Of a DNA stretch of 64,000 bases, positions 1 to 64,000 are shown in pieces (within the stretch, counting starts at the first letter, position 1; every line of letters begins with the position of its first letter). Under the pieces are notes generated by a model. The model was not told the DNA's origin, did no database searches, and saw only the letters and a program-made list of their open reading frames with translations. The stretch comes from Fredinandcohnia onubensis (GTDB lineage Bacteria > Bacillota > Bacilli > Bacillales > Bacillaceae_L). A program made the position numbers and the translations under genes. The DNA is taken from NCBI RefSeq assembly GCF_031181385.1, contig NZ_JAPSKV010000014.1, positions 1 through 64,000 of the forward strand, in the 5' to 3' direction.

Positions 1-306
1 GAGCCTGATCTATTTACTACGGAGAGATTGAAAAAGAATCGGGGAAACCGCATGTATGTAGATTACGTACAGCATGCTGAGGGTAAAACCATTGTAGCAC
101 CCTACTCGGTCCGCGGTAATGATGGAGCATATGTTGCCACCCCACTTTATTGGGAAGAAATAACGGATGAATTGTCGATTGAAGATTTTCCATTGGAGAC
201 TATCATTGAGAGAATTAATGAAAAAGGCTGCCCCTTTGCGCATTATTTTGATGCGAAAGAGAAACAGCCATTTGAGCCGGTGCTGGAGTTTTTGAGGCAA
301 AGCTAA
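1..306 (+). CDS. ligD: LigD-type DNA repair polymerase/ligase, C-terminal end (partial)
   Basis: The reading frame is open from base 1, so the gene starts upstream of the window; 101 residues plus the stop are visible. The segment KNRGNRMYVDYVQH followed by APYSVRGN and VATPLYWEE is the typical end of the primase-polymerase domain of bacterial LigD, the Ku partner in non-homologous end joining. In Bacillus this enzyme repairs double-strand breaks during spore germination. The protein ends shortly after this domain, which fits the Bacillus arrangement of ligase first and polymerase last. The ligase part cannot be seen. Confidence 0.85.
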   Translation, partial: EPDLFTTERLKKNRGNRMYVDYVQHAEGKTIVAPYSVRGNDGAYVATPLYWEEITDELSIEDFPLETIIERINEKGCPFAHYFDAKEKQPFEPVLEFLRQS

Positions 307-368
307 CTAATGTAGGGTATTTGGTTGGATTGGATGTAGGTTAGGTGGGGCATCCGTTTTTTTGGCGT

Positions 369-523
369 TGAAGGACATTCGAGTCGTGATCTTCGCTGGA
401 AATGTCCTTCATCGGGCTTATGAAGTACATTTGGGCTCTGATTTTCGATTGAAACGTTCTTCATCGAGCTTATGAAGGACATTCGGGTCATGATTTTTAC
501 TGAAAATGTTCTTCATCGAGTTA
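369..523. repeat. Three tandem 52-bp palindromic repeats
   Basis: Three imperfect copies start at 369, 421 and 473, of 52, 52 and 51 bp, each beginning TGAAG(G/T)ACATT and ending TTCATCG(G/A)GcTTA. Each copy is itself an inverted repeat: GAAGGACATT near its start pairs with AATGTCCTTC near its end, so each transcript unit could fold. They fill the gap between ligD and the convergent RND exporter gene. From 524 to 713 there is only AT-rich sequence without a supported gene. Confidence 0.85.
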
Positions 524-713
524 TTTAATGATTGTTTTTCCATAATTGTCCAAAAGTCCATCTTATTTACCACTTATCCCATAACCTTTTCCAACATTAC
601 CCTATTCCCCTACCATATCCACCACTTTTGCCCCCTTTATCCAAAATTACCCAAAATACCCTTCATATCACTCGCAGCGCCATGCGCCTTTCCAATCTTC
701 ACCTTAACTACCC

Positions 714-3700
714 CTATTCCCCTCTAGCTCTCCTCCTCGTTTCCTTGTCAAACAAGCTATACACAATTGGAATGATAAATAAAGTTAATAATGTGCTGCT
801 TATCAAACCTCCAATGACTGTAATTCCCATCGGTTGGTTGATTTCGGAGCCTTCACCAATACCAAATGCCAGTGGTAATAGCCCCAAGATAGTTGTGGTT
901 GCTGTCATCATAACGGGTCGCGTTCGATCTTTTACCGCGACAACAATTGCTTCATGTGAACCCATTCCTTCCTCTTTCTTCTTATTTATATAATCAACAA
1001 TCACGATTGCGTTGTTCACCACAATACCCGCTAGCACGATAATTCCGATGATGGCAGTGATTCCGATTAGTGTGTTTGTCAGATATAGGCCAATTGCAAC
1101 CCCAATGACCATTAACGGAACCGTAAACATAATAACAAACGGATATTTTAAAGATTCAAACTGTGCTGCCATTACGATATAAATCAATGTAAGTGCGAGC
1201 ACAAATGCTAGGACCATTTGATCTATTGAGGAATCTAATAGTTCCTTATCGCCACTGTAGACGATGTCTGTTTCATCAGAAAGTTCAAGGTCTGTTACTA
1301 CTTCATCCACTTTTTTCGAAATTGCACCAAGATTCATTGTTGTCACGTATTTGACCGTAAATTGTACGGCATGTTGCTGATCAATTCTCCGAACAGTAAG
1401 CGGCCCCTCGCCAACTTCAATATTTGCCACTTCCTTAAGTGGCACAAAAGTAGTTGCTTGAGTTTTTAAAAGTAGGTTCCCTAAACCCTCGATATTGTTT
1501 GTAAAATCTCGATCATAGCTTACATTAACCGGATAAATTTGATTGTCTTCGTCCGTTAGCTGTAACGCTCTTGTACCTCTTGTAACATCGTTTACAGTTG
1601 ATGCGATTTGTAAAGGTGCAAGCCCTTCCTCAAACGCTTTTTCTTTATCAATCGTAATTTGAAGTTCCTCAATTGTTTTCGATACATCTGTTGATACCTC
1701 TGTTACATCTTTCAAATCAAACAGCGCTTCCGAAAGCCTTGAAACTGCCTTATTTAGCCTATTTTTATCTGTATCTTTTACATGAAACTGCAAAGTATTT
1801 GGGGTTGAGCCTGATGAGGATTGTAAATTAAATCTTACTTTTGCCTCTGGATGAAGTTTGATAACTGGAGACTCAATTTTCGATTTCGTCTCGTCAACAA
1901 ATTCAAATGTTGAGCGCTCACGTTCCTCAAACCCAACCATTTTTACATAAATTTCTGCTTCATTTAAACTTCCTCCACCCCTGAAACTTTTCTCCTGGGT
2001 TGAACCTATCAGGCTTACAAATACATCGACGTCAGCCTCTTTTTCTAATTTTTTTTCGATTTCACCCACTATTTTTTGTGTTTCATCTAGTGGCGTTCCA
2101 TTTTTAAGCTTTAAATTGATTGTAAAAAAGCCTTCATCACTCTTTGGTATGAATTCGGTTCCGACTCTAAATAAGCCGAAGATACTAGCCGCAAATAACA
2201 CAATCGTGAGCAAAAGGACAATGAAACGGTGTCGTAGTGACCATCTCGTGGCATTTTCTAATAAACGCATGCCGCCTGATGATTGCCGTTTTTTCTCAAG
2301 ATTCTCATTCGGTCTCTTTAAAAATCGACTGGCGAGCATTGGTACAACTGTTAGTGCCACCACGAGAGATGCAAATAAACTAAACGCAATCGTAACAGCA
2401 AATTCAGTAAACAACTCCCCGATTAATCCGGTAATAAAAACAACTGGTAAAAAGACAGCTACCGTCGTTAATGTCGAGGCTATAATTGCCGTTCCAATTT
2501 CCTTTGTTGCATCTGCAGCAGCTTGCTTTGGTTCTTTCCCCATTGATAAATGACGATAGATATTTTCGATGACGACAATTGAATTATCAACGAGCATCCC
2601 AATACCGAGCGCTAATCCACCTAACGTAAGAATATTTAACGAGAAATCCGAAAAATACATAAGCACAAAGGTAACAATGACGGAATATGGAATCGCAATC
2701 CCGATAATGAGTGGACTCTTTACACTTCTCAGGAAGAAAAAGAGGACAATCATCGCGAACAGTCCACCTAACAGCAATGTACTTGTAATATTTCCAATTG
2801 CGATTTTGACATAATCCCCTTGATCAAACAGTACTTCTGCTTGGACATTTTTATATTTTTCCTGAGAAAGCTTCTTCTCTAGTTCTGATTGGAAGGCTTT
2901 TGATACCTGCGCGGTATTTGCGTCTGATTCTTGGAGGACGCTGACTAACATCGCAGGCTCCATATTGGCTCGAGTGATGGTTTTCTGTGATTCGGGTACA
3001 ATATTAATCTCAGCAAGGTCTCCAAGAACGACTTCTTCACCAAGGAGTGGGTCAATTGTTATAGAAAGCTCCTCTAAGTCCTCGACAGACTCCAATGTAC
3101 TAATTACTCTTGTAGTAAGTTCTCTTCCTTCAGATTCAATTGTATTTCCAGGTAATGAGACGGAATTTGCTCTGAGAATGTTTACAATATCAGCCTGGGT
3201 CAGAGCGTACTCTTCTAACTGTTCTTGATTAAGTTCAACTTTTATTTCTTCTGTTACAACACCTGACAAATTAACATTTGCTACACCTTCAACTTTATTG
3301 AGGTCTGTTGTTAAACCTTCTGCAAGCTCTTGAAGTCCTTTTTCATCCCCTTCCATGCTAAGGGACAATTGAATAATCGGAAACTGAGATGGATCGAATT
3401 TTAGAAACCGAGGCGCCTCTGCATCATCGGTGATTTGTGTTTGATTAATCCGACTTAGAATGTCATTTTCAATATCATCAATGGAGGTTGTCCATGAAAA
3501 CTGCAGTAAGATTAGAGCTGCCCCCTCCTGAGAAGTGGAGGACATTGTTTTTAAGCCGGACAATGTTGACAAACTTTGCTCAAGGGGTTTTGTCACTTTT
3601 TCAGAAACTTCATTAGGGCTTGCACCAAAATAATTGGCAACAACTACACCTACAGGTGGATTGATTTCTGGGATTAATTTAAGTGGGATATTCATTAAGG

Positions 3701-3782
3701 AAACGAATCCTAGAATAATCACTAAAAACATTGTCACCAATGTAAATATAGGTCGTTTTATCGAAAATTTGCTTATGTTCAT
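714..3782 (-). CDS. swrC: RND efflux transporter, SwrC/AcrB family
   Basis: This proton-driven inner-membrane pump is about 1022 residues, normal for the HAE-RND family. It starts NISKFSIKRPIF with TM1, followed by a large extracytoplasmic loop. The TM2-TM6 block contains GGLALGIGMLVDNSIVVIEN, the hallmark motif with the proton-relay Asp. A second half repeats this architecture (GIIVLAGIVVNNAIVIVDYI). The ATG at 3782 is chosen because GAGGT lies 8 nt upstream; an ATG at 3797 has no ribosome site. In B. subtilis SwrC exports surfactin and related compounds; the substrate here is unknown. No membrane-fusion partner gene lies next to it. Confidence 0.92.
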   Translation of the reverse strand: MNISKFSIKRPIFTLVTMFLVIILGFVSLMNIPLKLIPEINPPVGVVVANYFGASPNEVSEKVTKPLEQSLSTLSGLKTMSSTSQEGAALILLQFSWTTSIDDIENDILSRINQTQITDDAEAPRFLKFDPSQFPIIQLSLSMEGDEKGLQELAEGLTTDLNKVEGVANVNLSGVVTEEIKVELNQEQLEEYALTQADIVNILRANSVSLPGNTIESEGRELTTRVISTLESVEDLEELSITIDPLLGEEVVLGDLAEINIVPESQKTITRANMEPAMLVSVLQESDANTAQVSKAFQSELEKKLSQEKYKNVQAEVLFDQGDYVKIAIGNITSTLLLGGLFAMIVLFFFLRSVKSPLIIGIAIPYSVIVTFVLMYFSDFSLNILTLGGLALGIGMLVDNSIVVIENIYRHLSMGKEPKQAAADATKEIGTAIIASTLTTVAVFLPVVFITGLIGELFTEFAVTIAFSLFASLVVALTVVPMLASRFLKRPNENLEKKRQSSGGMRLLENATRWSLRHRFIVLLLTIVLFAASIFGLFRVGTEFIPKSDEGFFTINLKLKNGTPLDETQKIVGEIEKKLEKEADVDVFVSLIGSTQEKSFRGGGSLNEAEIYVKMVGFEERERSTFEFVDETKSKIESPVIKLHPEAKVRFNLQSSSGSTPNTLQFHVKDTDKNRLNKAVSRLSEALFDLKDVTEVSTDVSKTIEELQITIDKEKAFEEGLAPLQIASTVNDVTRGTRALQLTDEDNQIYPVNVSYDRDFTNNIEGLGNLLLKTQATTFVPLKEVANIEVGEGPLTVRRIDQQHAVQFTVKYVTTMNLGAISKKVDEVVTDLELSDETDIVYSGDKELLDSSIDQMVLAFVLALTLIYIVMAAQFESLKYPFVIMFTVPLMVIGVAIGLYLTNTLIGITAIIGIIVLAGIVVNNAIVIVDYINKKKEEGMGSHEAIVVAVKDRTRPVMMTATTTILGLLPLAFGIGEGSEINQPMGITVIGGLISSTLLTLFIIPIVYSLFDKETRRRARGE

Positions 3783-3841
3783 AAATAAGTACCTCATTTC
3801 GGAAAAAGTGCAACATCATTGACATTATACCCATTAAATAG

Positions 3842-3877
3842 AAAAAAACTGTACACCCTTTATAGAATGTACAGTTT
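3842..3877 (-). terminator. Rho-independent terminator of the opuA operon
   Basis: On the minus strand AAACTGTACA pairs with TGTACAGTTT around a 12-nt loop, followed by a T-run. It lies just after opuAC and before swrC. Confidence 0.85.
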
Positions 3878-3907
3878 CTTTTTAACTTAACTTTATTTTA
3901 ATGACAC

Positions 3908-4807
3908 TTATTCTTTTAAGTCTTCGATTGAGTCAATATCCATGTAAGCTGGTACAACTAAACCGATTTTTGTGCCTTCAAGGTTTGAACCTAAATCTTC
4001 AAACTGACCATCATATTTCTCTACATAGTCAGCATGAGTTACAGGTAACCATCCAGCAACGTGTGCATCAACAGATCCATCAGCTACACCAGTCCACATT
4101 GGGCCGGCCTCTACTTGGCTCATTTTTACTTTATAGCCTAAATCTGTTAAAACTTTAGCCACAATATTGGTACTTGCGATTTCACTATCCCACGCAACGT
4201 AGGCTAATTTTACCTCTTCGCCATTACCTTCTTCTACACCTTCAGTCCACTCTGCAACTTTATCTGGATTTTCTTCGATCCATTTTGCAGCGGCCTCTTC
4301 GGGTTTTGTTCCTTCATTAATATTTACCATTACACTTCCCATATCATCTGACGTCCAATTGAATTGGTCTAATAACGTATGAACAGCTGGTAAATCTTCT
4401 TTTAAACCATTTCGTGCAATCGTATGAATGTTTTCTTCTCCACCATATACGCCTTTAGGATCCTCAAGATATTTAAGATCGAAAGCTGAGAATTTCCAGT
4501 GTGGCGTCCAACCAGTGATGATAATAGGTTCTTCTTTGTCATACGCCTTTTTAAGTGATGCTGTCATCGCTGCACCAGAGCCTTCTACTAAAGTCCAATC
4601 CTCTAGACCGTATTCTTCAATCGCCGAAGCAGTTGCCTTCATGATTCCTGCACCTGGATCGATTCCAACAATCTCATAATCTACACTTTCTCCTACAGAT
4701 GCTGAAGAAGTAGATGTAGTTCCTGCCTCATCCGAATTGCCACCACATGCAGCAAGTCCTAGAGTAAATCCAATTGCTAATGATGCTTTGACTACTTTTT
4801 TTAACAT
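3908..4807 (-). CDS. opuAC: Glycine betaine ABC transporter, substrate-binding lipoprotein OpuAC
   Basis: A 299-residue extracellular lipoprotein. The signal peptide ends in the lipobox LAAC with Cys21 as the lipidated residue, followed by a Ser/Thr-rich linker. The body matches OpuAC/ProX-type quaternary-amine binding proteins: VGIDPGAGIM, IITGWTPHWKF, VAWDSEIAST, and Trp-rich stretches that form the aromatic box for betaine. It is the last gene of opuAA-AB-AC; the TAATG overlap with opuAB implies translational coupling. Role: capture of glycine betaine, and perhaps proline betaine, for osmoprotection. Confidence 0.93.
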   Translation of the reverse strand: MLKKVVKASLAIGFTLGLAACGGNSDEAGTTSTSSASVGESVDYEIVGIDPGAGIMKATASAIEEYGLEDWTLVEGSGAAMTASLKKAYDKEEPIIITGWTPHWKFSAFDLKYLEDPKGVYGGEENIHTIARNGLKEDLPAVHTLLDQFNWTSDDMGSVMVNINEGTKPEEAAAKWIEENPDKVAEWTEGVEEGNGEEVKLAYVAWDSEIASTNIVAKVLTDLGYKVKMSQVEAGPMWTGVADGSVDAHVAGWLPVTHADYVEKYDGQFEDLGSNLEGTKIGLVVPAYMDIDSIEDLKE

Positions 4808-5655
4808 TAAGCAGTTCCCCCTTGTTTAGTTTTTCCTATATTTTGAGTAATCCGGTCTAAGATGATTGCCACAATAACAATCGCTAGACCAGCTTCAAAA
4901 CCAGTTCCAGTTTGCAGCTGTGTAACAGCTCTGTATACATCTGCTCCTAATCCTGGTGCACCTACCATTGAGGCAATTACAACCATGGATAAAGCAAGCA
5001 TGATGCTTTGGTTAATACCAGCCATAATTGTTGGCATAGCCAGTGGAATTTGAACTTTTACTAATCTTTGTTTTGTTGTAGATCCAAAGGCTTCAGTTGC
5101 CTCGATTAAATCCTGTGGCACTTGGGTAATTCCAAGTATCGTTAGTCGAATCGTTGGTGGCATTGCAAATATAACTGACGCCACAACACCAGGTACGACT
5201 CCGATATTAAAGAAAAAGATTGCCGGTAATAAATAAACAAATGCAGGCATTGTTTGCATGAAGTCAAGAATCGGAACCACGATACTTCCCACAGTTTTAC
5301 TTTGTGAGGCCCATATTCCTAGCGGTATTCCCAGAATGACTGATATCCCGACAGATGTTAATACAAGGGCAATTGTTTGAAGCATATTGTCCCAATAACC
5401 TAAATTATCAATAAGCAATAATCCTATTAATGTGAAAATAGCAATTTTCCAATTACAAATTTTCCAGGCTACAACTCCCAAGATAAGAGCAAATAGAATA
5501 GAAGGAATAAATCCTAATCCTGCAACAATTCCTTCTACAAATCCTTCAAGTCCTACCGCAATCCCTTCAAATAAAAATTCGAAGTTTGAGACTAACCAGT
5601 CTACAAATATATCAATCCAATCCGCTATTGGCAGCTTTGGTAATAAACCTTCCAT
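4807..5655 (-). CDS. opuAB: Glycine betaine ABC transporter permease OpuAB
   Basis: A 282-residue multi-spanning membrane protein of the ProW/OpuAB family. The EAA-type cytoplasmic loop (EATEAFGSTTKQRLVKVQIPLAMP) couples to the ATPase and is followed by GINQSIMLALSMVVIASMVGAPGLG. The N-terminus carries an amphipathic stretch before TM1, as in OpuAB. Its start overlaps the opuAA stop by one base (TAATG), as its own stop overlaps the opuAC start. It forms the membrane channel of the betaine importer. Confidence 0.94.
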   Translation of the reverse strand: MEGLLPKLPIADWIDIFVDWLVSNFEFLFEGIAVGLEGFVEGIVAGLGFIPSILFALILGVVAWKICNWKIAIFTLIGLLLIDNLGYWDNMLQTIALVLTSVGISVILGIPLGIWASQSKTVGSIVVPILDFMQTMPAFVYLLPAIFFFNIGVVPGVVASVIFAMPPTIRLTILGITQVPQDLIEATEAFGSTTKQRLVKVQIPLAMPTIMAGINQSIMLALSMVVIASMVGAPGLGADVYRAVTQLQTGTGFEAGLAIVIVAIILDRITQNIGKTKQGGTA

Positions 5656-6905
5656 TATAACGCCTCCCTTTCATCACTTGGAGGGAGTTGTTCAGCCCCA
5701 AAGTCATTAATATATGTGTCATTACCAGCAAGTGCGCCTATCACGGCACCTCGAATGACAATTCCCTTAAGTCGATTTTGTTCATCAACTACGGCCACTG
5801 GAATCGTAGCTTGTGAAACATCATCGAATAAATCAACAAGTAATGTACTCGTATCAACCGTTTTAAGATTTGTTTCCATGACATCGGCCAATGTTAAATT
5901 TCGCTCGACCGCTTTTGAAGCTTCTACAGCGCTAACAGCACCAACGAGTCTTTTCTGCTTGTCAACAACGTAAACTGTCGATAAACCATGATCCTTCATG
6001 ATTTTAAGGGCAAGTCTAGCTCCTTTATCAACCTGAACGGTTTCCGCTCGTTTGACAATATGACCTGCAGTAAGTACCTTCGATAAATCAACATCCTCAA
6101 CAAATCTTTCTACATATTCATTAGATGGATTCATAAGTATTTCTTCAGGGGTTCCGATTTGGACGATGTTTCCGTCCTTCATTAGTGCAATACGGTCACC
6201 GATTCTTAACGCTTCGTCAAGGTCATGTGTAATAAAGACGATTGTTTTTTCCATAGAGCCTTGTAGCTCAATCAATTCATCCTGCATATCCTTACGAATT
6301 AATGGGTCAAGGGCACTAAATGCTTCGTCCATTAATAAAATATCCGGGTCATTTGCGAGCGCTCTTGCAAGTCCAACACGCTGCTGCATCCCACCACTAA
6401 GTTGGTCAGGATATTGATTTTCATAGCCTTCTAGACCGACTAATTTAAGCGATTCGAACGCTTTTTGTGAACGTTCTTGCTTTGCTACACCTTGAATTTC
6501 TAGTCCGTATTCCGTATTCTGAAGAACCGTTTTATGTGGGAATAATGCGAAGCGTTGAAACACCATGCTCATTTTTTTCCTACGAACTTCTCGAATTTCT
6601 TCTTTATTCATGGATACGACGTCTTTTCCATCAATTAAAACTTGACCAGAAGTTGGTTCTATTAATCTATTTAAAAGACGAACTAAGGTAGACTTCCCAC
6701 TTCCAGATAAACCCATAATGACAAAAATTTCTCCGGGATATACCTCAAAACTTGCTTGATTTACACCGACAGTTGATCCAGTGCTTTTTAAAATTTCTTG
6801 CTTTGTTTTTCCTTCTTTTAAAAGTTGAATAGCTTTTTTAGACGATCGCCCAAAAATTTTCGTTACACTAGAAACCTTTATTTTTGCTTGTTTCTCACTT
6901 TCCAT
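5655..6905 (-). CDS. opuAA: Glycine betaine ABC transporter ATPase OpuAA with CBS domains
   Basis: A 416-residue ATPase. Walker A is GLSGSGKST (about residues 65-73), the signature LSGGMQQR is near 168, and Walker B ILLMDEAF near 188. After about residue 280 there is a tandem CBS pair (EASKAVERNLTLADV, then VVDEQNRLKGIVIRG), which in Opu systems senses ionic strength or nucleotides. The N-terminal extension with KKAIQLLKEGKTKQEIL is typical for OpuA/ProV. The start at 6905 has GAGGTGA upstream. First gene of the operon. Confidence 0.95.
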   Translation of the reverse strand: MESEKQAKIKVSSVTKIFGRSSKKAIQLLKEGKTKQEILKSTGSTVGVNQASFEVYPGEIFVIMGLSGSGKSTLVRLLNRLIEPTSGQVLIDGKDVVSMNKEEIREVRRKKMSMVFQRFALFPHKTVLQNTEYGLEIQGVAKQERSQKAFESLKLVGLEGYENQYPDQLSGGMQQRVGLARALANDPDILLMDEAFSALDPLIRKDMQDELIELQGSMEKTIVFITHDLDEALRIGDRIALMKDGNIVQIGTPEEILMNPSNEYVERFVEDVDLSKVLTAGHIVKRAETVQVDKGARLALKIMKDHGLSTVYVVDKQKRLVGAVSAVEASKAVERNLTLADVMETNLKTVDTSTLLVDLFDDVSQATIPVAVVDEQNRLKGIVIRGAVIGALAGNDTYINDFGAEQLPPSDEREAL

Positions 6906-7234
6906 TTTGTCACCTCAATTTTTTCTTGGTGTTAATAACCCCGATTTATACTAACAACCTATTTAATATTTAGACCAACCAACACCTACATGTAGAAAGT
7001 AATTAGTAACTATGACCTATTAATTGTATAAATAATTTTTATAATTCACAAAAGGGATATAACGGGATATTGAGCCGTAAAGTTTGTAAAGTAAAAACTG
7101 TACGTACTTCACATTCCGAATGCATAGAATTCCTCCAATATCCTCCATAATCCTTTCAGCACCTCCCCTTTACATTCAATGTCCAAATGAGTAGTCTATA
7201 TATATCAAACCTTTGATGTAGGATGTGAATCTAT
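6906..7234. promoter_or_regulatory. Divergent control region between opuA and the gbsR-like gene
   Basis: This AT-rich gap of about 330 bp must hold the opuA promoter and probably the operator of the divergent GbsR-type repressor. On the minus strand TTGTGA and TACAAT are 17 nt apart (roughly 7020-7050), a plausible sigma-A promoter. I could not fix an operator by eye. Confidence 0.45.
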
Positions 7235-7765
7235 TTGCAAGGCATAGACAAGCTAGAAAAAGCCCGAGAACGTGTGATTGATGCGATTGCTCAAAATATG
7301 AATTTATATGGAGTAACACCTTCAGTTGGAAGACTTTGGGGTCTGATGTATTTTCATGACGAGCCGATGACGCTGGATGATATGAAACAAGAACTAGGCA
7401 TGAGTAAAACAAGTATGAGTACTTCCGTTCGCAACTTAGTGGAGTTGAAAATGGTTGATAAAGTATGGAAAAAAGGGATTCGAAAAGACCTTTATGAGGT
7501 TGAAGAAGATTGGTATCAAACCTTTATTGACTTTTTTACGATAAAATGGAGGAGTGGCATTTCTATGAATGTAAGTGCCATTCAGAAATCTTTAGCTGAT
7601 CTAAAGGAACTCTTAGAGGACGAACAAATTAGCGAAGAAGTTAGAGTAGAAGCAGGGAACGATATTGCAAAGTTGAACAATGCGTTAGAATATTATTTTT
7701 GGCTTAACCGGTTAGTAGATAGCTTTGAAACACATGAAATCTTTAAATATGTTCCAAAAGAGTAA
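7235..7765 (+). CDS. GbsR/OpuAR-type MarR-like transcriptional repressor
   Basis: A 176-residue winged-helix protein: AIAQNMNLYGVTPSVGRLWG, then MTLDDMKQELGMSKTSMSTSVRNL as the recognition helix region, followed by an acidic dimerisation tail. It matches the GbsR family that senses choline or betaine and represses betaine synthesis or opu genes in Bacillus. It starts with TTG at 7235, with AGGATG about 10 nt upstream; an ATG at 7223 runs straight into a stop. Divergent placement next to opuA suggests it controls that operon. Confidence 0.88.
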   Translation: MQGIDKLEKARERVIDAIAQNMNLYGVTPSVGRLWGLMYFHDEPMTLDDMKQELGMSKTSMSTSVRNLVELKMVDKVWKKGIRKDLYEVEEDWYQTFIDFFTIKWRSGISMNVSAIQKSLADLKELLEDEQISEEVRVEAGNDIAKLNNALEYYFWLNRLVDSFETHEIFKYVPKE

Positions 7766-7870
7766 CGTTTATGAACGTTGCTTTTTTTATTTTAAAAACA
7801 GATTACGATTCGTGTGTATCCTTCATCTCTTTTATACGTTTTTCATATGCTACTGTATGGGGGTGAGAAA

Positions 7871-8035
7871 ATGCCATTATGGGGCTGGATGTTAATCTTT
7901 TTTGGAGGGTTACTCCTTGTTGGTTTTGTCGCAGACCTTATTTCCAAAAAGAAACGTTCTAGCGACTCCCGTAGCATTCAAAATCAAGTCGATGAAGTAA
8001 AAAATAACCAAACAAATTATCATAACTTTCTATAG
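7871..8035 (+). CDS. Small single-pass membrane protein
   Basis: A 54-residue protein with one hydrophobic helix (MPLWGWMLIFFGGLLLVGFV), then a Lys-rich cytoplasmic segment and a polar tail. The ATG at 7871 follows GGGGTGAG with good spacing; an upstream ATG at 7814 has no ribosome site. Function unknown. It lies downstream of the GbsR-like gene and before a hairpin shared with the opposite-strand peptide gene. Confidence 0.6.
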   Translation: MPLWGWMLIFFGGLLLVGFVADLISKKKRSSDSRSIQNQVDEVKNNQTNYHNFL

Positions 8036-8041
8036 AAATAA

Positions 8042-8076
8042 AGAAAGCAGCCCTAAATTTTTTCGGGCTGCTTTCT
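8042..8076. terminator. Terminator hairpin between convergent genes
   Basis: AGAAAGCAGCCC pairs perfectly with GGGCTGCTTTCT around an 11-nt loop. The minus strand continues with TTATTT, so it best serves the pheromone gene ending at 8080, but it also ends the plus-strand small gene. Confidence 0.8.
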
Positions 8077-8079
8077 ACA

Positions 8080-8199
8080 TTATACCTGTACTTCTTGCGA
8101 ATCTGGGTAGTCATTGTCTACCCATGCAACACCTTCATTTAATTGATAACCTGCGATTGTCACAAGCCCAAGCATGAATAGTAGCATTAGTTTTTTCAT
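8080..8199 (-). CDS. Putative peptide pheromone precursor (NprX/PapR/Phr-like)
   Basis: A 39-codon gene with its own AAAGGAG site that begins inside the stop codon of the upstream regulator gene. The product has a Lys-Lys start, a hydrophobic export segment (LMLLFMLGLVTIAG) and a short polar tail ending DYPDSQEVQV. That layout, directly 3' of an RNPP-type regulator and on the same strand, is the hallmark of Bacillus quorum-sensing cassettes such as nprR-nprX and plcR-papR. The mature peptide would come from the C-terminal region, but which residues is not evident. Confidence 0.72.
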   Translation of the reverse strand: MKKLMLLFMLGLVTIAGYQLNEGVAWVDNDYPDSQEVQV

Positions 8200-8215
8200 C
8201 TTACCATCATCTCCT

Positions 8216-9475
8216 TTATTGATTTATATGACTATGTTTTTTCAAAGATGAAATTACCTTTGAAAAATAATAGCTTGCTAGCTTATATTTATGATTTTCT
8301 TGATAGATTTTTCCAAGTTCTTCTGCATAAAATGCTACGTGAAGATGATGTTCAATGCCTTCGAAATACGGCAATGCATCCTTTTCAATAAATCTCATTA
8401 ATTGATCAGACTTATTCAGCAAATAGTCATAATAGATAAAATGAATCTTAAATTCAGGATACCCCTGGTGATTCTCAACTAAAGCAAACCCTTCTTCGAG
8501 CCATTTTTTGCAACCTTCATGGTCACCTATTTTATAATTTTCTTCAATTAAACCGTGAATCGACCGTAAACGCCCGATGACCATATGTTCTTCTTTATGC
8601 TCAAGGCTATTTACAAATTGCTTAATGGCTTTATTGGATTTACCTAATTTTGAATAAAGGACACCTTGGTTATGATAAATCAAACCTAGTAATGACGGGT
8701 CTTTTATCCCCTCTGCTACCTTTGTTGCTAGCAAATAATTCTCTTCCGCCATTTCGAATTCGTTAATTTTTTCATAACAAATCCCTAATAAAATTTGACA
8801 CTCGGCACTCCTTTTTAAATCGTAAAGAGATTGATAGATTGCCAATGCCTTCTGTATATACACGATACTTAAGGCTAATTTCCCCATCCGGTTATTATTT
8901 AGCCCCTTATAATAATACAAATCAGCCGTTTCCCAGCTTTCAAAGTGGACACTGCTCGTTAAGATCTCTTCTGCAACTTTAAAATGCTCCATTGCAACAG
9001 AAAACTGGCTCTTCAAATAATAAAACTGACCAACAAATTTTTCGTAAAAATAGTTCATGCGTATTTCAAAAATATCTTTATATAAGTCAATTTTCTTGAT
9101 ATGTTGTTCAGCCTTGTCTAATTGGTTCGTAAAAATTAGATACCTAAGTTCAAAAAGAACGAAGAAAATGGCAACCCGTGAATCATTTGTATTCTTACAC
9201 TCATAAGAATCATAAAATGAAACCGCCTGCTCCCTTTTTCGAGAAACCATTAGGTGGTACCAATCATAAAGCTCCTTTAATTGGGCATATTCTTCACTTT
9301 CAATCAACTTGATTCCTAATCGATCACATAATAATTCAAGTACCTCTAAGCTTGCAGAGGTTTGGTTATTTTCAATTTTTGAAAGATAAGAAATTGAGAT
9401 AATCTCTTGTGCCAATTCTTCTTGTGTCATATTGTTTTGAATTCTAAAGAAACGTATTCTGCTTCCTATCTCCAT
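8216..9475 (-). CDS. RNPP-family quorum-sensing regulator, NprR-like (HTH + TPR)
   Basis: 419 residues. Residues about 5-60 form an XRE-type helix-turn-helix (IGSRIRFFRIQNNMTQEELA, ISYLSKIENNQTSASLEVLE). The rest is helical TPR repeats, for example YKGLNNNRMGKLALSIVYIQKAL and YHNQGVLYSKLGKSNKAIKQF. The length is that of NprR (about 420), not PlcR (about 285). NprR proteins bind an imported peptide in the TPR groove and switch from Spo0F-binding dimer to DNA-binding tetramer. The pheromone candidate gene starts 16 bp after its stop. Confidence 0.82.
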   Translation of the reverse strand: MEIGSRIRFFRIQNNMTQEELAQEIISISYLSKIENNQTSASLEVLELLCDRLGIKLIESEEYAQLKELYDWYHLMVSRKREQAVSFYDSYECKNTNDSRVAIFFVLFELRYLIFTNQLDKAEQHIKKIDLYKDIFEIRMNYFYEKFVGQFYYLKSQFSVAMEHFKVAEEILTSSVHFESWETADLYYYKGLNNNRMGKLALSIVYIQKALAIYQSLYDLKRSAECQILLGICYEKINEFEMAEENYLLATKVAEGIKDPSLLGLIYHNQGVLYSKLGKSNKAIKQFVNSLEHKEEHMVIGRLRSIHGLIEENYKIGDHEGCKKWLEEGFALVENHQGYPEFKIHFIYYDYLLNKSDQLMRFIEKDALPYFEGIEHHLHVAFYAEELGKIYQENHKYKLASYYFSKVISSLKKHSHINQ

Positions 9476-9701
9476 CTTTCATACCCTCTCATTGACTACT
9501 TATATATTGTTTCTAGAAAATTGGTAAAAATCCTCTTTTTAATAAATAGGGCAAAAGACTCATTTTTTCAGACCCGCACGTTGTAGGTCACAATGACGTT
9601 GCCACAGTGAGTGGCTTTCTGTCTTTTATTTAATTCATTAAAATCCTATGCTCAGTTCTAATTTATATGTAAAAACATGTTCAAATACACAATAAGTACT
9701 A

Positions 9702-9728
9702 TAAAAAAAAACGGTCCAGATAGGACCG
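9702..9728 (-). terminator. Terminator of the PTS IIA gene
   Basis: On the minus strand CGGTCC pairs with GGACCG around a 5-nt loop and is followed by a run of about nine T. Confidence 0.85.
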
Positions 9729-9733
9729 CAAGC

Positions 9734-10231
9734 TTACTTTTTCTTCACTTTTGCAAGCTCTGTTGAACCCGCTGTTGCCTGGCCACTTCCAATTATCTCA
9801 AACGTTTCAACTGCATCAAAATTAGTGATGACAACTGGTGTAATTGTACTCGCTGCCTTCTCTCTTATTAAATCTAAATCAAAGGTTACGAGATCGGTTC
9901 CAACCTCAACTTTATCCCCTTCTTTTACATGTGTAGTGAAGCCCTCACCCTTCATGTTCACTGTTTCAAGGCCTATATGTATAAGAAGTTCTAAACCTAT
10001 TTCAGTCTTAATTCCAATTGCGTGTTTAGTCGGGAAGACCTGAATAATTTCACCTTTCACAGGCGAAACAATTTTCCCTTCAGACGGATCAATCGCAAGG
10101 CCATCGCCCATCATTTTTTGAGAAAAGACAGGATCTGGTACCTCTTCTAGGGCAAGAATTTTTCCATTTGCAGGAGCCACTAAAACTTCCTCAGTTTTTT
10201 TATCTTTACTTCCAAATAATTTTTTAAACAT
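9734..10231 (-). CDS. crr: PTS glucose-type IIA component (Crr)
   Basis: A 165-residue soluble phosphocarrier. His70 (PTKHAIGIK) and His85 (LLIHIGLETV) are the paired active-site histidines, His85 being the phosphoryl acceptor from HPr. GDGLAIDP and GEGFTTHVKEGDKV are family landmarks. It stands alone, with no IIB or IIC gene beside it, so it probably serves one or more unlinked permeases and carbon-source signalling. A terminator follows directly. Confidence 0.95.
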   Translation of the reverse strand: MFKKLFGSKDKKTEEVLVAPANGKILALEEVPDPVFSQKMMGDGLAIDPSEGKIVSPVKGEIIQVFPTKHAIGIKTEIGLELLIHIGLETVNMKGEGFTTHVKEGDKVEVGTDLVTFDLDLIREKAASTITPVVITNFDAVETFEIIGSGQATAGSTELAKVKKK

Positions 10232-10333
10232 AATGAGCCTCCAATATTAAAGATATGTTTAGTTGTATCATACCCATATTAAGAAAAAAAGAATTATGAT
10301 TGGGTTAAATAGCATATTTCATTTTGTCAAAAT

Positions 10334-11703
10334 ATGTTCGAGTACGCAAGTAATATAGAAGGATTATCGGTGAATATGTCGAATTTCTATCAAAAGACAT
10401 TATTCGAAAAATTAAATAATCAAGAGGGGGTGTCACAAAAGTTGTTAGAGCATATTGGACATGTTCTTTACCATGTACTTATTGTTATTTTTCCTATTCT
10501 TATATATTATTTACTTACTATTCAGGATAATCATTCTTCACCAAAGATCCACTCAAACAAACTGCTTGGAATGATTATCATTATGCTTCTATTAACCATC
10601 ACTTTCCCTGTAACATACGCGAATGGATTTGCTTATGATTTTAGGATTATCCCTATTTTTGTTACATTTCTCTATACTGGATTTTTCCAGGGAATTGCAG
10701 TTATTTTGTTTATGCTAGGCTATTTACTTCTACTCGGAGATACTAAGGTTATCTTTTCGATTGTCAATTATGCCATTATTGTAATCATATTTTATTTTCT
10801 TTTAAAAAAGTATCATTCCCTTCTATTAAATAAGAAGCTATAGTTCTCTCAATCATTTATAGTTTTATCGTTATTACGAGAGCGATTGTCTTAGTAAAGT
10901 ATAATCAAATTGATCAACTACTAGTTATGATCCTTTTTTCAATAGTTACGTGGATTACCCTCTTACTAGTAGTTCTAATTATTGAAAACTTAAAGCAACA
11001 AATCCTCTTACAACGGGAACTAAGACGTTCTGAAAAAATGAATGTGGTTAGTCAACTAGCAGCCTCCGTTGCCCATGAGGTTCGTAATCCACTAACTACG
11101 GTAAATGGGTTTTTACAGTTAATTATTCGGGATGATAATATTACTGATAAACAGCGAAATTATATCGACATTACTCTTTCTGAATTAAATCGTGCACAAT
11201 CGATCATTAATGATTATTTATCACTCGCTAAGCCAAATAATAGTAATACTCAATTGGTAAACATCAGCGAGGAACTATCAAAAACGGTTGAACTTATGAC
11301 ATCCTATACAAATATTCAAAGCATTGAGGTTGAAACCTACATTGAAGACTCGCTTTACATTAACGGGAATAAGGATGAAATCAAACAAGTCTTGATAAAT
11401 ATTATTAAAAATGCAATAGAAGCAATTGGAAATGACGGCTTATTGCAAATAGATGCCTTTGCAAAAGACCAAGACATTTTTGTAAAAATCACCGACAATG
11501 GTCCCGGTATGACAAAAGAACAGCTTTCAAAAATCGGTACACCTTTTTATTCAACAAAAGATAAAGGAACCGGCGTAGGGCTTACCATTTGTTTCCAAAT
11601 TATTGAGCAATTAAAAGGGTCAATTGATGTTGAAAGTACGGTTGGGAAAGGTACCTCTTTTCTAATCAAGTTACCAACATCCAAAAATCCTCCTACATTA
11701 TAA
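10334..11703 (+). pseudogene. KinB-like sensor histidine kinase broken by a frameshift
   Basis: Two reading frames together encode one kinase. Frame 1 (10334-10843) gives the N-terminal membrane sensor of the 5TM-LYT type, with about five helices. The kinase frame is open from 10834 (its first ATG is at 10927) to 11703 and continues with two more helices, then the H-box VAHEVRNPLTTVNG, N-box NIIKNAIEAI, and G-boxes DNGPGM and GTGVGL. The switch lies at about 10834-10843, where the frame-1 product runs into TAG. A one-base indel explains it. KinB-type kinases feed the sporulation phosphorelay. The start is uncertain: 10334 lacks a ribosome site and 10376 is an alternative. It could be a true lesion or a base-call error. 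Confidence 0.8.
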
Positions 11704-11720
11704 AAAATGAGGTGATCACA

Positions 11721-12398
11721 ATGTGCGGTCGATTTACTCTTTTTGCAGAGTACGATGAAATTCTTAATCGTTTTGATATTGAAGCTGCAATTGAACAAGA
11801 TTTATATTTACCAAGCTATAACATTGCCCCTTCCCATTCGGTCCTTTCAGTAATTAATGACGGTACACAAAATCGTTTAGGATATTTACGCTGGGGATTC
11901 GTACCTTCATGGGCAAAGGATGAAAAAGTCGGATATAAAATGATCAATGCACGTGCTGAAACATTGGCTGAAAAACCAAGCTTCAGAAATGCCTTCAAAC
12001 ATAGACGCTGTCTGATTATTGCGGATAGCTTTTATGAATGGAAAAAAGGACCCAACAAAACAAAAACACCGATACGAATAAAATTAAAATCGCATAATCT
12101 ATTCGCAATGGCGGGAATCTGGGAACGTTGGAAATCCCTGGAAGGGAATACCTTATTTTCTTGTTCAATTATTACCACAACCCCAAATGTACTAATGAAG
12201 GATATTCACGACCGTATGCCAGTTATTTTAAATAAGGAGGACGAACAAGCATGGCTTGACCCTTCTATTAATGATGTATCAAAGGTTTCACATCTACTTA
12301 AACCATTGGAAGATGACAACATGGAGGCATATGAGGTTTCTTCATTAGTAAACTCGCCTCGCAATAACTCACCAAATTTAATTCAAAAAATATGTTAA
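11721..12398 (+). CDS. SOS response-associated peptidase / abasic-site DNA crosslinker (YedK/HMCES family)
   Basis: A 225-residue SRAP-domain protein. The ATG at 11721 (GAGGTGATCACA upstream) puts the catalytic Cys at position 2 (MCGRF) after Met removal, which the family requires; an ATG at 11712 would add three residues before it. Other active-site features are present: SYNIAPSH, MINARAE, DSFYEWKK with the conserved Glu, and HDRMPVIL with the conserved His. Known family role: covalent capture of abasic sites in single-stranded DNA through a thiazolidine link. Confidence 0.93.
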   Translation: MCGRFTLFAEYDEILNRFDIEAAIEQDLYLPSYNIAPSHSVLSVINDGTQNRLGYLRWGFVPSWAKDEKVGYKMINARAETLAEKPSFRNAFKHRRCLIIADSFYEWKKGPNKTKTPIRIKLKSHNLFAMAGIWERWKSLEGNTLFSCSIITTTPNVLMKDIHDRMPVILNKEDEQAWLDPSINDVSKVSHLLKPLEDDNMEAYEVSSLVNSPRNNSPNLIQKIC

Positions 12399-12404
12399 AA
12401 ATCA

Positions 12405-12436
12405 AAACCACCAGTGTGAACTGGTGGTTTGTTCTT
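12405..12436 (+). terminator. Terminator of the YedK-like gene
   Basis: AAACCACCAG pairs perfectly with CTGGTGGTTT around a 6-nt loop; the tail GTTCTT is only weakly T-rich. Confidence 0.7.
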
Positions 12437-12925
12437 CGGCTGAAAGTCTCAACATAGAAACCTCGACACCAAAATTTGCGATTACCATATTTGTATTTTA
12501 AATTTGCATGTCGATCGAATATCATTAAGCTACTTTTTCCTTTTAAATATCCCATAAATTAAGATACACTCAACTTTGGTGGGATGCTCACTAACATATG
12601 AAAATGATCTCGACATGCATTTGCTTCGTGAATAGTGACACCTTTTCTTTCACCTAGTTCTCTAAGTATTTTCCCTATACTTTGTTTGTATTTTCCATAG
12701 ATAATTTGTCTTCTGTACTTTGGAGCAAACACTATGTGATACTTACATTTCCATGTTTGAATGTGCTAAACTGTTCTTGTCCTGCATTTGGACATGCCTC
12801 CTTCGTATATTGGATGTAGTGGTCGGGAAACTAACTATATCTTATCACGAAGTGAGGCTTTTTTTGATACCTCGCTATAAGCTCTCTAGAACCCCCGGCA
12901 TAGCCAGGGGTTTTCAAAAGATACA
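12436..12925 (-). mobile_element. Decayed IS200-type insertion sequence (IS200/IS605 family)
   Basis: The minus strand holds a relic of a Y1 (HUH) transposase starting at ATG 12795 with AAGGAGG upstream. Recognisable parts are CKYHIVFAPKYRRQIIYG, the HUH motif DHFHMLVSIPP, and FMGYLKGKSSLMIFDRHAN. The gene is dead: two compensating frameshifts near its start, a TAA inside the usual SVSSFMG motif, and loss of the C-terminus after FYVE. At 12890-12915 a hairpin (ACCCCTGGC/GCCGGGGGT) matches the left-end hairpin of IS200 elements. The right end runs into the YedK gene terminator. Confidence 0.85.
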
Positions 12926-12935
12926 ATAAAAAAAT

Positions 12936-12968
12936 CGACTGATGTCCAATTGGAATCAGTCGTTTTTT
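12936..12968 (+). terminator. Terminator-like hairpin
   Basis: CGACTGAT pairs with ATCAGTCG around an 11-nt loop, with A-run before and six T after, so it can work in both directions. No gene reads directly into it except the IS200 relic. The stretch 12969-13152 holds nothing else I can support. Confidence 0.65.
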
Positions 12969-13152
12969 ACGGTGCAGACGCCTTGGTTTTCATTCATAAA
13001 TACCCTGTATTTGGAGATAGGCATAATGTTTACCATTATTAGATTGGAGTAAATGTAAATGAATTTCATCATCAGATGGAACAGTCTTTTTGGATGAGAT
13101 TTAGGGACTAGGATTTATTGAAAATGATTAAAGTGTCAACTTCAATCACAAA

Positions 13153-13515
13153 CTATCTAATTCTTATTATTGGTAGGATATTTACTACTGATCCCATCTC
13201 ATCTTTTGCAGTCACTGAGTAAAGTATTTTCGGTTGTTTTCCACCTTGGTTTCCTTCCATTCCGATTGAAAATCTCGAAAGGTTAGCAACATTAAAATCA
13301 AAAGACGCAATTTCTTGTTCATCTAATTCGCGATATTCCCTGACAACCTCGGTTTTTGTACCGTTTAATTGATAGAGTGTGATTGTAAACTTTGCTTTTT
13401 TCTTATCATCGTTATTCATAGCGATAACTGTTACAGTAGAATAAAGTGGTTCAGAAGCATACATACTGCCACCCTCATTCAAAACAGGTCCGGTTGAATA
13501 CCAAAATTTACCCAT
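13153..13515 (-). CDS. Hypothetical beta-rich protein
   Basis: 120 residues, with an excellent start (AAAGGAGGGCGAATAA before ATG at 13515). No signal peptide or membrane segment. The pattern of short alternating hydrophobic strands (YSTVTVIAMN, AKFTITLYQL, ILYSVTA) suggests an all-beta, Ig-like or jelly-roll fold, as in several spore-coat or exosporium-associated proteins. I do not recognise the family. It is transcribed convergently toward the IS relic and sits next to the glycan region. Confidence 0.6.
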   Translation of the reverse strand: MGKFWYSTGPVLNEGGSMYASEPLYSTVTVIAMNNDDKKKAKFTITLYQLNGTKTEVVREYRELDEQEIASFDFNVANLSRFSIGMEGNQGGKQPKILYSVTAKDEMGSVVNILPIIRIR

Positions 13516-13644
13516 TTATTCGCCCTCCTTTTTATAAAAATTACTTTATCCTGATGCTTAAAGATAAAGCTTTACTATATCTGTATATGCTTGAACAACT
13601 TTATTGTATAGACAGATTTACCAATCTATATTCATCAAATTTAC

Positions 13645-14715
13645 TTAAGTAATATCTATATTTTCGAGCATTTCCATAAAATGTTCCCCATATAGTGACG
13701 GGCTAAATGATAGCTTAATTAGATTATTTGCACCCGTAATAATCTTTTCTCTTAAATCAAGATTATTAATAAGTTCTTTTGCTTCGTTCAGAAATTCAAA
13801 AATATTACCTTGATGATAAAGTTTACCTGTCACATTGTGTATCACAAAACTCTCAACACCACCAGACCTTGTTGTTAAGACAGGGCATTGACAGCACATT
13901 GCCTCAATCACGGAATATCCAAACCCCTCAAGTTTAGAAGTTGAACATACAAATCCACCTGATTTGGCAATCATTGAATAATATTTTGCCATATCCTCAC
14001 GGCTGATATTTTCATAGACTATAAGATTTTCGGTCAAGTTAAACTTTTGTACCCATGCAGTAAATTTCTTTCGTTCCTTTTTTGATATAACGGTTGGATC
14101 ATGAAAAAACCACAGTTGAATATTTGGGTACATTTCACGTAGAGAAGCTCCTAATTTTATAAACTCTACCCAATTTTTATTTTGATCCAAGCGTCCAACC
14201 CACCCAACAATCAGTTTTTTTGATAATGGGACGTCTACATAAGTGAAGATATTTGTATCGATACAGTTATTGAAGCTAAATTTTTTTGTTTGAGGAAAAT
14301 GTTTTTTCATTAACTCATTCAGATATGAGGTATTGGGATAGAGGATGGCATTTGCATATTGCGTTACAAATGATTCTGCTTTTTCTAACCAACTTACTGT
14401 TGCCTGATACGTTCCTAAACCTTGAATTTCGTAGATGATCTTACCATAATAGCCAAGTCTATTGAGTCTCTCCAGAAACAAATAGTCGGTACACACAATT
14501 ACCGCCTTGTATTTGTGTTCTTTAATTAATTCTTCAATTTCTTCATCTGTTCTCATAATAAAGTTGTGCGGATTACAGGAGAACTCGAGATTATTTGGTT
14601 TCCTAAAATATAAAAAGTGACATTCTATCCCTTTTCTACTTAATGCTAAATTCCTCTCATGATTAAGTGTTACCATCCCACCACTGGCAGTTGAAAAAAC
14701 AAATAATAATTTCAT
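13645..14715 (-). CDS. Glycosyltransferase family 4 (GT-B fold)
   Basis: 356 residues. The N-terminal Rossmann half starts MKLLFVFSTASGGMVTLNHERN. The C-terminal donor-binding half has VGWVGRLDQNKNW and the E-x7-E motif region KLEGFGYSVIEAMCCQCPVLTT typical of GT4 retaining enzymes. The donor and acceptor sugars cannot be read from the sequence. It is transcribed divergently from the UDP-sugar operon. The sequence upstream of its start shows CATAATATA, a sigma-K type -10. Confidence 0.85.
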   Translation of the reverse strand: MKLLFVFSTASGGMVTLNHERNLALSRKGIECHFLYFRKPNNLEFSCNPHNFIMRTDEEIEELIKEHKYKAVIVCTDYLFLERLNRLGYYGKIIYEIQGLGTYQATVSWLEKAESFVTQYANAILYPNTSYLNELMKKHFPQTKKFSFNNCIDTNIFTYVDVPLSKKLIVGWVGRLDQNKNWVEFIKLGASLREMYPNIQLWFFHDPTVISKKERKKFTAWVQKFNLTENLIVYENISREDMAKYYSMIAKSGGFVCSTSKLEGFGYSVIEAMCCQCPVLTTRSGGVESFVIHNVTGKLYHQGNIFEFLNEAKELINNLDLREKIITGANNLIKLSFSPSLYGEHFMEMLENIDIT

Positions 14716-14745
14716 CTAATCCTCCCTTTTATAGTAATACTTTCT

Positions 14746-14770
14746 TATATTATGAAATGAAAACATTAGT
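14746..14770 (-). promoter_or_regulatory. Sigma-K-like promoter of the GT4 gene
   Basis: On the minus strand AC is followed after 14 nt by CATAATATA, matching CATANNNTA. The spacing is short by one or two bases, so it is a weaker match than the neighbours. Confidence 0.4.
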
Positions 14771-14871
14771 TGCTTAGATACTCATGATTATTCTTAAGCG
14801 AACTATGTACTTTTAAAAAAATGTATCCTTTCGTAATAAATTACTACTTTAGAAGCAGTACAAGCACCTAT

Positions 14872-14899
14872 ACGCTTTTTTCAAAGTGTTCATAAGATA
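14872..14899 (+). promoter_or_regulatory. Sigma-K-like promoter of the UDP-sugar operon
   Basis: AC at 14872 is followed after 17 nt by CATAAGATA (14891-14899), a full match to the sigma-K consensus. It lies 35 bp upstream of the TTG start of the dehydrogenase. Confidence 0.6.
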
Positions 14900-14933
14900 A
14901 TCTTGTTACTAATAAATAAAGGAGGATGTTGAT

Positions 14934-16241
14934 TTGCTAAATAAAGACAAACGTGATTTGGAAGAAGGTGCAAGAGCAACAGTAGGGATAATTGGTCTTG
15001 GATTTGTTGGTTTACCACTGTCACTTCTTTTTGCTGAAAAAGGTTTTAAGGTTATAGGCATAGATAATGATAAAACAAAAATTGAAAAATTAAATAATGG
15101 TAAAAGCTATCTTCCGGATATTAAGGATCAAGAACTTCTAGAAGTAATAACTGCAGGTAAATTAATGGGAACTAGTGATTACGATATCATAAAAACACTT
15201 GATGTTATTATTGTCTGTGTCCCGACACCATTAAGCAGTTATAAAACTCCCGATCTAAGCTATCTTGTAACGGTCGGAAAAGAATTAGCGCCTAGAATTA
15301 AAAAAGGACAGCTTATCATATTAGAAAGTTCAACATTTCCAGGCACGACGCAAGAAGTATTTCAACCGATACTTGAGAAAAGTGGATTGAAGGCTGGAAA
15401 GGATTTTTATCTTGCTTATTCACCTGAAAGAATTGATCCTGGAAACAAGCAGTATAAAGTCACTGAAATCTCAAAAATAGTAAGTGGCGTTAGTGATAAT
15501 TGTCTTCAAAAAATAGGTGAATTATATAAAAAAGTTTTTCAGAAAATTGTCCCTGTTTCTTCTACTCAAGTAGCTGAATTTACAAAACTTCTTGAAAATG
15601 CTTATAGATTTATCAATATTTCATTTATAAATGAACTTGCTATCTTAAGCGATGCTATGGAAATCGACTTATGGGAAGCGATTGAAGCTGCAAACACGAA
15701 GCCATATGGATTCACTCCATTCTACCCAGGGCCGGGAATTGGCGGACATTGCATACCAGTAGATCCCTTATATCTTGCTTGGAAATCTAACCAGTGCGGG
15801 TTTGATAATAAGATGATTCAATTATCAGATGAAATTAACGACCTAACTATTGATTACATTGTTCAAAAAATTGTAAAGGTATTGTTTGATAATAATGGAA
15901 AAAAGGTTTTGATTTATGGTGTAACTTATAAAAAGGATATAAATGACATCCGGGAATCTCCAGCAATTAAAATTTTTCAATTACTACAGCAAGTAGGAAT
16001 TGAGGTTTCTTATCATGATCCGTTTGTTCCTGAAATGAAAATAGGTGAGCACAAATATACGAGTACTCCCCTAACTGAAACTACGTTACAGCAAAGTGAT
16101 TGTGTATTGATCTTAACGGATCACTCTACTATCCCGATCAATAAAATACTCGATCATGGACGCCTTGTTTACGATGCTAGAAATGTAACAAGTGGCATTA
16201 AGAGCAAGGCAAAAATCATACGATTCGGAGGAGGAAAATGA
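14934..16241 (+). CDS. UDP-N-acetylglucosamine/mannosamine 6-dehydrogenase (WbpA/TviB-like)
   Basis: 435 residues, NAD-dependent, converting a UDP-sugar to a UDP-uronic acid in two steps. The Rossmann motif GIIGLGFVGLPLSLLFAEKGF opens the protein, followed by ESSTFPGTT and YSPERIDPG. The catalytic Cys is at about residue 273 in GIGGHCIPVDP. The C-terminal substrate domain has YGVTYKKDINDIRESPA. The form of these motifs is closer to the WbpA/WbpO group than to UDP-glucose dehydrogenases. It starts with TTG, 8 nt after AGGAGG. It overlaps the next gene by ATGA. Confidence 0.88.
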   Translation: MLNKDKRDLEEGARATVGIIGLGFVGLPLSLLFAEKGFKVIGIDNDKTKIEKLNNGKSYLPDIKDQELLEVITAGKLMGTSDYDIIKTLDVIIVCVPTPLSSYKTPDLSYLVTVGKELAPRIKKGQLIILESSTFPGTTQEVFQPILEKSGLKAGKDFYLAYSPERIDPGNKQYKVTEISKIVSGVSDNCLQKIGELYKKVFQKIVPVSSTQVAEFTKLLENAYRFINISFINELAILSDAMEIDLWEAIEAANTKPYGFTPFYPGPGIGGHCIPVDPLYLAWKSNQCGFDNKMIQLSDEINDLTIDYIVQKIVKVLFDNNGKKVLIYGVTYKKDINDIRESPAIKIFQLLQQVGIEVSYHDPFVPEMKIGEHKYTSTPLTETTLQQSDCVLILTDHSTIPINKILDHGRLVYDARNVTSGIKSKAKIIRFGGGK

Positions 16242-17221
16242 TGAAAATATTAGTAACAGGTGGTGCTGGCTTTATTGGCTCGCATCTGGTTGAGAGACTA
16301 CTAGAGAAAGGACATGATGTCACCTGTTTAGATGATTTATCAACAGGAATGAAATCTTTTCTTAGTCACGTTATGAATCATCCAAAATTTAAATTCGTGA
16401 ATGGCTCCGGTTTGGATCGCAGTTTGTTAAAAGAGTTAATAGAGAATTGTGAAACAGTTTTTCATTTAGCTGCAGTATTGGGCGTTAAGAATACTGTGGA
16501 AAATCCTTTGAAAGTAATTGAAGGTAATATTGATGTCACTCGCAATATATTAGAATTAGCGTTCCCTAGAATGGTAAAAGTGATATTCTCATCTACATCT
16601 GAAGTGTATGGAAAGAATGAATTACTTCCTTTCAGCGAAGAATCTAGTAGGGTTCTGGGTCCAACAACGACACATCGCTGGTGTTATGCAACCGCAAAGG
16701 CATTAGATGAACATATGTGCTTTGCTTATGCAGAAAAAGGATTGCCTGTCACAGTAGTACGCTATTTTAATTCTTATGGCCCGCGTGCAACATCTACACA
16801 ATATGGAGGAGTTGTTCCAAAATTTATACGGGCTGCATTAAAAGGAGAGCCAATTACAGTTTATGGAGATGGAAGACAAACGAGATGCTTTACGTATATT
16901 GATGATACTGTAAAAGGAACTTTGTTAAGCATGGATGCGAAATTTAATAATCAAGTATTTAATATCGGTTCCAATCAGTTAATTTCGATTAATGAATTGG
17001 CCGAAAAAGTGAAAGAACTGACCCAATCAAGCTCCCCAATTGTCCATATTTCTTATGATCAAGCATATGGAACAGGATATGAAGATACTCTCAATCGAAC
17101 ACCTGATTTAACGAAGGCTAGAAAACTATTAGGATATGTACCCACTGTTTCATTTGATGAGGGATTAGTAAGAACAATTGATTGGTTCAAAAAAGAATAC
17201 AAATGGGGGAAAATAAATTAA
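16238..17221 (+). CDS. NAD-dependent sugar-nucleotide epimerase/dehydratase (extended SDR)
   Basis: 327 residues. The NAD-binding motif TGGAGFIGSH is at residues 8-17. The catalytic set is a Ser/Thr stretch (SSTSEVYG) and YATAK with the Tyr-Lys pair. RYFNSYGPRA and TYIDDTVKG are substrate-site landmarks. The sequence looks closest to UDP-glucuronate decarboxylase and WbpP/GalE-like enzymes; the exact reaction is open. It overlaps the upstream dehydrogenase by 4 bp and is followed 1 bp later by another SDR gene, so the three form one operon. Confidence 0.85.
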   Translation: MMKILVTGGAGFIGSHLVERLLEKGHDVTCLDDLSTGMKSFLSHVMNHPKFKFVNGSGLDRSLLKELIENCETVFHLAAVLGVKNTVENPLKVIEGNIDVTRNILELAFPRMVKVIFSSTSEVYGKNELLPFSEESSRVLGPTTTHRWCYATAKALDEHMCFAYAEKGLPVTVVRYFNSYGPRATSTQYGGVVPKFIRAALKGEPITVYGDGRQTRCFTYIDDTVKGTLLSMDAKFNNQVFNIGSNQLISINELAEKVKELTQSSSPIVHISYDQAYGTGYEDTLNRTPDLTKARKLLGYVPTVSFDEGLVRTIDWFKKEYKWGKIN

Positions 17222-17222
17222 T

Positions 17223-18134
17223 ATGAAAGTGCTTGTAACAGGCGGAGCAGGCTTCATAGGATCACATATTGTGGATCTTTTAGTAGAGCAAGGCTATGAA
17301 GTGATTGTTGTTGATAATTTAAGTACCGGTCATTTGACTAATCTAACTCCAAACGCCAGATTTTATAAGGCTGACATTCGTACAAGTAAACTAGATGATA
17401 TATTCCAGCAAGAAAAACCGGCTTACGTTATACATCAAGCTGCACAAGTAGATGTTAGCAAATCAATTCTTGACCCTTCAAAGGATGCTGAAATTAATAT
17501 ACTAGGCACCGTCCGATTGTTGTCATGTTGTGTTAAATATAATGTACAAAAGATTATTTATGCCTCTTCATGTGCAGTGTATGGAGAAACAGATGATTGC
17601 AGTATAACTGAGTCATTCCCCATCAAACCATTATCATTCTATGGCCTCTCTAAATATATCCCGGAAGTATATATAAAACTTTTTCACGAACTGCACCGTC
17701 TTCCGTATACGATTTTAAGATACGCGAATGTTTATGGACCTAGACAATCACCAAAAGGTGAAGGAGGAGTCATATCAATCTTTTTCAAAAAACTAATATC
17801 GAGAGAATCTCCATCCATTTACGGGAATGGAGAGCAGACAAGGGATTTTGTGTTTGTAAAGGATGTAGCAAAGGCTAATGTCCTTTCACTTCACAAAGGA
17901 TCGAATGAAATATTGAATATAGGCAGTAATGAAAAAATCAGTATTAATCAACTTTATCAGATGATTACCTCGATAACACCAAATTCTCCTCCTATTTATC
18001 ACTCTCCGAGAAAAGGAGATATTCTATATAGCAGATTGGATAACGAAAAAGCAAAGCGTGTTTTAGGTTGGGAACCCTCAAAGCCATTATTAGAAGGATT
18101 AAAAGAAAGTTATGAATTTTATTTAGATCATTAA
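17223..18134 (+). CDS. UDP-glucose/N-acetylglucosamine 4-epimerase-like protein (GalE family)
   Basis: 303 residues. TGGAGFIGSH at 6-15, YASSCAVYGE with the catalytic Ser, then YGLSKY with the Tyr-x3-Lys pair, and RYANVYGPRQ. The length is that of short bacterial GalE-like enzymes. With the preceding dehydrogenase and SDR it probably turns UDP-GlcNAc(A) into UDP-GalNAc(A) or a relative. It is the last gene of the operon, and a terminator follows 17 bp on. Confidence 0.87.
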   Translation: MKVLVTGGAGFIGSHIVDLLVEQGYEVIVVDNLSTGHLTNLTPNARFYKADIRTSKLDDIFQQEKPAYVIHQAAQVDVSKSILDPSKDAEINILGTVRLLSCCVKYNVQKIIYASSCAVYGETDDCSITESFPIKPLSFYGLSKYIPEVYIKLFHELHRLPYTILRYANVYGPRQSPKGEGGVISIFFKKLISRESPSIYGNGEQTRDFVFVKDVAKANVLSLHKGSNEILNIGSNEKISINQLYQMITSITPNSPPIYHSPRKGDILYSRLDNEKAKRVLGWEPSKPLLEGLKESYEFYLDH

Positions 18135-18151
18135 AAAAGTTCAAAAAAAGT

Positions 18152-18190
18152 AGGCTGTTGACATAATAGTTCAACAGCCTTTTATTTTTA
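18152..18190 (+). terminator. Terminator of the UDP-sugar operon
   Basis: AGGCTGTTGA pairs perfectly with TCAACAGCCT around a 9-nt loop, followed by TTTATTTTTATT. Confidence 0.9.
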
Positions 18191-18230
18191 TTCACAATAG
18201 TTTCAAATTCTTAAGGTTTAATTCTACCAG

Positions 18231-19013
18231 CTATTTTTCCCAATTCAAATTCCTTCCTAACAAATGATAAAGTCTCTCGTTATAATGTTTAAAGTAAGAA
18301 ATTAAATCCTGTCTTGTAGTATCATTTAGTTTTGGATATTTGTCTCTGAATTTATTAATAAATTCGAATCGATTTGGTTCCCAGATTGGTACATTTAGAA
18401 AAGTAAGTACTTCCTTATAGATTTGATTAGGGTCATTATAAAAGTCCTCACTATTGATAATTATAATCTGTTCTTGTGGAAATACATTCATCCACTTTTC
18501 AATTTTATTTATATAAATTCCTCTTTCTAAAAACCGATAACTCTCTAAATATGCCTTTCTATCCAATTTCTCATAATAATTTTTCGGTAAATTCTTCTCT
18601 TTTTCAATAAATTCTTCAAATGACGGTAAACGGCCATTAACAAAACAAGAACCATCTCTTGCTCCCATTTGATATTGAGAATATGCACGATCAACTGGGT
18701 TTCGCAAAAGGATAATCAACTTTACATTCGGCATACACTGAAACACTCTTTGAGGAGCTAAAGGATCATCAATATAATTAGGGGTTGCTTCTCCAGTTAT
18801 CACATTTTCCGTATTCAAAACTAACGAAGGAAATTGATCTCGATACCAATCTAACCCTTTTTCATAATGTTTGTTGAAGAAATACAATTCTTTTTCTTCA
18901 GCTGTAGCGATATTTGGGTGCCTCACTAAGTTAACATATAATGCACTCGTTCCACACTTTTGCTGACCAATAATTAAAAAGTCAGGCATTTTTAACTGTT
19001 TGCTGCTATCCAT
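18231..19013 (-). CDS. PAPS-dependent sulfotransferase (Sulfotransfer_1/NDST-like)
   Basis: 260 residues, probably cytosolic. The 5'-phosphosulfate-binding loop is GQQKCGTSAL (16-25), preceded by a beta-strand, and the 3'-phosphate site is LLRNPVDRAYSQYQ near residue 100; both are diagnostic for PAPS enzymes of the heparan-sulfate sulfotransferase group. Also conserved: KELYFFN and GEATPNYI. It transfers sulfate from PAPS to a hydroxyl or amino group, here probably on a glycan, since it is the last gene of an operon with two GT4 enzymes and begins right where the upstream gene stops. Confidence 0.88.
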   Translation of the reverse strand: MDSSKQLKMPDFLIIGQQKCGTSALYVNLVRHPNIATAEEKELYFFNKHYEKGLDWYRDQFPSLVLNTENVITGEATPNYIDDPLAPQRVFQCMPNVKLIILLRNPVDRAYSQYQMGARDGSCFVNGRLPSFEEFIEKEKNLPKNYYEKLDRKAYLESYRFLERGIYINKIEKWMNVFPQEQIIIINSEDFYNDPNQIYKEVLTFLNVPIWEPNRFEFINKFRDKYPKLNDTTRQDLISYFKHYNERLYHLLGRNLNWEK

Positions 19014-20459
19014 TTAATTTTCTCCCTTCGTTGTTATTTCTACAATTTTTTTCAACAATTGTAAATCTGGAAGACAATACGTATCTGGAATACGCTCCAT
19101 GATTTTCAAGCAAATCGGTTCATCAAAAGAATCCATAGTATCAAATAGAAAAATATCTTTAAAGGACTGAATCTGATGTTTGCTCTTTAAAGAGATCCTA
19201 TAATTACCCAGTACGGGGGATTCAACCATTACTTTTGGTTCAACCGACTCTTGAACTTGCAACTCATAATAAACATTCATTAACCGCTGATATAAAAGTT
19301 CAGGGGCCCATTGTTTTAATGCCATTTTTTGCGTGTTAGACCCTAATGTTTGACGAATTTTTTTATTTTTAATCAATATAAATAATTGGTCTGATAATTG
19401 TTTAGAGTTGTTTTTTTGAAAAAGAAACCCATTTTTGCCTGACTCAATCATCTCTGGTATACCGCCGGTTTCTGAAGCGCAAATGGCTTTCCCTGCTATT
19501 TGTGCTTCTATTATGGAAAAAGGCATATTATCTTGCAAAGTCGGCAGGACAACAATATCTATTTTTTGGAGAAGAGAAGGAACGTCATTGCGTGCACCCA
19601 AAAATTTTATGAACTTTTTCATTCCTTTCTTTTCAGCATATTTCTGAAAGTACTCCTTATCCGGACCGTCACCGATGATCCAGCATTCGAAATTTTTTCT
19701 CCGTTTTTTTAAATTCTCTAGGGCATCAAATAGAATAGGATGGCCTTTATACGAAACAAGACGCGAAATACAGCCAATGATTATTTTATTTTTAGTGGAG
19801 GGAACTGGCGGATCGGGTTCTGTTTTTAATTTATCTAAAAAGCTGAGAATATTCCTTGCACAGTAAGGGATGACAGAGATGTCAGACGGAATGTCAAAGT
19901 TGTTTTGGATCTCTCGTTTCATCCATTCGGTTGGTACGATTATTTTGTCTGCAGAGAGTAATCCGTTTAGCTCTTCTGCCATTTGGTACAGCCACCTATC
20001 TGTATCTTCGCCTTGAATTATTCCTAAATTTATCAATTCTTTCGTCATTTGCCCGTGAATTGTACAAATGAGCGGTATATGCTTAGGTTTTATTCTCCGG
20101 AAGATTCTTGTGGATATCACATCTTGTGTGTGAATGACGTCATATTGTGACAAATCAAGTAAAGAGGCAGTTAATTCAAACCGGTACCGGCCCAATTCTT
20201 TTTGAAAAATCCAGGAATCAAGATTTGGGAAATTAGTAGTGTAATAATTTGTTATACTTGGTGAGAGTATCGGATTTGTGATCGACTTTGCAATGGATTG
20301 ACCGGAATTAGTGATATATAGTTCCTCTAAGTTAGGTGATTGTCCGAGTACATCAACCTTATGTCCGTTTCGTTCCAATTCTTGTTGTAATGATTCTATA
20401 TATGTTCCAACACCGCCAGCCTGGGGTAGGAAGAAATAGGTCGCAATTAAAATCCTCAT
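19014..20459 (-). CDS. Glycosyltransferase family 4 with C-terminal extension
   Basis: 481 residues. The start YFFLPQAGGVGTYIESL is the GT4 acceptor-side glycine loop. The donor half has IGCISRLVSYKGHPILFDAL, IIGDGPDKEYFQKYA and the E-x7-E-like NMPFSIIEAQIAGKAICASETGGIPEM. About 90 extra residues follow the GT domain, of unknown role. It is a paralogue of the gene at 20780-22015 (shared TERGIPEM-like and HTQDVISTR motifs). It probably extends the same glycan that the downstream sulfotransferase modifies. Confidence 0.88.
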   Translation of the reverse strand: MRILIATYFFLPQAGGVGTYIESLQQELERNGHKVDVLGQSPNLEELYITNSGQSIAKSITNPILSPSITNYYTTNFPNLDSWIFQKELGRYRFELTASLLDLSQYDVIHTQDVISTRIFRRIKPKHIPLICTIHGQMTKELINLGIIQGEDTDRWLYQMAEELNGLLSADKIIVPTEWMKREIQNNFDIPSDISVIPYCARNILSFLDKLKTEPDPPVPSTKNKIIIGCISRLVSYKGHPILFDALENLKKRRKNFECWIIGDGPDKEYFQKYAEKKGMKKFIKFLGARNDVPSLLQKIDIVVLPTLQDNMPFSIIEAQIAGKAICASETGGIPEMIESGKNGFLFQKNNSKQLSDQLFILIKNKKIRQTLGSNTQKMALKQWAPELLYQRLMNVYYELQVQESVEPKVMVESPVLGNYRISLKSKHQIQSFKDIFLFDTMDSFDEPICLKIMERIPDTYCLPDLQLLKKIVEITTKGEN

Positions 20460-20502
20460 GAGATCAGTACCTCCTTTTGCTTGAATAATTTGATAAAGTT
20501 AA

Positions 20503-20775
20503 CTACTCTTTCTTGTTTGTTAAATAGGATTTTAACTCCTTATAAATATCAGGATCAGGAATCACGTAGTCTTCAGATAATGCGTTTCGTATTTGTTGCC
20601 ATTCGTTTGATTCATCTCCAATCAAATCTTTGGTTATGAACGTATTTTCTAGTTTTTGAGACTCACAGTTTTGATCATCAAGAGTTCCCTCATGCAAATT
20701 TGGTAGTTTATTTCTTCGTTTTCGTGTCTTTGAACTTTTTTTTCTATTCGAATTTATTTTTCGCTTCTTCCCCAT
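20503..20775 (-). CDS. Small hypothetical protein, basic N-terminus
   Basis: 90 residues from ATG 20775, with GGAGG 9 nt upstream. The first 30 residues are almost all Lys, Arg, Asn and Ser (MGKKRKINSNRKKSSKTRKR); the rest is acidic and helical. Similar Lys-rich small proteins recur in this window (41193, 43810), so a nucleic-acid- or coat-associated role is possible but unproven. It sits between two GT4 genes in one operon. I do not recognise the family. Confidence 0.6.
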   Translation of the reverse strand: MGKKRKINSNRKKSSKTRKRRNKLPNLHEGTLDDQNCESQKLENTFITKDLIGDESNEWQQIRNALSEDYVIPDPDIYKELKSYLTNKKE

Positions 20776-20779
20776 GTTG

Positions 20780-22015
20780 TCAATCCTCCGTAAATAGTCG
20801 GTAAATCGCAAGCGTCCGGTTTATCATTTTATCAATGGACCAATTATTCATGGCATGTTCTTTTGCCGCAGCAGAAAGCATGTTACTAATCGTCTTATTA
20901 TCTATTACCTTCTTTATATTCTGATATAGTAATTCACTTTCCCCCTTTGGCGAAATTAATCCCGACTTATCATGGATGACCATTTCCGGAATTCCGCCTG
21001 CATCAGTTGTAACGATTGGTTTTCCAGCAATTTGGGCCTCCATTAGAGCAAATGGATGATTATCCTGTATACTCGGCAAAACAACCAAGTCCATTTGTTT
21101 TAGTAATGCGGGCACATCATCTCTAGTACCTAAAAAGATGATGTGTTCTTCAATCCCCAAATATTTTGCGTACATTTTTAATTCCTTGCGTAAACTACCA
21201 TCTCCGATAAACCAGCAAATCCAGTCATTTCGCTGTTGCTTTACTTTTGCTAAGGCTTCTAGTAAGAATTTATGTCCTTTTACTCGATCCAATCTTGCTA
21301 GGCAACCGATTATTATATTGGCCTCGGGTGGAGCGGTCTGCGATTCCTCCTCCATCCTATTAATAAATTGCTTAATATCGATTCCGTACGGGATAACTTT
21401 TAAATGTTCGTCACTAATATTAAATTCTTTTTTTAACAGGTTTTTTAACCACAGCGTCGGTACAATTGTTATATCACTTGCAACAGCACCATAATGCTCT
21501 TCTGTGGCAAAATAGCGCGATATAAATGTTTGTCTCCATCGATCTATTTCAGATTCGGTTACAGCTTTTTTAACATGACGGATATACTCTAATGTATAGC
21601 AGCCATGGAGGGTTGAAATTAGTGGGGTGTCTTTTGGTTTTACCCGTGAAAGGGCTCTTGTAGAAATAACATCTTGAGTATGAATTAAATCGTATTTTTT
21701 TAAATCAAAATAGGCAGCAGCTGCTTCAAAACTATATCTTTCTGTTTCATGTTTTGCTATTAAATTCATTTCAGGATGATTGGATTTGAAAAATGGCTGT
21801 AAAATTTTCTGCACTGATTCCACAATAATTGTTTTATTTATGGAACGGCCGTCATTTACGATGTGGTATTTTTTCTCAATCGGATAATGACTTAAAATGT
21901 CCACTTCATAATCCATATTAATGAGAGCTTGATATAGTCCTAGAACGTAACTCCATACTCCTCCTGCCATAGGAAGAGGCCAGAATGTAGCTAATAAGAT
22001 CTTCATTGTCTCCAC
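20780..22015 (-). CDS. Glycosyltransferase family 4
   Basis: 411 residues, first gene of the operon running to 18231. N-terminal acceptor loop FWPLPMAGGVWSYVLGL, then HTQDVISTRALSRVKP, the donor domain start IIGCLARLDRVKGHKFLLEAL, IGDGSLRKEL, and NHPFALMEAQIAGKPIVTTDAGGIPEM with the paired Glu of GT4. Soluble, with no membrane segment. The donor sugar is unknown. The upstream region shows a sigma-K type -10. Confidence 0.88.
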   Translation of the reverse strand: METMKILLATFWPLPMAGGVWSYVLGLYQALINMDYEVDILSHYPIEKKYHIVNDGRSINKTIIVESVQKILQPFFKSNHPEMNLIAKHETERYSFEAAAAYFDLKKYDLIHTQDVISTRALSRVKPKDTPLISTLHGCYTLEYIRHVKKAVTESEIDRWRQTFISRYFATEEHYGAVASDITIVPTLWLKNLLKKEFNISDEHLKVIPYGIDIKQFINRMEEESQTAPPEANIIIGCLARLDRVKGHKFLLEALAKVKQQRNDWICWFIGDGSLRKELKMYAKYLGIEEHIIFLGTRDDVPALLKQMDLVVLPSIQDNHPFALMEAQIAGKPIVTTDAGGIPEMVIHDKSGLISPKGESELLYQNIKKVIDNKTISNMLSAAAKEHAMNNWSIDKMINRTLAIYRLFTED

Positions 22016-22041
22016 CCCAACGTTTTCTTTAGGATACTTAA

Positions 22042-22050
22042 TAGGATATG
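22042..22050 (-). promoter_or_regulatory. Sigma-K-like -10 box before the GT/sulfotransferase operon
   Basis: On the minus strand CATATCCTA matches CATANNNTA, 27 bp upstream of the ATG at 22015. No AC lies at the right distance (CA is found instead), so the -35 is imperfect. Confidence 0.4.
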
Positions 22051-22226
22051 CAGCCTAAACATCAATTGCTAATAGCAGAAGCGTTATCCTAATAAAGGAA
22101 TTCTTACCTTTTAATATTGATTCACATTAGACATTTTTCGTGTTAAACTTACAAATATTATATTATTCTTATAATCTTAATTTTATAAAATAAAATTGGG
22201 GACAATTATGAAAAGGGGGAAAGTGT

Positions 22227-23462
22227 ATGAAACAAATATTACACAAATGGAACCAAATTAGCCTTGTTAAACGAATCCTTGCTGGTATTATCGTAGGTAT
22301 CTTTTTGGCATTAGTTGTTCCTGATGGAGCACAATGGGTTAGCATTTTCGGTTCTTTATTTGTAGGTGCATTAAAAGCTGTTGCACCGGTATTGGTCTTA
22401 TTCTTAGTTATTGACGCCATCGCTAAACATCGAAGTGGGACTCAAACAAATATCAAATCAATTATTGGTTTATATGCTATCAGTACATTCCTAGCAGGAT
22501 TTGTAGCTGTACTAGCAAGTTTTATCTTTCCAGTAAAGTTGTCACTTGTCTCGGGTGCAGAAGACCTTTCACCTCCAAGCGGTATAGTAGAAGTTCTTCA
22601 AACTTTACTATTTAACATTGTGGACAACCCTATCAATGCTCTAATGAATGCAAACTACATCGGAATTCTTGCTTGGGCAGTAGTTCTTGGAATTGCGTTG
22701 AAAAATGCAAACGACACAACCAAGACATTAATTTCTAACGTATCTGACGCAATTGCATCAGTTGTAAAATGGGTGATCAGCCTAGCTCCTATCGGAATCA
22801 TGGGTCTAGTGTTCGACGCATTTGTGACAAATGGACTATCTGCATTAATGGAATATGGAACAATCCTAGGCCTTCTACTAGGCTGTATGTTCTTTATTGC
22901 ACTTATTGTGAATCCATTAATTGTTTATCTCTTTACTCGTCAAAATCCATACCCGCTTGTCTTTAGATGTATAAGAGAAAGTGGAATTACAGCATTCTTT
23001 ACTCGTAGCTCAGCTGCGAATATTCCGGTTAACATGAATCTTTGCGAAAAACTTGAACTAAATAAAGACACTTACTCGATTTCAATTCCATTAGGCGCTA
23101 CGGTAAATATGGCTGGTGCGGCAGTAACGATTTCTGTTTTAACTCTTGCGGCCGTTCATACACTTGGCATTGAAGTTGATTTTGGAACAGCACTTATACT
23201 CAGTGTGCTATCAGCTGTTTCAGCAGCAGGTGCATCTGGTGTTGCTGGTGGATCACTTCTACTAATTCCGTTAGCATCAAGCCTGTTCGGAATTCCAAAC
23301 GATGTTGCCATGCAAGTAGTTGCTGTTGGTTTCATTATCGGTGTCCTTCAAGATTCTTGTGAAACTGCCCTTAACTCATCATCAGACGTACTTTTCACAG
23401 CCACAGCTGAATACGCCAAGAAGCGTAAAGAAAAGCAGGACGTTGTGATTAAGTCTGCGTGA
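22227..23462 (+). CDS. sstT: Sodium:serine/threonine symporter SstT
   Basis: 411 residues, dicarboxylate/amino-acid:cation symporter superfamily. The start [21 protein letters not shown] and the motifs [23 protein letters not shown] and [13 protein letters not shown] are those of SstT rather than GltP. About eight membrane helices plus two re-entrant loops. It imports serine and threonine. It stands alone between the GT operon and a coat-like gene. Confidence 0.93.
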
Positions 23463-23501
23463 TTGATTAGTAATTTCAAAGTTTTATTTTCTATACTCCA
23501 A

Positions 23502-23536
23502 GAAAACCACCCAATCAATTATGGGTGGTTTTCTCT
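23502..23536 (+). terminator. Terminator of sstT
   Basis: GAAAACCACCCA pairs perfectly with TGGGTGGTTTTC around an 8-nt loop. Confidence 0.85.
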
Positions 23537-23675
23537 ATGTCTTCTTTACCCATGTGTTATTTACCTAAAAAATAGGCTTGGTTATTAGGTATAAGTCCAC
23601 TTCATATGAATCCCCAGACATATAATGATATTGTTTTAACACCACTATTACAGAAAAAACAAAGGAGCGATTTCA

Positions 23676-23933
23676 TTGAATTTTTTTCTTCCCCCAGTAA
23701 ATCCAATAGCGCCAGAAGATATCCACGATCTAAGTAGACAGCAGGAATACGGAATGCCGTTTGGTCAACCATTTGGACAGCAGTATGGACAGCCGTACGG
23801 AGGGTATTATCCTCCACGTCCACCTCGACCTCGACCTCGTTGTCGCTGGGTGCGTGAATGTAGATGGGTGCGCAGATGTAGCCCATATGGTTATGGTTAC
23901 GGTGATTCACAATATGACAATGATTTCTATTAA
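23676..23933 (+). CDS. Gly/Tyr/Arg-rich spore coat-like protein
   Basis: 85 residues from TTG 23676 with AAAGGAGCG upstream. The middle is a short repeat (PFGQPFGQQYGQPYGGYYP), then a Pro-Arg run, two copies of C-R-W-V-R and a Tyr/Gly tail. This composition is typical of small Bacillus coat proteins that crosslink through Tyr or Cys. The upstream CATATAATG is one base off a sigma-K -10. No named family recognised. Confidence 0.65.
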   Translation: MNFFLPPVNPIAPEDIHDLSRQQEYGMPFGQPFGQQYGQPYGGYYPPRPPRPRPRCRWVRECRWVRRCSPYGYGYGDSQYDNDFY

Positions 23934-23950
23934 GTAGTTAACATGAGTAA

Positions 23951-23984
23951 GACAAAGGGAAACTATCTCCCTTTGTCTTTTTTG
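23951..23984 (+). terminator. Terminator of the coat-like gene
   Basis: GACAAAGGGA pairs with TCCCTTTGTC around a 7-nt loop, followed by six T. Confidence 0.9.
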
Positions 23985-24112
23985 GTGAACAATAAAATAG
24001 TTTGTACGTGAAGTTGATAATGAGGAGAAACACAAATTGGGCAGTTCCTAATAGAAAAGCATTTTAACTTTGAGATTAAAATATTACAAATAAAAAATAC
24101 ATTACAGCGTTA

Positions 24113-25117
24113 TTATTTTTGTATTAACTCTTCCCTGTCATCTGTTTGTGGAGGCTCCTCCAACCACCCATGTTTAATCATAATATTGGCCCCGTCCTCA
24201 GCATACAATGAGATTTCTGGAATTAAAGAGGCATATTTTAATCCTAGATCTCTCCTAGGGCTAGCCGCCATGGCCATTCCAAAATTCCCAATACCCGCTG
24301 CAATCATTGCTGATACATGAAACATAATAAGTTTATCAGAGAAAACACTTGCATTACTATCCGTAACAGCTGAATCCCAGCTCATAGGAGCAGGAAGATC
24401 CTCTTTGATTAAAAAGTCACTAAAAAGCTCTATATATTTTTGAGAAAGTTTCTTTCCTCTTATTAAAAATTGTTTTACATCCTTACCTTTCGCGATCTGT
24501 GCAAATCCTGTCATTAATACCTTACCAATCGCATTGGTTTGTATATTTAAAAATAAATGACTAATTTCGACTGAAGTTAGGGCTCTCTTTTTTCCAACGA
24601 ATCCAGCCAGAAAATGCTGCTTCTCTACAAAATCAACCTTGTCAGGAATAGAAATATAAGGAGGTCTTACATAAGTCCCTTGTTTTAACATCATTTCACG
24701 TGTTTGATCCTGCAACTCAACCCCTAAATTTAATATACGCTTATGAAAAGCAACTACATCTGGACGTGTCAGAAGGCCAAGAGCCCCACTACTACCTGCC
24801 ATTCCTAGTATGGACATTTGTCTTAAATACATTAATACAAAAGTATCAGAAAAAAGTCTTGGAGCTTTCACATTTACATCTTGATCTGTAAATCCTAACG
24901 GGATCGGAAAGTCCTCTTTTTCAAAGATATCACGTGCGATTGCTATATTCTCTTTAGAAGCTTCCAATGTAAATTTAATAATTGGACGAGTCTCTTCATC
25001 CTCTACTTTTTCTAAAAAATATAAGTTGACACATACAGCTAAAGTATCATTAATGTATTGTGTCCATAAGCTCGACATTTCCGCAGCAGTTAAACGAATT
25101 TTGGATTTATCTTCCAT
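24113..25117 (-). CDS. DUF3231 family protein
   Basis: 334 residues made of two similar helical halves (ALGLLTRPDVVAFHKRIL in the first, GMAMAASPRRDLGLKYASL in the second). Each starts with a segment like LTAAEMSSLWTQYINDTLAV or LTSVEISHLFLNIQTNAIGK. This duplicated four-helix, ferritin-like pattern is that of the DUF3231 family, common and multi-copy in spore-forming Bacillaceae. No signal peptide. Its function is not established, although relatives are linked to spores. Confidence 0.8.
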   Translation of the reverse strand: MEDKSKIRLTAAEMSSLWTQYINDTLAVCVNLYFLEKVEDEETRPIIKFTLEASKENIAIARDIFEKEDFPIPLGFTDQDVNVKAPRLFSDTFVLMYLRQMSILGMAGSSGALGLLTRPDVVAFHKRILNLGVELQDQTREMMLKQGTYVRPPYISIPDKVDFVEKQHFLAGFVGKKRALTSVEISHLFLNIQTNAIGKVLMTGFAQIAKGKDVKQFLIRGKKLSQKYIELFSDFLIKEDLPAPMSWDSAVTDSNASVFSDKLIMFHVSAMIAAGIGNFGMAMAASPRRDLGLKYASLIPEISLYAEDGANIMIKHGWLEEPPQTDDREELIQK

Positions 25118-25210
25118 GTAATCAACTGACCTCCTAGTCTAGACCTACCAAGGATAATTTCTCCAAAAAGCGAAAAAATTATAATACTATCCCCCAAAAA
25201 TTAAAAAAAG

Positions 25211-25244
25211 TAAAAAAAATAGCACTTGAGTAATCTCAAGTGCT
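25211..25244 (-). terminator. Terminator of the tRNA-Val gene
   Basis: On the minus strand AGCACTTGAG pairs with CTCAAGTGCT around a 4-nt loop, followed by A and a long T-run. Confidence 0.9.
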
Positions 25245-25250
25245 TCGTGA

Positions 25251-25323
25251 TGATTCCGAGAGGGCTCGAACCTCCGACCCCTACCCTGTCAAGGTAGTGC
25301 TCTCCCAGCTGAGCTACGGAATC
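25251..25323 (-). tRNA. tRNA-Val (anticodon GAC)
   Basis: The minus strand folds into a full cloverleaf: acceptor GATTCCG/CGGAATC with discriminator A, D-arm GCTCAGCTGGGAGAGC, anticodon stem CTACC/GGTAG with loop TTGACAG (anticodon GAC), and T-arm GGTTCGAGCC. 3' CCA is not encoded. It stands alone and is followed by its own terminator. Confidence 0.93.
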
Positions 25324-25539
25324 AGTATATGAATAATTCATAATATACATTCGTTTTGAGGGTTTGTCAATTAAATTCTAGTAAATTTATAAGGGTTATT
25401 ATTTTTTTGAGGTTTGATGGTATTTGATGGCCACTTCTTGCTATGAAAATATTAACATCGTAAAAAATGTAGATATATGTTATTATTGACATAAATTCAT
25501 TTTATTTGTATAAATATAATATCAAGGCAAAGTACAATT

Positions 25540-25697
25540 TAATAATCGCTGAATTCCCATTTTTGGGAAACGGGGGAACCAAAAACGTGCAAAAGGGCAC
25601 ACGGGGTGAATCCTTTTTTATAAAGGTAGGAGATACTCTTCATCCGAATCCGACAGCTAACCTCGTAAGCATTTGGAGAGAGCATTGTTGCGCAAAT
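25540..25697 (+). promoter_or_regulatory. c-di-AMP riboswitch (ydaO/yuaA class)
   Basis: The leader contains the class landmarks in order: GGGAAACGGGGGAACC (25565-25580), ACGGGGTGAATCC (25601-25613), a GTAGG segment, CCGAATCCGACAGCTAACC (25644-25662) and CTCGTAAGC. These form the two conserved ligand-binding halves of ydaO-type aptamers. A terminator follows at 25707-25736, then the symporter gene. In this class c-di-AMP binding favours termination (an OFF switch). Exact helix ends were not determined. Confidence 0.9.
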
Positions 25698-25706
25698 TTA
25701 TCAATA

Positions 25707-25736
25707 AGCCACGAGCCACACTCTCGTGGTTTTTTG
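25707..25736 (+). terminator. Riboswitch expression-platform terminator
   Basis: GCCACGAG pairs with CTCGTGGT around a 7-nt loop, followed by six T. It lies 10 nt after the aptamer and 89 bp before the symporter ATG. Confidence 0.88.
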
Positions 25737-25824
25737 TGTCTCCAAAAAATGCTATTCACCGTATTACACACCACCCTTTTGCTGCCCAAATTCACACTCG
25801 AATACATCTTAGAGGAGGTTTTTT

Positions 25825-27054
25825 ATGTCATTAACTAAAAAGATTTTATTAGGTTTAGGTCTTGGTGCACTTGTAGGTCTTATCTTAAACTTAACGTCAC
25901 CTTCTATTTTTGAACTTGCGAATACTTGGATATTCGTTCCACTTGGTCAAATTTTCTTGAATTTAATTAAAATGCTTGTTGTTCCAATTGTCTTAGTTTC
26001 TATTACTCTAGGAGTTACAGGCCTTGGTGATCCAAAGAAGCTTGGAAGAATTGGTGCCAAAACGATAACTTATTTTTTAGCCACAACAACGATAGCGATT
26101 ACAATTGCGATCGCTCTTGCTTCCATTTTCAAGCCTGGTGCTGGTGGAGCCTTTGATACGCAAGGGGCAACTTATGAAGGGGCAACTGAGGCTCCTCCAT
26201 TCATGGAAACTTTAATTGGAATTATCCCGACAAATCCATTTACGTCAATGACTGATGGAAATATGCTTCAAATTATTGCATTTGCTATTTTTATAGGTTT
26301 TGCTCTTACCGTGTTAGGCGAAAAAACAAAAGGTATTGTAAATTTATTTGAACAAGCAAATGAAGTGTTAATGTATCTTGTTAATCTTGTAATGAAGACG
26401 GCTCCATACGGTACGTTTGGATTAATAGCGACTGCTATTGGTGGCCAAGGTTATGCAGCAATTAAAGCAATGCTTGCTTACTTCTTAATTGTACTTGCCG
26501 CTCTACTTGTTCACGCAGCCATTACGTATGGTGGCACGATTGCATTATTGGCAAAACGAAACCCAGTTGAGTTTTTCAAAGGTTTTGCACCTGCGATGAC
26601 AGTTGCTTTTAGTACGTCAAGTAGTAGTGCTACACTTCCTATATCAATGGAAACTGCACAAAAAAATCTAAAGGTTCCAGAACCAATTAGTAGCTTTGTT
26701 CAACCATTAGGTGCAACTATCAATATGGACGGTACAGCTATTATGCAAGGTGTTGCCACCATTTTCATTGCACAGGTATATGGATTTGAACTAACTTTTA
26801 CTCAAATTATTATGGTTATCTTAACGGCTGTGCTTGCAAGTGTAGGTACCGCAGGTGTTCCTGGTGTTGGTTTAATCATGCTTGCAATGGTTCTAAATCA
26901 AGTTGGTTTACCGCCAGAAGGTATCGGTTTAATTATTGGTATTGATCGATTACTTGATATGACACGTACAGCCATCAATATCACAGGTGATGCTGCATGT
27001 GCAGTATATGTTGCAGAATCTGAAAAGAAACATACGGATGAAGCAGCTGCTTAA
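25825..27054 (+). CDS. Dicarboxylate/glutamate:cation symporter (GltP/DctA family)
   Basis: 409 residues. Family landmarks: LIKMLVVPIVLVSITLGV, the Ser-rich re-entrant loop AFSTSSSSATLP, GATINMDGTA with the NMDGT signature, and GIDRLLDMTRTAINITGD. The NMDGT and Arg-containing TM8 favour acidic substrates (glutamate, aspartate or C4-dicarboxylates). ATG 25825 has GGAGG upstream. The c-di-AMP riboswitch and terminator in its leader imply that uptake is shut off when c-di-AMP is high, tying it to osmotic and potassium control. Confidence 0.92.
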   Translation: MSLTKKILLGLGLGALVGLILNLTSPSIFELANTWIFVPLGQIFLNLIKMLVVPIVLVSITLGVTGLGDPKKLGRIGAKTITYFLATTTIAITIAIALASIFKPGAGGAFDTQGATYEGATEAPPFMETLIGIIPTNPFTSMTDGNMLQIIAFAIFIGFALTVLGEKTKGIVNLFEQANEVLMYLVNLVMKTAPYGTFGLIATAIGGQGYAAIKAMLAYFLIVLAALLVHAAITYGGTIALLAKRNPVEFFKGFAPAMTVAFSTSSSSATLPISMETAQKNLKVPEPISSFVQPLGATINMDGTAIMQGVATIFIAQVYGFELTFTQIIMVILTAVLASVGTAGVPGVGLIMLAMVLNQVGLPPEGIGLIIGIDRLLDMTRTAINITGDAACAVYVAESEKKHTDEAAA

Positions 27055-27069
27055 TGCTTAATATGTACC

Positions 27070-27107
27070 GAAAGCGACAGGGAGTTTTTCCTGTCGCTTT
27101 CCTATTT
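27070..27107 (+). terminator. Terminator of the symporter gene
   Basis: GAAAGCGACAGG pairs with CCTGTCGCTTTC around an 8-nt loop. Confidence 0.85.
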
Positions 27108-27144
27108 CTCAAGCGTTATAATAATGATGCAGGAGGTTAAAAAG

Positions 27145-27870
27145 ATGACGATTAATAAAGGTACTGTTAGGGAAATGACTATACATAGTAAGATTTTAAA
27201 TGAAGAACTTGAGCTTATCGTTTATTTGCCTGCTACCTTCTCCCCCCTATATAAATATAATGTACTCATCGCACAAGATGGGCGCGATTATTTTAATCTG
27301 GGCAGGGTTGCGAGAGTCGCTGATAAGCTGTTTGAAACAGGTGAAATAAGCAATACCATAATTGTTGGGGTTCCTTATAAAAGCGTTGCAGACCGTCGGA
27401 AGAAATATCACCCAGATGGTGAGCAGCATCATTTGTATAAGCGCTTTTTAGGGGAAGAACTAGTACCATTTCTTGATCAGGAGTTCCCAACCTATCAGAT
27501 GGGGCAAGGACGTGCATTAATCGGAGATTCATTGGCAGCGACGATTTCACTTCTGACAGCACTTGAATACCCTCATACTTTTGGAAAGGTGATCATGCAA
27601 TCTCCCCTTGTAAATGATCATGTTCTGTTGCAGGTTGAACGTTTTGCAGACCCCCATCTCCTTGACCTATATCATATAATCGGGACAGGTGAAACCGAAG
27701 TAAAAACAACAAAAGGTGATATTGAAGATTTTTTAACACCAAACCGAAAATTAAACAAGCTCATCACGAGCAAAGGTTTTCCTTATTTTTATGAAGAATT
27801 CAACGGTAACCATACGTGGAAATATTGGCAGCCTGACTTACCAAGGGCTCTTTCAAAAATGCTTAAATAA
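27145..27870 (+). CDS. yjcH: Alpha/beta-hydrolase-fold esterase, YjcH-like
   Basis: 241 residues from ATG 27145, with AGGAGG 8 nt upstream; the ATG at 27124 lies before this site. Features of the enterochelin-esterase-like group: VLIAQDGRDYF, the nucleophile region LIGDSLAATISLL (G-D-S-L) and the catalytic His in NGNHTWKYW near the C-terminus. Cytosolic. Synteny with the next two genes (yjcG, yjcF) is as in B. subtilis. Substrate unknown. Confidence 0.85.
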   Translation: MTINKGTVREMTIHSKILNEELELIVYLPATFSPLYKYNVLIAQDGRDYFNLGRVARVADKLFETGEISNTIIVGVPYKSVADRRKKYHPDGEQHHLYKRFLGEELVPFLDQEFPTYQMGQGRALIGDSLAATISLLTALEYPHTFGKVIMQSPLVNDHVLLQVERFADPHLLDLYHIIGTGETEVKTTKGDIEDFLTPNRKLNKLITSKGFPYFYEEFNGNHTWKYWQPDLPRALSKMLK

Positions 27871-27984
27871 CCGTTTTTTATTCTATCATTTTCAAATATT
27901 TGTTATAATTATGTTATTATTTTTCGTAATACGACATTAGGTACTTCACGTTTTGAAATTTAAAACTATAGGAGGGCAATAAAA

Positions 27985-28500
27985 ATGAAATATGGCATTG
28001 TTATCTTCCCATCCAAAAATCTTCAAGACATCGCAAATTCATATCGTAAACGGTATGACCCGCATTATGCATTAATACCACCACATATCACGGTAAAAAA
28101 TGCATTCGATGCATCCGATAATGAAATTGTGGATATTACAAGGGAATTAGCAGCGGTTACCAAACAGGTAGAGCCTTTTACTTTAAATGTGTTAAAAGTA
28201 AGTTCGTTTTCCCCTGTAAACAATGTAATTTATTTAAAAGTAGATCCTAATGAAGAATTACAAAAATTACATAATGCACTTCACTCTGGTTATTTTGCAG
28301 GAGAACCTGAGTATGCGTTTGTTCCACATATTACGATTGGGCAAAAGCTATCCAGCGATGAGCATTCAGATGTGTATGGTCAATTACGTATGTTAAAAAT
28401 GGATCACGAAGAGCAAATTGACCGTATCCACCTCCTCTATCAGTTAGAAAATGGTTCTTGGACCGTTTATGAAACATTTCGTTTAGGAAAGGAAAATTAA
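27985..28500 (+). CDS. yjcG: 2H phosphoesterase (2'-5' RNA ligase-like), YjcG
   Basis: 171 residues with the two H-x-T motifs of the 2H superfamily: [10 protein letters not shown] near residue 35 and [10 protein letters not shown] near 115. These histidines act on 2',3'-cyclic or 2'-5' phosphodiester bonds; the natural substrate of YjcG is not known. Start at 27985 with AGGAGGGCA upstream. It lies 7 bp before yjcF. Confidence 0.92.
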
Positions 28501-28507
28501 TTACACC

Positions 28508-28930
28508 ATGGAAGCAAGAATTGTAACGAACAACAAAGAAAGAGACGATGCATATACAATTAGAAAAGTGGTCTTCGTCGACGAACAAAAGGTACCTCTT
28601 GAAGAAGAGATTGATCAATTTGAAGATGAAGCTACACATGTTGTCCTTTATGATCACAATGAACCTGTAGGAGCTGGACGTTTTCGTGTGCTTGACGAAT
28701 ACGGCAAAGTAGAACGCATTTGTATTCTCGCTTCACACCGAAAGAAAGGTGCTGGGAATATAATTATGCACAAAATGGAGGACATTGCGAAAGAACGAGG
28801 CATTTCAAAATTAAAGCTCAATGCACAAACACATGCAGAGAACTTCTATAAAAAGCTAGGTTATGAAACCGTATCAGGTCTATTTATGGATGCTGGAATT
28901 CCACATGTCACAATGGTTAAAGAATTATAG
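28508..28930 (+). CDS. yjcF: GNAT-family N-acetyltransferase, YjcF
   Basis: 140 residues with the GNAT order: VFVDEQKVPLEEEID, GAGRFRVLDEYGKVERICILA (beta-4), the acetyl-CoA loop SHRKKGAGNIIM and LNAQTHAENFYKKLGY. This is the ElaA/YjcF-like subgroup with an early V-F-x-x-E-Q motif. The acceptor is unknown. It is last in the yjcHGF set; the ribosome site GGAAAGGA overlaps the end of yjcG. Confidence 0.92.
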   Translation: MEARIVTNNKERDDAYTIRKVVFVDEQKVPLEEEIDQFEDEATHVVLYDHNEPVGAGRFRVLDEYGKVERICILASHRKKGAGNIIMHKMEDIAKERGISKLKLNAQTHAENFYKKLGYETVSGLFMDAGIPHVTMVKEL

Positions 28931-28956
28931 GATGTCTAATAGGACATCCTTTTTTC
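28929..28956 (+). terminator. Terminator of the yjcHGF block
   Basis: AGGATGTC pairs with GACATCCT around a 6-nt loop, followed by six T; the stem overlaps the yjcF stop codon. Confidence 0.88.
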
Positions 28957-29007
28957 ATGGATAAAAAAGGGTAAACCTGCTCATTCTACCATAGAGGGGT
29001 GAGCAAC

Positions 29008-29682
29008 TTGGAATATTTTAGAATTTCATTTGATTTAGTGGTTGGTCTTTTAGGATTACTTGTACTTACAAAAATACTAGGTAAAACTCAAATAACTCAA
29101 ATAACGGCTTTTGATTTTATCTCCGCATTAGTACTTGGTGAATTAGTTGGGAATGCTGTTTTCGACCAAGAAATCGGGATCTCCCAAATTCTATTTGCCG
29201 TACTTGTTTGGGGGATTTTAATATATGTGATTGAAGTTGTTACGCAGAAAATACGAAGAACACGACCATTTCTTGAGGGAAAACCATCAATCATTATCCA
29301 TAAAGGAAAGGTTATTAAAGATCATTTAAAGAAAAATAAACTCGATATAAACCAATTACAACATCTCCTTCGTTCGAAGGGTGTTTTTTCAATTAGAGAG
29401 GCCGAGTATGCGATTTTAGAAACAGATGGTTCAATAAGCGTTCTAAAGAAGTCTAAATATGAACCACCTACACGCCAAGATTATAATATGGCGGAACAGA
29501 AGGTTCGTCTCCCTATTACATTAGTAAGTGATGGCATTTTAATTCAAGAAAACCTTAAGGAAAGTGGATTTACTGAGGCATGGCTACATTCGGAATTGAA
29601 AAGTAAGGGGGTAGCCACATATAAGGATTTACTATATGCGGAATGGCATGAAGAGGAAGGCTTGTACGTTCAGGAATTTTAA
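29008..29682 (+). CDS. DUF421 membrane protein (YetF family)
   Basis: 224 residues from TTG 29008; GAGGGG lies 8 nt upstream, while the GTG at 28999 sits inside that site. Three N-terminal helices (FDLVVGLLGLLVLTKILG, AFDFISALVLGELVG, ILFAVLVWGILIYVIEVV) precede a cytoplasmic part with the DUF421 marks GKPSIIIHKGKV, LLRSKGVFSIREAEYAILE and LPITLVSDG. Relatives occur in spore membranes of Bacillus; the role is unknown. Confidence 0.88.
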   Translation: MEYFRISFDLVVGLLGLLVLTKILGKTQITQITAFDFISALVLGELVGNAVFDQEIGISQILFAVLVWGILIYVIEVVTQKIRRTRPFLEGKPSIIIHKGKVIKDHLKKNKLDINQLQHLLRSKGVFSIREAEYAILETDGSISVLKKSKYEPPTRQDYNMAEQKVRLPITLVSDGILIQENLKESGFTEAWLHSELKSKGVATYKDLLYAEWHEEEGLYVQEF

Positions 29683-29700
29683 CCTTCCCTTTTCTCTTTT

Positions 29701-29943
29701 TCATATAGACTCGTTATAGAGCAACCCTTTGCCAGTATATTGAGAACGGATATTTTCAATATATTGGCTTTGCTTTTTCGTCATTGATTTCCGTTCAAGT
29801 TGATGTAGATCATAGGTACGCTGGTTATTATTCAATGACACTGGATTTACTTGATGTAGCCTCATAAGGTTTGTTTTATAAGTTGTCGTCCGATGTACAT
29901 ATTGATTATATTGTTCATTGTTGATTGGTATTATATATCCCAT
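29701..29943 (-). CDS. Small hypothetical protein
   Basis: 80 residues, Asn/Gln/Tyr-rich and basic (MGYIIPINNEQYNQYVHRTT, ending QYTGKGLLYNESI). ATG 29943 has GGAGG 7 nt upstream. No signal or membrane segment. It sits upstream of spoVIF among sporulation genes; I do not recognise the family. Confidence 0.6.
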   Translation of the reverse strand: MGYIIPINNEQYNQYVHRTTTYKTNLMRLHQVNPVSLNNNQRTYDLHQLERKSMTKKQSQYIENIRSQYTGKGLLYNESI

Positions 29944-30049
29944 GTTTTGCCCTCCATTCCTTTTTTCATTAGTTTTATGTATCGAGCATTAACATTATGT
30001 TATTTATTAAAATTTTCGAAGCCTCCTCTGTATTTGTAAGGGTCGTATC

Positions 30050-30077
30050 AGAAAAGGCCTGGCAACTTTGCCAGACC
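30050..30077 (-). terminator. Terminator of spoVIF
   Basis: On the minus strand GGTCTGGCAA pairs (one mismatch) with TTGCCAGGCC around 2 nt, followed by TTTTC. Confidence 0.8.
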
Positions 30078-30083
30078 ACACTC

Positions 30084-30338
30084 TTATTTTTTATTAATCA
30101 TTTTTGAAATAGTGTTGAAGTCCATTTTTTGATCGCCATTTACAATGCTATTTACAATTTTATCTTCAAGCTGTTTGTTTACTGGCTTATTGGCAATTTT
30201 AGAAACCTTTTTAATTACAGCACGAACCGTTTTCTCATCTTTAAAATTCGCATTTTGCAAAGAGTTTGCTAACTGAAGTACCTCCTGCATGTTTACGCCT
30301 GTTTTCTTTTCAATATTCTTAAAAAAGTTATTGTCCAT
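30084..30338 (-). CDS. spoVIF: Stage VI sporulation protein F (SpoVIF/YjcC)
   Basis: 84 residues matching the whole short family: MDNNFFKNIEKKTGVNM at the start, KTVRAVIKKVSKIANKPV in the middle, ending FNTISKMINKK. Known in B. subtilis to be made late under sigma-K and needed for proper coat assembly. AAGGAGG precedes ATG 30338. A full sigma-K promoter match lies upstream. Confidence 0.92.
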   Translation of the reverse strand: MDNNFFKNIEKKTGVNMQEVLQLANSLQNANFKDEKTVRAVIKKVSKIANKPVNKQLEDKIVNSIVNGDQKMDFNTISKMINKK

Positions 30339-30363
30339 TTCGAAGCCTCCTTACATTGTGTTA

Positions 30364-30391
30364 TATCGTATGACCCACGCCTAAAAGATGT
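30364..30391 (-). promoter_or_regulatory. Sigma-K-like promoter of spoVIF
   Basis: On the minus strand AC, 17 nt, CATACGATA. B. subtilis spoVIF is known to depend on sigma-K, so this serves as an internal check for the other matches in the window. Confidence 0.65.
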
Positions 30392-30430
30392 GCGAGGTTG
30401 TTGAAAAAACTATTTTCGCTATTAAATGGA

Positions 30431-30457
30431 GAAAGTACGAGCCGATTGACTCGTACT
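30431..30457 (-). terminator. Probable terminator of the YjcZ-type gene
   Basis: GTACGAG pairs with CTCGTAC around an 8-nt loop; on the minus strand TTTC follows. Short T-run, so moderate support. Confidence 0.55.
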
Positions 30458-30479
30458 TCTAGTTAGGGGAATGTTGTGA

Positions 30480-30608
30480 TTAGTTATAGAAAGAAGCACC
30501 TACAATAATTAATAGGATGAATAATACTACGATTAATACAAATGTATTACCGTAGCCGTATCCGCCACCGCCATAACCGTAGCCGCAACCGCCGAATCCG
30601 TAGCCCAT
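30480..30608 (-). CDS. YjcZ-family sporulation protein
   Basis: A 42-residue protein: a Gly/Tyr-rich head ([20 protein letters not shown]) followed by one membrane helix ([19 protein letters not shown]). This is the standard YjcZ/YoyB-type layout of tiny Bacillus sporulation proteins. ATG 30608 follows GAGGAGGTG. It is a separate gene too short for many ORF callers, and it has a sigma-K-like promoter. Confidence 0.88.
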
Positions 30609-30640
30609 ATTTTGCACCTCCTCTTAAAAAGAGTACATTA

Positions 30641-30668
30641 TAAAATATGTTAGACTTAGTGATTTGGT
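30641..30668 (-). promoter_or_regulatory. Sigma-K-like promoter of the YjcZ-type gene
   Basis: On the minus strand AC, 17 nt, CATATTTTA, 33 bp before the start codon. Confidence 0.6.
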
Positions 30669-30709
30669 GAGGACATGAACACAGGGCAAACGCGGAAATT
30701 CAGGAGACA

Positions 30710-30937
30710 TTACCTAGCTAATTTTTTATCTAACTCTTGTTGCTTATTAGAAAACCATTGATCCAACTTTTCCATTCTTGTTTCAAGCTCTTTTTCGAAT
30801 TCTCTCGCCTGCCTATCTAACTGATTTAATCCCTTGTCTGTTTCAGCAAACCACTTATCTAACTTACCTTTCGCCTCCTCATGATCTTTGTAGTAATCCG
30901 CAACAAAACGTTCGATCTCTTTTTCAAATTTGCTCAA
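30710..30937 (-). CDS. Small coiled-coil hypothetical protein
   Basis: 75 residues, almost entirely charged and helical with regular hydrophobic spacing (EIERFVADYYKDHEEAKGKL, LDKWFAETDKGLNQLDRQ, LDQWFSNKQQELDKKL); the D-x-W-F element appears twice. It starts with TTG 30937 after GGAGGTG. No family recognised. Confidence 0.65.
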   Translation of the reverse strand: MSKFEKEIERFVADYYKDHEEAKGKLDKWFAETDKGLNQLDRQAREFEKELETRMEKLDQWFSNKQQELDKKLAR

Positions 30938-30974
30938 AATACCACACCTCCAAGTACTATAACTATATAAAATG

Positions 30975-31004
30975 ATAAAAACAGGCTACCTGCGCCTGTT
31001 TTTA
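30975..31004 (-). terminator. Terminator of aprX
   Basis: AAAACAGGC pairs with GCCTGTTTT around an 8-nt loop; T-run on the minus strand within the stem foot. Confidence 0.85.
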
Positions 31005-31014
31005 TCAAATCAAT

Positions 31015-32346
31015 TTACTTGATTGAGTTTTGTGCATTAATATATCCAGCACCATACGTATTGTAATCGATGCCCTTCCATGTGTCTGCACCGTTCAGTA
31101 AATCTGTTTTAATATCATTAGGAGAAAAACTTTCATTCTTTTTTCTCTTATTTTCGATCATTAATGCCACAACACCTGCGCAGAATGGAGTCGCCATTGA
31201 AGTACCGGATAATGTGATATAATTTTCTTCAACCCGACTTGCTTTTTGGAACTTATCGATATATGAGTTAGGGGAGCGTAATGAAATGATATTGACACCT
31301 GGGGCAACAATATCTGGCTTAGGAACATTATAGATTGTCGGTCCTCTACTTGAAAATTCTGCGATCGTATCATCTGCTCGCTCACCTAGGGTGTCTTTAT
31401 CATCAAGTGCTCCAACCGTAATGACTTTATCGCTAATACCTGGACTTGCAATTGTACTAGGTTCGCTCCCTTCATTTCCTGCGGCCACACATACGACAAT
31501 TCCACTATCCCATGCTTTTTCTACGACTTGTACCATTGGATCGGCATCTTCATTACTTAACCTCTGTGCAGTTGTACCAAGCGACATAGAGATAATATCG
31601 ATTTTGGGTTTACTCGGATCCTGATTATTTAGGATACACCACTCAACACCCTTCATTACTGTATCAAGTGAACCAGATCCTAGTTTATTTAATACTTTTA
31701 CACCAACGACATTTGCATTAGGTGCAGGCGCCTTATATTTTCCCCCAGAAGCCATTCCATTGCCAACTGCATCACCCGCACAATGGGTACCATGTCCATT
31801 ATCATCATAAGGTTCGACCTGGCCATTAACTAAATCTTTGAACCCTATTATTCTACCTTCTAAATCTTGATGCGGATAGATACCAGTATCGATAACCGCT
31901 ATATTTACACCTTCACCTGTAAGTTCTGCCCCATTTCGAACTACATGATCTGCTCTACCCGCTGGAGTCGCAACATTTAACAATGCTTTTACTTCCGCAT
32001 TTAAATAAACGCGTTTTACATTTGTACATGTTTGCAAAAGCTCTTCTAAAGCTGCTGCTGTTATAGTTGCTGAGCAGCTTGGAATGGTCTTAAATTCATG
32101 TTTAAGCTTACAGCGCATATGACGATTTAGAACCTCTTTTACGTTATTTACATTTGTTTTTCCATCTTGATATTCAATGATAACCTCAAATTTTCTAGTC
32201 TTTTTTATAATCCCTTCAAGGCCTTTGTGTAAAAAACATGGTGTCCATTTAAAAGGTCGATATAAATTTACTAGATTTTTCCTGAGACTTTTGTCCATCT
32301 TTGAACCATAATTTCTTGTAAATTGAACCATTGAAAATCCAAACAA
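31015..32346 (-). CDS. aprX: Subtilisin-like serine protease AprX
   Basis: 443 residues, S8 family. The catalytic triad is Asp in AVIDTG (about 153), His in DDNGHGTHCAG (about 185) and Ser in SGTSMATPFCAG (about 383). No secretion signal, in keeping with intracellular AprX. The TTG at 32346 lies 8 nt after AGGAGG and gives the start MFGFSMVQF that matches AprX of B. subtilis; the GTG at 32355 overlaps the ribosome site. Monocistronic. Confidence 0.93.
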   Translation of the reverse strand: MFGFSMVQFTRNYGSKMDKSLRKNLVNLYRPFKWTPCFLHKGLEGIIKKTRKFEVIIEYQDGKTNVNNVKEVLNRHMRCKLKHEFKTIPSCSATITAAALEELLQTCTNVKRVYLNAEVKALLNVATPAGRADHVVRNGAELTGEGVNIAVIDTGIYPHQDLEGRIIGFKDLVNGQVEPYDDNGHGTHCAGDAVGNGMASGGKYKAPAPNANVVGVKVLNKLGSGSLDTVMKGVEWCILNNQDPSKPKIDIISMSLGTTAQRLSNEDADPMVQVVEKAWDSGIVVCVAAGNEGSEPSTIASPGISDKVITVGALDDKDTLGERADDTIAEFSSRGPTIYNVPKPDIVAPGVNIISLRSPNSYIDKFQKASRVEENYITLSGTSMATPFCAGVVALMIENKRKKNESFSPNDIKTDLLNGADTWKGIDYNTYGAGYINAQNSIK

Positions 32347-32560
32347 TTCTTCCACCTCCTATCAAATTCTCACAATAATATATGAAATCCTATTAGGATG
32401 TGAAGCGGTGTTTGTCCTAATTTCATCAAAATAGGTCATTCCAATTTAAATGTTTTTGGGCCTGAAATCATACCTATTGTCCTTAACACTCCTCCTTAAC
32501 TTGCATATAAATATCATAATGCCTTTTAAATATTAGGAAAATTTAGAGAGGGGTAGAAAA

Positions 32561-33268
32561 TTGGGGGATATAAATATTTTTCTGTCTTTCGGAGCAGGTT
32601 TATTATCGTTTATTTCTCCTTGCTGTTTACCGTTATACCCCGCATTCTTGTCATATATTACAGGGGTATCCATAGATGAAATAAAGGAAAATAACGGACT
32701 ATTAAAGAAACGGGCAATACTTCACACATTATTTTTCTTAGCGGGATTTTCAAGTATTTTTATAGTATTAGGCCTATCAACCTCGCTCATTAGTGACCTT
32801 TTTCATGAATATAACAATCTAATAAGACAAATGGGCGCAATTTTAATTATTTTTTTAGGTCTTTTACTAAGCGGTACCGTAAAGTTTGATTTTTTAACAA
32901 GAGAAAGAAGATTTACTTTCAAAAATCGTCCTTCGGGATATTTGGGTTCAATAATAATTGGAATTGTTTATGCTACTGGGTGGACTCCATGTGTTGGGCC
33001 TATTCTCACAGTAGTAATTGGGATGAGCTTATATACAGGTAATGGTTTTCTTTACATGATAGCCTACATTGTAGGTTTTGCTATACCTTTCTTTGCAATG
33101 ACATTTTTTATCGGTAAATCAAATTGGATAAAGAAATACAGTAGCAAGATAATGTATATCAGTGGTTATTTAATGATAATAATGGGGATCTTTCTTTATT
33201 TTGATTGGTTAACGAAGATCACGACTTATTTAACAAATTATGTATTTAATGGATTTACGGGATTTTAA
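32561..33268 (+). CDS. ccdA: CcdA/DsbD-type membrane thiol-redox transporter
   Basis: 235 residues, six membrane helices. The paired cysteines lie in SPCCLPLYPAFL near residue 20 and GWTPCVGPIL near 145, the two-Cys relay that passes electrons across the membrane. In Bacillus CcdA serves cytochrome c maturation and spore-protein thiol reduction. TTG start at 32561 after AGAGGGG. It stands beside, but convergent to, the ATP sulfurylase gene. Confidence 0.9.
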   Translation: MGDINIFLSFGAGLLSFISPCCLPLYPAFLSYITGVSIDEIKENNGLLKKRAILHTLFFLAGFSSIFIVLGLSTSLISDLFHEYNNLIRQMGAILIIFLGLLLSGTVKFDFLTRERRFTFKNRPSGYLGSIIIGIVYATGWTPCVGPILTVVIGMSLYTGNGFLYMIAYIVGFAIPFFAMTFFIGKSNWIKKYSSKIMYISGYLMIIMGIFLYFDWLTKITTYLTNYVFNGFTGF

Positions 33269-33329
33269 CGACTTTAGTAGTACCTTTACTCATTCAGCTT
33301 AACAAGAAATATTACGGGCAACCTAATGA

Positions 33330-34472
33330 TTAATGGTTGCCCTTAGCCATACCTTTCATTAAAATTTCCACCACCTCAGGACGACTAAATTCCTTTGGAG
33401 GTATTTGACCATTTCGTAGCATTTCTCTTACCTTAGTTCCTGAAAGTATCAGATGGTGTTCAGAAGAATGGGGACACGTTTTGTAAGAGGCCATACTTAA
33501 ACATTTTGTGCAATAAAAACTATGCTCGAAAAACAAGGGTTGTATCCCTAATTCTTCCTCAGGAAATTGCAAAAATATTCTTTGAGAATCATATGTTCCG
33601 TAAAAATTCCCTATTCCCGCATGATCTCGCCCTACGATAAAATGAGTACATCCATAATTTTTCCGAACAATCGCATGGAAAATGGCTTCCCTTGGCCCCG
33701 CATATCTCATCGCAGCAGTGAATACGGAAAGATGTACTCTATCCTTTGGATAATATAAACTTATTAATTTGAGATAGCTTTCCATTCTAACATTTGCTGG
33801 AATATCATCAGCCTTCGTTTCCCCTACCAATGGATTTAAAAATAAACCATCAACGGTTTCCAAGGCACACTTTTGAATATATTCATGTGCTCGATGGATA
33901 GGATTTCGTGTTTGGAAACCAACGATCGTTTTCCACCCTCTCTTTAAGAACTCTTCCCTTGTTTGTATCGGATCTAAATAATAAGAGTGGGCATGTTCTT
34001 TTTGAGGCCTTTTTACTAGAGTAATAGGTCCTGCTAAATATACATCTCCTCTATTGAAGAGCTTTCTTACCCCAGGATGAATACTGTCCACCGTTTGAAA
34101 TACTTTCATTGCCTCCAGTTTTTTGTCTGGTTTATATTTTTCTTCAAGCTGTAAAATGCCATATACTGTACCTTTATATATAAGCTTAACAACATCTCCT
34201 ATTTGAAGTTGATTTGCAATTTCCTCATTAACAGGTAATGTTATCGGAATACTCCATATACAACCATTTGCAAGCCTTATATCATCTAAAACACAATTAT
34301 AATCTTGCCACCCTAAGAAACCTGTTAGAGGACTATATGCGCCATTTGCGATCAACTCAAGGTCAGATAATGCGATTGAGTCAATCTCGACCTCTTGATG
34401 GTAGATAGAATAATTTAGATCAAAATTTATACAATTTATTAATGTTCCACCATGAGGTATACTTGTATTCAT
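33330..34472 (-). CDS. sat: ATP sulfurylase (sulfate adenylyltransferase)
   Basis: About 380 residues. Makes APS from ATP and sulfate. Active-site motifs: [10 protein letters not shown] (with the two catalytic His), [10 protein letters not shown] and GRDHAG. A Cys-rich segment near the end (YCTKCLSM ... KTCPH) resembles the metal-binding insert of some bacterial Sat proteins. ATG 34472 is 8 nt after AAGGAG; the GTG at 34481 overlaps that site. The gene stands apart from any cysH/cysI reduction genes, so it may feed PAPS synthesis (CysC at 46071). Confidence 0.93.
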
Positions 34473-34989
34473 TATTATCACTCCTTGTGTAACATAGCGA
34501 GAAACCAGTTTCTTTCAAAAAAAACAACTCGTTTTCACATGAGTCATTCCCCTAGTAGCTGCATATTTTTTCCTATTTTGATTTCTCTAATCTTTTGTCC
34601 TTAATTCTTTTATTTCGTTTTGCTTTTTTCCTCTTTACCTTCTATTAAGTAGCTTTTTTCTTTTCCCCAGACATCTATCCACCCCTTCCCTTCCGGTTAA
34701 GATAATATATTCATGTTTTAAAAAAGATGGACTAGACATTAAAATCATTTTCAATAAAATAAACATTTTCATTACTACATTTCATTGAGCTGAAAAGCTA
34801 TCTTGAAATAACCTTGAGTTGCTGTCTCCTCCACCAAATTTGATTACAAAATAGTGAATTTTGTCCATTCACTTCAATTACATTCTGCATATGATGTTTT
34901 ACACTTTTAAAATCTTCCAATCAAAATAGGGGACATACTATTTGTAAATAATTTTGTTTTAAAAGTGAATAATTTATGGGAGTGTATAT
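34473..34989. other. Divergent intergenic region, sat / TauE-like permease
   Basis: About 520 bp of AT-rich sequence between two divergent sulfur genes. It must hold both promoters. I looked for CymR-type and S-box elements and saw none that I can support. Confidence 0.3.
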
Positions 34990-35763
34990 ATGCATATAGA
35001 ATTTATTATTATCGGTTTCCTAGTAGGAGGATTAGTGGGATTGACAGGGGTAGGCGGTGCTTCTATACTAACACCTTTTTTAATCTTTTTTGGTATTCAG
35101 CCTACGGTAGCAATAGGGACTGATTTTGCTTATAACATAATTACAAAATTATTTGGTTCAATTCAACATATTAGACAAAAGACAGTGAACTTCCAATTAT
35201 TGAAATATTTAGCTATCGGTAGTATACCTGGAGGAGTAATTGCAAATATGGTTTTTTACTTCTTTCTCTCTGATTACTACAACGAAAGGTTAGTTTTATT
35301 TCTGCTCGGATTGGTTCTAATTGTTGTATCCGCAATTGCTTTAATTCAACTAATATTTGTTAAAAGCATAAGTAATCAGTGGAAAAATAAATCCCCAAAG
35401 GAAAAACGGATTATCACCATTATTTCAGGGTTAATAATAGGAGCTATTGTCGGAATTACTTCTGTGGGAGCAGGAAGTTTATTTGCTCTTTTTATTTTGT
35501 ACTTCTATAATTTAAGATCTTCTGAAGTAGTAGGAACTGATGTTGTTCACGCTTTTTTTCTTGTACTATTTACGGGAACCCTAATGGCCATATATGGTCA
35601 TATCGATTATAACTTAACTATTAATCTATTATGCGGATCGATTCCGGGAGCGATTATTGGAAGTAGACTTACAGAAAAAGTCCCATCATTATTTTTACGA
35701 ATTATGATTGTCTTCATTATTTTAGTCAGTGGTGTTAAACTTTTTATGCATATTTGGAGTTAA
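34990..35763 (+). CDS. TauE/SafE-family permease, candidate sulfate importer
   Basis: 257 residues with eight predicted helices and the duplicated family motif: GLVGLTGVGGASILTPFLI in the first half, GAIVGITSVGAGSLFALFILY in the second. TauE/SafE proteins move sulfite, sulfonates or sulfate. The position divergent from sat makes sulfate uptake for PAPS synthesis the likely role here. No clear terminator follows; 35764-35979 holds no gene I can support. Confidence 0.85.
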   Translation: MHIEFIIIGFLVGGLVGLTGVGGASILTPFLIFFGIQPTVAIGTDFAYNIITKLFGSIQHIRQKTVNFQLLKYLAIGSIPGGVIANMVFYFFLSDYYNERLVLFLLGLVLIVVSAIALIQLIFVKSISNQWKNKSPKEKRIITIISGLIIGAIVGITSVGAGSLFALFILYFYNLRSSEVVGTDVVHAFFLVLFTGTLMAIYGHIDYNLTINLLCGSIPGAIIGSRLTEKVPSLFLRIMIVFIILVSGVKLFMHIWS

Positions 35764-35979
35764 TGCCATGTTCCCCTTAGGCAATTCTTCTCTATTGTCC
35801 TCTTTTTGTAAATATCAAGTCAAAAAAATTGCACATTCATTCAGAGAATATGATTACTCGGTAATTTCCGATGTATCTCTGATCGAATGTGCTTTATTAA
35901 TACAGAAAAAGTCGAGTAAAACCCAACTAAGAGCAGAGCTCTCATACCGGTCGCCTCAACTTTTTTGAATTTAATTATA

Positions 35980-36723
35980 TTATAACCCTAGACCTTCTTT
36001 AAACGTCTTCATTTCCTTTTTCTTCTTTTCATCCATTGCTTGAATTTTTTCTTCTAGTCGTTTTTTTGCATATTCATATAATTCAATATCCAACTGGTTT
36101 TTAGCTGCAATTTTATTCCAAACTTCTTTCGAAACTTTATTTTTACGTGGGCGGTTTGGAGCTGCATTCCTAGTCCTGTAATTTATATTTCCCCACTTAA
36201 ATTCTTCCTTCATGAGGAATAGAGATTCTCCAAATGATTCTGTAATACCTACAATTGAGAAGTATTCATCCATATTTTTTTTCGCAGTTTCCAGACTCAA
36301 TGGTTCTTTGCCACAAAAAAAGCGTGTTTGTATATTGGGCTCAGCTTGTAAATTAAAATCGTCGCTATCAATAAACTCCTCAAGTGTTAAATTTTTGACC
36401 TTTTCGTGCCATCGATTCGTCGGGACACGTATAATATGGTAATAAGCAGAAATAAATCGATCAACAGGATCTCTCATCATTGAAATATAGGTAAATGGTT
36501 TCGGAAAATATTCATGTGTGCCAAATAAGAAATGTCCATATATAAACTTTAAACTATTCCTAAATTCCTCTGGGAGTTCCAATACTTTCTCTTCCATAAA
36601 AGGGCATCTAAATGTTTCGGATAACTCATATTGTCTCTTAATTACACCTCTTAGTGACTGACCACCAGTTTTAGGTATATGCATAAATAATAAAAACTTG
36701 TTTTTTTTATTTTTTTTTGTCAT
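35980..36723 (-). CDS. Sulfotransferase, Sulfotransfer_2 type
   Basis: 247 residues. The PAPS 5'-phosphosulfate loop is HIPKTGGQSL (15-24) and the 3'-phosphate site MMRDPVDRFISAYYH (about 81-95); both are characteristic of the carbohydrate (chondroitin/HS 2-O) group. A Lys/Glu-rich C-terminal tail follows. It is the last gene of the operon 38444-35980. The acceptor is unknown but probably a glycan, given the upstream GT-A gene. Confidence 0.88.
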   Translation of the reverse strand: MTKKNKKNKFLLFMHIPKTGGQSLRGVIKRQYELSETFRCPFMEEKVLELPEEFRNSLKFIYGHFLFGTHEYFPKPFTYISMMRDPVDRFISAYYHIIRVPTNRWHEKVKNLTLEEFIDSDDFNLQAEPNIQTRFFCGKEPLSLETAKKNMDEYFSIVGITESFGESLFLMKEEFKWGNINYRTRNAAPNRPRKNKVSKEVWNKIAAKNQLDIELYEYAKKRLEEKIQAMDEKKKKEMKTFKEGLGL

Positions 36724-36744
36724 AAATCCACCTTCATTTCAAGT

Positions 36745-37566
36745 TTATAGCGGATACAGCTTCAATGCATGAGGAGCATGACGAGTAATTTCTTCAAGAA
36801 TCGAATCTTCCATTCGATAATCATAAATTTTATTTCGATTCCTATTGTCCAATTCAAGTTCTCTTTCATATGGCTTACCTGTTAACTCTTCCAATATAGA
36901 AGGACTTTTTACAATGTCTTCGTATTTTAATAGATGAATCTGTTTCTCTAGCTCCATATATCTTTGGCAAAATAAGTCATAGATACGGACCTGTTTAGTT
37001 AAAAGCTTATCATTCGATTCAGTAATTTCTCTAAGTTCATTCCATACCCCCTCACCCGCCGGCAGCCTTCCCTGACTAATTGGCAAATTCAAGGATAACC
37101 AAGACAAAATAGTAGGAACTGGATGTCTCATTACAGCAATAATAGAGAATTTATCTGTTTTTATTAATTCTGGAAGAATACTTGTATAATGTGCATTATG
37201 CTTCATACCTAATGTGAAATTCTCATCTTTTACTGGAAACGTAATACTCCGTTTTAACTTTGTCTTGTTTTTTTGCTTTGGTCCCTTTCTTCGTGAACCA
37301 AAATAATTTGTAACTGGTGTTCCATCTTTATTCCGTTTATCTATAATAGGTTCCTGATTCACTATTTTTTCCCTAATTTCCTTGAAATCTGTAGTTACTA
37401 ACTTTACTAGCTTTTTAGCTTTCTCCTCTTCAAAAAACCATTTTGCCTGCCAATTTGGTTCACTTAGACAAACGGTGTCAGATAAACTGTCAATCAAAGC
37501 GGCTGTTAGAGTTGTCCCACCCCGTGGAATTCCAGTTACAATTAGGTCTTTTTTAATTTGACTCAA
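36745..37566 (-). CDS. P-loop sulfotransferase-like protein
   Basis: 273 residues. The PAPS-type P-loop is VTGIPRGGTTLTAALID (10-26), with a second site VMRHPVPTILSW near residue 145 and a late KYEDIV. These fit the sulfotransferase fold, but the central region is divergent. TTG start at 37566 inside the upstream stop (TTGA overlap), so translation is coupled to the GT-A gene. The short linker to the next sulfotransferase is 21 bp. Confidence 0.75.
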   Translation of the reverse strand: MSQIKKDLIVTGIPRGGTTLTAALIDSLSDTVCLSEPNWQAKWFFEEEKAKKLVKLVTTDFKEIREKIVNQEPIIDKRNKDGTPVTNYFGSRRKGPKQKNKTKLKRSITFPVKDENFTLGMKHNAHYTSILPELIKTDKFSIIAVMRHPVPTILSWLSLNLPISQGRLPAGEGVWNELREITESNDKLLTKQVRIYDLFCQRYMELEKQIHLLKYEDIVKSPSILEELTGKPYERELELDNRNRNKIYDYRMEDSILEEITRHAPHALKLYPL

Positions 37567-38444
37567 CGCCTTTTCCCCTTTCTTTTTTTTCTTTTTTTAA
37601 TCATCTTATTCACCTTTTTAATATAAGAATTGGGGACTTTATAATTAAATCTTGTCTTCATTAGTAAGCCGTTTTCCTGCACATATTTGTGATAATGAAA
37701 GATATACGGATGCATCTTATTAGCAGATAATTTTGGTTTCATTTTAACCGGAGTGGAAAAGTTCATTTCTACTGGAAATGTTTTAAATGGAATGTTTTCT
37801 GCTACTAAAGCAAGAGTTAAGGAATGCTGATCTGCAAAATATTTACGCTTAGCTATATCGCCCATTTTATGATAATTATCCATCAAGAGGAGAGCATATT
37901 TTCCCCATGTTTTACGCAATATGCTAACATATTGTTTCGGTATAGCAAGGACACCACTATTAAAATAAGGAACAGTCATTAATTGTTTAATTCCAGTTGT
38001 TTCGACTCGTTCTTCAGGACATTTCAAATCAAAATATGAAAATAGATATTCCCATTGCTCGATGGTTAGAGGGTCGTTATTTACTGGTTTAGCTTGGAAA
38101 TACTCTAAAGAGAGTTCTTCATAGAAATCACGAACGACTGCTGTATCACAATCTAGGGCAATCAAGATATCAAAATCATCTTCGATTTCAAGCATCCGTA
38201 ATTTGTTGCAATGGGGAGATCTTTGATCAAAGGGCTGTACGATTTGCACCTCTACACCCATTTTCTCAAGCTGTGATTTAATATTTTTGTCTATTGCCCC
38301 AACAAAATTTGCCACTAATTTTGCATTTGCTATTTGTCCCCCAAACTCTTTAACCGTTTGAAACAGTGTAAATATTTTCTCATGATATTCAGGTCTATTC
38401 TCCCCTACACATGTGATTAAAAGCCTATATGAATTCTTCTTCAT
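37563..38444 (-). CDS. GT-A type nucleotide-sugar transferase
   Basis: 293 residues. A GT-A Rossmann-like half ends in the D-x-D motif IALDCDTAVV near residue 97, needed for metal and UDP-sugar binding. Further on are PYFNSGVLAIPK and FADQHSLTLALV, seen in glycosyltransferase family 8/32-like enzymes. The C-terminus is a dense Lys/Arg tail (KKRKKRKGKRR), which may tether it to membrane or polymer. First gene of a three-gene operon with two sulfotransferases. Confidence 0.75.
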   Translation of the reverse strand: MKKNSYRLLITCVGENRPEYHEKIFTLFQTVKEFGGQIANAKLVANFVGAIDKNIKSQLEKMGVEVQIVQPFDQRSPHCNKLRMLEIEDDFDILIALDCDTAVVRDFYEELSLEYFQAKPVNNDPLTIEQWEYLFSYFDLKCPEERVETTGIKQLMTVPYFNSGVLAIPKQYVSILRKTWGKYALLLMDNYHKMGDIAKRKYFADQHSLTLALVAENIPFKTFPVEMNFSTPVKMKPKLSANKMHPYIFHYHKYVQENGLLMKTRFNYKVPNSYIKKVNKMIKKRKKRKGKRR

Positions 38445-38632
38445 CTGTTCAACTCCTTTCTTATGAATTGGGGAGCTTTTCCCCAGTTTAATCTTTTATT
38501 TATATTCTACAAATCTTATATTTGTTTGGACTTATTACTAAAAGAAATGTGAATACACAATATAAAATATAAAAGACCAAGCTGCATCTCATATAACAGC
38601 CCGATCCTTATCTACATAATTTCAACCTTTAA

Positions 38633-39001
38633 CTAGTCATTCATATTGTAAAAGTTCCCTTTCTTTAAGAAAAACAAACCAGCAAGCTCTCGGCAATCCA
38701 CAGTGAAGGACCCTTTTACTGAAGTTACTCCTACTGATGAATCAATATCTTCCTTTTTAAATTGGAATGTCGCACAACATGTGTGAGGATCGAAATATTC
38801 AAAAGTAAAAACGGTTGGATCCATTCCATCAACTGAAATCGGCTGTGAAGCACCTTTAGTTAGAATTAATAATTTTTTGTTATGTTCATCATCCATATTA
38901 AGTTGTCTTAGTAAATCACATACACAACCTTTACATTTTGAAACACTCTCAGTTCTACATGCATGACAGCTACATCCATAATAATTTCTTGAACTACCCA
39001 T
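38633..39001 (-). CDS. CotY/CotZ-like Cys-rich spore coat or exosporium protein (short form)
   Basis: 122 residues with nine Cys. The head CSCHACRTESVSKCKGCVCDLL recalls the CVCDA start of CotZ. The middle TCCATFQF and end FTVDCRELAGLFFL line up with the CATLTVL and FCIEVDLSCFCAI segments of the true CotZ at 57540. CotY/CotZ proteins form disulfide-linked lattices in crust and exosporium. Likely function: the same type of lattice. It is divergent from gtaB. Confidence 0.72.
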   Translation of the reverse strand: MGSSRNYYGCSCHACRTESVSKCKGCVCDLLRQLNMDDEHNKKLLILTKGASQPISVDGMDPTVFTFEYFDPHTCCATFQFKKEDIDSSVGVTSVKGSFTVDCRELAGLFFLKKGNFYNMND

Positions 39002-39282
39002 ATTTAATACCCCTCCTCTGCACGGTAGATATTATTACTATATTAAAAGACTCAACTGATTGATTAGATGATTGACTATATATTAGAAAATCAGGCTCAT
39101 TTTATTTCTAGAAATTCAGTAAATTACTCTGCTGATTCTTTACTTCGTATGAGATAATGCTCTATTCCCTTTGAAGAAAAGTGACTTCGTACAACATCAG
39201 CCTCTTTATAGCTGGACAAGTTTCCTACAATATTTTTAGTGAATAAACTATGAATAAAACTTGGACAGAGGTGAATTAAACA

Positions 39283-40086
39283 TTGATAAAAAAAGCAGTA
39301 ATACCAGCAGCAGGTTACGGTACTCGTAATTTGCCTATCACCAAGGTCATTCCTAAAGAGATGTTCCCAATAAACGGAAAACCAGCCATTCACTATATTG
39401 TAGAAGAAGCAGTCGCCTCAGGTATAGAAGAAATATTAATTATCGTTTCACGTTCAAAAAATGCAATAATCGACTACTTTGATGACTCCCCAGAACTTGA
39501 AGCGTTCTTGAAATCAAAAAATAAGCAGCATTTGCTACAGAATGCACAGATACCAAAAGTCCATATTCAATTTGTTAGACAGTCCAGAGCAAATGGTCTT
39601 GGTGATGCCATTAGTCTTGCAAAACGTTTTGTAGGCAACGATCCATTTGCCGTGTTACTACCAGATGACCTCATTTTCGGAGAAGAAAAAGCAGGTATTT
39701 CAGAGCTAATAGACCTTTATAAACAACATAAAGAAAACGTGATTGCTCTAAAGGAAGTTCATGAAGATGAATTGAAAAATTATGGGGTTATAAAAGGTGA
39801 AGAAATGGAAGAATCTTTGTATTTACTAGAGGATATTGTAGAAAAACCGGTAAGTTCCCCTCCCTCGAATCTTGCTGTTATTGGAAGATATATTCTAAGT
39901 CCTTCTATTTTTGAATATTTGGACCAAGTAATCCCTGGTGCAGGGGGCGAATATCAACTTACAGATGGAATTAAATTAATGCTTCAACATGATAAATGTT
40001 ATGGAAAGGTACTCAAAGGCCAACGTTATGATATTGGAAAGATGGATGAATATCTCCAGCTTATAAATCGTTTTGGTTCTATTTAA
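39283..40086 (+). CDS. gtaB: UTP-glucose-1-phosphate uridylyltransferase
   Basis: 267 residues. Makes UDP-glucose from UTP and glucose-1-phosphate. The N-terminal nucleotide site is PAAGYGTRNLPITKVIPKEMFPI; later come RQSRANGLGDAI, LLPDDLIF, EKPVSS and YDIGKMDEY. TTG start at 39283 with AGAGGTGA upstream. It is slightly shorter than typical GtaB (about 290), resembling YngB. It supplies precursor for the surface sugars made around it. Confidence 0.9.
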   Translation: MIKKAVIPAAGYGTRNLPITKVIPKEMFPINGKPAIHYIVEEAVASGIEEILIIVSRSKNAIIDYFDDSPELEAFLKSKNKQHLLQNAQIPKVHIQFVRQSRANGLGDAISLAKRFVGNDPFAVLLPDDLIFGEEKAGISELIDLYKQHKENVIALKEVHEDELKNYGVIKGEEMEESLYLLEDIVEKPVSSPPSNLAVIGRYILSPSIFEYLDQVIPGAGGEYQLTDGIKLMLQHDKCYGKVLKGQRYDIGKMDEYLQLINRFGSI

Positions 40087-40268
40087 AAAATAGACTGAAT
40101 GACACTAACAGTTTTTCTTTATTCTCTACTGGTTCGTTTGCCCTTTTTTAAAAAACTAGGTTATTATCTGATACAACTAAACAAATTTTGAATATCTTGC
40201 AAAAAAGAGACGATGTACAGATTCTTTCAAGAAACTGTGACACGAATAAAAATTCGGAGATTGATTAT

Positions 40269-41066
40269 ATGGATTTAAGAAAAATAGTAGACGATGGAAA
40301 TTTCGATTTACATCTCCATACAACAGCATCTGATGGAGATTATTCACCTGATAAGGTAGTAGAAAAAGCACGCGAAAAAGGAATAACGACAATTGCTATT
40401 ACTGATCATGATTCGCTTAAGGGTTTAGATGAAGCAATAAATGCAGGAAGAAGAATGGGCGTTAATGTCATAAGGGGTATAGAATTAAGTTCAAAATATA
40501 AAGGAAAAACTGTTGATATCCTTGGGTATAATATCAATTCCCCAAAATCCTTGGAAAACTTATTAGAAGAAATGAAAACGGAACGCGAAACACGCACGCT
40601 TAAAATCATCGAAAAATTCAATAACCTAGGTTTGACTATAAAAATGGAAGACATAAAGAAGCATATTCAAGGTGATGTAATTGCAAGACCACATATTGCA
40701 AAGGCAATTGTTGAAAAAGGATATGTTAAAGATGTTCAAACTGTCTTTGACCTTTATCTAGCAGACGGTAAGCCGTGCTCAGTTGACAAATTCATTATTA
40801 CTCCCTCAAAAGCGATTAACATGATTCACAAAACAGGTGGAGAGGCCGTATTAGCACATCCCAAATTATTAAATGACGAAGCACTTGTCCTTGAACTCTT
40901 AAAGTTTAACTTTGATGGAATTGAAGTATGGCATCGTAAACAAAATCGTAAAGATAATGAACGTTATGCGTTCATTGCTAATAAATACAATCTAATCATG
41001 ACAGGGGGATCTGACTTTCATAATGATCAACATCAAATTGGTGAATTTGGTTTTCAGCGGAAATAA
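40269..41066 (+). CDS. PHP-domain phosphoesterase (possible 3',5'-nucleoside bisphosphatase)
   Basis: 265 residues. Metal ligands of the PHP domain are present in order: DLHLHTTASDG, ITDHDSLKG, GIELSS, ARPHIAK, LAHPK and GGSDFH. The arrangement with the internal insertion after IARPHIA is that of the YciV/TrpH group, one member of which is known to cleave 3',5'-bisphosphate nucleosides. ATG 40269 with GGAG upstream is preferred over TTG 40188, which has no ribosome site. PAP, the by-product of sulfotransferases, would be a fitting substrate (inference). Confidence 0.82.
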   Translation: MDLRKIVDDGNFDLHLHTTASDGDYSPDKVVEKAREKGITTIAITDHDSLKGLDEAINAGRRMGVNVIRGIELSSKYKGKTVDILGYNINSPKSLENLLEEMKTERETRTLKIIEKFNNLGLTIKMEDIKKHIQGDVIARPHIAKAIVEKGYVKDVQTVFDLYLADGKPCSVDKFIITPSKAINMIHKTGGEAVLAHPKLLNDEALVLELLKFNFDGIEVWHRKQNRKDNERYAFIANKYNLIMTGGSDFHNDQHQIGEFGFQRK

Positions 41067-41192
41067 TCGGGTCAATCTACTAGATTAGAGAATGGTAGAT
41101 AGTACAATGAATTGGATACAACCAATTCTTTCCCTTATATTCTTTTTACAACTGAATATATTGAGGTCGTCAATGGAAGGAGGTGAATGTTA

Positions 41193-41348
41193 ATGGCTGA
41201 TAAGAAAAAGAACAAAGAGCAGAAAAACATGAAAAAAGAGAGGGAGAAAAAGAAGGAGTTAAGACAAAAGGAAAGAGCTGAAAGGCAAGCAGAGCGAGCA
41301 AAAAATAAAAAGAAAAAAGAAAAAAAGGTTGAAGATTTCCAAGACTAA
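41193..41348 (+). CDS. Lys/Glu-rich small protein
   Basis: 51 residues, almost entirely Lys, Glu, Arg and Ala (MADKKKNKEQKNMKKEREKK and on), predicted as one charged helix. Excellent start: AAGGAGGTG before ATG 41193. Function unknown; similar basic small proteins occur at 20503 and 43810. Confidence 0.65.
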   Translation: MADKKKNKEQKNMKKEREKKKELRQKERAERQAERAKNKKKKEKKVEDFQD

Positions 41349-41564
41349 TTAAATATTATACTTTAATGTTACTATCCATTTATTAACCCCAACAGTGTGT
41401 ATTTCCCTCAAACCTTCCAAGAAAGGGGCATGTCTTTTGGCATGTCCCTTTCCATTATAAGTTAGTACAATCGAATGAATTATTGAGGTAAATAAGAATG
41501 TTCATACGAGATTGTGAAGAGAGATCCAAGAAACAAATCTCTAAAAACGTTTATAAACGATTAT

Positions 41565-41619
41565 CATTATAATGTAAACGTCAAATAAGTTTCTACCTTT
41601 TGACGCTTACATTACAATG
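41565..41619. repeat. Long imperfect inverted repeat upstream of the kinase-like gene
   Basis: CATTATAATGTAAACGTCAAA and TTTTGACGCTTACATTACAATG flank a short loop (TAAGTTTCTACC). The right arm ends just before the GGAGG ribosome site of the gene at 41638. There is no T-run, so it is not a normal terminator; it may be an operator or a leader hairpin. Confidence 0.7.
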
Positions 41620-41637
41620 AAAGGAGGAATTTAGAAA

Positions 41638-42204
41638 TTGGAGGATTTTAAATCCATCTCTGTTTCTAGAACAAGAAATAAAACTCTTAAAATTCATAAT
41701 CCAACAAATTACAAGTTGATTGGACAAGGTAAACAAGGAGCTGTTTTCCAACTTACACCCCAACGATGTGTAAAAATTTTTGCTCTGTCTAAACAGGCTA
41801 AAAGGGAACGTGAAATCATAAAACAGTTGGAAGGCTTACCTTTTATGCCAAAGGTGTTCGAAACAGGTGAAAATTACATTGTTATGGAATATGTAGAGGG
41901 TGTCCCTTTAGATCTATATCTGAAAGAAAAGAAGGTTTTAGATCCGTCATTAACGATTCAAATCCTAAGTTTAGTAAAAGAAATGAAGCCATTTAATAAA
42001 ACGGATATAGAATACCGACATATTCTTGTAACAAAAGACGGTGAACTAAAAAAAATTGATCATGGAAGTAGAAGTCCATCTCAATCTCGAACCGATAAAC
42101 CATATAAAATATTAAAAATGCTTGATAGACTGAATTTATATGAGACATTCTTAAAACAAGTAAAGGATATTGATTCTGACACATATATGAAGTGGAAAAG
42201 GTAG
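41638..42204 (+). CDS. Small protein kinase-like protein (YrzF family)
   Basis: 188 residues, shorter than a full kinase. Gly-rich loop IGQGKQGAVF, the ATP-binding Lys in CVKIF, hinge IVMEYVEGVPLDLYL, and a catalytic-loop counterpart YRHILVTKDGELKKIDHG where the last part stands for DFG. The usual HRD is altered, so activity needs proof. It resembles YrzF/YbdM-type Bacillus proteins. TTG start at 41638 after AGGAGG. Confidence 0.75.
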   Translation: MEDFKSISVSRTRNKTLKIHNPTNYKLIGQGKQGAVFQLTPQRCVKIFALSKQAKREREIIKQLEGLPFMPKVFETGENYIVMEYVEGVPLDLYLKEKKVLDPSLTIQILSLVKEMKPFNKTDIEYRHILVTKDGELKKIDHGSRSPSQSRTDKPYKILKMLDRLNLYETFLKQVKDIDSDTYMKWKR

Positions 42205-42258
42205 TATCAAAAATTCTATGAAAAATAAGCTGGATTTCAATATTTTTATCTACTTTTA

Positions 42259-42419
42259 GGTGGAATGACCACCTCAAACACTCTTGACAAACACGCCAAT
42301 GGTTTAATATTCAGGATAATACAGGCAAGGAGACAAAAATGGAATGCATTTCAAATAAGCCCTCGTTTTTTCCTATTAAACCATTGGCCAAGTTCTATTT
42401 GTCAAGAGTTCACTCCGCC
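42259..42419. repeat. MITE-like element with long terminal inverted repeats
   Basis: CTCTTGACAAA...CCAATGGTTTAATA (left) is mirrored by TATTAAACCATTGG...TTTGTCAAGAG (right) around a core of about 65 bp without a gene. The pairing extends outward through GGTGGAATGA/TCACTCCGCC with a few mismatches. It looks like a small non-autonomous element or a very long hairpin. The rest of 42205-42691 holds no gene I can support. Confidence 0.65.
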
Positions 42420-42691
42420 GATTGCTGAAATTTAGTACTGGTAGTTAAAAGAGAAAAAAAGTAATTACATAAATAATAGTAGAAAATTATGTTATATTAC
42501 TTTCAATTGAACTAAACCTTTTTATTTGAGGACAAATCCTTCGTACGTTTGAAAGCTCTACCTGATCAGATGGGAATTCTACTACTTCCTATCTAATTAA
42601 ACTTTGCCTAAAAAGCTTACAAGTTTGCAAGAAACATAGTTGCATAAGTATCATGTTCCACAAAATTAGGAGTATCGCCAGAAGACTTTAT

Positions 42692-42728
42692 TTAAAAAAT
42701 CAGACTGTTGGAAACTGACAACAGCCTA
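42692..42728 (-). terminator. Terminator of rmlD
   Basis: On the minus strand AGGCTGTTG pairs (one mismatch) with CAACAGTCT, followed by a T-run. Confidence 0.85.
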
Positions 42729-42730
42729 CA

Positions 42731-43597
42731 TTACAGATGCCCTTTTCTAACTAAATAATCAGTTAAAGAATTTCTCCATTGTTTCATCTGATAAACGTTA
42801 TTCAATTTAGAATTATCTAATACACTATATAATGGTCTCTTGGCCCGTGTTTGATATGTTGTACTAGGTACCGGAGTAACGTTGACATTCATATATAATT
42901 GTTCAAAAATCTCCGCTGCAAATTCATACCAACTGCACTGGCCACCTCCTGAACAATGGTATACCCCAAAATCCTTTATATTTTGTTCGAGAAATTTTAC
43001 AATTACAATCGCAATTTCCAATGTGTGGGTCGGCGACATTATTTGGTCATCCACCACAGTTAGTTTCTTACCTTGCTTTCCAAGCTGAATCAGCGTTTCA
43101 ATAAAATTATTCCCTTTTCCACTTAGACCAGCTAAACCAAATAAAGAGGACACCCGAAAAATGAAAAATTTATTATGGTAATTCTTAATAAAATGTTCTC
43201 CCGCTAGTTTACTAATCCCGTACGTATTTATCGGGACTGTACAATCATCTTCTACGTAAGGTTGGTTTTTTCCACCGTCAAATACATAATCCGTTGAGAA
43301 ATGAATGAATAATTTATCATGAAGATTACAAAACTTTGCCATTTCCCTAACAGCTACCCCATTCACAATAAATGATTTTAAAGGAAATTCTTCACATTCA
43401 TCTGTATTATGATATGAGGTGCAATTTATAAGGACGTCAAAATCTATTTGCTTAAGAAACTGGAAAATATCATCTTTTTCAAAATCAATATCTTTACGAT
43501 ATATATTTATGAGTTTGTATTGGGGATAAAATGAGAAGATATATTGGATATCTGTTCCAAGCTGTCCATTAGCACCTAAAAGAAGTATCTTTTTCAT
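42731..43597 (-). CDS. rmlD: dTDP-4-dehydrorhamnose reductase
   Basis: 288 residues, extended SDR. NADP-binding GANGQLGTD (8-16), FSTDYVFDGGKNQPY, the catalytic YGISKLAGE and the later VVDDQIMSPTHT are RmlD landmarks. It reduces the last intermediate to dTDP-L-rhamnose. The other rhamnose genes (rmlA, B, C) are absent from this window, so it is an orphan or the pathway is split. Rhamnose occurs in exosporium glycans of the B. cereus group. Confidence 0.88.
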   Translation of the reverse strand: MKKILLLGANGQLGTDIQYIFSFYPQYKLINIYRKDIDFEKDDIFQFLKQIDFDVLINCTSYHNTDECEEFPLKSFIVNGVAVREMAKFCNLHDKLFIHFSTDYVFDGGKNQPYVEDDCTVPINTYGISKLAGEHFIKNYHNKFFIFRVSSLFGLAGLSGKGNNFIETLIQLGKQGKKLTVVDDQIMSPTHTLEIAIVIVKFLEQNIKDFGVYHCSGGGQCSWYEFAAEIFEQLYMNVNVTPVPSTTYQTRAKRPLYSVLDNSKLNNVYQMKQWRNSLTDYLVRKGHL

Positions 43598-43781
43598 GTT
43601 GTTGTTTCACCCTTATTATTAAGATCAAGAATTCCCCCAGTCATTTCAAATTAGCGACTACGAGCGTATTACACCTTTTAATAAATACATGTTTTTTGTA
43701 GTTTATGAGAAAACTATCTATTAAGTATGGTACAAACAACTATTTTCCTCGAATATAGGTATACAACTAAGCTAATTTAGC

Positions 43782-43813
43782 AAAAAAAAGTAGACCCTCT
43801 TAGCAGAGCCTAC
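43782..43813 (-). terminator. Terminator of the basic small gene
   Basis: GTAGACCCTC and GAGCCTAC pair with bulges; eight A before it give a T-run on the minus strand. The stem includes the stop codon. Confidence 0.75.
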
Positions 43814-43932
43814 CTTTCGTTAGAACGTCTTCTCTTCCCACACCCACAACCACGTCGCTTCTTTGCCGCTTTTTTTTCTGTTTCCTGCTTGTCATTTGAG
43901 GCTTTCAATTCGCTTTTATATTCATCTCTCAT
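43810..43932 (-). CDS. Small basic Cys protein
   Basis: 40 residues from ATG 43932 with GGGAGGAA upstream. Lys/Glu-rich head, then KRRGCGCGKRRRSNER. The C-G-C-G core flanked by basic residues recalls small crosslinked coat proteins. A full sigma-K promoter match is upstream, so it is probably made late in the mother cell. Confidence 0.7.
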   Translation of the reverse strand: MRDEYKSELKASNDKQETEKKAAKKRRGCGCGKRRRSNER

Positions 43933-43970
43933 TAACGATTCCTCCCGTTTTTTATTGTTCTTCTTATTCA

Positions 43971-43998
43971 TAGTTTATGTTATTTCGTTACGTTCCGT
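43971..43998 (-). promoter_or_regulatory. Sigma-K-like promoter of the basic small gene
   Basis: On the minus strand AC, 17 nt, CATAAACTA, 39 bp before the start codon. Confidence 0.6.
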
Positions 43999-44022
43999 TC
44001 ACTTTTACCAAAAATTAGGCTT

Positions 44023-44376
44023 TTAATCTAGTAATTTTGTATTGATCGTTTCGATTAATGCTGCAAGCCCAGCAATTGCTAAAACCGTAATAATAAATTC
44101 TGAACCAATCGGCCATAATATCCAACCCATATATAAGAATCCAGAACTCCATATCCCTGTACACCAATAACAGCTAATTAATTCACCTATCCATGCCCGT
44201 AATCCTTTCCCCTTGATTTCAACATAATTCGTAGTCATACCTTCAGAATCAGTCTCTTCATATTCATGTATAAATGGCTTACGGATAAATGCTGTTATGT
44301 TGTCAAAGACAAGTAAGCGTGTTAAGCGAAAGCTTGCTAAACCAAATAGAGCGAACTGTAACCACCCCTCAAACAT
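44023..44376 (-). CDS. DUF1360 membrane protein
   Basis: 117 residues with an N-terminal hydrophobic segment, LASFRLTRLLVFDNI, the conserved ISCYWCTGIW motif, and two helices at the end. This is the DUF1360 family, common in spore formers and often called sporulation-related. CATAGAATA, a sigma-K type -10, is at 44415-44423 on the same strand, although no AC is at the right distance. Confidence 0.85.
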   Translation of the reverse strand: MFEGWLQFALFGLASFRLTRLLVFDNITAFIRKPFIHEYEETDSEGMTTNYVEIKGKGLRAWIGELISCYWCTGIWSSGFLYMGWILWPIGSEFIITVLAIAGLAALIETINTKLLD

Positions 44377-44566
44377 GTCGATTCCTCATTTCCTTGTTTA
44401 TTCATCATTCGTTATATTCTATGCTTTCATCATTTGAAGAGGAACTTTTATAAATCGCTTGCTTTTTAGGTAAGCATGTATTTTTAGACAACATGGATAA
44501 TCGTACAAGCATGAAAGATTTCAGTCTCATAAAATATCATAACTTCCTTAAAGTGAGGTGAAACTG

Positions 44567-44731
44567 ATGGCAAATAACAAAAGAAAAAGAAATCGAAACA
44601 GAAAGAAAGAGATTGTGGTGAAATGTAATTGTGGCTTCAAGCACGACTTCAATCATTGTCGCTCTTTATGTAGACCATTCCATTGTCGACCAATTTGCGG
44701 ACTCCGCCATGACTTCAACCACTTTTGCTAA
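44567..44731 (+). CDS. Small His/Cys-rich basic coat-like protein
   Basis: 54 residues. The head is basic (MANNKRKRNRNRKKEIVVK), then a Cys/His-rich part in two similar halves: CNCGFKHDFNHCRSLCR and CRPICGLRHDFNHFC. Start ATG 44567 after AGTGAGGTG. CATAAAATA lies at 44528. The repeated H-D-F-N-H-x-C would suit metal binding or crosslinking in the coat. Confidence 0.7.
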   Translation: MANNKRKRNRNRKKEIVVKCNCGFKHDFNHCRSLCRPFHCRPICGLRHDFNHFC

Positions 44732-44787
44732 TTCAAGTTGTGCGAACAAGAAATTTCTTGTTCGCACTTCAGGCATTTGTACCTTTC

Positions 44788-44812
44788 ACAAATCCTACAT
44801 CTACATAAACTA
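44788..44812 (+). promoter_or_regulatory. Sigma-K-like promoter of the His-rich gene pair
   Basis: AC at 44788, 14 nt, CATAAACTA (44804-44812), 34 bp before the TTG at 44846. Confidence 0.45.
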
Positions 44813-44845
44813 ATATATAAAGCTATTAGTTTAGGAGGAGATGAA

Positions 44846-45364
44846 TTGTCACATCCTTTTGATGAACATTGTAATTGCCATGAAGACGATTTTGATCATC
44901 AACATTCTTGTGGATGTCAAAACCTTAATCACTCTCACGATCATGATTTTTGCGATTGCAAGCAAAATGACAGGTTTCATAGACATGACCATGATTTCTG
45001 TGAGTGCGAGAAAAATGACCAGATTCATAGACATGACCATGGTCGTTTCACCAATTCTAGAGATGAAAATAAAGAAGACAGGTTTCATACCACAAATATA
45101 AACCGACGTCATTTTAACCAAATTCGCCATTCAGCTAGTAATCGTAATATTAGTAGAAAACGTGGAAAAATGACACCACTACGAAAACGAAATGTAAACA
45201 ATCGGTTGGATAACCGAATTGACGACTTGCGTAAAAAACATTTTAGAGAAATCCTGGACCTAGACGAATTGCGAGATCTACGAGATTTAAATGATTTACA
45301 TCGCCTTATCAAACTTAATAGAAAAGACGATGACGATCAAAAGAAGATCATTATCATATTTTAA
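44846..45364 (+). CDS. His/Asp/Cys-rich spore-surface protein
   Basis: 172 residues from TTG 44846 with AGGAGG upstream; upstream in-frame starts have no ribosome site. The first half repeats H-D-H-D-F-C-x-C units (HDHDFCDCKQNDRFHRHDHDFCECEKNDQIHRHDH), a strong metal-binding composition. The second half is basic, with a run of D-L-R/D-L-N units (ELRDLRDLNDLHRL) and an acidic/basic end. No known family. It is followed 17 bp later by another His-rich gene. Confidence 0.72.
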   Translation: MSHPFDEHCNCHEDDFDHQHSCGCQNLNHSHDHDFCDCKQNDRFHRHDHDFCECEKNDQIHRHDHGRFTNSRDENKEDRFHTTNINRRHFNQIRHSASNRNISRKRGKMTPLRKRNVNNRLDNRIDDLRKKHFREILDLDELRDLRDLNDLHRLIKLNRKDDDDQKKIIIIF

Positions 45365-45381
45365 AGGAGGATTAGAACAAT

Positions 45382-46023
45382 ATGAGTCATTTTAATTGTG
45401 ATAAATGTGGTAAAATAAGACGTGGCCAATTCCATCACAATGACCACTTTGATCACTTTGACCATCATAGACATGGTGATTTTCACCACCATGATAATTT
45501 CCATAATTGTGACTGTGATCATTGTCGTAACAAACACCGCTCCCATCAATGTGATTGCGATGACTGTCGCAACAAGCACCGGCATGATTTTATCTGTGAT
45601 CGTTTTATTTGTGACGATGATTTTCGCTTACGACTTGGTGGATTACAGGGTGGACTGAATTTCCGCTTACGACAACTTATTGGTTGTAAGGTAAATCTGG
45701 ACCTAGAAGGCGGAAAAAAAATTCTAGCAAATATCTGCTTCGTGGGGTCCGATTTTATTGAAGTTAATGTTCTTGAACAAAAAAGACCTGACGAACAGGA
45801 AAAAAATGAGAACAATGAAAATCGTGAGGACAATGAAAATCGTGAGGACAACAAAGAACCAAAAAATCGCAAACACCAACGAAACAATCAAAATAAGAGA
45901 AAAAAGAGAAAACAAAATAACCGGGATAAAGCATTAATTGTCCCGTTTCAAGGAATTAAATCAGTTGAACTAAAGGACGATTGTGATTGTGGACCAGATG
46001 TGGAATGTAACTGCCGCCATTAA
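45382..46023 (+). CDS. His-rich coat protein with CotB/LSm-like barrel
   Basis: 213 residues. Residues 1-75 are His/Asp/Cys-rich (DHFDHHRHGDFHHHDNFH, then C-D-C-D repeats). About residues 90-130 form small-barrel strands: LIGCKVNLDLEGGKKILANICFVGSDFIEVNV. A polar insert with two E-N-R-E-D-N repeats and a Lys/Asn stretch splits the barrel, and its last strand ALIVPFQGIKSVEL comes at about 186-199. The barrel type is seen in CotB and in several other proteins here. It ends with a Cys/Asp tail. Likely metal-rich coat or exosporium protein. Confidence 0.75.
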   Translation: MSHFNCDKCGKIRRGQFHHNDHFDHFDHHRHGDFHHHDNFHNCDCDHCRNKHRSHQCDCDDCRNKHRHDFICDRFICDDDFRLRLGGLQGGLNFRLRQLIGCKVNLDLEGGKKILANICFVGSDFIEVNVLEQKRPDEQEKNENNENREDNENREDNKEPKNRKHQRNNQNKRKKRKQNNRDKALIVPFQGIKSVELKDDCDCGPDVECNCRH

Positions 46024-46035
46024 TCACCCCAGTAA

Positions 46036-46072
46036 CGAAGAGACACGGGATCATCCCGTGTCTCTTTGTTTT
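46036..46072. terminator. Bidirectional terminator between the coat gene and cysC
   Basis: AAGAGACACGGGA pairs perfectly with TCCCGTGTCTCTT around a 3-nt loop. Plus strand ends TGTTTTATTT; the genes on both sides converge on it. Confidence 0.9.
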
Positions 46073-46682
46073 ATTTAAGGTTTAGTCTTCCTTTGATAAA
46101 TTGAAATACCTGGTTTGAGGACCCTGATAAAGAAGAATTAACTGTATCCACCACTATTTCGGGGGACTCCGGTTCTTCATATGGTTGGGAAATTCCAGTA
46201 AAGTTCTGAATCTCGCCCGCTCTTGCCTTTTTATAGAGTCCCTTGGGATCACGTGCCTCACATTCGTTCAACGGGCATTTAACGTAAACCTCAATAAACT
46301 CATCTTCTTCGAAAATATTTCTCGCATTAGCCCTGTCTTCAGCGTATGGGGAAATAACGGCCGCTAGTACTACGACTCCTGCATCAACGAATAATTTTCC
46401 TACTTCTGCAATTCTACGAATATTCTCCTTCCGATCCTCTGCACTAAACCCAAGATTGTTATTAATTCCATGTCTAATATTATCCCCATCTAACAAGTAT
46501 GAGCGTATACCTTCTGAATATAATAATTTTTCTACTGCATTAGCAAGTGTTGATTTCCCTGATCCGGAAAGACCAGTGAACCAAATGATAAAGCTTTTAT
46601 GGTTATTTAACGATTGTCGATCTTCTTTGGTGATAGACCCTTTATGCCAGACAATATGCTCACTAGATTGTTTTGATTCCAT
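46071..46682 (-). CDS. cysC: Adenylylsulfate (APS) kinase
   Basis: 203 residues from ATG 46682; the 20 residues upstream in frame are not needed for the family. P-loop GLSGSGKST (37-45), [17 protein letters not shown] (APS site), [11 protein letters not shown], and [18 protein letters not shown] with YEEPESPE are all classic. It phosphorylates APS to PAPS, the sulfate donor. With sat (33330) it completes PAPS synthesis, and three sulfotransferases in this window can use the product. Confidence 0.95.
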
Positions 46683-47011
46683 CTTCTCAGCCTTTCTTGT
46701 TTTTATAGTTGGTAAATGAGACGAATAATTAAAGTTACACATGCTGGTTGGTAATTAGTAATATATAAGACGCCTGTCTCGATAAGTTTCAATTGACCCT
46801 TAGCCATACCTGTTCCACTGCTAGTATTACTCCTATCATCCATAAACCTCTCCTTAGCTTTGAACAACCTCCCTTTGTAGGTTATGAAAGCAAACTTGAA
46901 ATTGTTTAATTCAAAACACTATTTTTTTAAGAAATAGGGTAATGCCTATAATTATTTGGTGTTTTTATTGCTGAATATAGGCCATTGTCCCTTGCAAAAA
47001 TTAGGTTGATT

Positions 47012-47020
47012 CATAAGCTA
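47012..47020 (+). promoter_or_regulatory. Sigma-K-like -10 of the CotZ-like gene
   Basis: CATAAGCTA matches CATANNNTA, 58 bp before the GTG at 47079; no AC is found at the proper distance. The remaining gap 46683-47078 shows nothing else I can support. Confidence 0.35.
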
Positions 47021-47078
47021 CTATAAATCAAGATTTTATGCGAAGTTCGGAGGGGCTTGTATCTATCTTTCGAAAGGG

Positions 47079-47591
47079 GTGAGCCGTCTGCAAAATCAAT
47101 TAGAAGCATTAGATTTATTAGCTGACTTTAAAAAAAATAAAAAAAACGGTCTCTTTCCAATAATGGTAAATAAAATAATTGGAGCTATTATTTTTAATCA
47201 AGAAGGGAACACTTTCAAAGCATTTGGAAACGTAGGAAAAGAGAATTGTTTTGAAACCTCACTCTTTAAATTAATTGACCTTGATAAAGATTACAATAAG
47301 GTGATTTTTGAACCCTTAAACATATGTAAGCCACATGATTCGTGTATCGAAAAAATTGTTATTGATTTAACTTGGATTTGTGCTATACAACTATGTCCAA
47401 TCTCTATTCATGGTGATATTAACAAAAGAGCACCACAAAGGAAGAAACCTAAAATAGAAACATGCAAACAAGTTCCTGAAAATAATGAGCCTCCTCTGAA
47501 TACTCCAAAGTGTGAATGTCAAATAGAGAATAGCACCTCCAACAACCGAATGATCATCCCTTTCTCGGAAATAAAATGGATTGACTATTAA
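47079..47591 (+). CDS. CotZ-like protein with an LSm-type last strand
   Basis: 170 residues. The middle matches CotZ/CotY spacing: LFPIMVNKIIGAII, FKAFGNVGKENCFETSLFKL and IEKIVIDLTWICAIQLCP, compared with FLLYTEKGDVFSAFGNVG and FCIEVDLSCFCAIQCL in the CotZ at 57540. The end, RMIIPFSEIKWIDY, matches the closing strand of the CotB/LSm-like barrels of the neighbours. So it may join an exosporium lattice and a barrel partner. GTG 47079 is probable; the ribosome site is ambiguous. Confidence 0.7.
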   Translation: MSRLQNQLEALDLLADFKKNKKNGLFPIMVNKIIGAIIFNQEGNTFKAFGNVGKENCFETSLFKLIDLDKDYNKVIFEPLNICKPHDSCIEKIVIDLTWICAIQLCPISIHGDINKRAPQRKKPKIETCKQVPENNEPPLNTPKCECQIENSTSNNRMIIPFSEIKWIDY

Positions 47592-47620
47592 AAGGCTTGC
47601 ACCGTAGATGCAAGCCTTTT
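47590..47620. terminator. Terminator between convergent genes
   Basis: AAAAGGCTTGCA pairs perfectly with TGCAAGCCTTTT around a 7-nt loop; it serves both the CotZ-like gene and the oxidase gene ending at 47642. Confidence 0.88.
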
Positions 47621-47641
47621 ACAATTGTGATTATCTTAAGA

Positions 47642-50600
47642 TTAATTATTAAGCGGCGGTAGGTGTTTTCGAAGCTTATCGTGAACACGGATGATTCCCC
47701 ACATTCCTTGTTCAATATCCCATAGAATGTTACCGGAGCGATACATATAGTCACCTGATAATTGAAATAGGCCTCCTGCGCCATAAAATATTTCTAAATC
47801 CCTCGCGTTACCGATAACATTCTCTCCAACGAAAGATCGAACGTTTGAGTCGATATCCTTCACATCAAATCGCCAATAATGTCCATGAATATGAAACGTA
47901 TGCGCTCTTCTTCTCTCTGCTGGAACGACAAGTCTAACGGTTACCGGATCCCCCTGATATGCTTCAAATACAGGCGTTGCAGGATCACCGAAAACCTTTG
48001 AGCTAAATAAATCGGCTAAATCTGGATGTGCATTGAATCGGTTAATAAGCCTCTCTGTTCGATAGTTAAATCCACGAGAACCTTCATCGTACGTGTCGAC
48101 CTCAACCTCAGCTAATTCATCTTCACCCGGTAAGAGTATTCCATCACGAGGATCTACTATAAGTTGATCAAATTTATCTAATAACCGCACACCATCATGC
48201 ATTATTAAGACGAATTCCCGGATGTCAGGCAATAAAGGGTTCCGTAAAATTACGTTAGCACCGGTACGCACTGGCTTTAACGTATTTGGATCAAGGTATT
48301 CTGTTCCACGAGGCTCGACAATAAATGCCCCGAATGCTCCTTGTGAGCGATGATTCCGAATATCTGCCATATCCCACATAGGTGTGACGCCAACTAGTGA
48401 ATCAGTATACCAGCGATAGGTAATGGTTTCACCTGGCCCAACCGTTTGGTCTGGGTTAAAACCGACCGTTTCTCCACCAGACGTTTTTATATCATAATCA
48501 AGTCGATGAGCATGCAAAGATATTCGAAGGGATGGCGGATAAAATGCTGGTACCTTTACTCGTGGATACGGATAGATTCCGTCTTTGAAGGGAAACTTAT
48601 CAAAGTCCAGCAGACTTGTAAGTGTCACCTCAACTAATTCATTTTGGTTCGCTCTGAGAATGAGAGGTTCCGGGTTTTTCTTACCTGATAAAATATCGTT
48701 CATATCCTCCTTGAGAGCAAACACTATACCAAAAGGATCATGGTCACCATATGAATTATATATAATTGGTGTTTGAAATGCTACGACATGATAACGACGA
48801 ATAGGTGCTCCATCAGGTACGATATCCAATATCCTATCAGGCTCTTTAGGAGGTCCTGGTGGCTTACCATTGCATTCAGGTAATGGTTCTGTACGCCTTG
48901 GCGGCGGCTCCCGGTCTGGTAATGGAATTAAATCATCCACTTCCTGATCAAACGCCCGGAATAATCCCCATAAACCAAGCCATAAATCTTCTTCCGTTTC
49001 AAATGTCCACAAATAGTCGCCTGATCTTGGTATAAATGTTTCGAGCGTAAACGACTCAGATATTCCGATATGCTGCTGGGATTCTAACCTAGAATCTAAA
49101 TCCGCCCGTTCTTGAGGCCAACGTAATCCGTGGACATTAAAGCTGTGTGATTCCTCTTGTGCACCTTGTAATAAACGAATTCGGATTGGATCGCCTTCAT
49201 ATGCCCGGAAAATTGGTGTAACAGGGTCACCTGATACAAAAGAACTAAAGGAATAGGCAGGGTCATTATCTTTTCCCAAACGAAATTGCAGTGGATCATT
49301 TTTATAGTTTACACCGAAGATACCTGGGTCATCTTCTGAACCTGGGAATTGAGGAGGTTCGATCGGATTACCATTACTGTCAAACAGGAGTGCAAAATCC
49401 TGAGCAAAAATCACATAATCTCGATAATCAGGGATAAGTGGGTTTACTGCAGTAACTTCAGTTCCTCGTCTTGTTGGTTCCCCCGTTACGGAATCTAACA
49501 CTGTTGTAAAACGTGGATGTACAACCCCTGAACCGAATACACCATGCTGCTGGTGAGTGTTAGGAAACAGATGATCATGGAAGAACCATGCCTTTAATTC
49601 AACATCAGCAAAATATTCATATCGAGCCGTTTCTCCTGGAAGTACGCTCGAATCATAGTTCCAGCCAACGTTTGCACCATCAGCTACAAGGACATCAAAT
49701 TTTACAAAGTGAATATGAAACCCAGTCTCATACGTTCTTGTAACAAGTTGAAATGCATCACCGTCTAAGACATGTGGCAAACGATTTGTAAAATTAATTC
49801 TTAGACATGTATTCGCTGGTGCATGAAATACGAGCGGTTCAGGTTCTTTTCGTCCTGAACATACATCATCAATGTCTTCATCTAAAATAATAATTCGACC
49901 TTTCGGATCATGCCAGCCCTGTCGATTATATACAATTGGTAATTCAATATAAGAAACATTAAACTCTAATATATTAGGATTATCTAAGCATGGGTCTGCA
50001 AAAACAGCACCTGGTCTTGCATTTGGCACTGCTGCATTTGCCTCAAGCTCTGTTAAATCCCGTCCTCCAACAATTCCAAGCGGTGGTCTTGGTGCTTTAC
50101 AACCGACCTTTCCTGGAATAAAGTTTGGAAATCCTGGACGTTCCTTCGTCGGTCTTGGAGGTGAAGGGCGGTCTGGTAATGGCTGAAGTGCAGGAATTGG
50201 AACACCGTTAGGATAGCATTGAGTACCATCCTGTAATGTATTGTATATTCTGTTCATTCCCCACATTCCTCCCGCAAAATGTGGATATAGATGACAGTGG
50301 ATAACAGCATCGCCAATAGCACCTTGGAGACTCCCGAGACCGTATAATGGCTGAATATTATAATGAGCCTGTGGGCTTATTGCTTGTGCATCCAATATTT
50401 CTGATTCAAGACTGTTTGGATCACTAAACCATTGATGAACATGATAATGAAAAACATGCGTTTCCTTAACTCCGCCGTGAACAAGACGAATCGTCGCTGG
50501 GTCGCCGACGTACCCCCTTAGAATTGGAGTGGCCGGATCTCCAAATACCCATGAATCATGATGCACCTCTTCCCCCTCACATTCCGGGCAAACGACTCCT

Positions 50601-51298
50601 TCTTCAATTAACCTTGCGCGATTATATTCTGGCTCAAATCGATAGTTAACACCATGGAATGATTCTGCATCTTGGTTTGTTCGTGGGTTAATGGGTCGAT
50701 TTCCTGTTAAATCATCGACTTCTAACTCATCATGGAAAATCCATGCATACTCTCGGAATGAAGGTAACAGAGGATTATGAATATCAGCATATACCCCACT
50801 ATTTAATGGACCACCAGTAACCGGATCTGTCCAAGATGAACCTCGTTTTTCAACAAATAATGCACCAAATAATCCATGAATATTTGAACCATTTTCACTA
50901 CTAGACGGATTGCCCAAATCTGAAAAATAGCTAATTCCTTCAAGTGATGCCTTCAAGCGGTATAAAATCTTTCCACCTGGTGGAACAGTTGTATCTGGAT
51001 TAAAGCCAACATCTGCTCCGTCAGATTGGAGGACATCATAATCAATATCCTGAAAATTCATTCCAGTAGCAAATGGCAATTTATTTTCAAATAGTATATC
51101 GACAACATCCCCAGCATTCGCACGAATTACAAGTGGTTGGACAAGATCAACTGTAGTAAATGGATTTTTACGAACTAGGTCTTTCACTTTTTGTTCATTT
51201 TCTTTTAAGACGTACATATTTCCATTGGGGTCATGTTCGCCGAAATTATTCACAACGATTCTAATAGGAATTGCGACGACATGATAGGATCGTTTCAT
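47642..51298 (-). CDS. MnxG-type giant multicopper oxidase, second copy
   Basis: 1218 residues, three times a normal laccase, with repeated cupredoxin domains. Copper motifs: HVFHYHVHQWF (about 280), HCHLYPHFAGGMWGMN (about 333; type 1 and trinuclear ligands), HIHFV (about 529), FHDHLFPNTHQQHG (about 572), and HTFHIHGH (about 1132). The order is that of MnxG, the Mn(II) oxidase of marine Bacillus spores. 58 of the first 60 residues are identical to the gene at 52178. It differs in small ways, such as SLHAHRLDYD against SLHPQLLDYD. No signal peptide, as expected for mother-cell assembly onto the exosporium. Confidence 0.88.
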   Translation of the reverse strand: MKRSYHVVAIPIRIVVNNFGEHDPNGNMYVLKENEQKVKDLVRKNPFTTVDLVQPLVIRANAGDVVDILFENKLPFATGMNFQDIDYDVLQSDGADVGFNPDTTVPPGGKILYRLKASLEGISYFSDLGNPSSSENGSNIHGLFGALFVEKRGSSWTDPVTGGPLNSGVYADIHNPLLPSFREYAWIFHDELEVDDLTGNRPINPRTNQDAESFHGVNYRFEPEYNRARLIEEGVVCPECEGEEVHHDSWVFGDPATPILRGYVGDPATIRLVHGGVKETHVFHYHVHQWFSDPNSLESEILDAQAISPQAHYNIQPLYGLGSLQGAIGDAVIHCHLYPHFAGGMWGMNRIYNTLQDGTQCYPNGVPIPALQPLPDRPSPPRPTKERPGFPNFIPGKVGCKAPRPPLGIVGGRDLTELEANAAVPNARPGAVFADPCLDNPNILEFNVSYIELPIVYNRQGWHDPKGRIIILDEDIDDVCSGRKEPEPLVFHAPANTCLRINFTNRLPHVLDGDAFQLVTRTYETGFHIHFVKFDVLVADGANVGWNYDSSVLPGETARYEYFADVELKAWFFHDHLFPNTHQQHGVFGSGVVHPRFTTVLDSVTGEPTRRGTEVTAVNPLIPDYRDYVIFAQDFALLFDSNGNPIEPPQFPGSEDDPGIFGVNYKNDPLQFRLGKDNDPAYSFSSFVSGDPVTPIFRAYEGDPIRIRLLQGAQEESHSFNVHGLRWPQERADLDSRLESQQHIGISESFTLETFIPRSGDYLWTFETEEDLWLGLWGLFRAFDQEVDDLIPLPDREPPPRRTEPLPECNGKPPGPPKEPDRILDIVPDGAPIRRYHVVAFQTPIIYNSYGDHDPFGIVFALKEDMNDILSGKKNPEPLILRANQNELVEVTLTSLLDFDKFPFKDGIYPYPRVKVPAFYPPSLRISLHAHRLDYDIKTSGGETVGFNPDQTVGPGETITYRWYTDSLVGVTPMWDMADIRNHRSQGAFGAFIVEPRGTEYLDPNTLKPVRTGANVILRNPLLPDIREFVLIMHDGVRLLDKFDQLIVDPRDGILLPGEDELAEVEVDTYDEGSRGFNYRTERLINRFNAHPDLADLFSSKVFGDPATPVFEAYQGDPVTVRLVVPAERRRAHTFHIHGHYWRFDVKDIDSNVRSFVGENVIGNARDLEIFYGAGGLFQLSGDYMYRSGNILWDIEQGMWGIIRVHDKLRKHLPPLNN

Positions 51299-51342
51299 TC
51301 TTTTTCCTCCTTAATTTATTGCTTAAAAAGCCCATTTGACAT

Positions 51343-51370
51343 AAAAGGCTGCACCTAGGTGCAACCTTTT
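51343..51370 (-). terminator. Hairpin between the LSm-like gene and the second oxidase
   Basis: AAAAGGTTGCACC pairs with GGTGCAGCCTTTT (minus strand) with no extra T-run beyond the stem foot. It could partly terminate and so set a lower level of the second oxidase. Confidence 0.6.
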
Positions 51371-52119
51371 TAATCAAGCACAGTGATAAAACAAGCATTG
51401 GCTAGTGGAATTTCACGATGATTATCTTTCATTTTAAGTGTGAGTGATTCTCTATGAATTTCACAAATTTCACCAACCATACTTTCACCATCAATATTAA
51501 TTTTCACCTTTTTCCCTACAAGTACGAGGATATAGATTGTTAACCTGAGTCTAAAGAAAATTTGGATTAACTCTGGAGAGGAAGCAACCTTTTCGCCGAA
51601 GTTGAATGTTAATGCTCGTCTTAGACAAGGTTCAATATCAAGTAATAGTTGCTCACCCTCTGGTTCTGCCAATCTACCTTCACTTAATTTAATTTTCAAT
51701 ACCTTTTCAAACGGAACAATTATTTCTCGATTGTTCTTGTCTCTTATTACAACAAAATCAAATCCAACAAGAAATACAATTCCAGATCTAACTGTATTTC
51801 TTTCAGGATTATTTGGCAATGGACAATCTATTTCAACACTTACATTTTGGCCAACTAATCCATCAAATACCCTTTGAAATATTTCTCTTGGTTCCCTTTG
51901 TTCAGATAGTGCTAAGTCAAGGAGGAATTGGTTTCCAGCAGCTTGGCTAGCTCTAAGTTCTTGAAGTATATCTAATGGTAAACAGCTATTTGGAGAAGGA
52001 AATTTTGGCTCCTTGATTCGGTTTGGGCAGCAATTTTTGGGGATGCAAAAATCATCAGGGGCATTGGCCGGTACAAATTCTGAACAACAAAAGTCTTTGG
52101 ACTTATTTTTTTTTGACAA
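51370..52119 (-). CDS. Cys-rich protein with two LSm/CotB-like barrels
   Basis: 249 residues from TTG 52119, which follows AAGGTGG; the GTG at 52134 lacks a ribosome site. The head is Cys-rich (DFCCSEFVPANAPDDFCIPKNCC). Then follow two small barrels: QNVSVEIDC ... VFLVGFDFVVIRDKNNREIIVPFEKVLKI, and LVGKKVKINIDGESMVGEICEIHRESLTLKM ending EIPLANACFITVL. It lies between the two MnxG-type genes and probably acts with them, as MnxE/F do with MnxG. Confidence 0.75.
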   Translation of the reverse strand: MSKKNKSKDFCCSEFVPANAPDDFCIPKNCCPNRIKEPKFPSPNSCLPLDILQELRASQAAGNQFLLDLALSEQREPREIFQRVFDGLVGQNVSVEIDCPLPNNPERNTVRSGIVFLVGFDFVVIRDKNNREIIVPFEKVLKIKLSEGRLAEPEGEQLLLDIEPCLRRALTFNFGEKVASSPELIQIFFRLRLTIYILVLVGKKVKINIDGESMVGEICEIHRESLTLKMKDNHREIPLANACFITVLD

Positions 52120-52141
52120 CTTCGTTTTCACCACCTTTTTT

Positions 52142-52171
52142 AATAGTAGGGGCTGATTAGCCCCAACTATT
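52142..52171 (-). other. Hairpin without T-run before the LSm-like gene
   Basis: AATAGTTGGGGCT and AGCCCCTACTATT (one mismatch) surround a 4-nt loop. On the minus strand A-rich sequence and the GGTGG ribosome site follow, so it is not a normal terminator. It may stabilise the upstream oxidase mRNA or adjust translation of the next gene. Confidence 0.6.
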
Positions 52172-52177
52172 TTCTAC

Positions 52178-55100
52178 TTATTTAACTTCTAATTTTGGGA
52201 GATGCCTTTGTTTTTTTCCATGGACGCGGATTAATCCCCACATACCTTGTTCAATATCCCAGTTTATATTACCAGCACGATACATATAGTCTCCTGGAGC
52301 TTGAAGGAAACCTCCTGCACCATATAAGAGTTCTAAATCCCTTTTGTTTCCTATTACATTAAACCCTACAAAGGATTCAATTCGAGAATCAATGTCCTTC
52401 CGATCGAATCTAAATTGATGGCCGTGTATATGGAAGGTATGGGCTCTTCTTCTTTCTGCTGGTACACATAGTCTTACTGTAACTGGGTCTCCAGCATATG
52501 CTTCAAATACAGGAGTTGCTGGATCACCGAATACTTCTGAGCTGAATAGATTAGCTAGATCGGGGTGAGCTCTATAGCGGTTAATCAGTCTTTCCGTACG
52601 ATAGTTAAAACCTCGTGAGCCTTCGTCATACGTATCCACCTCAATTTCGGGATCAGGTGGTGGTAATAGCACACCATCAACAGGGTCAAAGATTAAGTGT
52701 CTATCTTTATCTAGTAATCTAACACCATCATGCATTAATAGGACGAATTCCCTTAAATCCGGTAAATATGAATTTCGTAAAATCACATTATTTCCTGTTT
52801 TTACTGGCTTTAGGGTATAAGGGTCAAGATATTTTGTTCCACGAGGTTCAGCGATAAATGCACCGAAGGCGCCTTGTGAGCGATGATTACGAATATCCGC
52901 CATATCCCATAAAGGACTAATACCTGTGTTTGCATCTACAAACCATCGATAGGTAATAGATTCTCCTGGACCAACTGTTTGATCAGGATTAAATCCAACT
53001 GTTTCACCACTCGATGCCCTTACGTCATAATCGAGTAGCTGAGGATGTAAAGAAATACGAAGCGATGGTGGATAAAAGGCTTGAACCTTTACTCTTGGAT
53101 ATGGGTAGATTCCGTCCTTAAAAGGAAACTTATCAAAGTCTAAGTAACTTGTAAGTGTTACCTCAACTAAATCACCTTGATTTCCACGAAGAATGAGCGG
53201 TTCTGGATTTTTCTTTCCTGCTAATATATCAGCCATATCCTCTTTTAAAGCAAACACAATTCCAAATGGATCATGATCCCCGAATGAGTTGTAAATAATT
53301 GGTGTTTGGATTGCTACGACATCATATCGACGGATAGGTGCACCATCTGGAACGATTTCCAAAATCCTATCAGGCTCAGTGGGTGGTCCAGGCGGTTTAC
53401 CAGTACACTCAGGTAAGGCTTGGGAAGTACGCCTTGGTGGTGGTTCCCGATCTGGTAGTGGAATTAAGTCGTCTACTTCTTGATCAAATGCTCGGAATAA
53501 CCCCCACAGGCCAAGCCATAAATCCTCTTCTGTTTCAAATGTCCACAAATAATCACCAGATCGTGGGATGAATGTTTCAAATGTAAATGACTCCGATAAA
53601 CCAATATGATGTTGTGCTATTGTTCTTGAGTTTAGATCTCTTCTTTCTAAGGGCCAACGTAATCCATGAACATTAAAACTATGTGATTCCTCTTGAGCAC
53701 CTTGTAAGAGTCGAATTCGGATTGAGTCTCCTTCATATGCACGGAATATTGGTGTTACAGGGTCACCGCCAACAAACGAACTAAAGGAATAAGCGGGGTC
53801 ATTATCTTTTCCTAAACGAAATTGAAGCGGGTCATTTTTATAGTTAACACCAAATACTCCTGGATCTTCTTCAGAACCAGGGAATGGAGGTGGTTCGATT
53901 GGGTTACTATTTTTATCAAAGAGCATTGAAAAATCTTGTGCAAAAATGACATAGTCCCGATAGTCTGGGATAAGAGGGTTCACCGCTGTCACTTCTGTTC
54001 CTCGTCGTGTCGGTTCACCTGTTTTAGAGTCTAAAGTAGCTGTAAAACGAGGATGGATTACTCCTGATCCAAATATTCCATGCTGTTGATGAGTATTTGG
54101 AAACAGGTGGTCATGAATAAACCACGCTTTTAATTCAACATCGGCAAAATATTCATAACGTATTGTTTCTCCCGGAAGTACAGCTGAATCATAATTCCAT
54201 CCCACATTTGCCCCATCTGCCACAAGCACATCAAATTTAACAAAGTGAATATGATGGCCAACCTCATATGTTCGGGTTGCAAGCTGAAAAGCATCACCTT
54301 CCAACATATGTGGTAAACGGTTTGTAAAGTTTATACGCAAACAAGTATTTGCCGGGGTATGGAATACAAGCGGTTCTGGTACCTTTCTACCAGAACAAAC
54401 ATCATCAATATCTTCATCAAGTATCATGATCCGACCTTTCGGGTCATGCCAGCCTTGCCGATTATATACAATAGGGAGTTCAATCATGGAAACATTAAAT
54501 TCAAGTACATTCGGGTTTCTTAAACATGGGTCTGTAAAGACAGCCCCAGGTCTAGCATTTGGAACTGCAGCATTTTTTTCAAGCTTTGTCATTTCTCGTC
54601 CACCAACAATCCCTAAAGGTGGTCTTGGAGCTTTACAGCCAACCTTACCTGGAATAAAGTTTGGAAATCCTGGTCGCTTCTTTGTTGGTTTGGGTGGTGC
54701 AGGACGATCTGGTAGAGGTTGAAGTGCAGCAATTGGAACACCGTTTGGATAGCATTGACTTCCATCCTGTAACGTATTAAAAATGCGATTCATCCCCCAC
54801 ATCCCTCCGGCAAAATGTGGATATAAATGACAGTGAATGACTACATCTCCAAAGGCACCTTGAAGGCTTCCGAGGCCGTATAGTGGTTGAATGTTATAAT
54901 GTGACTGTGGGCTGATCGCTTGCGCATCTAAAATTTCTGTATCTTGGTTATGGGGATCGCTAAACCATTGATGAAGGTGGTAGTGAAAAACATGTGTTTC
55001 CTTTACTCCACCATGAATCAACCGTACCATAGCTGGATCTCCTACATACCCTCGGAGTATTGGTGTTGCTGGGTCTCCGAACACCCAAGAATCATGGTGT

Positions 55101-55834
55101 ACCTCTTCCCCTTCGCAATCAGGACAGACAACCCCTTCCTCAATTAATCTGGCTCGATTGTATTCAGGTTCAAAGCGATAATTAACTCCATGAAAAGATT
55201 CTGCATCTTGATTTGTTCTCGGGTTAATTGGTCGATTTCCCGTTAAGTCGTCGACTTCAAGCTCATCATGGAAAATCCATGCATATTCACGAAACGATGG
55301 TAATAATGGATTGTGAATATCCGCATAAACCCCACTGTTTAATTGGCCTCCTGTAACTGGATCTGTCCAACTAGAACCACGTTTTTCGATAATTAGGGCT
55401 CCAAATAAACCATGTATATTAGAACCATTTTCACCGCTTGATGGATTACCCAAATCTGAGAAATAACCAATCCCTTCATTTGTCGCATTCAATCGATAGA
55501 GTATCTTACTACCAGGTGGAACAGTTGTATCTGGGTTAAATCCAGCATCTGCGCCATCTGAATCTAATACAATATAATCTAGCTCTTGGAAGTGCATACC
55601 TGTTGCAAAGGGTAATTTGTTTTCAAATAATATTTCAACAACATCACCTTCGTTTGCACGGATGACGAGCGGCTGTACAAGGTCTACTGGTGTGAATGGA
55701 TTTTTTCGAACAAGATCTTTAACTTTTTCTTCATTTTCTTTTAGTACATACATATTTCCGTTTGGATCATGTTCGCCGAAGTTATTCACAACGATTCTGA
55801 TGGGAATTGCGACGACATGATAGGAACGTTTCAT
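52178..55834 (-). CDS. mnxG: MnxG, Mn(II)-oxidising multicopper oxidase
   Basis: 1218 residues, about the size of MnxG of Bacillus SG-1 and PL-12, with the same MKRSYHVVAIPIRIVVNN start, as I recall the published protein. Ligand motifs: HVFHYHLHQWF, HCHLYPHFAGGMWGMN, HIHFVKFDV, WFIHDHLFPNTHQQHG and HTFHIHGHQFRFD. It oxidises Mn(II) to Mn(IV) oxide on the exosporium with O2 reduction at a trinuclear Cu site. It directly follows the mnxD-E-F-like genes (16 bp gap), so I take it as the orthologue. Start codon has AAGGAGG upstream. Confidence 0.9.
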   Translation of the reverse strand: MKRSYHVVAIPIRIVVNNFGEHDPNGNMYVLKENEEKVKDLVRKNPFTPVDLVQPLVIRANEGDVVEILFENKLPFATGMHFQELDYIVLDSDGADAGFNPDTTVPPGSKILYRLNATNEGIGYFSDLGNPSSGENGSNIHGLFGALIIEKRGSSWTDPVTGGQLNSGVYADIHNPLLPSFREYAWIFHDELEVDDLTGNRPINPRTNQDAESFHGVNYRFEPEYNRARLIEEGVVCPDCEGEEVHHDSWVFGDPATPILRGYVGDPAMVRLIHGGVKETHVFHYHLHQWFSDPHNQDTEILDAQAISPQSHYNIQPLYGLGSLQGAFGDVVIHCHLYPHFAGGMWGMNRIFNTLQDGSQCYPNGVPIAALQPLPDRPAPPKPTKKRPGFPNFIPGKVGCKAPRPPLGIVGGREMTKLEKNAAVPNARPGAVFTDPCLRNPNVLEFNVSMIELPIVYNRQGWHDPKGRIMILDEDIDDVCSGRKVPEPLVFHTPANTCLRINFTNRLPHMLEGDAFQLATRTYEVGHHIHFVKFDVLVADGANVGWNYDSAVLPGETIRYEYFADVELKAWFIHDHLFPNTHQQHGIFGSGVIHPRFTATLDSKTGEPTRRGTEVTAVNPLIPDYRDYVIFAQDFSMLFDKNSNPIEPPPFPGSEEDPGVFGVNYKNDPLQFRLGKDNDPAYSFSSFVGGDPVTPIFRAYEGDSIRIRLLQGAQEESHSFNVHGLRWPLERRDLNSRTIAQHHIGLSESFTFETFIPRSGDYLWTFETEEDLWLGLWGLFRAFDQEVDDLIPLPDREPPPRRTSQALPECTGKPPGPPTEPDRILEIVPDGAPIRRYDVVAIQTPIIYNSFGDHDPFGIVFALKEDMADILAGKKNPEPLILRGNQGDLVEVTLTSYLDFDKFPFKDGIYPYPRVKVQAFYPPSLRISLHPQLLDYDVRASSGETVGFNPDQTVGPGESITYRWFVDANTGISPLWDMADIRNHRSQGAFGAFIAEPRGTKYLDPYTLKPVKTGNNVILRNSYLPDLREFVLLMHDGVRLLDKDRHLIFDPVDGVLLPPPDPEIEVDTYDEGSRGFNYRTERLINRYRAHPDLANLFSSEVFGDPATPVFEAYAGDPVTVRLCVPAERRRAHTFHIHGHQFRFDRKDIDSRIESFVGFNVIGNKRDLELLYGAGGFLQAPGDYMYRAGNINWDIEQGMWGLIRVHGKKQRHLPKLEVK

Positions 55835-55850
55835 TCATTTCCCTCCTTTC

Positions 55851-56165
55851 TTATGGAAGTTCTCGTAACTCTGGAATTCTTGGACCATCTTCGCGTTCAA
55901 TGAAGAACACCTCAATATTATGAATGTGAATGTGCCAAATACGATTCTCTAATTGGGCAACTTGTGTGGTTTCTACATCAATCTCGACAAGGTCATCTAT
56001 TACATCTAAGATTGTACCAATAATCATAAATGGAAAGGCCGGGTATAATATAAAGACTCGCTGACCAATACCATCATTAAAATGATCAACGATTGCTTGG
56101 TCACGCATGACATTTACTTCTCGAATTGCTTCCCTGTATTGTCGATTATTTTTATTTTTTGCCAT
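55851..56165 (-). CDS. mnxF: MnxF-like small partner of the Mn oxidase
   Basis: 104 residues, placed directly before mnxG as in the SG-1 mnx operon. A single small barrel: QRVFILYPAFPFMIIGTILDVIDDLVEIDVETTQ, closing with IWHIHIHNIEVFFIER. The H-I-H-I-H-N strand may contribute metal ligands; MnxE/F in the known complex bind Cu. ATG 56165 after AGGAGG. Assignment by position and size. Confidence 0.75.
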   Translation of the reverse strand: MAKNKNNRQYREAIREVNVMRDQAIVDHFNDGIGQRVFILYPAFPFMIIGTILDVIDDLVEIDVETTQVAQLENRIWHIHIHNIEVFFIEREDGPRIPELRELP

Positions 56166-56185
56166 TGTACATTTGCCTCCTTTTT

Positions 56186-56479
56186 TTACGTTAGTGGGAA
56201 TACTGTGTCACAATCAAAATCAGTGGTAAGAGCTACAATTTTTTCAATCGGAATACTTAAAGGTAGTGGAAATTGAAAAAATGGAGCATTGACCATTTTT
56301 ATTGTTATCGGATCTAAGGTGATATGACCAAGTTCTACTTCTGCAATTGTTCCACAAAAGATTGGCCGAAAGGTCTGACCCAAAATATTGAGCTGTGTTG
56401 ATTGTGTAACAATGAGGATATCCTCACCAATCATATCTGCTAATTCTCTAAATAAATCCTCGCCATTTCCATTTCTCAT
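56186..56479 (-). CDS. mnxE: MnxE-like small partner of the Mn oxidase
   Basis: 97 residues from ATG 56479 (AAGGGGGA upstream); an ATG at 56533 has no ribosome site. The barrel runs from MIGEDILIVTQSTQLNILGQTFRPIFCGTIAEVELGHITLDPI to PLSIPIEKIVALTTDFDCD. One lone Cys in the middle and one near the end. With MnxF it is expected to form the small-subunit ring that binds MnxG. Assignment by order and size. Confidence 0.75.
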   Translation of the reverse strand: MRNGNGEDLFRELADMIGEDILIVTQSTQLNILGQTFRPIFCGTIAEVELGHITLDPITIKMVNAPFFQFPLPLSIPIEKIVALTTDFDCDTVFPLT

Positions 56480-56578
56480 TGAACTTCCCCCTTTGATTAA
56501 AGTTACTATTGGTAATATATTCCTATGCAACATTAGTTGTATAAGTCATCAAACTAGTAAATTTATAAATTAGGTACT

Positions 56579-57331
56579 TCATTTGAATAGTTTTTTTAAT
56601 ATCCGTAAGAATCGAAGTGTTTCAATATAGACGATTTCTTTCATTGGGATTTCAATTTTCTTGTTCAACATGGATAATGTAAGAAACTGATCACTTGTCT
56701 CAACTATCTTCCCAGTTATAGTTTCTTTGCCTGAATGTACTTCTACCCAGGTACCCTTCCAAGTTTTTAAGCTGGTTCGCAATGACTCTTCATAAAACTG
56801 CTGAACAAGAGTATCCCTTGAAGCGACAGTAGCTCCAAAATTTGTTATCAATTTTGTGCGTAAATCATTATCATATATATAATGCTGGTGTGAATTTGAA
56901 TAAGAAGGTATTCCATAGGGAATATTTGCTGAATCGATTGCTACATATGGAATCCATATACGATCCTTTAAATTTGTTATCATTACGAAGTCTCTTCCAA
57001 TTGCAGCAACTTTTCCAATTGTACGCTTCGTTTGATTTCCTATTGTTGAATACACCTCTACTTGTTGATTTCGTTTCATTTTAAAAAACTTTTTTAATAC
57101 TAAAATCTTTTTCCTGTGGGGTTGAGACTTTGAAGTATTGAATAAATTTTTTTGCATAATATGTTCCATTAAAATTCTTGTTTCTTCTGTTGAAACTGCA
57201 CTGGTCGGGGAAGTTAGCCCTGCCCCTTTTGCGATATTTTCTTCATTAATTGGATCTCGTTTGATGACTTCTTTTTTTCTTTCTTCAAGTAATTTTTTTG
57301 TATATTCATCAAGACGAATATTTTCTGTCAT
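56579..57331 (-). CDS. mnxD: MnxD-like protein with two CotB/LSm-like barrels
   Basis: 250 residues, first gene of this unit. The head (1-80) is polar and helical. Then come two barrels: QQVEVYSTIGNQTKRTIGKVAAIGRDFVMITNLKDRIWIPYVAIDSANI, and GTWVEVHSGKETITGKIVETSDQFLTLSMLNKKIEIPMKEIVYIETLRF. This pattern is like CotB. It is 100 bp upstream of mnxE. The start ATG 57331 has AGGAGGGA. Position D in mnxABCDEFG suggests the name; the function is unknown. Confidence 0.68.
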   Translation of the reverse strand: MTENIRLDEYTKKLLEERKKEVIKRDPINEENIAKGAGLTSPTSAVSTEETRILMEHIMQKNLFNTSKSQPHRKKILVLKKFFKMKRNQQVEVYSTIGNQTKRTIGKVAAIGRDFVMITNLKDRIWIPYVAIDSANIPYGIPSYSNSHQHYIYDNDLRTKLITNFGATVASRDTLVQQFYEESLRTSLKTWKGTWVEVHSGKETITGKIVETSDQFLTLSMLNKKIEIPMKEIVYIETLRFLRILKKLFK

Positions 57332-57367
57332 CTGACTCTCCCTCCTTTATGACAGCCCGTTATTACA

Positions 57368-57394
57368 TAAGATATGCAACTTCATAAAATCGGT
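57368..57394 (-). promoter_or_regulatory. Sigma-K promoter of mnxDEFG
   Basis: On the minus strand AC, exactly 16 nt, CATATCTTA: a complete match to AC-N16-CATANNNTA, 37 bp before the mnxD ATG. The SG-1 mnx operon is known to be expressed in late sporulation. Confidence 0.72.
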
Positions 57395-57464
57395 ATCAGA
57401 TACAAGAAAATTCCCCTAATTTCTGTGCAAACGCCCTTTCTTTTAAAGATAGACAATAGCCCAT

Positions 57465-57492
57465 ACATTATATATGTCTACTTCATACCCTA
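57465..57492 (+). promoter_or_regulatory. Sigma-K promoter of cotZ
   Basis: AC at 57465, 17 nt, CATACCCTA (57484-57492), 47 bp before the ATG at 57540. A second -10-like CATACATTA lies at 57463. Confidence 0.65.
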
Positions 57493-57539
57493 TAAAAGAC
57501 TAGATAAAGTCTAATTAAAAATAAGGAGATGACATTTTT

Positions 57540-57992
57540 ATGAGCCTTACTAACCGAAATTGCGTATCTGACGCAATTGAAGCTATCCTAGATGCTCAAG
57601 AAGCTGTAGAAGAAAAATGTGCCACCAGCTGCTATCAAAACTTATTAGATCCTGATGTTAGACCAGGCAGAGATACAATTCCTTTCCTTCTTTACACTGA
57701 AAAAGGTGATGTGTTCAGTGCTTTTGGTAACGTTGGAGTACGAAACGACTGCTTCCGTAGCCCATTCTTCCGAGTAGAAAATCTTCGTGGTAACTGTGCT
57801 ACATTAACTGTGTTAGAACCAGACCGTGAAGTATGTGACAATGAAACTGGAGAATGTGATGTTTGCGATGTTAGGGAGTTAAGAAGAACTGATTTCTGCA
57901 TCGAAGTTGACCTAAGCTGCTTCTGCGCAATCCAATGCTTATCACCTGATTTAGTTGTTCGTCAATTTAGTAGAAAAGGTGGAAAAGATTAA
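57540..57992 (+). CDS. cotZ: Spore crust/exosporium protein CotZ (CotY/CotZ family)
   Basis: 150 residues, full length. Landmarks: CVSDAIEAILDAQEAVEE, CATSCYQNLL, DTIPFLLYTEKGDVFSAFGNVG, NCATLTVLEPD and the closing FCIEVDLSCFCAIQCLSPDLV. About ten Cys, used for disulfide lattices. In Bacillus CotZ/CotY start crust and exosporium assembly. It is divergent from mnxD and convergent with cotO. It probably forms the scaffold on which the oxidase sits. Confidence 0.93.
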   Translation: MSLTNRNCVSDAIEAILDAQEAVEEKCATSCYQNLLDPDVRPGRDTIPFLLYTEKGDVFSAFGNVGVRNDCFRSPFFRVENLRGNCATLTVLEPDREVCDNETGECDVCDVRELRRTDFCIEVDLSCFCAIQCLSPDLVVRQFSRKGGKD

Positions 57993-57999
57993 TTAAAAC

Positions 58000-58036
58000 A
58001 GGACTGCCTAGTAATCTTGGCAGTCCTATTTTTTTA
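58000..58036. terminator. Terminator between cotZ and cotO
   Basis: AGGACTGCC pairs perfectly with GGCAGTCCT around a 10-nt loop, with a T-run on the plus strand and A-run in front for the minus strand. Confidence 0.9.
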
Positions 58037-58519
58037 AAATCCGATAATGTTGATATTCTCAATATCTTCAATTTTTATTTCTTCTTTTTGTCCATCAATG
58101 TTAGTACGAACAGTTACAATTTCTTCATTTGAAAAAACAATTACCCCTTGAAGTACTTTTCCTTTTCCCACAATTTCACAGATAAAGCTTGGAATATTCC
58201 TTGGTAAATTAGTGAGATAATAAATTTTTTCATCAATCTTCATATCTTTAAATCGCTTTCTCTTATTAATGCTAGGGGCTGGTTCTTCCAGGACTTCATG
58301 TTTTCGTTCAGGCGGTTCAATTTCTACGTTTTCAGTTGCCTTTTCCTTTGGCACTGCCACTTCATTGACCTCTGCAGGAACCTCATCAAGTACTTCTCTT
58401 TGGCTAACTCCCCTTATTACATAGGTACTTTGCATCTTTATTGGTTGGTTAAGAGTTGGAGGCTGGTACACATATATTAAGGGTTTTTGTTTTACTGAAG
58501 GAACGTTCTTTCTATTCAT
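58034..58519 (-). CDS. cotO: Spore coat protein CotO family
   Basis: 161 residues. The N-terminal P-L-I-Y-V-Y-Q-P-P motif, a variable Glu/Pro-rich middle, and the conserved C-terminal part KIDEKIYYLTNLPRNIPSFICEI, followed by barrel strands VIVFSNEEIVTV and EIKIEDIENINIIGF, are those of CotO (YjbX). CotO helps coat and crust assembly and is usually beside cotZ/cotY, as here. Two adjacent ATGs; 58519 has the better spacing from AAAGGAG. Confidence 0.85.
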   Translation of the reverse strand: MNRKNVPSVKQKPLIYVYQPPTLNQPIKMQSTYVIRGVSQREVLDEVPAEVNEVAVPKEKATENVEIEPPERKHEVLEEPAPSINKRKRFKDMKIDEKIYYLTNLPRNIPSFICEIVGKGKVLQGVIVFSNEEIVTVRTNIDGQKEEIKIEDIENINIIGF

Positions 58520-58705
58520 CATATTTCTCCTTTATACATTTTTCTTTATTCCAATTTTATTTGTATGTATGGACACTGAGGAATGTGCCTATCTAACACA
58601 AACACGAAAATCTCTATAGTTGGTACCGTTTAGTGAGTTGGAAATAAGATAGTACCATGAAATTCAAGCATAAGGAAAAATAGGAGAAATGGAGTGATTG
58701 ATCTC

Positions 58706-59152
58706 ATGAGAAAAACAAAATTTATATTTATCTTTATCTTGGGCCTATTCATACTATCGGGGTGTAATTCATCCACTCATAATAATCATACTGTTGATTT
58801 GGTCCCCCTTAAGGTTGATGTAGTAACAACACCTGAATCTTTAAAACAAGGAGAAGAAGTAACGATTGAGGCTCTTGTTACTCAAGGAGATGAAGCTGTA
58901 ACGGATGCAGATGAGGTAAAGTTTGAAATATGGGAAGAAGGTAATGAAGATCATGAAATGATTGAAGCTTTTCATAGTGATGATGGTAATTATTCAATTA
59001 AGAAAAACTTTACTAAAGATGGAATCTATCATGTAATTGCCCATGTTACTGCCCGTGGGATGCACAGTATGCCAGCGGTTGTTCTTATTGTCGGTGATAT
59101 TGAAAATGCGGAAGAGATTCAAGAAGTTACTCCCCAGCATGACCATCATTAA
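58706..59152 (+). CDS. YtkA-like lipoprotein
   Basis: 148 residues from ATG 58706. Lipoprotein signal with lipobox LSGC, then HNNHTVDL, a beta-sandwich typical of YtkA/FixH domains (LKVDVVTTPESLKQGEEVTIEALVTQ, GNYSIKKNFTKDGIYHVIAHVTARGMHSMP) and a His-rich end (QHDHH). The HV-x-ARGMHSMP segment and tail suggest copper binding. Close to the Sco-type mnxC, so a role in copper delivery is plausible. Confidence 0.8.
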   Translation: MRKTKFIFIFILGLFILSGCNSSTHNNHTVDLVPLKVDVVTTPESLKQGEEVTIEALVTQGDEAVTDADEVKFEIWEEGNEDHEMIEAFHSDDGNYSIKKNFTKDGIYHVIAHVTARGMHSMPAVVLIVGDIENAEEIQEVTPQHDHH

Positions 59153-59306
59153 AAAGAATTCTTCGGAATTTGTATACGCATTTCATCTGAAATTACGGAG
59201 GAACCCCCTCTTTGGCTTCCTATTGTATTAGCTAGAGTGTGTTTGATTAGGAAAATTAAGAGGGAGTTAATCAGGGATTAGATGGACTCTCTACTTAATT
59301 TGAGAA

Positions 59307-59399
59307 TTAGTCTCTACGTTTACATCTTGCACGACATCTACGGAATCTTTTACGACATTGTTTTTTACATTTTCTTTGATTATTAGGTTTTTGAGCCAA
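59307..59399 (-). CDS. Tiny Arg/Cys-rich protein
   Basis: 30 residues: MAQKPNNQRKCKKQCRKRFR and then RCRARCKRRD, with four Cys spaced C-x3-C and C-x3-C among Arg and Lys. TTG 59399 follows AAGGAGG by 9 nt. In-frame starts further upstream (59513) have no ribosome site. It looks like a small coat crosslinking protein; function unknown. Confidence 0.65.
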   Translation of the reverse strand: MAQKPNNQRKCKKQCRKRFRRCRARCKRRD

Positions 59400-59502
59400 A
59401 TCACACCACCTCCTTATCTGATTTAATGCAATATATGACAGCGGGGTAGAGTCTGTCCTCCGCATAATCTTCAATTTTTGAATAGTTAGGTTGTAATCTA
59501 AT

Positions 59503-59532
59503 AGAAAAGGCACTCACCAAAGATGAGTGCCC
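59503..59532 (-). terminator. Terminator of the mnxABC-like unit
   Basis: GGCACTCA pairs perfectly with TGAGTGCC around a 7-nt loop; TTTTC follows on the minus strand. Confidence 0.85.
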
Positions 59533-59577
59533 AACAAATATAATAAAGCTAGTTAATAATTGACTGTGCTTTTCTAA

Positions 59578-60177
59578 TTAGCTTTCCAGCAGTCGGTTAA
59601 TATTTTCTAATATTTCATCAATATTAACCTCTTTTCCACCCACAGCCATGTCATGGATAGATCTAATGTTATTATCTTGGTCGACTACATACATATTCGT
59701 ACTATGCGTCACGAAGCCACTTTCTTCTTTTTTATATAGCATTTGGAATTGATCTGCAACCTCTTTTGTTTGGGATAGTGTTCCCCTTAATATGTGCCAG
59801 CCTTTCGGATCCACATCAAAATTTGAAGCATATTTTTGTAAAACTTCTTTCGTATCAAACTCAGGGTCTAATGTAATTGTAACGATCTCAACCTGATCTC
59901 CAAATAATCCATCTTCTTTTAATATGGCTTGCATTTTATTTAAATCAACCATTGTCATTGGACAAATATCCGGACAATTTGTAAATATAAATGCAACCAC
60001 TTTAATTTTATTATTATCGATAGTATATTCCTCGTTTAATACCGATTCTAGTTGTATATTTTCAACTTTATTTATAATTGGTAAACGATTTTGAATTTCC
60101 CATAATTTAAATAGGAAAAATGAACTGATTGCGATAATAAACACAAGTAAACTCATTTTTGTTTTACTCGAAATCAT
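59578..60177 (-). CDS. mnxC: SCO1/SenC-type copper chaperone (MnxC-like)
   Basis: 199 residues, membrane-anchored by one N-terminal helix (SLLVFIIAISSFFLFKLW). The copper site is complete: Cys68-x3-Cys72 in TNCPDICPMTM and His in FVTHSTNMYVVDQ near residue 160. Thioredoxin fold, with VEIVTITLDPEFDT. MnxC of SG-1 is related to this redox family. A role in loading copper onto the exosporium oxidase, or in redox support, is inferred. Confidence 0.82.
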   Translation of the reverse strand: MISSKTKMSLLVFIIAISSFFLFKLWEIQNRLPIINKVENIQLESVLNEEYTIDNNKIKVVAFIFTNCPDICPMTMVDLNKMQAILKEDGLFGDQVEIVTITLDPEFDTKEVLQKYASNFDVDPKGWHILRGTLSQTKEVADQFQMLYKKEESGFVTHSTNMYVVDQDNNIRSIHDMAVGGKEVNIDEILENINRLLES

Positions 60178-60187
60178 GCCTCAATTC

Positions 60188-60652
60188 TCACACCTTTAAT
60201 GAATAAGTAAGTAATCTAAAACATACCAAAACAAGTATTGTACCAAAAACACTGAAAATGACCATGTTTTTTACTAGATTCATAGCACTATCAAAAGGCA
60301 GTCCACACAAACTTGGATCTTGGACAACTGCACCAATCATTGCTCCCATTAATCCCCCGCTTGTACCCCCGAAGAAGCCAGCAAGAACTGAATGGAATTT
60401 TATCATTGTTCCAAAAATTACACCCATTATTCCACCGCTAATAACCGCAATAAATAAAATCGTTGTTAGTGTAAACGGAAATAGGAAGGAAAATAACATA
60501 CCTATTACGAGTGAGAAAACCATGGATGAACTCATCGCAACAATCATTGCAAACCGATCACTAAAATTCAGTCTTCTCTTCCTTATCGTCAAAAAACTGT
60601 TATACACAATTAGTACGTTCAATAATAAGCAAATCAGGAATAACCAATTCAT
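60188..60652 (-). CDS. mnxB: MnxB-like four-helix membrane protein
   Basis: 154 residues with four predicted helices. A Gly/Met-rich section (SGGIMGVIFGTMIKFHSVLAGF, SGGLMGAMIGAVV) repeats the pattern of the upstream paralogue at 60669 (IGGIFGAMFDYQTFLTGFTNG, MGIMSPMIGAV). Start ATG 60652 with GAGGTGA upstream. Met-, Gly-rich helices may suit metal transport, but no family with known function is recognised. Named by operon position. Confidence 0.65.
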   Translation of the reverse strand: MNWLFLICLLLNVLIVYNSFLTIRKRRLNFSDRFAMIVAMSSSMVFSLVIGMLFSFLFPFTLTTILFIAVISGGIMGVIFGTMIKFHSVLAGFFGGTSGGLMGAMIGAVVQDPSLCGLPFDSAMNLVKNMVIFSVFGTILVLVCFRLLTYSLKV

Positions 60653-60668
60653 TCTATGGTCACCTCAA

Positions 60669-61088
60669 TTATGAACCTTTTCTTGAAATAATAACTAAGC
60701 ATATTGAAGCAATATAGAGACCTTCCATTAAAAGTACAAATGTATCGCGATTATCAATTACCGCTCCAATCATCGGGGACATGATTCCCATCATTAAACC
60801 ATTTGTAAAGCCGGTAAGAAATGTCTGATAATCAAACATTGCCCCAAATATTCCACCAATAATCATCCCCAATAAGGTAGACGCTATGGTAACCTCTGTG
60901 TAATGAAAAGGAAACTGGATAATTAGAAGAATCCCTGAAACGATTGCCATCATTCCTCCGATAATGATTGCAATGTTCATTCCTAACTGAAATCCAATTA
61001 GCTTTCGATCCTTATACAGATATAAATATAGAAATGCTGCCACTAAAAAATTACATACAAACAAAACGAAAATGTAACTTTCAGCCAT
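60669..61088 (-). CDS. mnxA: MnxA-like four-helix membrane protein
   Basis: 139 residues from ATG 61088 (GAGGTG 6 nt upstream). Four helices; the short charged loop YLYKDRKLIGFQLG; the repeated IGGIFGAMFDYQTFLTGF and GIMSPMIGAV elements shared with the next gene, so the two are paralogues. First gene of the three-gene unit A-B-C, with a sigma-K-like promoter. Confidence 0.65.
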   Translation of the reverse strand: MAESYIFVLFVCNFLVAAFLYLYLYKDRKLIGFQLGMNIAIIIGGMMAIVSGILLIIQFPFHYTEVTIASTLLGMIIGGIFGAMFDYQTFLTGFTNGLMMGIMSPMIGAVIDNRDTFVLLMEGLYIASICLVIISRKGS

Positions 61089-61128
61089 ATCTCTCACCTC
61101 ATACCCACCATATGCATCTGTGTGAGCA

Positions 61129-61154
61129 TATGCTATGAAAATAAAATAAAAAGT
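61129..61154 (-). promoter_or_regulatory. Sigma-K-like promoter of mnxABC
   Basis: On the minus strand AC, 15 nt, CATAGCATA, 41 bp before the ATG at 61088. Confidence 0.55.
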
Positions 61155-61214
61155 ATCTGAAAAAAACTCTGTATATCATTCAAGACTTTTGTTTAAATTC
61201 CACTCTTTACTCAT

Positions 61215-61242
61215 ACACATCAGGAGGCGAATGCATATAGTA
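61215..61242 (+). promoter_or_regulatory. Sigma-K-like promoter of the cotX unit
   Basis: AC at 61215, then 18 or 16 nt region by choice of AC, then CATATAGTA (61234-61242), 32 bp before the ATG at 61274. Confidence 0.55.
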
Positions 61243-61273
61243 CAATGTGCACTAATTAAAGGAGGGTTGATAA

Positions 61274-61558
61274 ATGGGATTTGATCCACAAATGTTCAAC
61301 GATTCTCAACAAAAGCTCATGAATATGCTTGTTCAAAATGTGTTTCAAAAAAATGGGATTCGTCCTACTACTCGGAATCTTACAAGTCAACAAAAACGAG
61401 AAATCCGAAATACAATTCAAAAATTACAACAACAGACACAAGAGTTTTTAAATAATACCCAACGAAGAGTCACTGAAGATGATGTTAATCCAGTTAATAA
61501 TTTAGTAGAAACACCAAATGATGTAAGAAATGTAAGGAACTTTAAAAGAGGTAAGTAA
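61274..61558 (+). CDS. Small Gln/Asn-rich coat-associated hypothetical protein
   Basis: 94 residues, helical and Gln/Asn/Arg-rich (TSQQKREIRNTIQKLQQQTQEFLNN), no signal peptide. ATG 61274 with AAAGGAGGG upstream. It precedes the cotX gene by 33 bp, so they are probably co-transcribed from the sigma-K-like promoter. Family not recognised. Confidence 0.65.
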   Translation: MGFDPQMFNDSQQKLMNMLVQNVFQKNGIRPTTRNLTSQQKREIRNTIQKLQQQTQEFLNNTQRRVTEDDVNPVNNLVETPNDVRNVRNFKRGK

Positions 61559-61591
61559 AAAGAAATAAACAATATATAGGAGGAAATAAAT

Positions 61592-62065
61592 ATGAATCAA
61601 GAAACTTTTAAGTTCAACACGCATGATAAAGAAAAAGATAGAAGGTGGTCCGCATTAGATCCAACGTCAAGTCATCCTTGTTTTAAGGATGATGATGATA
61701 TTCTACAAGAGGCTACTCAAAAGTTCTCTAATCTTCAATTATCCGAGGAATTAATTTTTATTAAAGATTCATGCGATGTTACAGTAAATACTACTGACAA
61801 TAAAGCGGCGATTTCACTTCAAGCTGCACTTCAAGCTGCAATTGTAGTATTGATTAATATCTCAATTGCTGATAACACAAAAGCAGAACAAGTGACTCAA
61901 GAACTATTACAATCTGCTAAAATCAATCAAATCACTCGCCAAAAGACTGTAATTGAAAATTCTAGAAATGTCGATGTAAAAACTACTGACAATCAAATCG
62001 CAATCAACATCCAATTATTACTTCAAATCCTACTCGCATTACTAGTGCAAATTGATATTCTATAA
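61592..62065 (+). CDS. cotX: Spore coat protein X/V family (CotX-type, two domains)
   Basis: 157 residues. Two copies of the CotX/CotV domain: IKDSCDVTVNTTDNKAAISLQAALQAAIVVLINISI (about 58-93) and IENSRNVDVKTTDNQIAINIQLLLQILLALLVQI (about 120-154). In B. subtilis CotX is part of the spore crust and affects surface hydrophobicity. ATG 61592 follows AGGAGG. A terminator follows. Confidence 0.9.
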   Translation: MNQETFKFNTHDKEKDRRWSALDPTSSHPCFKDDDDILQEATQKFSNLQLSEELIFIKDSCDVTVNTTDNKAAISLQAALQAAIVVLINISIADNTKAEQVTQELLQSAKINQITRQKTVIENSRNVDVKTTDNQIAINIQLLLQILLALLVQIDIL

Positions 62066-62144
62066 GTCACTCTTCTCAGTGTAATAATATGCATTTGTCA
62101 CAAAGAGTGTGACAAATCCCCAGAAATTAACCCAACGCAAATAG

Positions 62145-62183
62145 AAAAGTACTCTTCATCCATTCGAAGAGTACTTTTTTTTG
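62145..62183 (+). terminator. Terminator of cotX
   Basis: AAAGTACTCTTC pairs with GAAGAGTACTTT around an 8-nt loop, followed by six T. Confidence 0.92.
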
Positions 62184-62266
62184 AAAAATTTATTTTGAAT
62201 GAGTTGGCCCTTTTTATAAAAAACATACCATATTAGATTCAACAGTATGTAATAGAGAAAGTTCAC

Positions 62267-62620
62267 TCACCTTCTCCATATATTATCATTAAAATATTTA
62301 ACCTTCGATTCTCTTTCCTTCTTCTTTTCATGATAGTTTTCCGTTAAATTAAACAGTTTTTTTGTAGCTATTTCAAACTCTTCATCTGTTATTTCTTTTT
62401 TTACGAGGGATTGTACTAAAATTGCAAGTGCGATTGGCATGGTATCAATGTCAACAGAGACATTTACATCAACATCTGAATTTCCACTTTTATTAACCAC
62501 CGCTTCGGTGTCTGTGATGTTAGAGTCTTTAATACGATTATCATTATCATTATCATTATCATTCTTATTTTCATTATCAGATCTTTCCCATACATACAAA
62601 TCATTTAACCAAGATCTCAT
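62267..62620 (-). CDS. Asp/Asn-rich coat-like protein with CotX-like strand motif
   Basis: 117 residues. A short W-rich start (SWLNDLYVWERSD), an N-D repeat (NENKNDNDNDNDN), then VVNKSGNSDVDVNVSVDID, which resembles the strand segment of CotX domains, and a helical Lys/Glu end. ATG 62620 after GGGGGAGGGG. It is downstream of, and similar in motif to, the next gene at 62687. Probably a crust or exosporium component; function unknown. Confidence 0.65.
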   Translation of the reverse strand: MRSWLNDLYVWERSDNENKNDNDNDNDNRIKDSNITDTEAVVNKSGNSDVDVNVSVDIDTMPIALAILVQSLVKKEITDEEFEIATKKLFNLTENYHEKKKERESKVKYFNDNIWRR

Positions 62621-62646
62621 AACTCCCCTCCCCCTTCTTAAATCTT

Positions 62647-62683
62647 TAAAAAACGGGGTATATAGAAAACATATACCCCGTTA
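62647..62683 (-). terminator. Terminator of the acidic repeat gene
   Basis: AACGGGGTATAT pairs perfectly with ATATACCCCGTT around a 7-nt loop, with a T-run on the minus strand. Confidence 0.9.
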
Positions 62684-62686
62684 CTC

Positions 62687-63028
62687 TTAGAAGTCCACAT
62701 CTTGGTCTTGATCTTGATCTTGCTCTTGATCCTGATCTGATTCAGCGTCCGCACGAGTTCTCGCTTTTGCTCTCGCTTTAGAATCAGAATCTACTTTAAT
62801 ATCAAGATCTACTTTTGAGTTTCCGCTGTCAACAACTTTTGCTTCCGCTTTGTTAATGTTTTTATCAGAAAGTTTGTTTTCATTGTCACTTTCTACATCA
62901 GTTCTATTTCGTAATTCATTGTCACTCTCGAAGTCTACATTTGCTTTAGAGTCGCTGTCAGCTCTTGAACGGCTACGGCTTTCACTTTCGTTATCTCCAC
63001 CTCTACTTGGAAACCATGGTCTATTCAT
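62687..63028 (-). CDS. Acidic low-complexity coat-like protein
   Basis: 113 residues. Ser/Arg/Asp-rich repeats (ESESRSRSRADSDSKAN, then ESDNE units twice), a strand motif VVDSGNSKVDLDIKVDSDS shared with the gene at 62267, and an Asp-Gln ladder at the end (DQDQEQDQDQDQD). The acidic composition could bind cations such as Mn or Ca. ATG 63028 after AAAGGAGTG. No named family. Confidence 0.65.
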   Translation of the reverse strand: MNRPWFPSRGGDNESESRSRSRADSDSKANVDFESDNELRNRTDVESDNENKLSDKNINKAEAKVVDSGNSKVDLDIKVDSDSKARAKARTRADAESDQDQEQDQDQDQDVDF

Positions 63029-63292
63029 TTTCTACACTCCTTTCTCTTTTGGCTTACTATATCCTATTCAAGTTGACGTAAAACTTATGGACAAACAGCC
63101 TGATTCATTTGCGGATTTTTGCAGTTGGACAATGTATTTTTGACTTATTAGTAGCCCATTTTCTCTAGCTAATATAACACGTTCACTCGGGAAACTATTT
63201 TATTCTATTCTGGTTAAATATCTCTATCAAGTTATTTAACTACACATAAGATGACAATAAGTGTTCAATTTAAAAAATTGGAGGAGATTTTA

Positions 63293-64000
63293 TTGGATCA
63301 TATGGACATGACTCCATCAAAACTATGTCGTGAATTCGCAAGAATCTTGAATTGTACTCCCGCTGTTATTAACGGTATTTGTACTGCTACTCGATCAAGA
63401 ACAGAGATTCAACCAGTTGTTCAAGGACGTGAAGCAAATTCATTTATGTTTATTCCTGAGGCCTATTCTTTTGAAAATACGGATAATCAAGGGAGAGCAT
63501 TATGTTTAGGAGAAACCGTTATCCTACAGGAGGAGGTTAACCCATTCATTACTAAATTAAGAGCGCACAATATTATAGTTACCGCTCTTCACAACCACTG
63601 GCTTTTCGAAAGGCCACGTCTTATGTATATTCACTTTGAATCGATTGATCAGCCACTTTCATTCGCAAGAAAGGTAAGCGACGCACTTAGCGTATTGAAA
63701 TCCAGACCAACCCGAAATTCTTCTCGACCAAACCTTCAAATTCCAAACACAAATCAAAGGCTTGTCGACCTTTGTGATCAATTCAATGACATTTTAAATG
63801 GAGAAATGCATTCCTTAGAGGATGGAGATTGTATGGTCATGCGTTCACGTACGAATATAATGCCATCGATATTAGGAAGAAATACTCGGTCATTCCTCGT
63901 CCTTCCGCAAATGTTTAATTTTGAATCTGTATCAAGAGATGGGCGTGCACTATGCTCAGGGGAAACTGTCATTCTACAAGAAGAAATAAATCCATTCATA
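63293..64000 (+). CDS. DUF1259 (LppY/LpqO) protein with tandem domains, partial
   Basis: The gene runs off the window; 236 codons are visible. TTG 63293 follows GGAGGAG; ATG 63302 is an alternative. The visible part has one full domain and most of a second: NGICTATRSRTEIQPV..GREANSFMFIPEAYSFE, GETVILQEEVNPFI, TALHNHWLFERPRLMYIHFE; then MVMRSRTNIMPSILGRNTRSFLVLPQMFNFE and GETVILQEEINPFI. HNHW and IHFE are DUF1259 hallmarks and probably bind metal. No signal peptide, unlike secreted LpqO; its place here suggests a spore-surface role. Confidence 0.82.
   Translation, partial: MDHMDMTPSKLCREFARILNCTPAVINGICTATRSRTEIQPVVQGREANSFMFIPEAYSFENTDNQGRALCLGETVILQEEVNPFITKLRAHNIIVTALHNHWLFERPRLMYIHFESIDQPLSFARKVSDALSVLKSRPTRNSSRPNLQIPNTNQRLVDLCDQFNDILNGEMHSLEDGDCMVMRSRTNIMPSILGRNTRSFLVLPQMFNFESVSRDGRALCSGETVILQEEINPFI

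Follow-up and report, generated by a model that had tools for sequence, protein, structure and literature searches.

A predicted PAPS-dependent system for sulfation of a surface glycan, probably of the spore, in Fredinandcohnia onubensis

The window, i.e. the whole stretch of DNA analysed (64,000 nucleotides, positions 1 to 64,000 of contig NZ_JAPSKV010000014.1 of Fredinandcohnia onubensis, assembly GCF_031181385.1), contains sulfation genes that are grouped in two islands where sugar and spore-coat genes abound (Table 1). Outside both islands the contig is collinear with that of the congener G002, the proteins being mostly 80-98% identical (lowest 73-75%, and one 59% paralog match); the few non-island genes without a G002 match include 24113-25117 and 69856-70404. 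Because of this collinearity it is unlikely that the contig is a contaminant. CotZ and CotO are present as spore-coat neighbours in island 2. The Cys-rich protein encoded at 38633-39001 was rejected as a CotZ, having no family match. On inspection by eye no capsule export gene was recognised in either island.

Table 1. Features of the two islands. Positions of sigma-K-like sites are relative to the start codon.
Feature	Coordinates	Strand	Evidence or remark
GT4 glycosyltransferase GT4a	13645..14715	-	sigma-K-like site at -55
NDP-sugar (uronic-acid type) dehydrogenase	14934..16241	+	sigma-K-like site at -62
NAD-dependent sugar epimerase/dehydratase	16238..17221	+	
NAD-dependent sugar epimerase/dehydratase	17223..18134	+	
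ST1, heparan NDST/3-OST-like PAPS sulfotransferase	18231..19013	-	Pfam, alignment with 1nst and 1zrh
GT4 glycosyltransferase, directly upstream of ST1	19014..20459	-	Pfam
GT4 glycosyltransferase GT4c, first gene of presumed ST1 operon	20780..22015	-	
ATP sulfurylase, sat	33330..34481	-	Pfam 1.6e-97
TauE-like permease	34990..35763	+	Pfam 3.3e-45; homolog within L. citrea cluster
ST2, Sulfotransfer_2, heparan 6-O/2-O sulfotransferase-like	35980..36723	-	Pfam, sequence comparison
ST3, sulfotransferase	36745..37566	-	Pfam, structure model
GT-A fold glycosyltransferase (GT8-like), overlaps ST3	37563..38444	-	structure model
122-aa Cys-rich protein, upstream of ST2/ST3 operon	38633..39001	-	CotZ-like by eye only
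Sugar-1-phosphate nucleotidyltransferase (NTP_transferase family)	39283..40086	+	
RmlD-type sugar reductase	42731..43597	-	sigma-K-like site at -129
APS kinase, cysC	46071..46742	-	Pfam 2e-71; sigma-K-like site at -163
CotZ-related protein, divergent from cysC	47079..47591	+	NF040827 1.7e-4, below cut-off
CotZ spore coat protein, island 2	57540..57992	+	sigma-K-like site at -75
CotO spore coat protein, island 2	58034..58522	-	

The preliminary description of this DNA named three sulfotransferase-like genes, each in an operon with glycosyltransferases, and this was borne out, the operons being tight. The open reading frames are as described and all three exceed the curated Pfam cut-offs, ST1 (1.3e-18) and ST3 (4.1e-8) as Sulfotransfer_1 and ST2 (3.8e-12) as Sulfotransfer_2. 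The alignment of ST1 with 1nst and 1zrh covers the stretches that bind PAPS as well as the intervening one, which bears a glutamate. In ST3 both motif stretches are kept in five of five aligned sequences, including that of the window itself; its close relatives are few, four loci having been found in a two-pattern scan of genome contigs. The three proteins are thus predicted to be PAPS-type sulfotransferases of different subfamilies that would transfer sulfate. ST1 abuts the GT4 gene 19014-20459; ST3 overlaps 37563-38444 by 4 bases and is itself followed, after 21 bases, by ST2. The 37563-38444 product had no match in the family profile search, and its structure model showed a GT-A fold that resembles glycogenin and LARGE1. 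This extends the operon arrangement with a glycosyltransferase to ST2 and ST3. Homologs of GT4a adjoin an accessory cysC in four other genomes (G017, G023, G088 and G112).

That sat, cysC and a TauE-like permease lie near the sulfotransferases, as had been stated, was confirmed by Pfam. The first two are single genes outside the sulfotransferase operons, and the permease is probably a sulfate importer. Neither cysH nor a sulfite reductase gene is found nearby, which agrees with the earlier observation. The same holds genome-wide: the 39 contigs (completeness 100, contamination 3.28) gave no match to PF01507 (PAPS/APS reductase) or PF01077 (sulfite reductase). The control search with PF01507 was positive in 14 of 14 named genomes; PF01077 is a weak discriminator, as six of eight congeners show one short match only, near 1e-17 to 1e-18. 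The window cysC is the only APS kinase match in the genome. As both reductase domains went unmatched, PAPS would be made without a visible route to cysteine, and a function of sat and cysC in cysteine biosynthesis was rejected. The congeners all have a strong cysC and cysH (8/8) and show no sulfotransferase match (0/8). The possibility that the window cysC is a relocated copy of the genus gene was rejected as well, for a single clade with four congener cysH-linked copies did not stand in the AU test (p 0.015); for sat the tree does not decide this question (p 0.13), and both tests were run after the cysC/sat tree had been seen. An Rfam scan at the gathering threshold revealed no riboswitch at sat or cysC. 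Elsewhere it matched one tRNA and one c-di-AMP riboswitch only.

The same gene set occurs in Lederbergia citrea FJAT-49754 (L058/L038) as one tight cluster in the order PHP-sat-cysC-tauE-ST1-ST2-GTA-ST3, whereas in the window these eight genes are divided over two islands. The cluster is flanked by four YheC/D ATP-grasp genes and a gene with an alginate-lyase domain. Among 149 genomes of relatives, a sulfotransferase over the cut-off was found in 30, each of which has a strong cysC (30/30), compared with none of the 34 genomes without a strong cysC (p 1.5e-4). Within the cysC genomes, sulfotransferases occur in 7/8 without a strong cysH versus 23/107 with cysH (p 3e-4). One genome, G017, has cysC, lacks cysH and contains no recognised sulfotransferase. 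Sulfotransferase matches below the curated cut-offs were dropped (e.g. G048 for PF00685 and G104 for PF03567), and weak cysC (9 genomes) and weak cysH matches (6 genomes) were scored as absent. In 19 of the 30 sulfotransferase genomes the gene lies within 30 kb of cysC or sat, where 1.6 are expected, and in the other 11 it does not; such expectations are those for genes placed at random over 4 Mb, and the genomes counted are not phylogenetically independent. PAPS synthesis, sulfotransferase and glycosyltransferase genes are thus found together in one region, a linkage that recurs across relatives. Taken with the missing reductase domains and the L. citrea cluster, this supports the view that PAPS-dependent sulfation is a dedicated function here, as judged from gene content.

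Sulfation is most likely directed at a glycan of the spore and not at a capsule of vegetative cells, as the gene context in eight other genera suggests. A sulfotransferase lies within 20 kb of a BMQ_0737 spore-coat gene in 14 of the 22 genomes carrying both (0.67 expected); the remaining eight lack this proximity. An accessory cysC is near BMQ_0737 in 7/19 cases versus 0/18 for the cysH-linked cysC (p 0.005), two below-cut-off BMQ_0737 matches in G100 having been excluded from the distances. A search of the PDB with one protein of this family gave no match. BMQ_0737 itself was not matched in the window genome, L. citrea or O. arenosus, so that here the genes are connected with the spore by CotZ, CotO, YheC/D and position. 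Sigma-K-like sites, scanned for with a sigma-K consensus, are enriched in the islands (7/26 island leaders versus 2/38 core leaders, p 0.019), though none lies at a sulfotransferase operon or at sat; those of cysC and rmlD are far from the start codon. A first scan with hand-chosen starts had given 6/18 for the islands and 1/10 for the controls. In the clusters of other genomes the difference was not significant (15/123 versus 9/128 over the whole congener stretch, p 0.12), and congener cysH-operon loci had 2/31 with 0.85 expected. A split of G002 into islands and core gave 6/21 versus 3/107 (p 6e-4), and a comparison of the accessory loci with the G002 core gave p 0.007, both being post hoc and made after the hits had been seen.

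The same sulfation system might instead serve an exopolysaccharide or a capsule of the vegetative cell, with the spore-coat genes close by only through shared variable islands. Known capsule clusters of Vibrio and Cobetia do hold PAPS and sulfotransferase genes, and neither the ST1 nor the ST2/ST3 operon has a sigma-K-like site, nor does sat or tauE. However, this reading is made unlikely by the proximity to BMQ_0737, by the sites that the islands do carry, by the YheC/D genes that flank the cluster in L. citrea and by the lack of a capsule export gene recognisable by eye. Less probable still is that one or more of the enzymes, ST3 at least, sulfates tyrosines in proteins, for instance those of the coat, instead of sugar. 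Its predicted model has the sulfotransferase fold, with tyrosylprotein sulfotransferases as the nearest folds and other sulfotransferases next, so its acceptor could be a tyrosine; yet a common fold does not reveal the acceptor, the match to the TPST profile is weak (E 0.12), a GT-A glycosyltransferase gene overlaps ST3, and in L060 and L061, too, its homologs come after a gene that, judged by eye, probably encodes a glycosyltransferase. That sat and cysC act in sulfur assimilation only, the sulfotransferases being incidental or using minor PAPS, is very improbable: in Bacillus subtilis the two genes do serve cysteine synthesis and reductase genes may be hidden in a draft genome, but the reductase searches, the AU test on cysC and the sat-cysC-sulfotransferase clustering in L. 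citrea all argue against it.

We propose that the two islands probably make and sulfate a surface glycan, most likely that of the spore outer layer. Sulfate would be taken up, probably via the TauE-like permease, and converted by sat and cysC to PAPS, from which ST1, ST2 and ST3 would move it onto a polysaccharide. The adjacent GT4 and GT-A glycosyltransferases would build this acceptor, which probably contains uronic acid, with sugars supplied through the dehydrogenase, epimerases, nucleotidyltransferase and RmlD encoded nearby, enzymes presumably similar in kind to those encoded by the B. subtilis crust loci. Expression would take place in the mother cell, followed by placement on the spore. 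The earlier proposal that the cell sulfates a surface or spore glycan is supported in part, for dedicated PAPS-dependent sulfation by the gene set and its linkage, and for the spore as target by context only. Its further suggestion was that a sulfated polyanion beside a Mn-oxidising exosporium could collect Mn(II). MnxG was confirmed as real, and it occurs in 26, a sulfotransferase in 30 and both in seven of the 149 genomes, an overlap no larger than expected by chance (p 0.24); within the 20 kb read at the L. citrea locus MnxG was not matched. A special link between sulfation and Mn oxidation is not supported.

In a wider perspective, the chances seem even that sulfation of outer-layer glycans recurs among Bacillales spores as an overlooked trait, the PAPS, sulfotransferase and glycosyltransferase module having been gained repeatedly beside spore-coat morphogenetic genes; in F. 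onubensis the cysteine route would have been lost and sulfate activation wholly given to the module. If true, the spores of many Bacillales would bear a polyanionic, heparin-like coat, and these bacterial relatives of heparan-type sulfotransferases might be used for making sulfated polysaccharides. In the titles and abstract openings covered by a literature search no report of sulfate on Bacillus spores was found.

ST1 is matched by the heparan sulfate sulfotransferases NDST and 3-OST, and ST2 by 6-OST and 2-OST, the Pfam families and the PAPS-binding and active-site stretches being in line, whereas the window proteins are bacterial and single-domain. In B. subtilis, spore-surface glycans affect adhesion and hydrophilicity. 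The crust loci of that species (ytdA-ytcABC, sps, yfn and cge; PMC7439481) hold spore-surface glycan genes, as the islands are proposed to do. In the parts of that report available to us sulfation is not mentioned, the sole 'sulf' being that of the phenol-sulfuric assay (PMC7439481). The nearest sulfating counterparts are the capsular polysaccharide clusters described in the accessible portions of reports on Vibrio sp. KMM 8419 and Cobetia marina KMM 1449 (PMC11641403, PMC11766843), which like the window bring together, in one region, genes for PAPS synthesis, sulfotransferases, glycosyltransferases and sugar nucleotides; second copies of PAPS genes are a feature of the Vibrio cluster and a sulfate permease is one of the Cobetia cluster. 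As far as described, both belong to capsules of Gram-negative bacteria that have ABC export and cysD/cysN/cysC, whereas the window belongs to a spore former with a single-chain sat plus cysC, no PAPS-reductase match in its genome, and spore-coat genes in its islands.

The lack of cysH (PAPS/APS reductase) and of a sulfite reductase near the sulfotransferase (ST) genes, noted in the preliminary description, was found to extend to the whole genome (4.26 Mb in 39 contigs, completeness 100, contamination 3.28). Searches of this genome for PAPS/APS reductase, for which the control search was positive in 14/14 named genomes, and for the sulfite-reductase domain (NIR_SIR) both returned zero matches. 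The latter absence is the weaker evidence for a missing reductive route, because 6 of 8 congeners examined show just one short NIR_SIR match near 1e-17 to 1e-18. All eight congeners contain cysC (APS kinase) and strong cysH matches, and none of them matched any of the three sulfotransferase families. The window cysC is the single APS kinase match genome-wide. A second gene resembling sat (ATP sulfurylase) is present on contig 29, and at least six congeners encode a counterpart of 573-578 aa; since no further APS kinase match occurs in the genome, the C-terminal part of the contig 29 product is something else.

An ST above the cut-off was detected in 30 of 149 relatives, all 30 of which carry a strong cysC, and in 0/34 genomes without strong cysC (Fisher 1.5e-4). 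It occurred in 7/8 genomes with cysC but without strong cysH versus 23/107 with both (3e-4); by genus, 4/5 with cysC and no strong cysH had it. In 19 of the 30 ST genomes the distance from an ST to cysC or sat was at most 30 kb, versus 1.6 expected for random placement in 4 Mb and a maximum of 9 in 200,000 simulations, related genomes being counted separately in these linkage statistics. Such proximity was absent in the other 11.

A search with GTA, the GT-A fold glycosyltransferase overlapping ST3, gave matches in 5 of 396 genomes of the order, the window genome included. In Lederbergia citrea FJAT-49754 PHP-sat-cysC-tauE-ST1-ST2-GTA-ST3 are packed into about 8 kb. Genes on either side of this cluster encode four YheC/D ATP-grasp proteins, several glycosyltransferases, a sugar dehydrogenase and a protein with an alginate-lyase domain, the last being a hint of a uronic-acid polymer. 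YheC/D proteins associate with the spore coat in B. subtilis. Oceanobacillus arenosus CAU 1183 carries homologs of cysC, sat, GTA and ST3 together, plus an additional Sulfotransfer_2 gene. With no reductase match in the genome, the linkage of ST to cysC or sat and the L. citrea cluster, dedicated PAPS-dependent sulfation is well supported.

A genome-collection scan with two short peptide patterns, which finds only pattern-bearing relatives and perhaps did not include the window genome, gave few close ST3 relatives, at 4 loci, two of them in proteobacterial MAGs. In genome G017 a 594-aa CitMHS/Na-sulfate-type permease sits between sat and cysC, which supports a putative role of the TauE-like protein of the window as sulfate importer. 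G017 (locus L035) has two sat/cysC sets, window GT4 glycosyltransferase homologs beside one cysC, no cysH match and no recognised ST; possibly it carries an unrecognised sulfotransferase family.

Apart from two stretches, the islands, gene order on the 112-kb contig follows that of congener G002 (protein identity mostly 80-98%), and contamination is therefore an unlikely source of the contig. The comparison covered one 220-kb stretch of G002, the rest of which may hold island genes; a few genes beyond both islands also lacked a G002 match. Where island 1 would lie, G002 has a segment of about 1.4 kb that carries two small genes; in place of island 2 it has a different gene set, several members of which resemble spore-surface proteins by eye. 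Its sugar dehydrogenase and epimerase genes lie nearby together with a GT4c-like gene, without ST. The His/Asp-rich pair of the window possibly represents metal-binding spore-surface proteins.

Features of the window and of related loci
Feature	Position	Content or remark
Island 1	13153-22015	GT4, sugar dehydrogenase, two epimerases, ST1, two GT4
c-di-AMP riboswitch	25537-25687	96 bits; upstream of gene at 25825 (symporter by eye)
Island 2	32561 to about 65058	sat, tauE, ST2, ST3, GTA, sugar genes, cysC, CotZ, CotO, two MnxG
His/Asp-rich proteins	44738-46023	adjacent pair between sugar genes and cysC (by eye)
MnxG-type multicopper oxidases	47642-55834	tandem pair, full-length, 87% identical
MnxG relative	52178-55834	full-length (PDB 9bxa, 2068 bits); belongs to the tandem pair above
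Second sat-like gene	L009:1107-2828	573 aa
L. citrea alginate-lyase-domain protein	L038:16715-19708	997 aa; adjoins sulfation cluster
ST3 relative, proteobacterial MAG	L060:3451-4248	42% identity; probable glycosyltransferase adjoining (by eye)
ST3 relative, proteobacterial MAG	L061:6428-7276	40% identity; probable glycosyltransferase adjoining (by eye)

Under the AU test, a single clade of the window cysC with four congener cysH-linked copies was rejected (p 0.015), as was one with all 10 cysH-linked copies of the set (p 0.006). Grouping it with accessory copies from G103, L. citrea and G024 was not rejected (p 0.18). In the case of sat, none of the same three constraints was rejected (p 0.13, 0.063 and 0.23).

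The sigma-K consensus consists of AC, 14-17 bases and CATANNNTA, and sites of this form were scored as sigma-K-like. They were found upstream of 7/26 island leaders versus 2/38 core leaders (p 0.019), including cysC, the sugar dehydrogenase, the glycosyltransferase GT4a and RmlD, as well as CotZ and the operon 5' of MnxG, which are plausible positive controls. None was found upstream of sat, tauE or either ST operon. In 16 stretches from accessory clusters of other genomes the count was 15/123, versus 3.6 expected from shuffles; relative to the whole G002 stretch (9/128) the excess was not significant (p 0.12).

In G023, G127 and G088 each cluster is adjoined by a morphogenetic spore coat protein of the BMQ_0737 family (NF052457, above cut-off); in B. 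megaterium, BMQ_0737 is taken to belong to the proteins that lie farthest out on the spore (PMC4656864). The family is present in 24 of 34 chosen genomes, which include the 30 ST genomes. It lies within 20 kb of an ST in 14 of the 22 ST genomes carrying it (8 genera), versus 0.67 expected and a maximum of 6 in 200,000 simulations, and near 7/19 accessory versus 0/18 cysH-linked cysC genes (p 0.005). The family search of the 34 genomes gave no match in the window genome, L. citrea or O. arenosus. The idea of a spore glycan as target draws its support from gene context: the proximity to BMQ_0737 and the island sigma-K-like sites speak for it, whereas the lack of sites at the ST operons and of BMQ_0737 in the window genome speaks against it. 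Judged from these neighbourhoods, a spore-surface glycan would be the likeliest target.

It had further been suggested that a sulfated polyanion might collect Mn(II). At E 1e-50 MnxG was found in 26/149 genomes, with no match in the 8 congeners examined. Because it co-occurs with ST in just 7 of the 30 ST genomes (p 0.24), Mn collection remains a guess, and a role of sulfation in Mn oxidation is unsupported.

Among titles and abstract openings in open-licence literature, no report was found of sulfation of Bacillus spores or Bacillaceae polysaccharides; the crust glycan genes of B. subtilis are catalogued in PMC7439481. The setting is thus one for which no report was found, and the sulfation chemistry itself is known. 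In two capsule studies, PAPS genes and sulfotransferases occur in one polysaccharide cluster (PMC11641403, PMC11766843), and one of the two describes this combination as a hallmark of sulfated polysaccharide synthesis.
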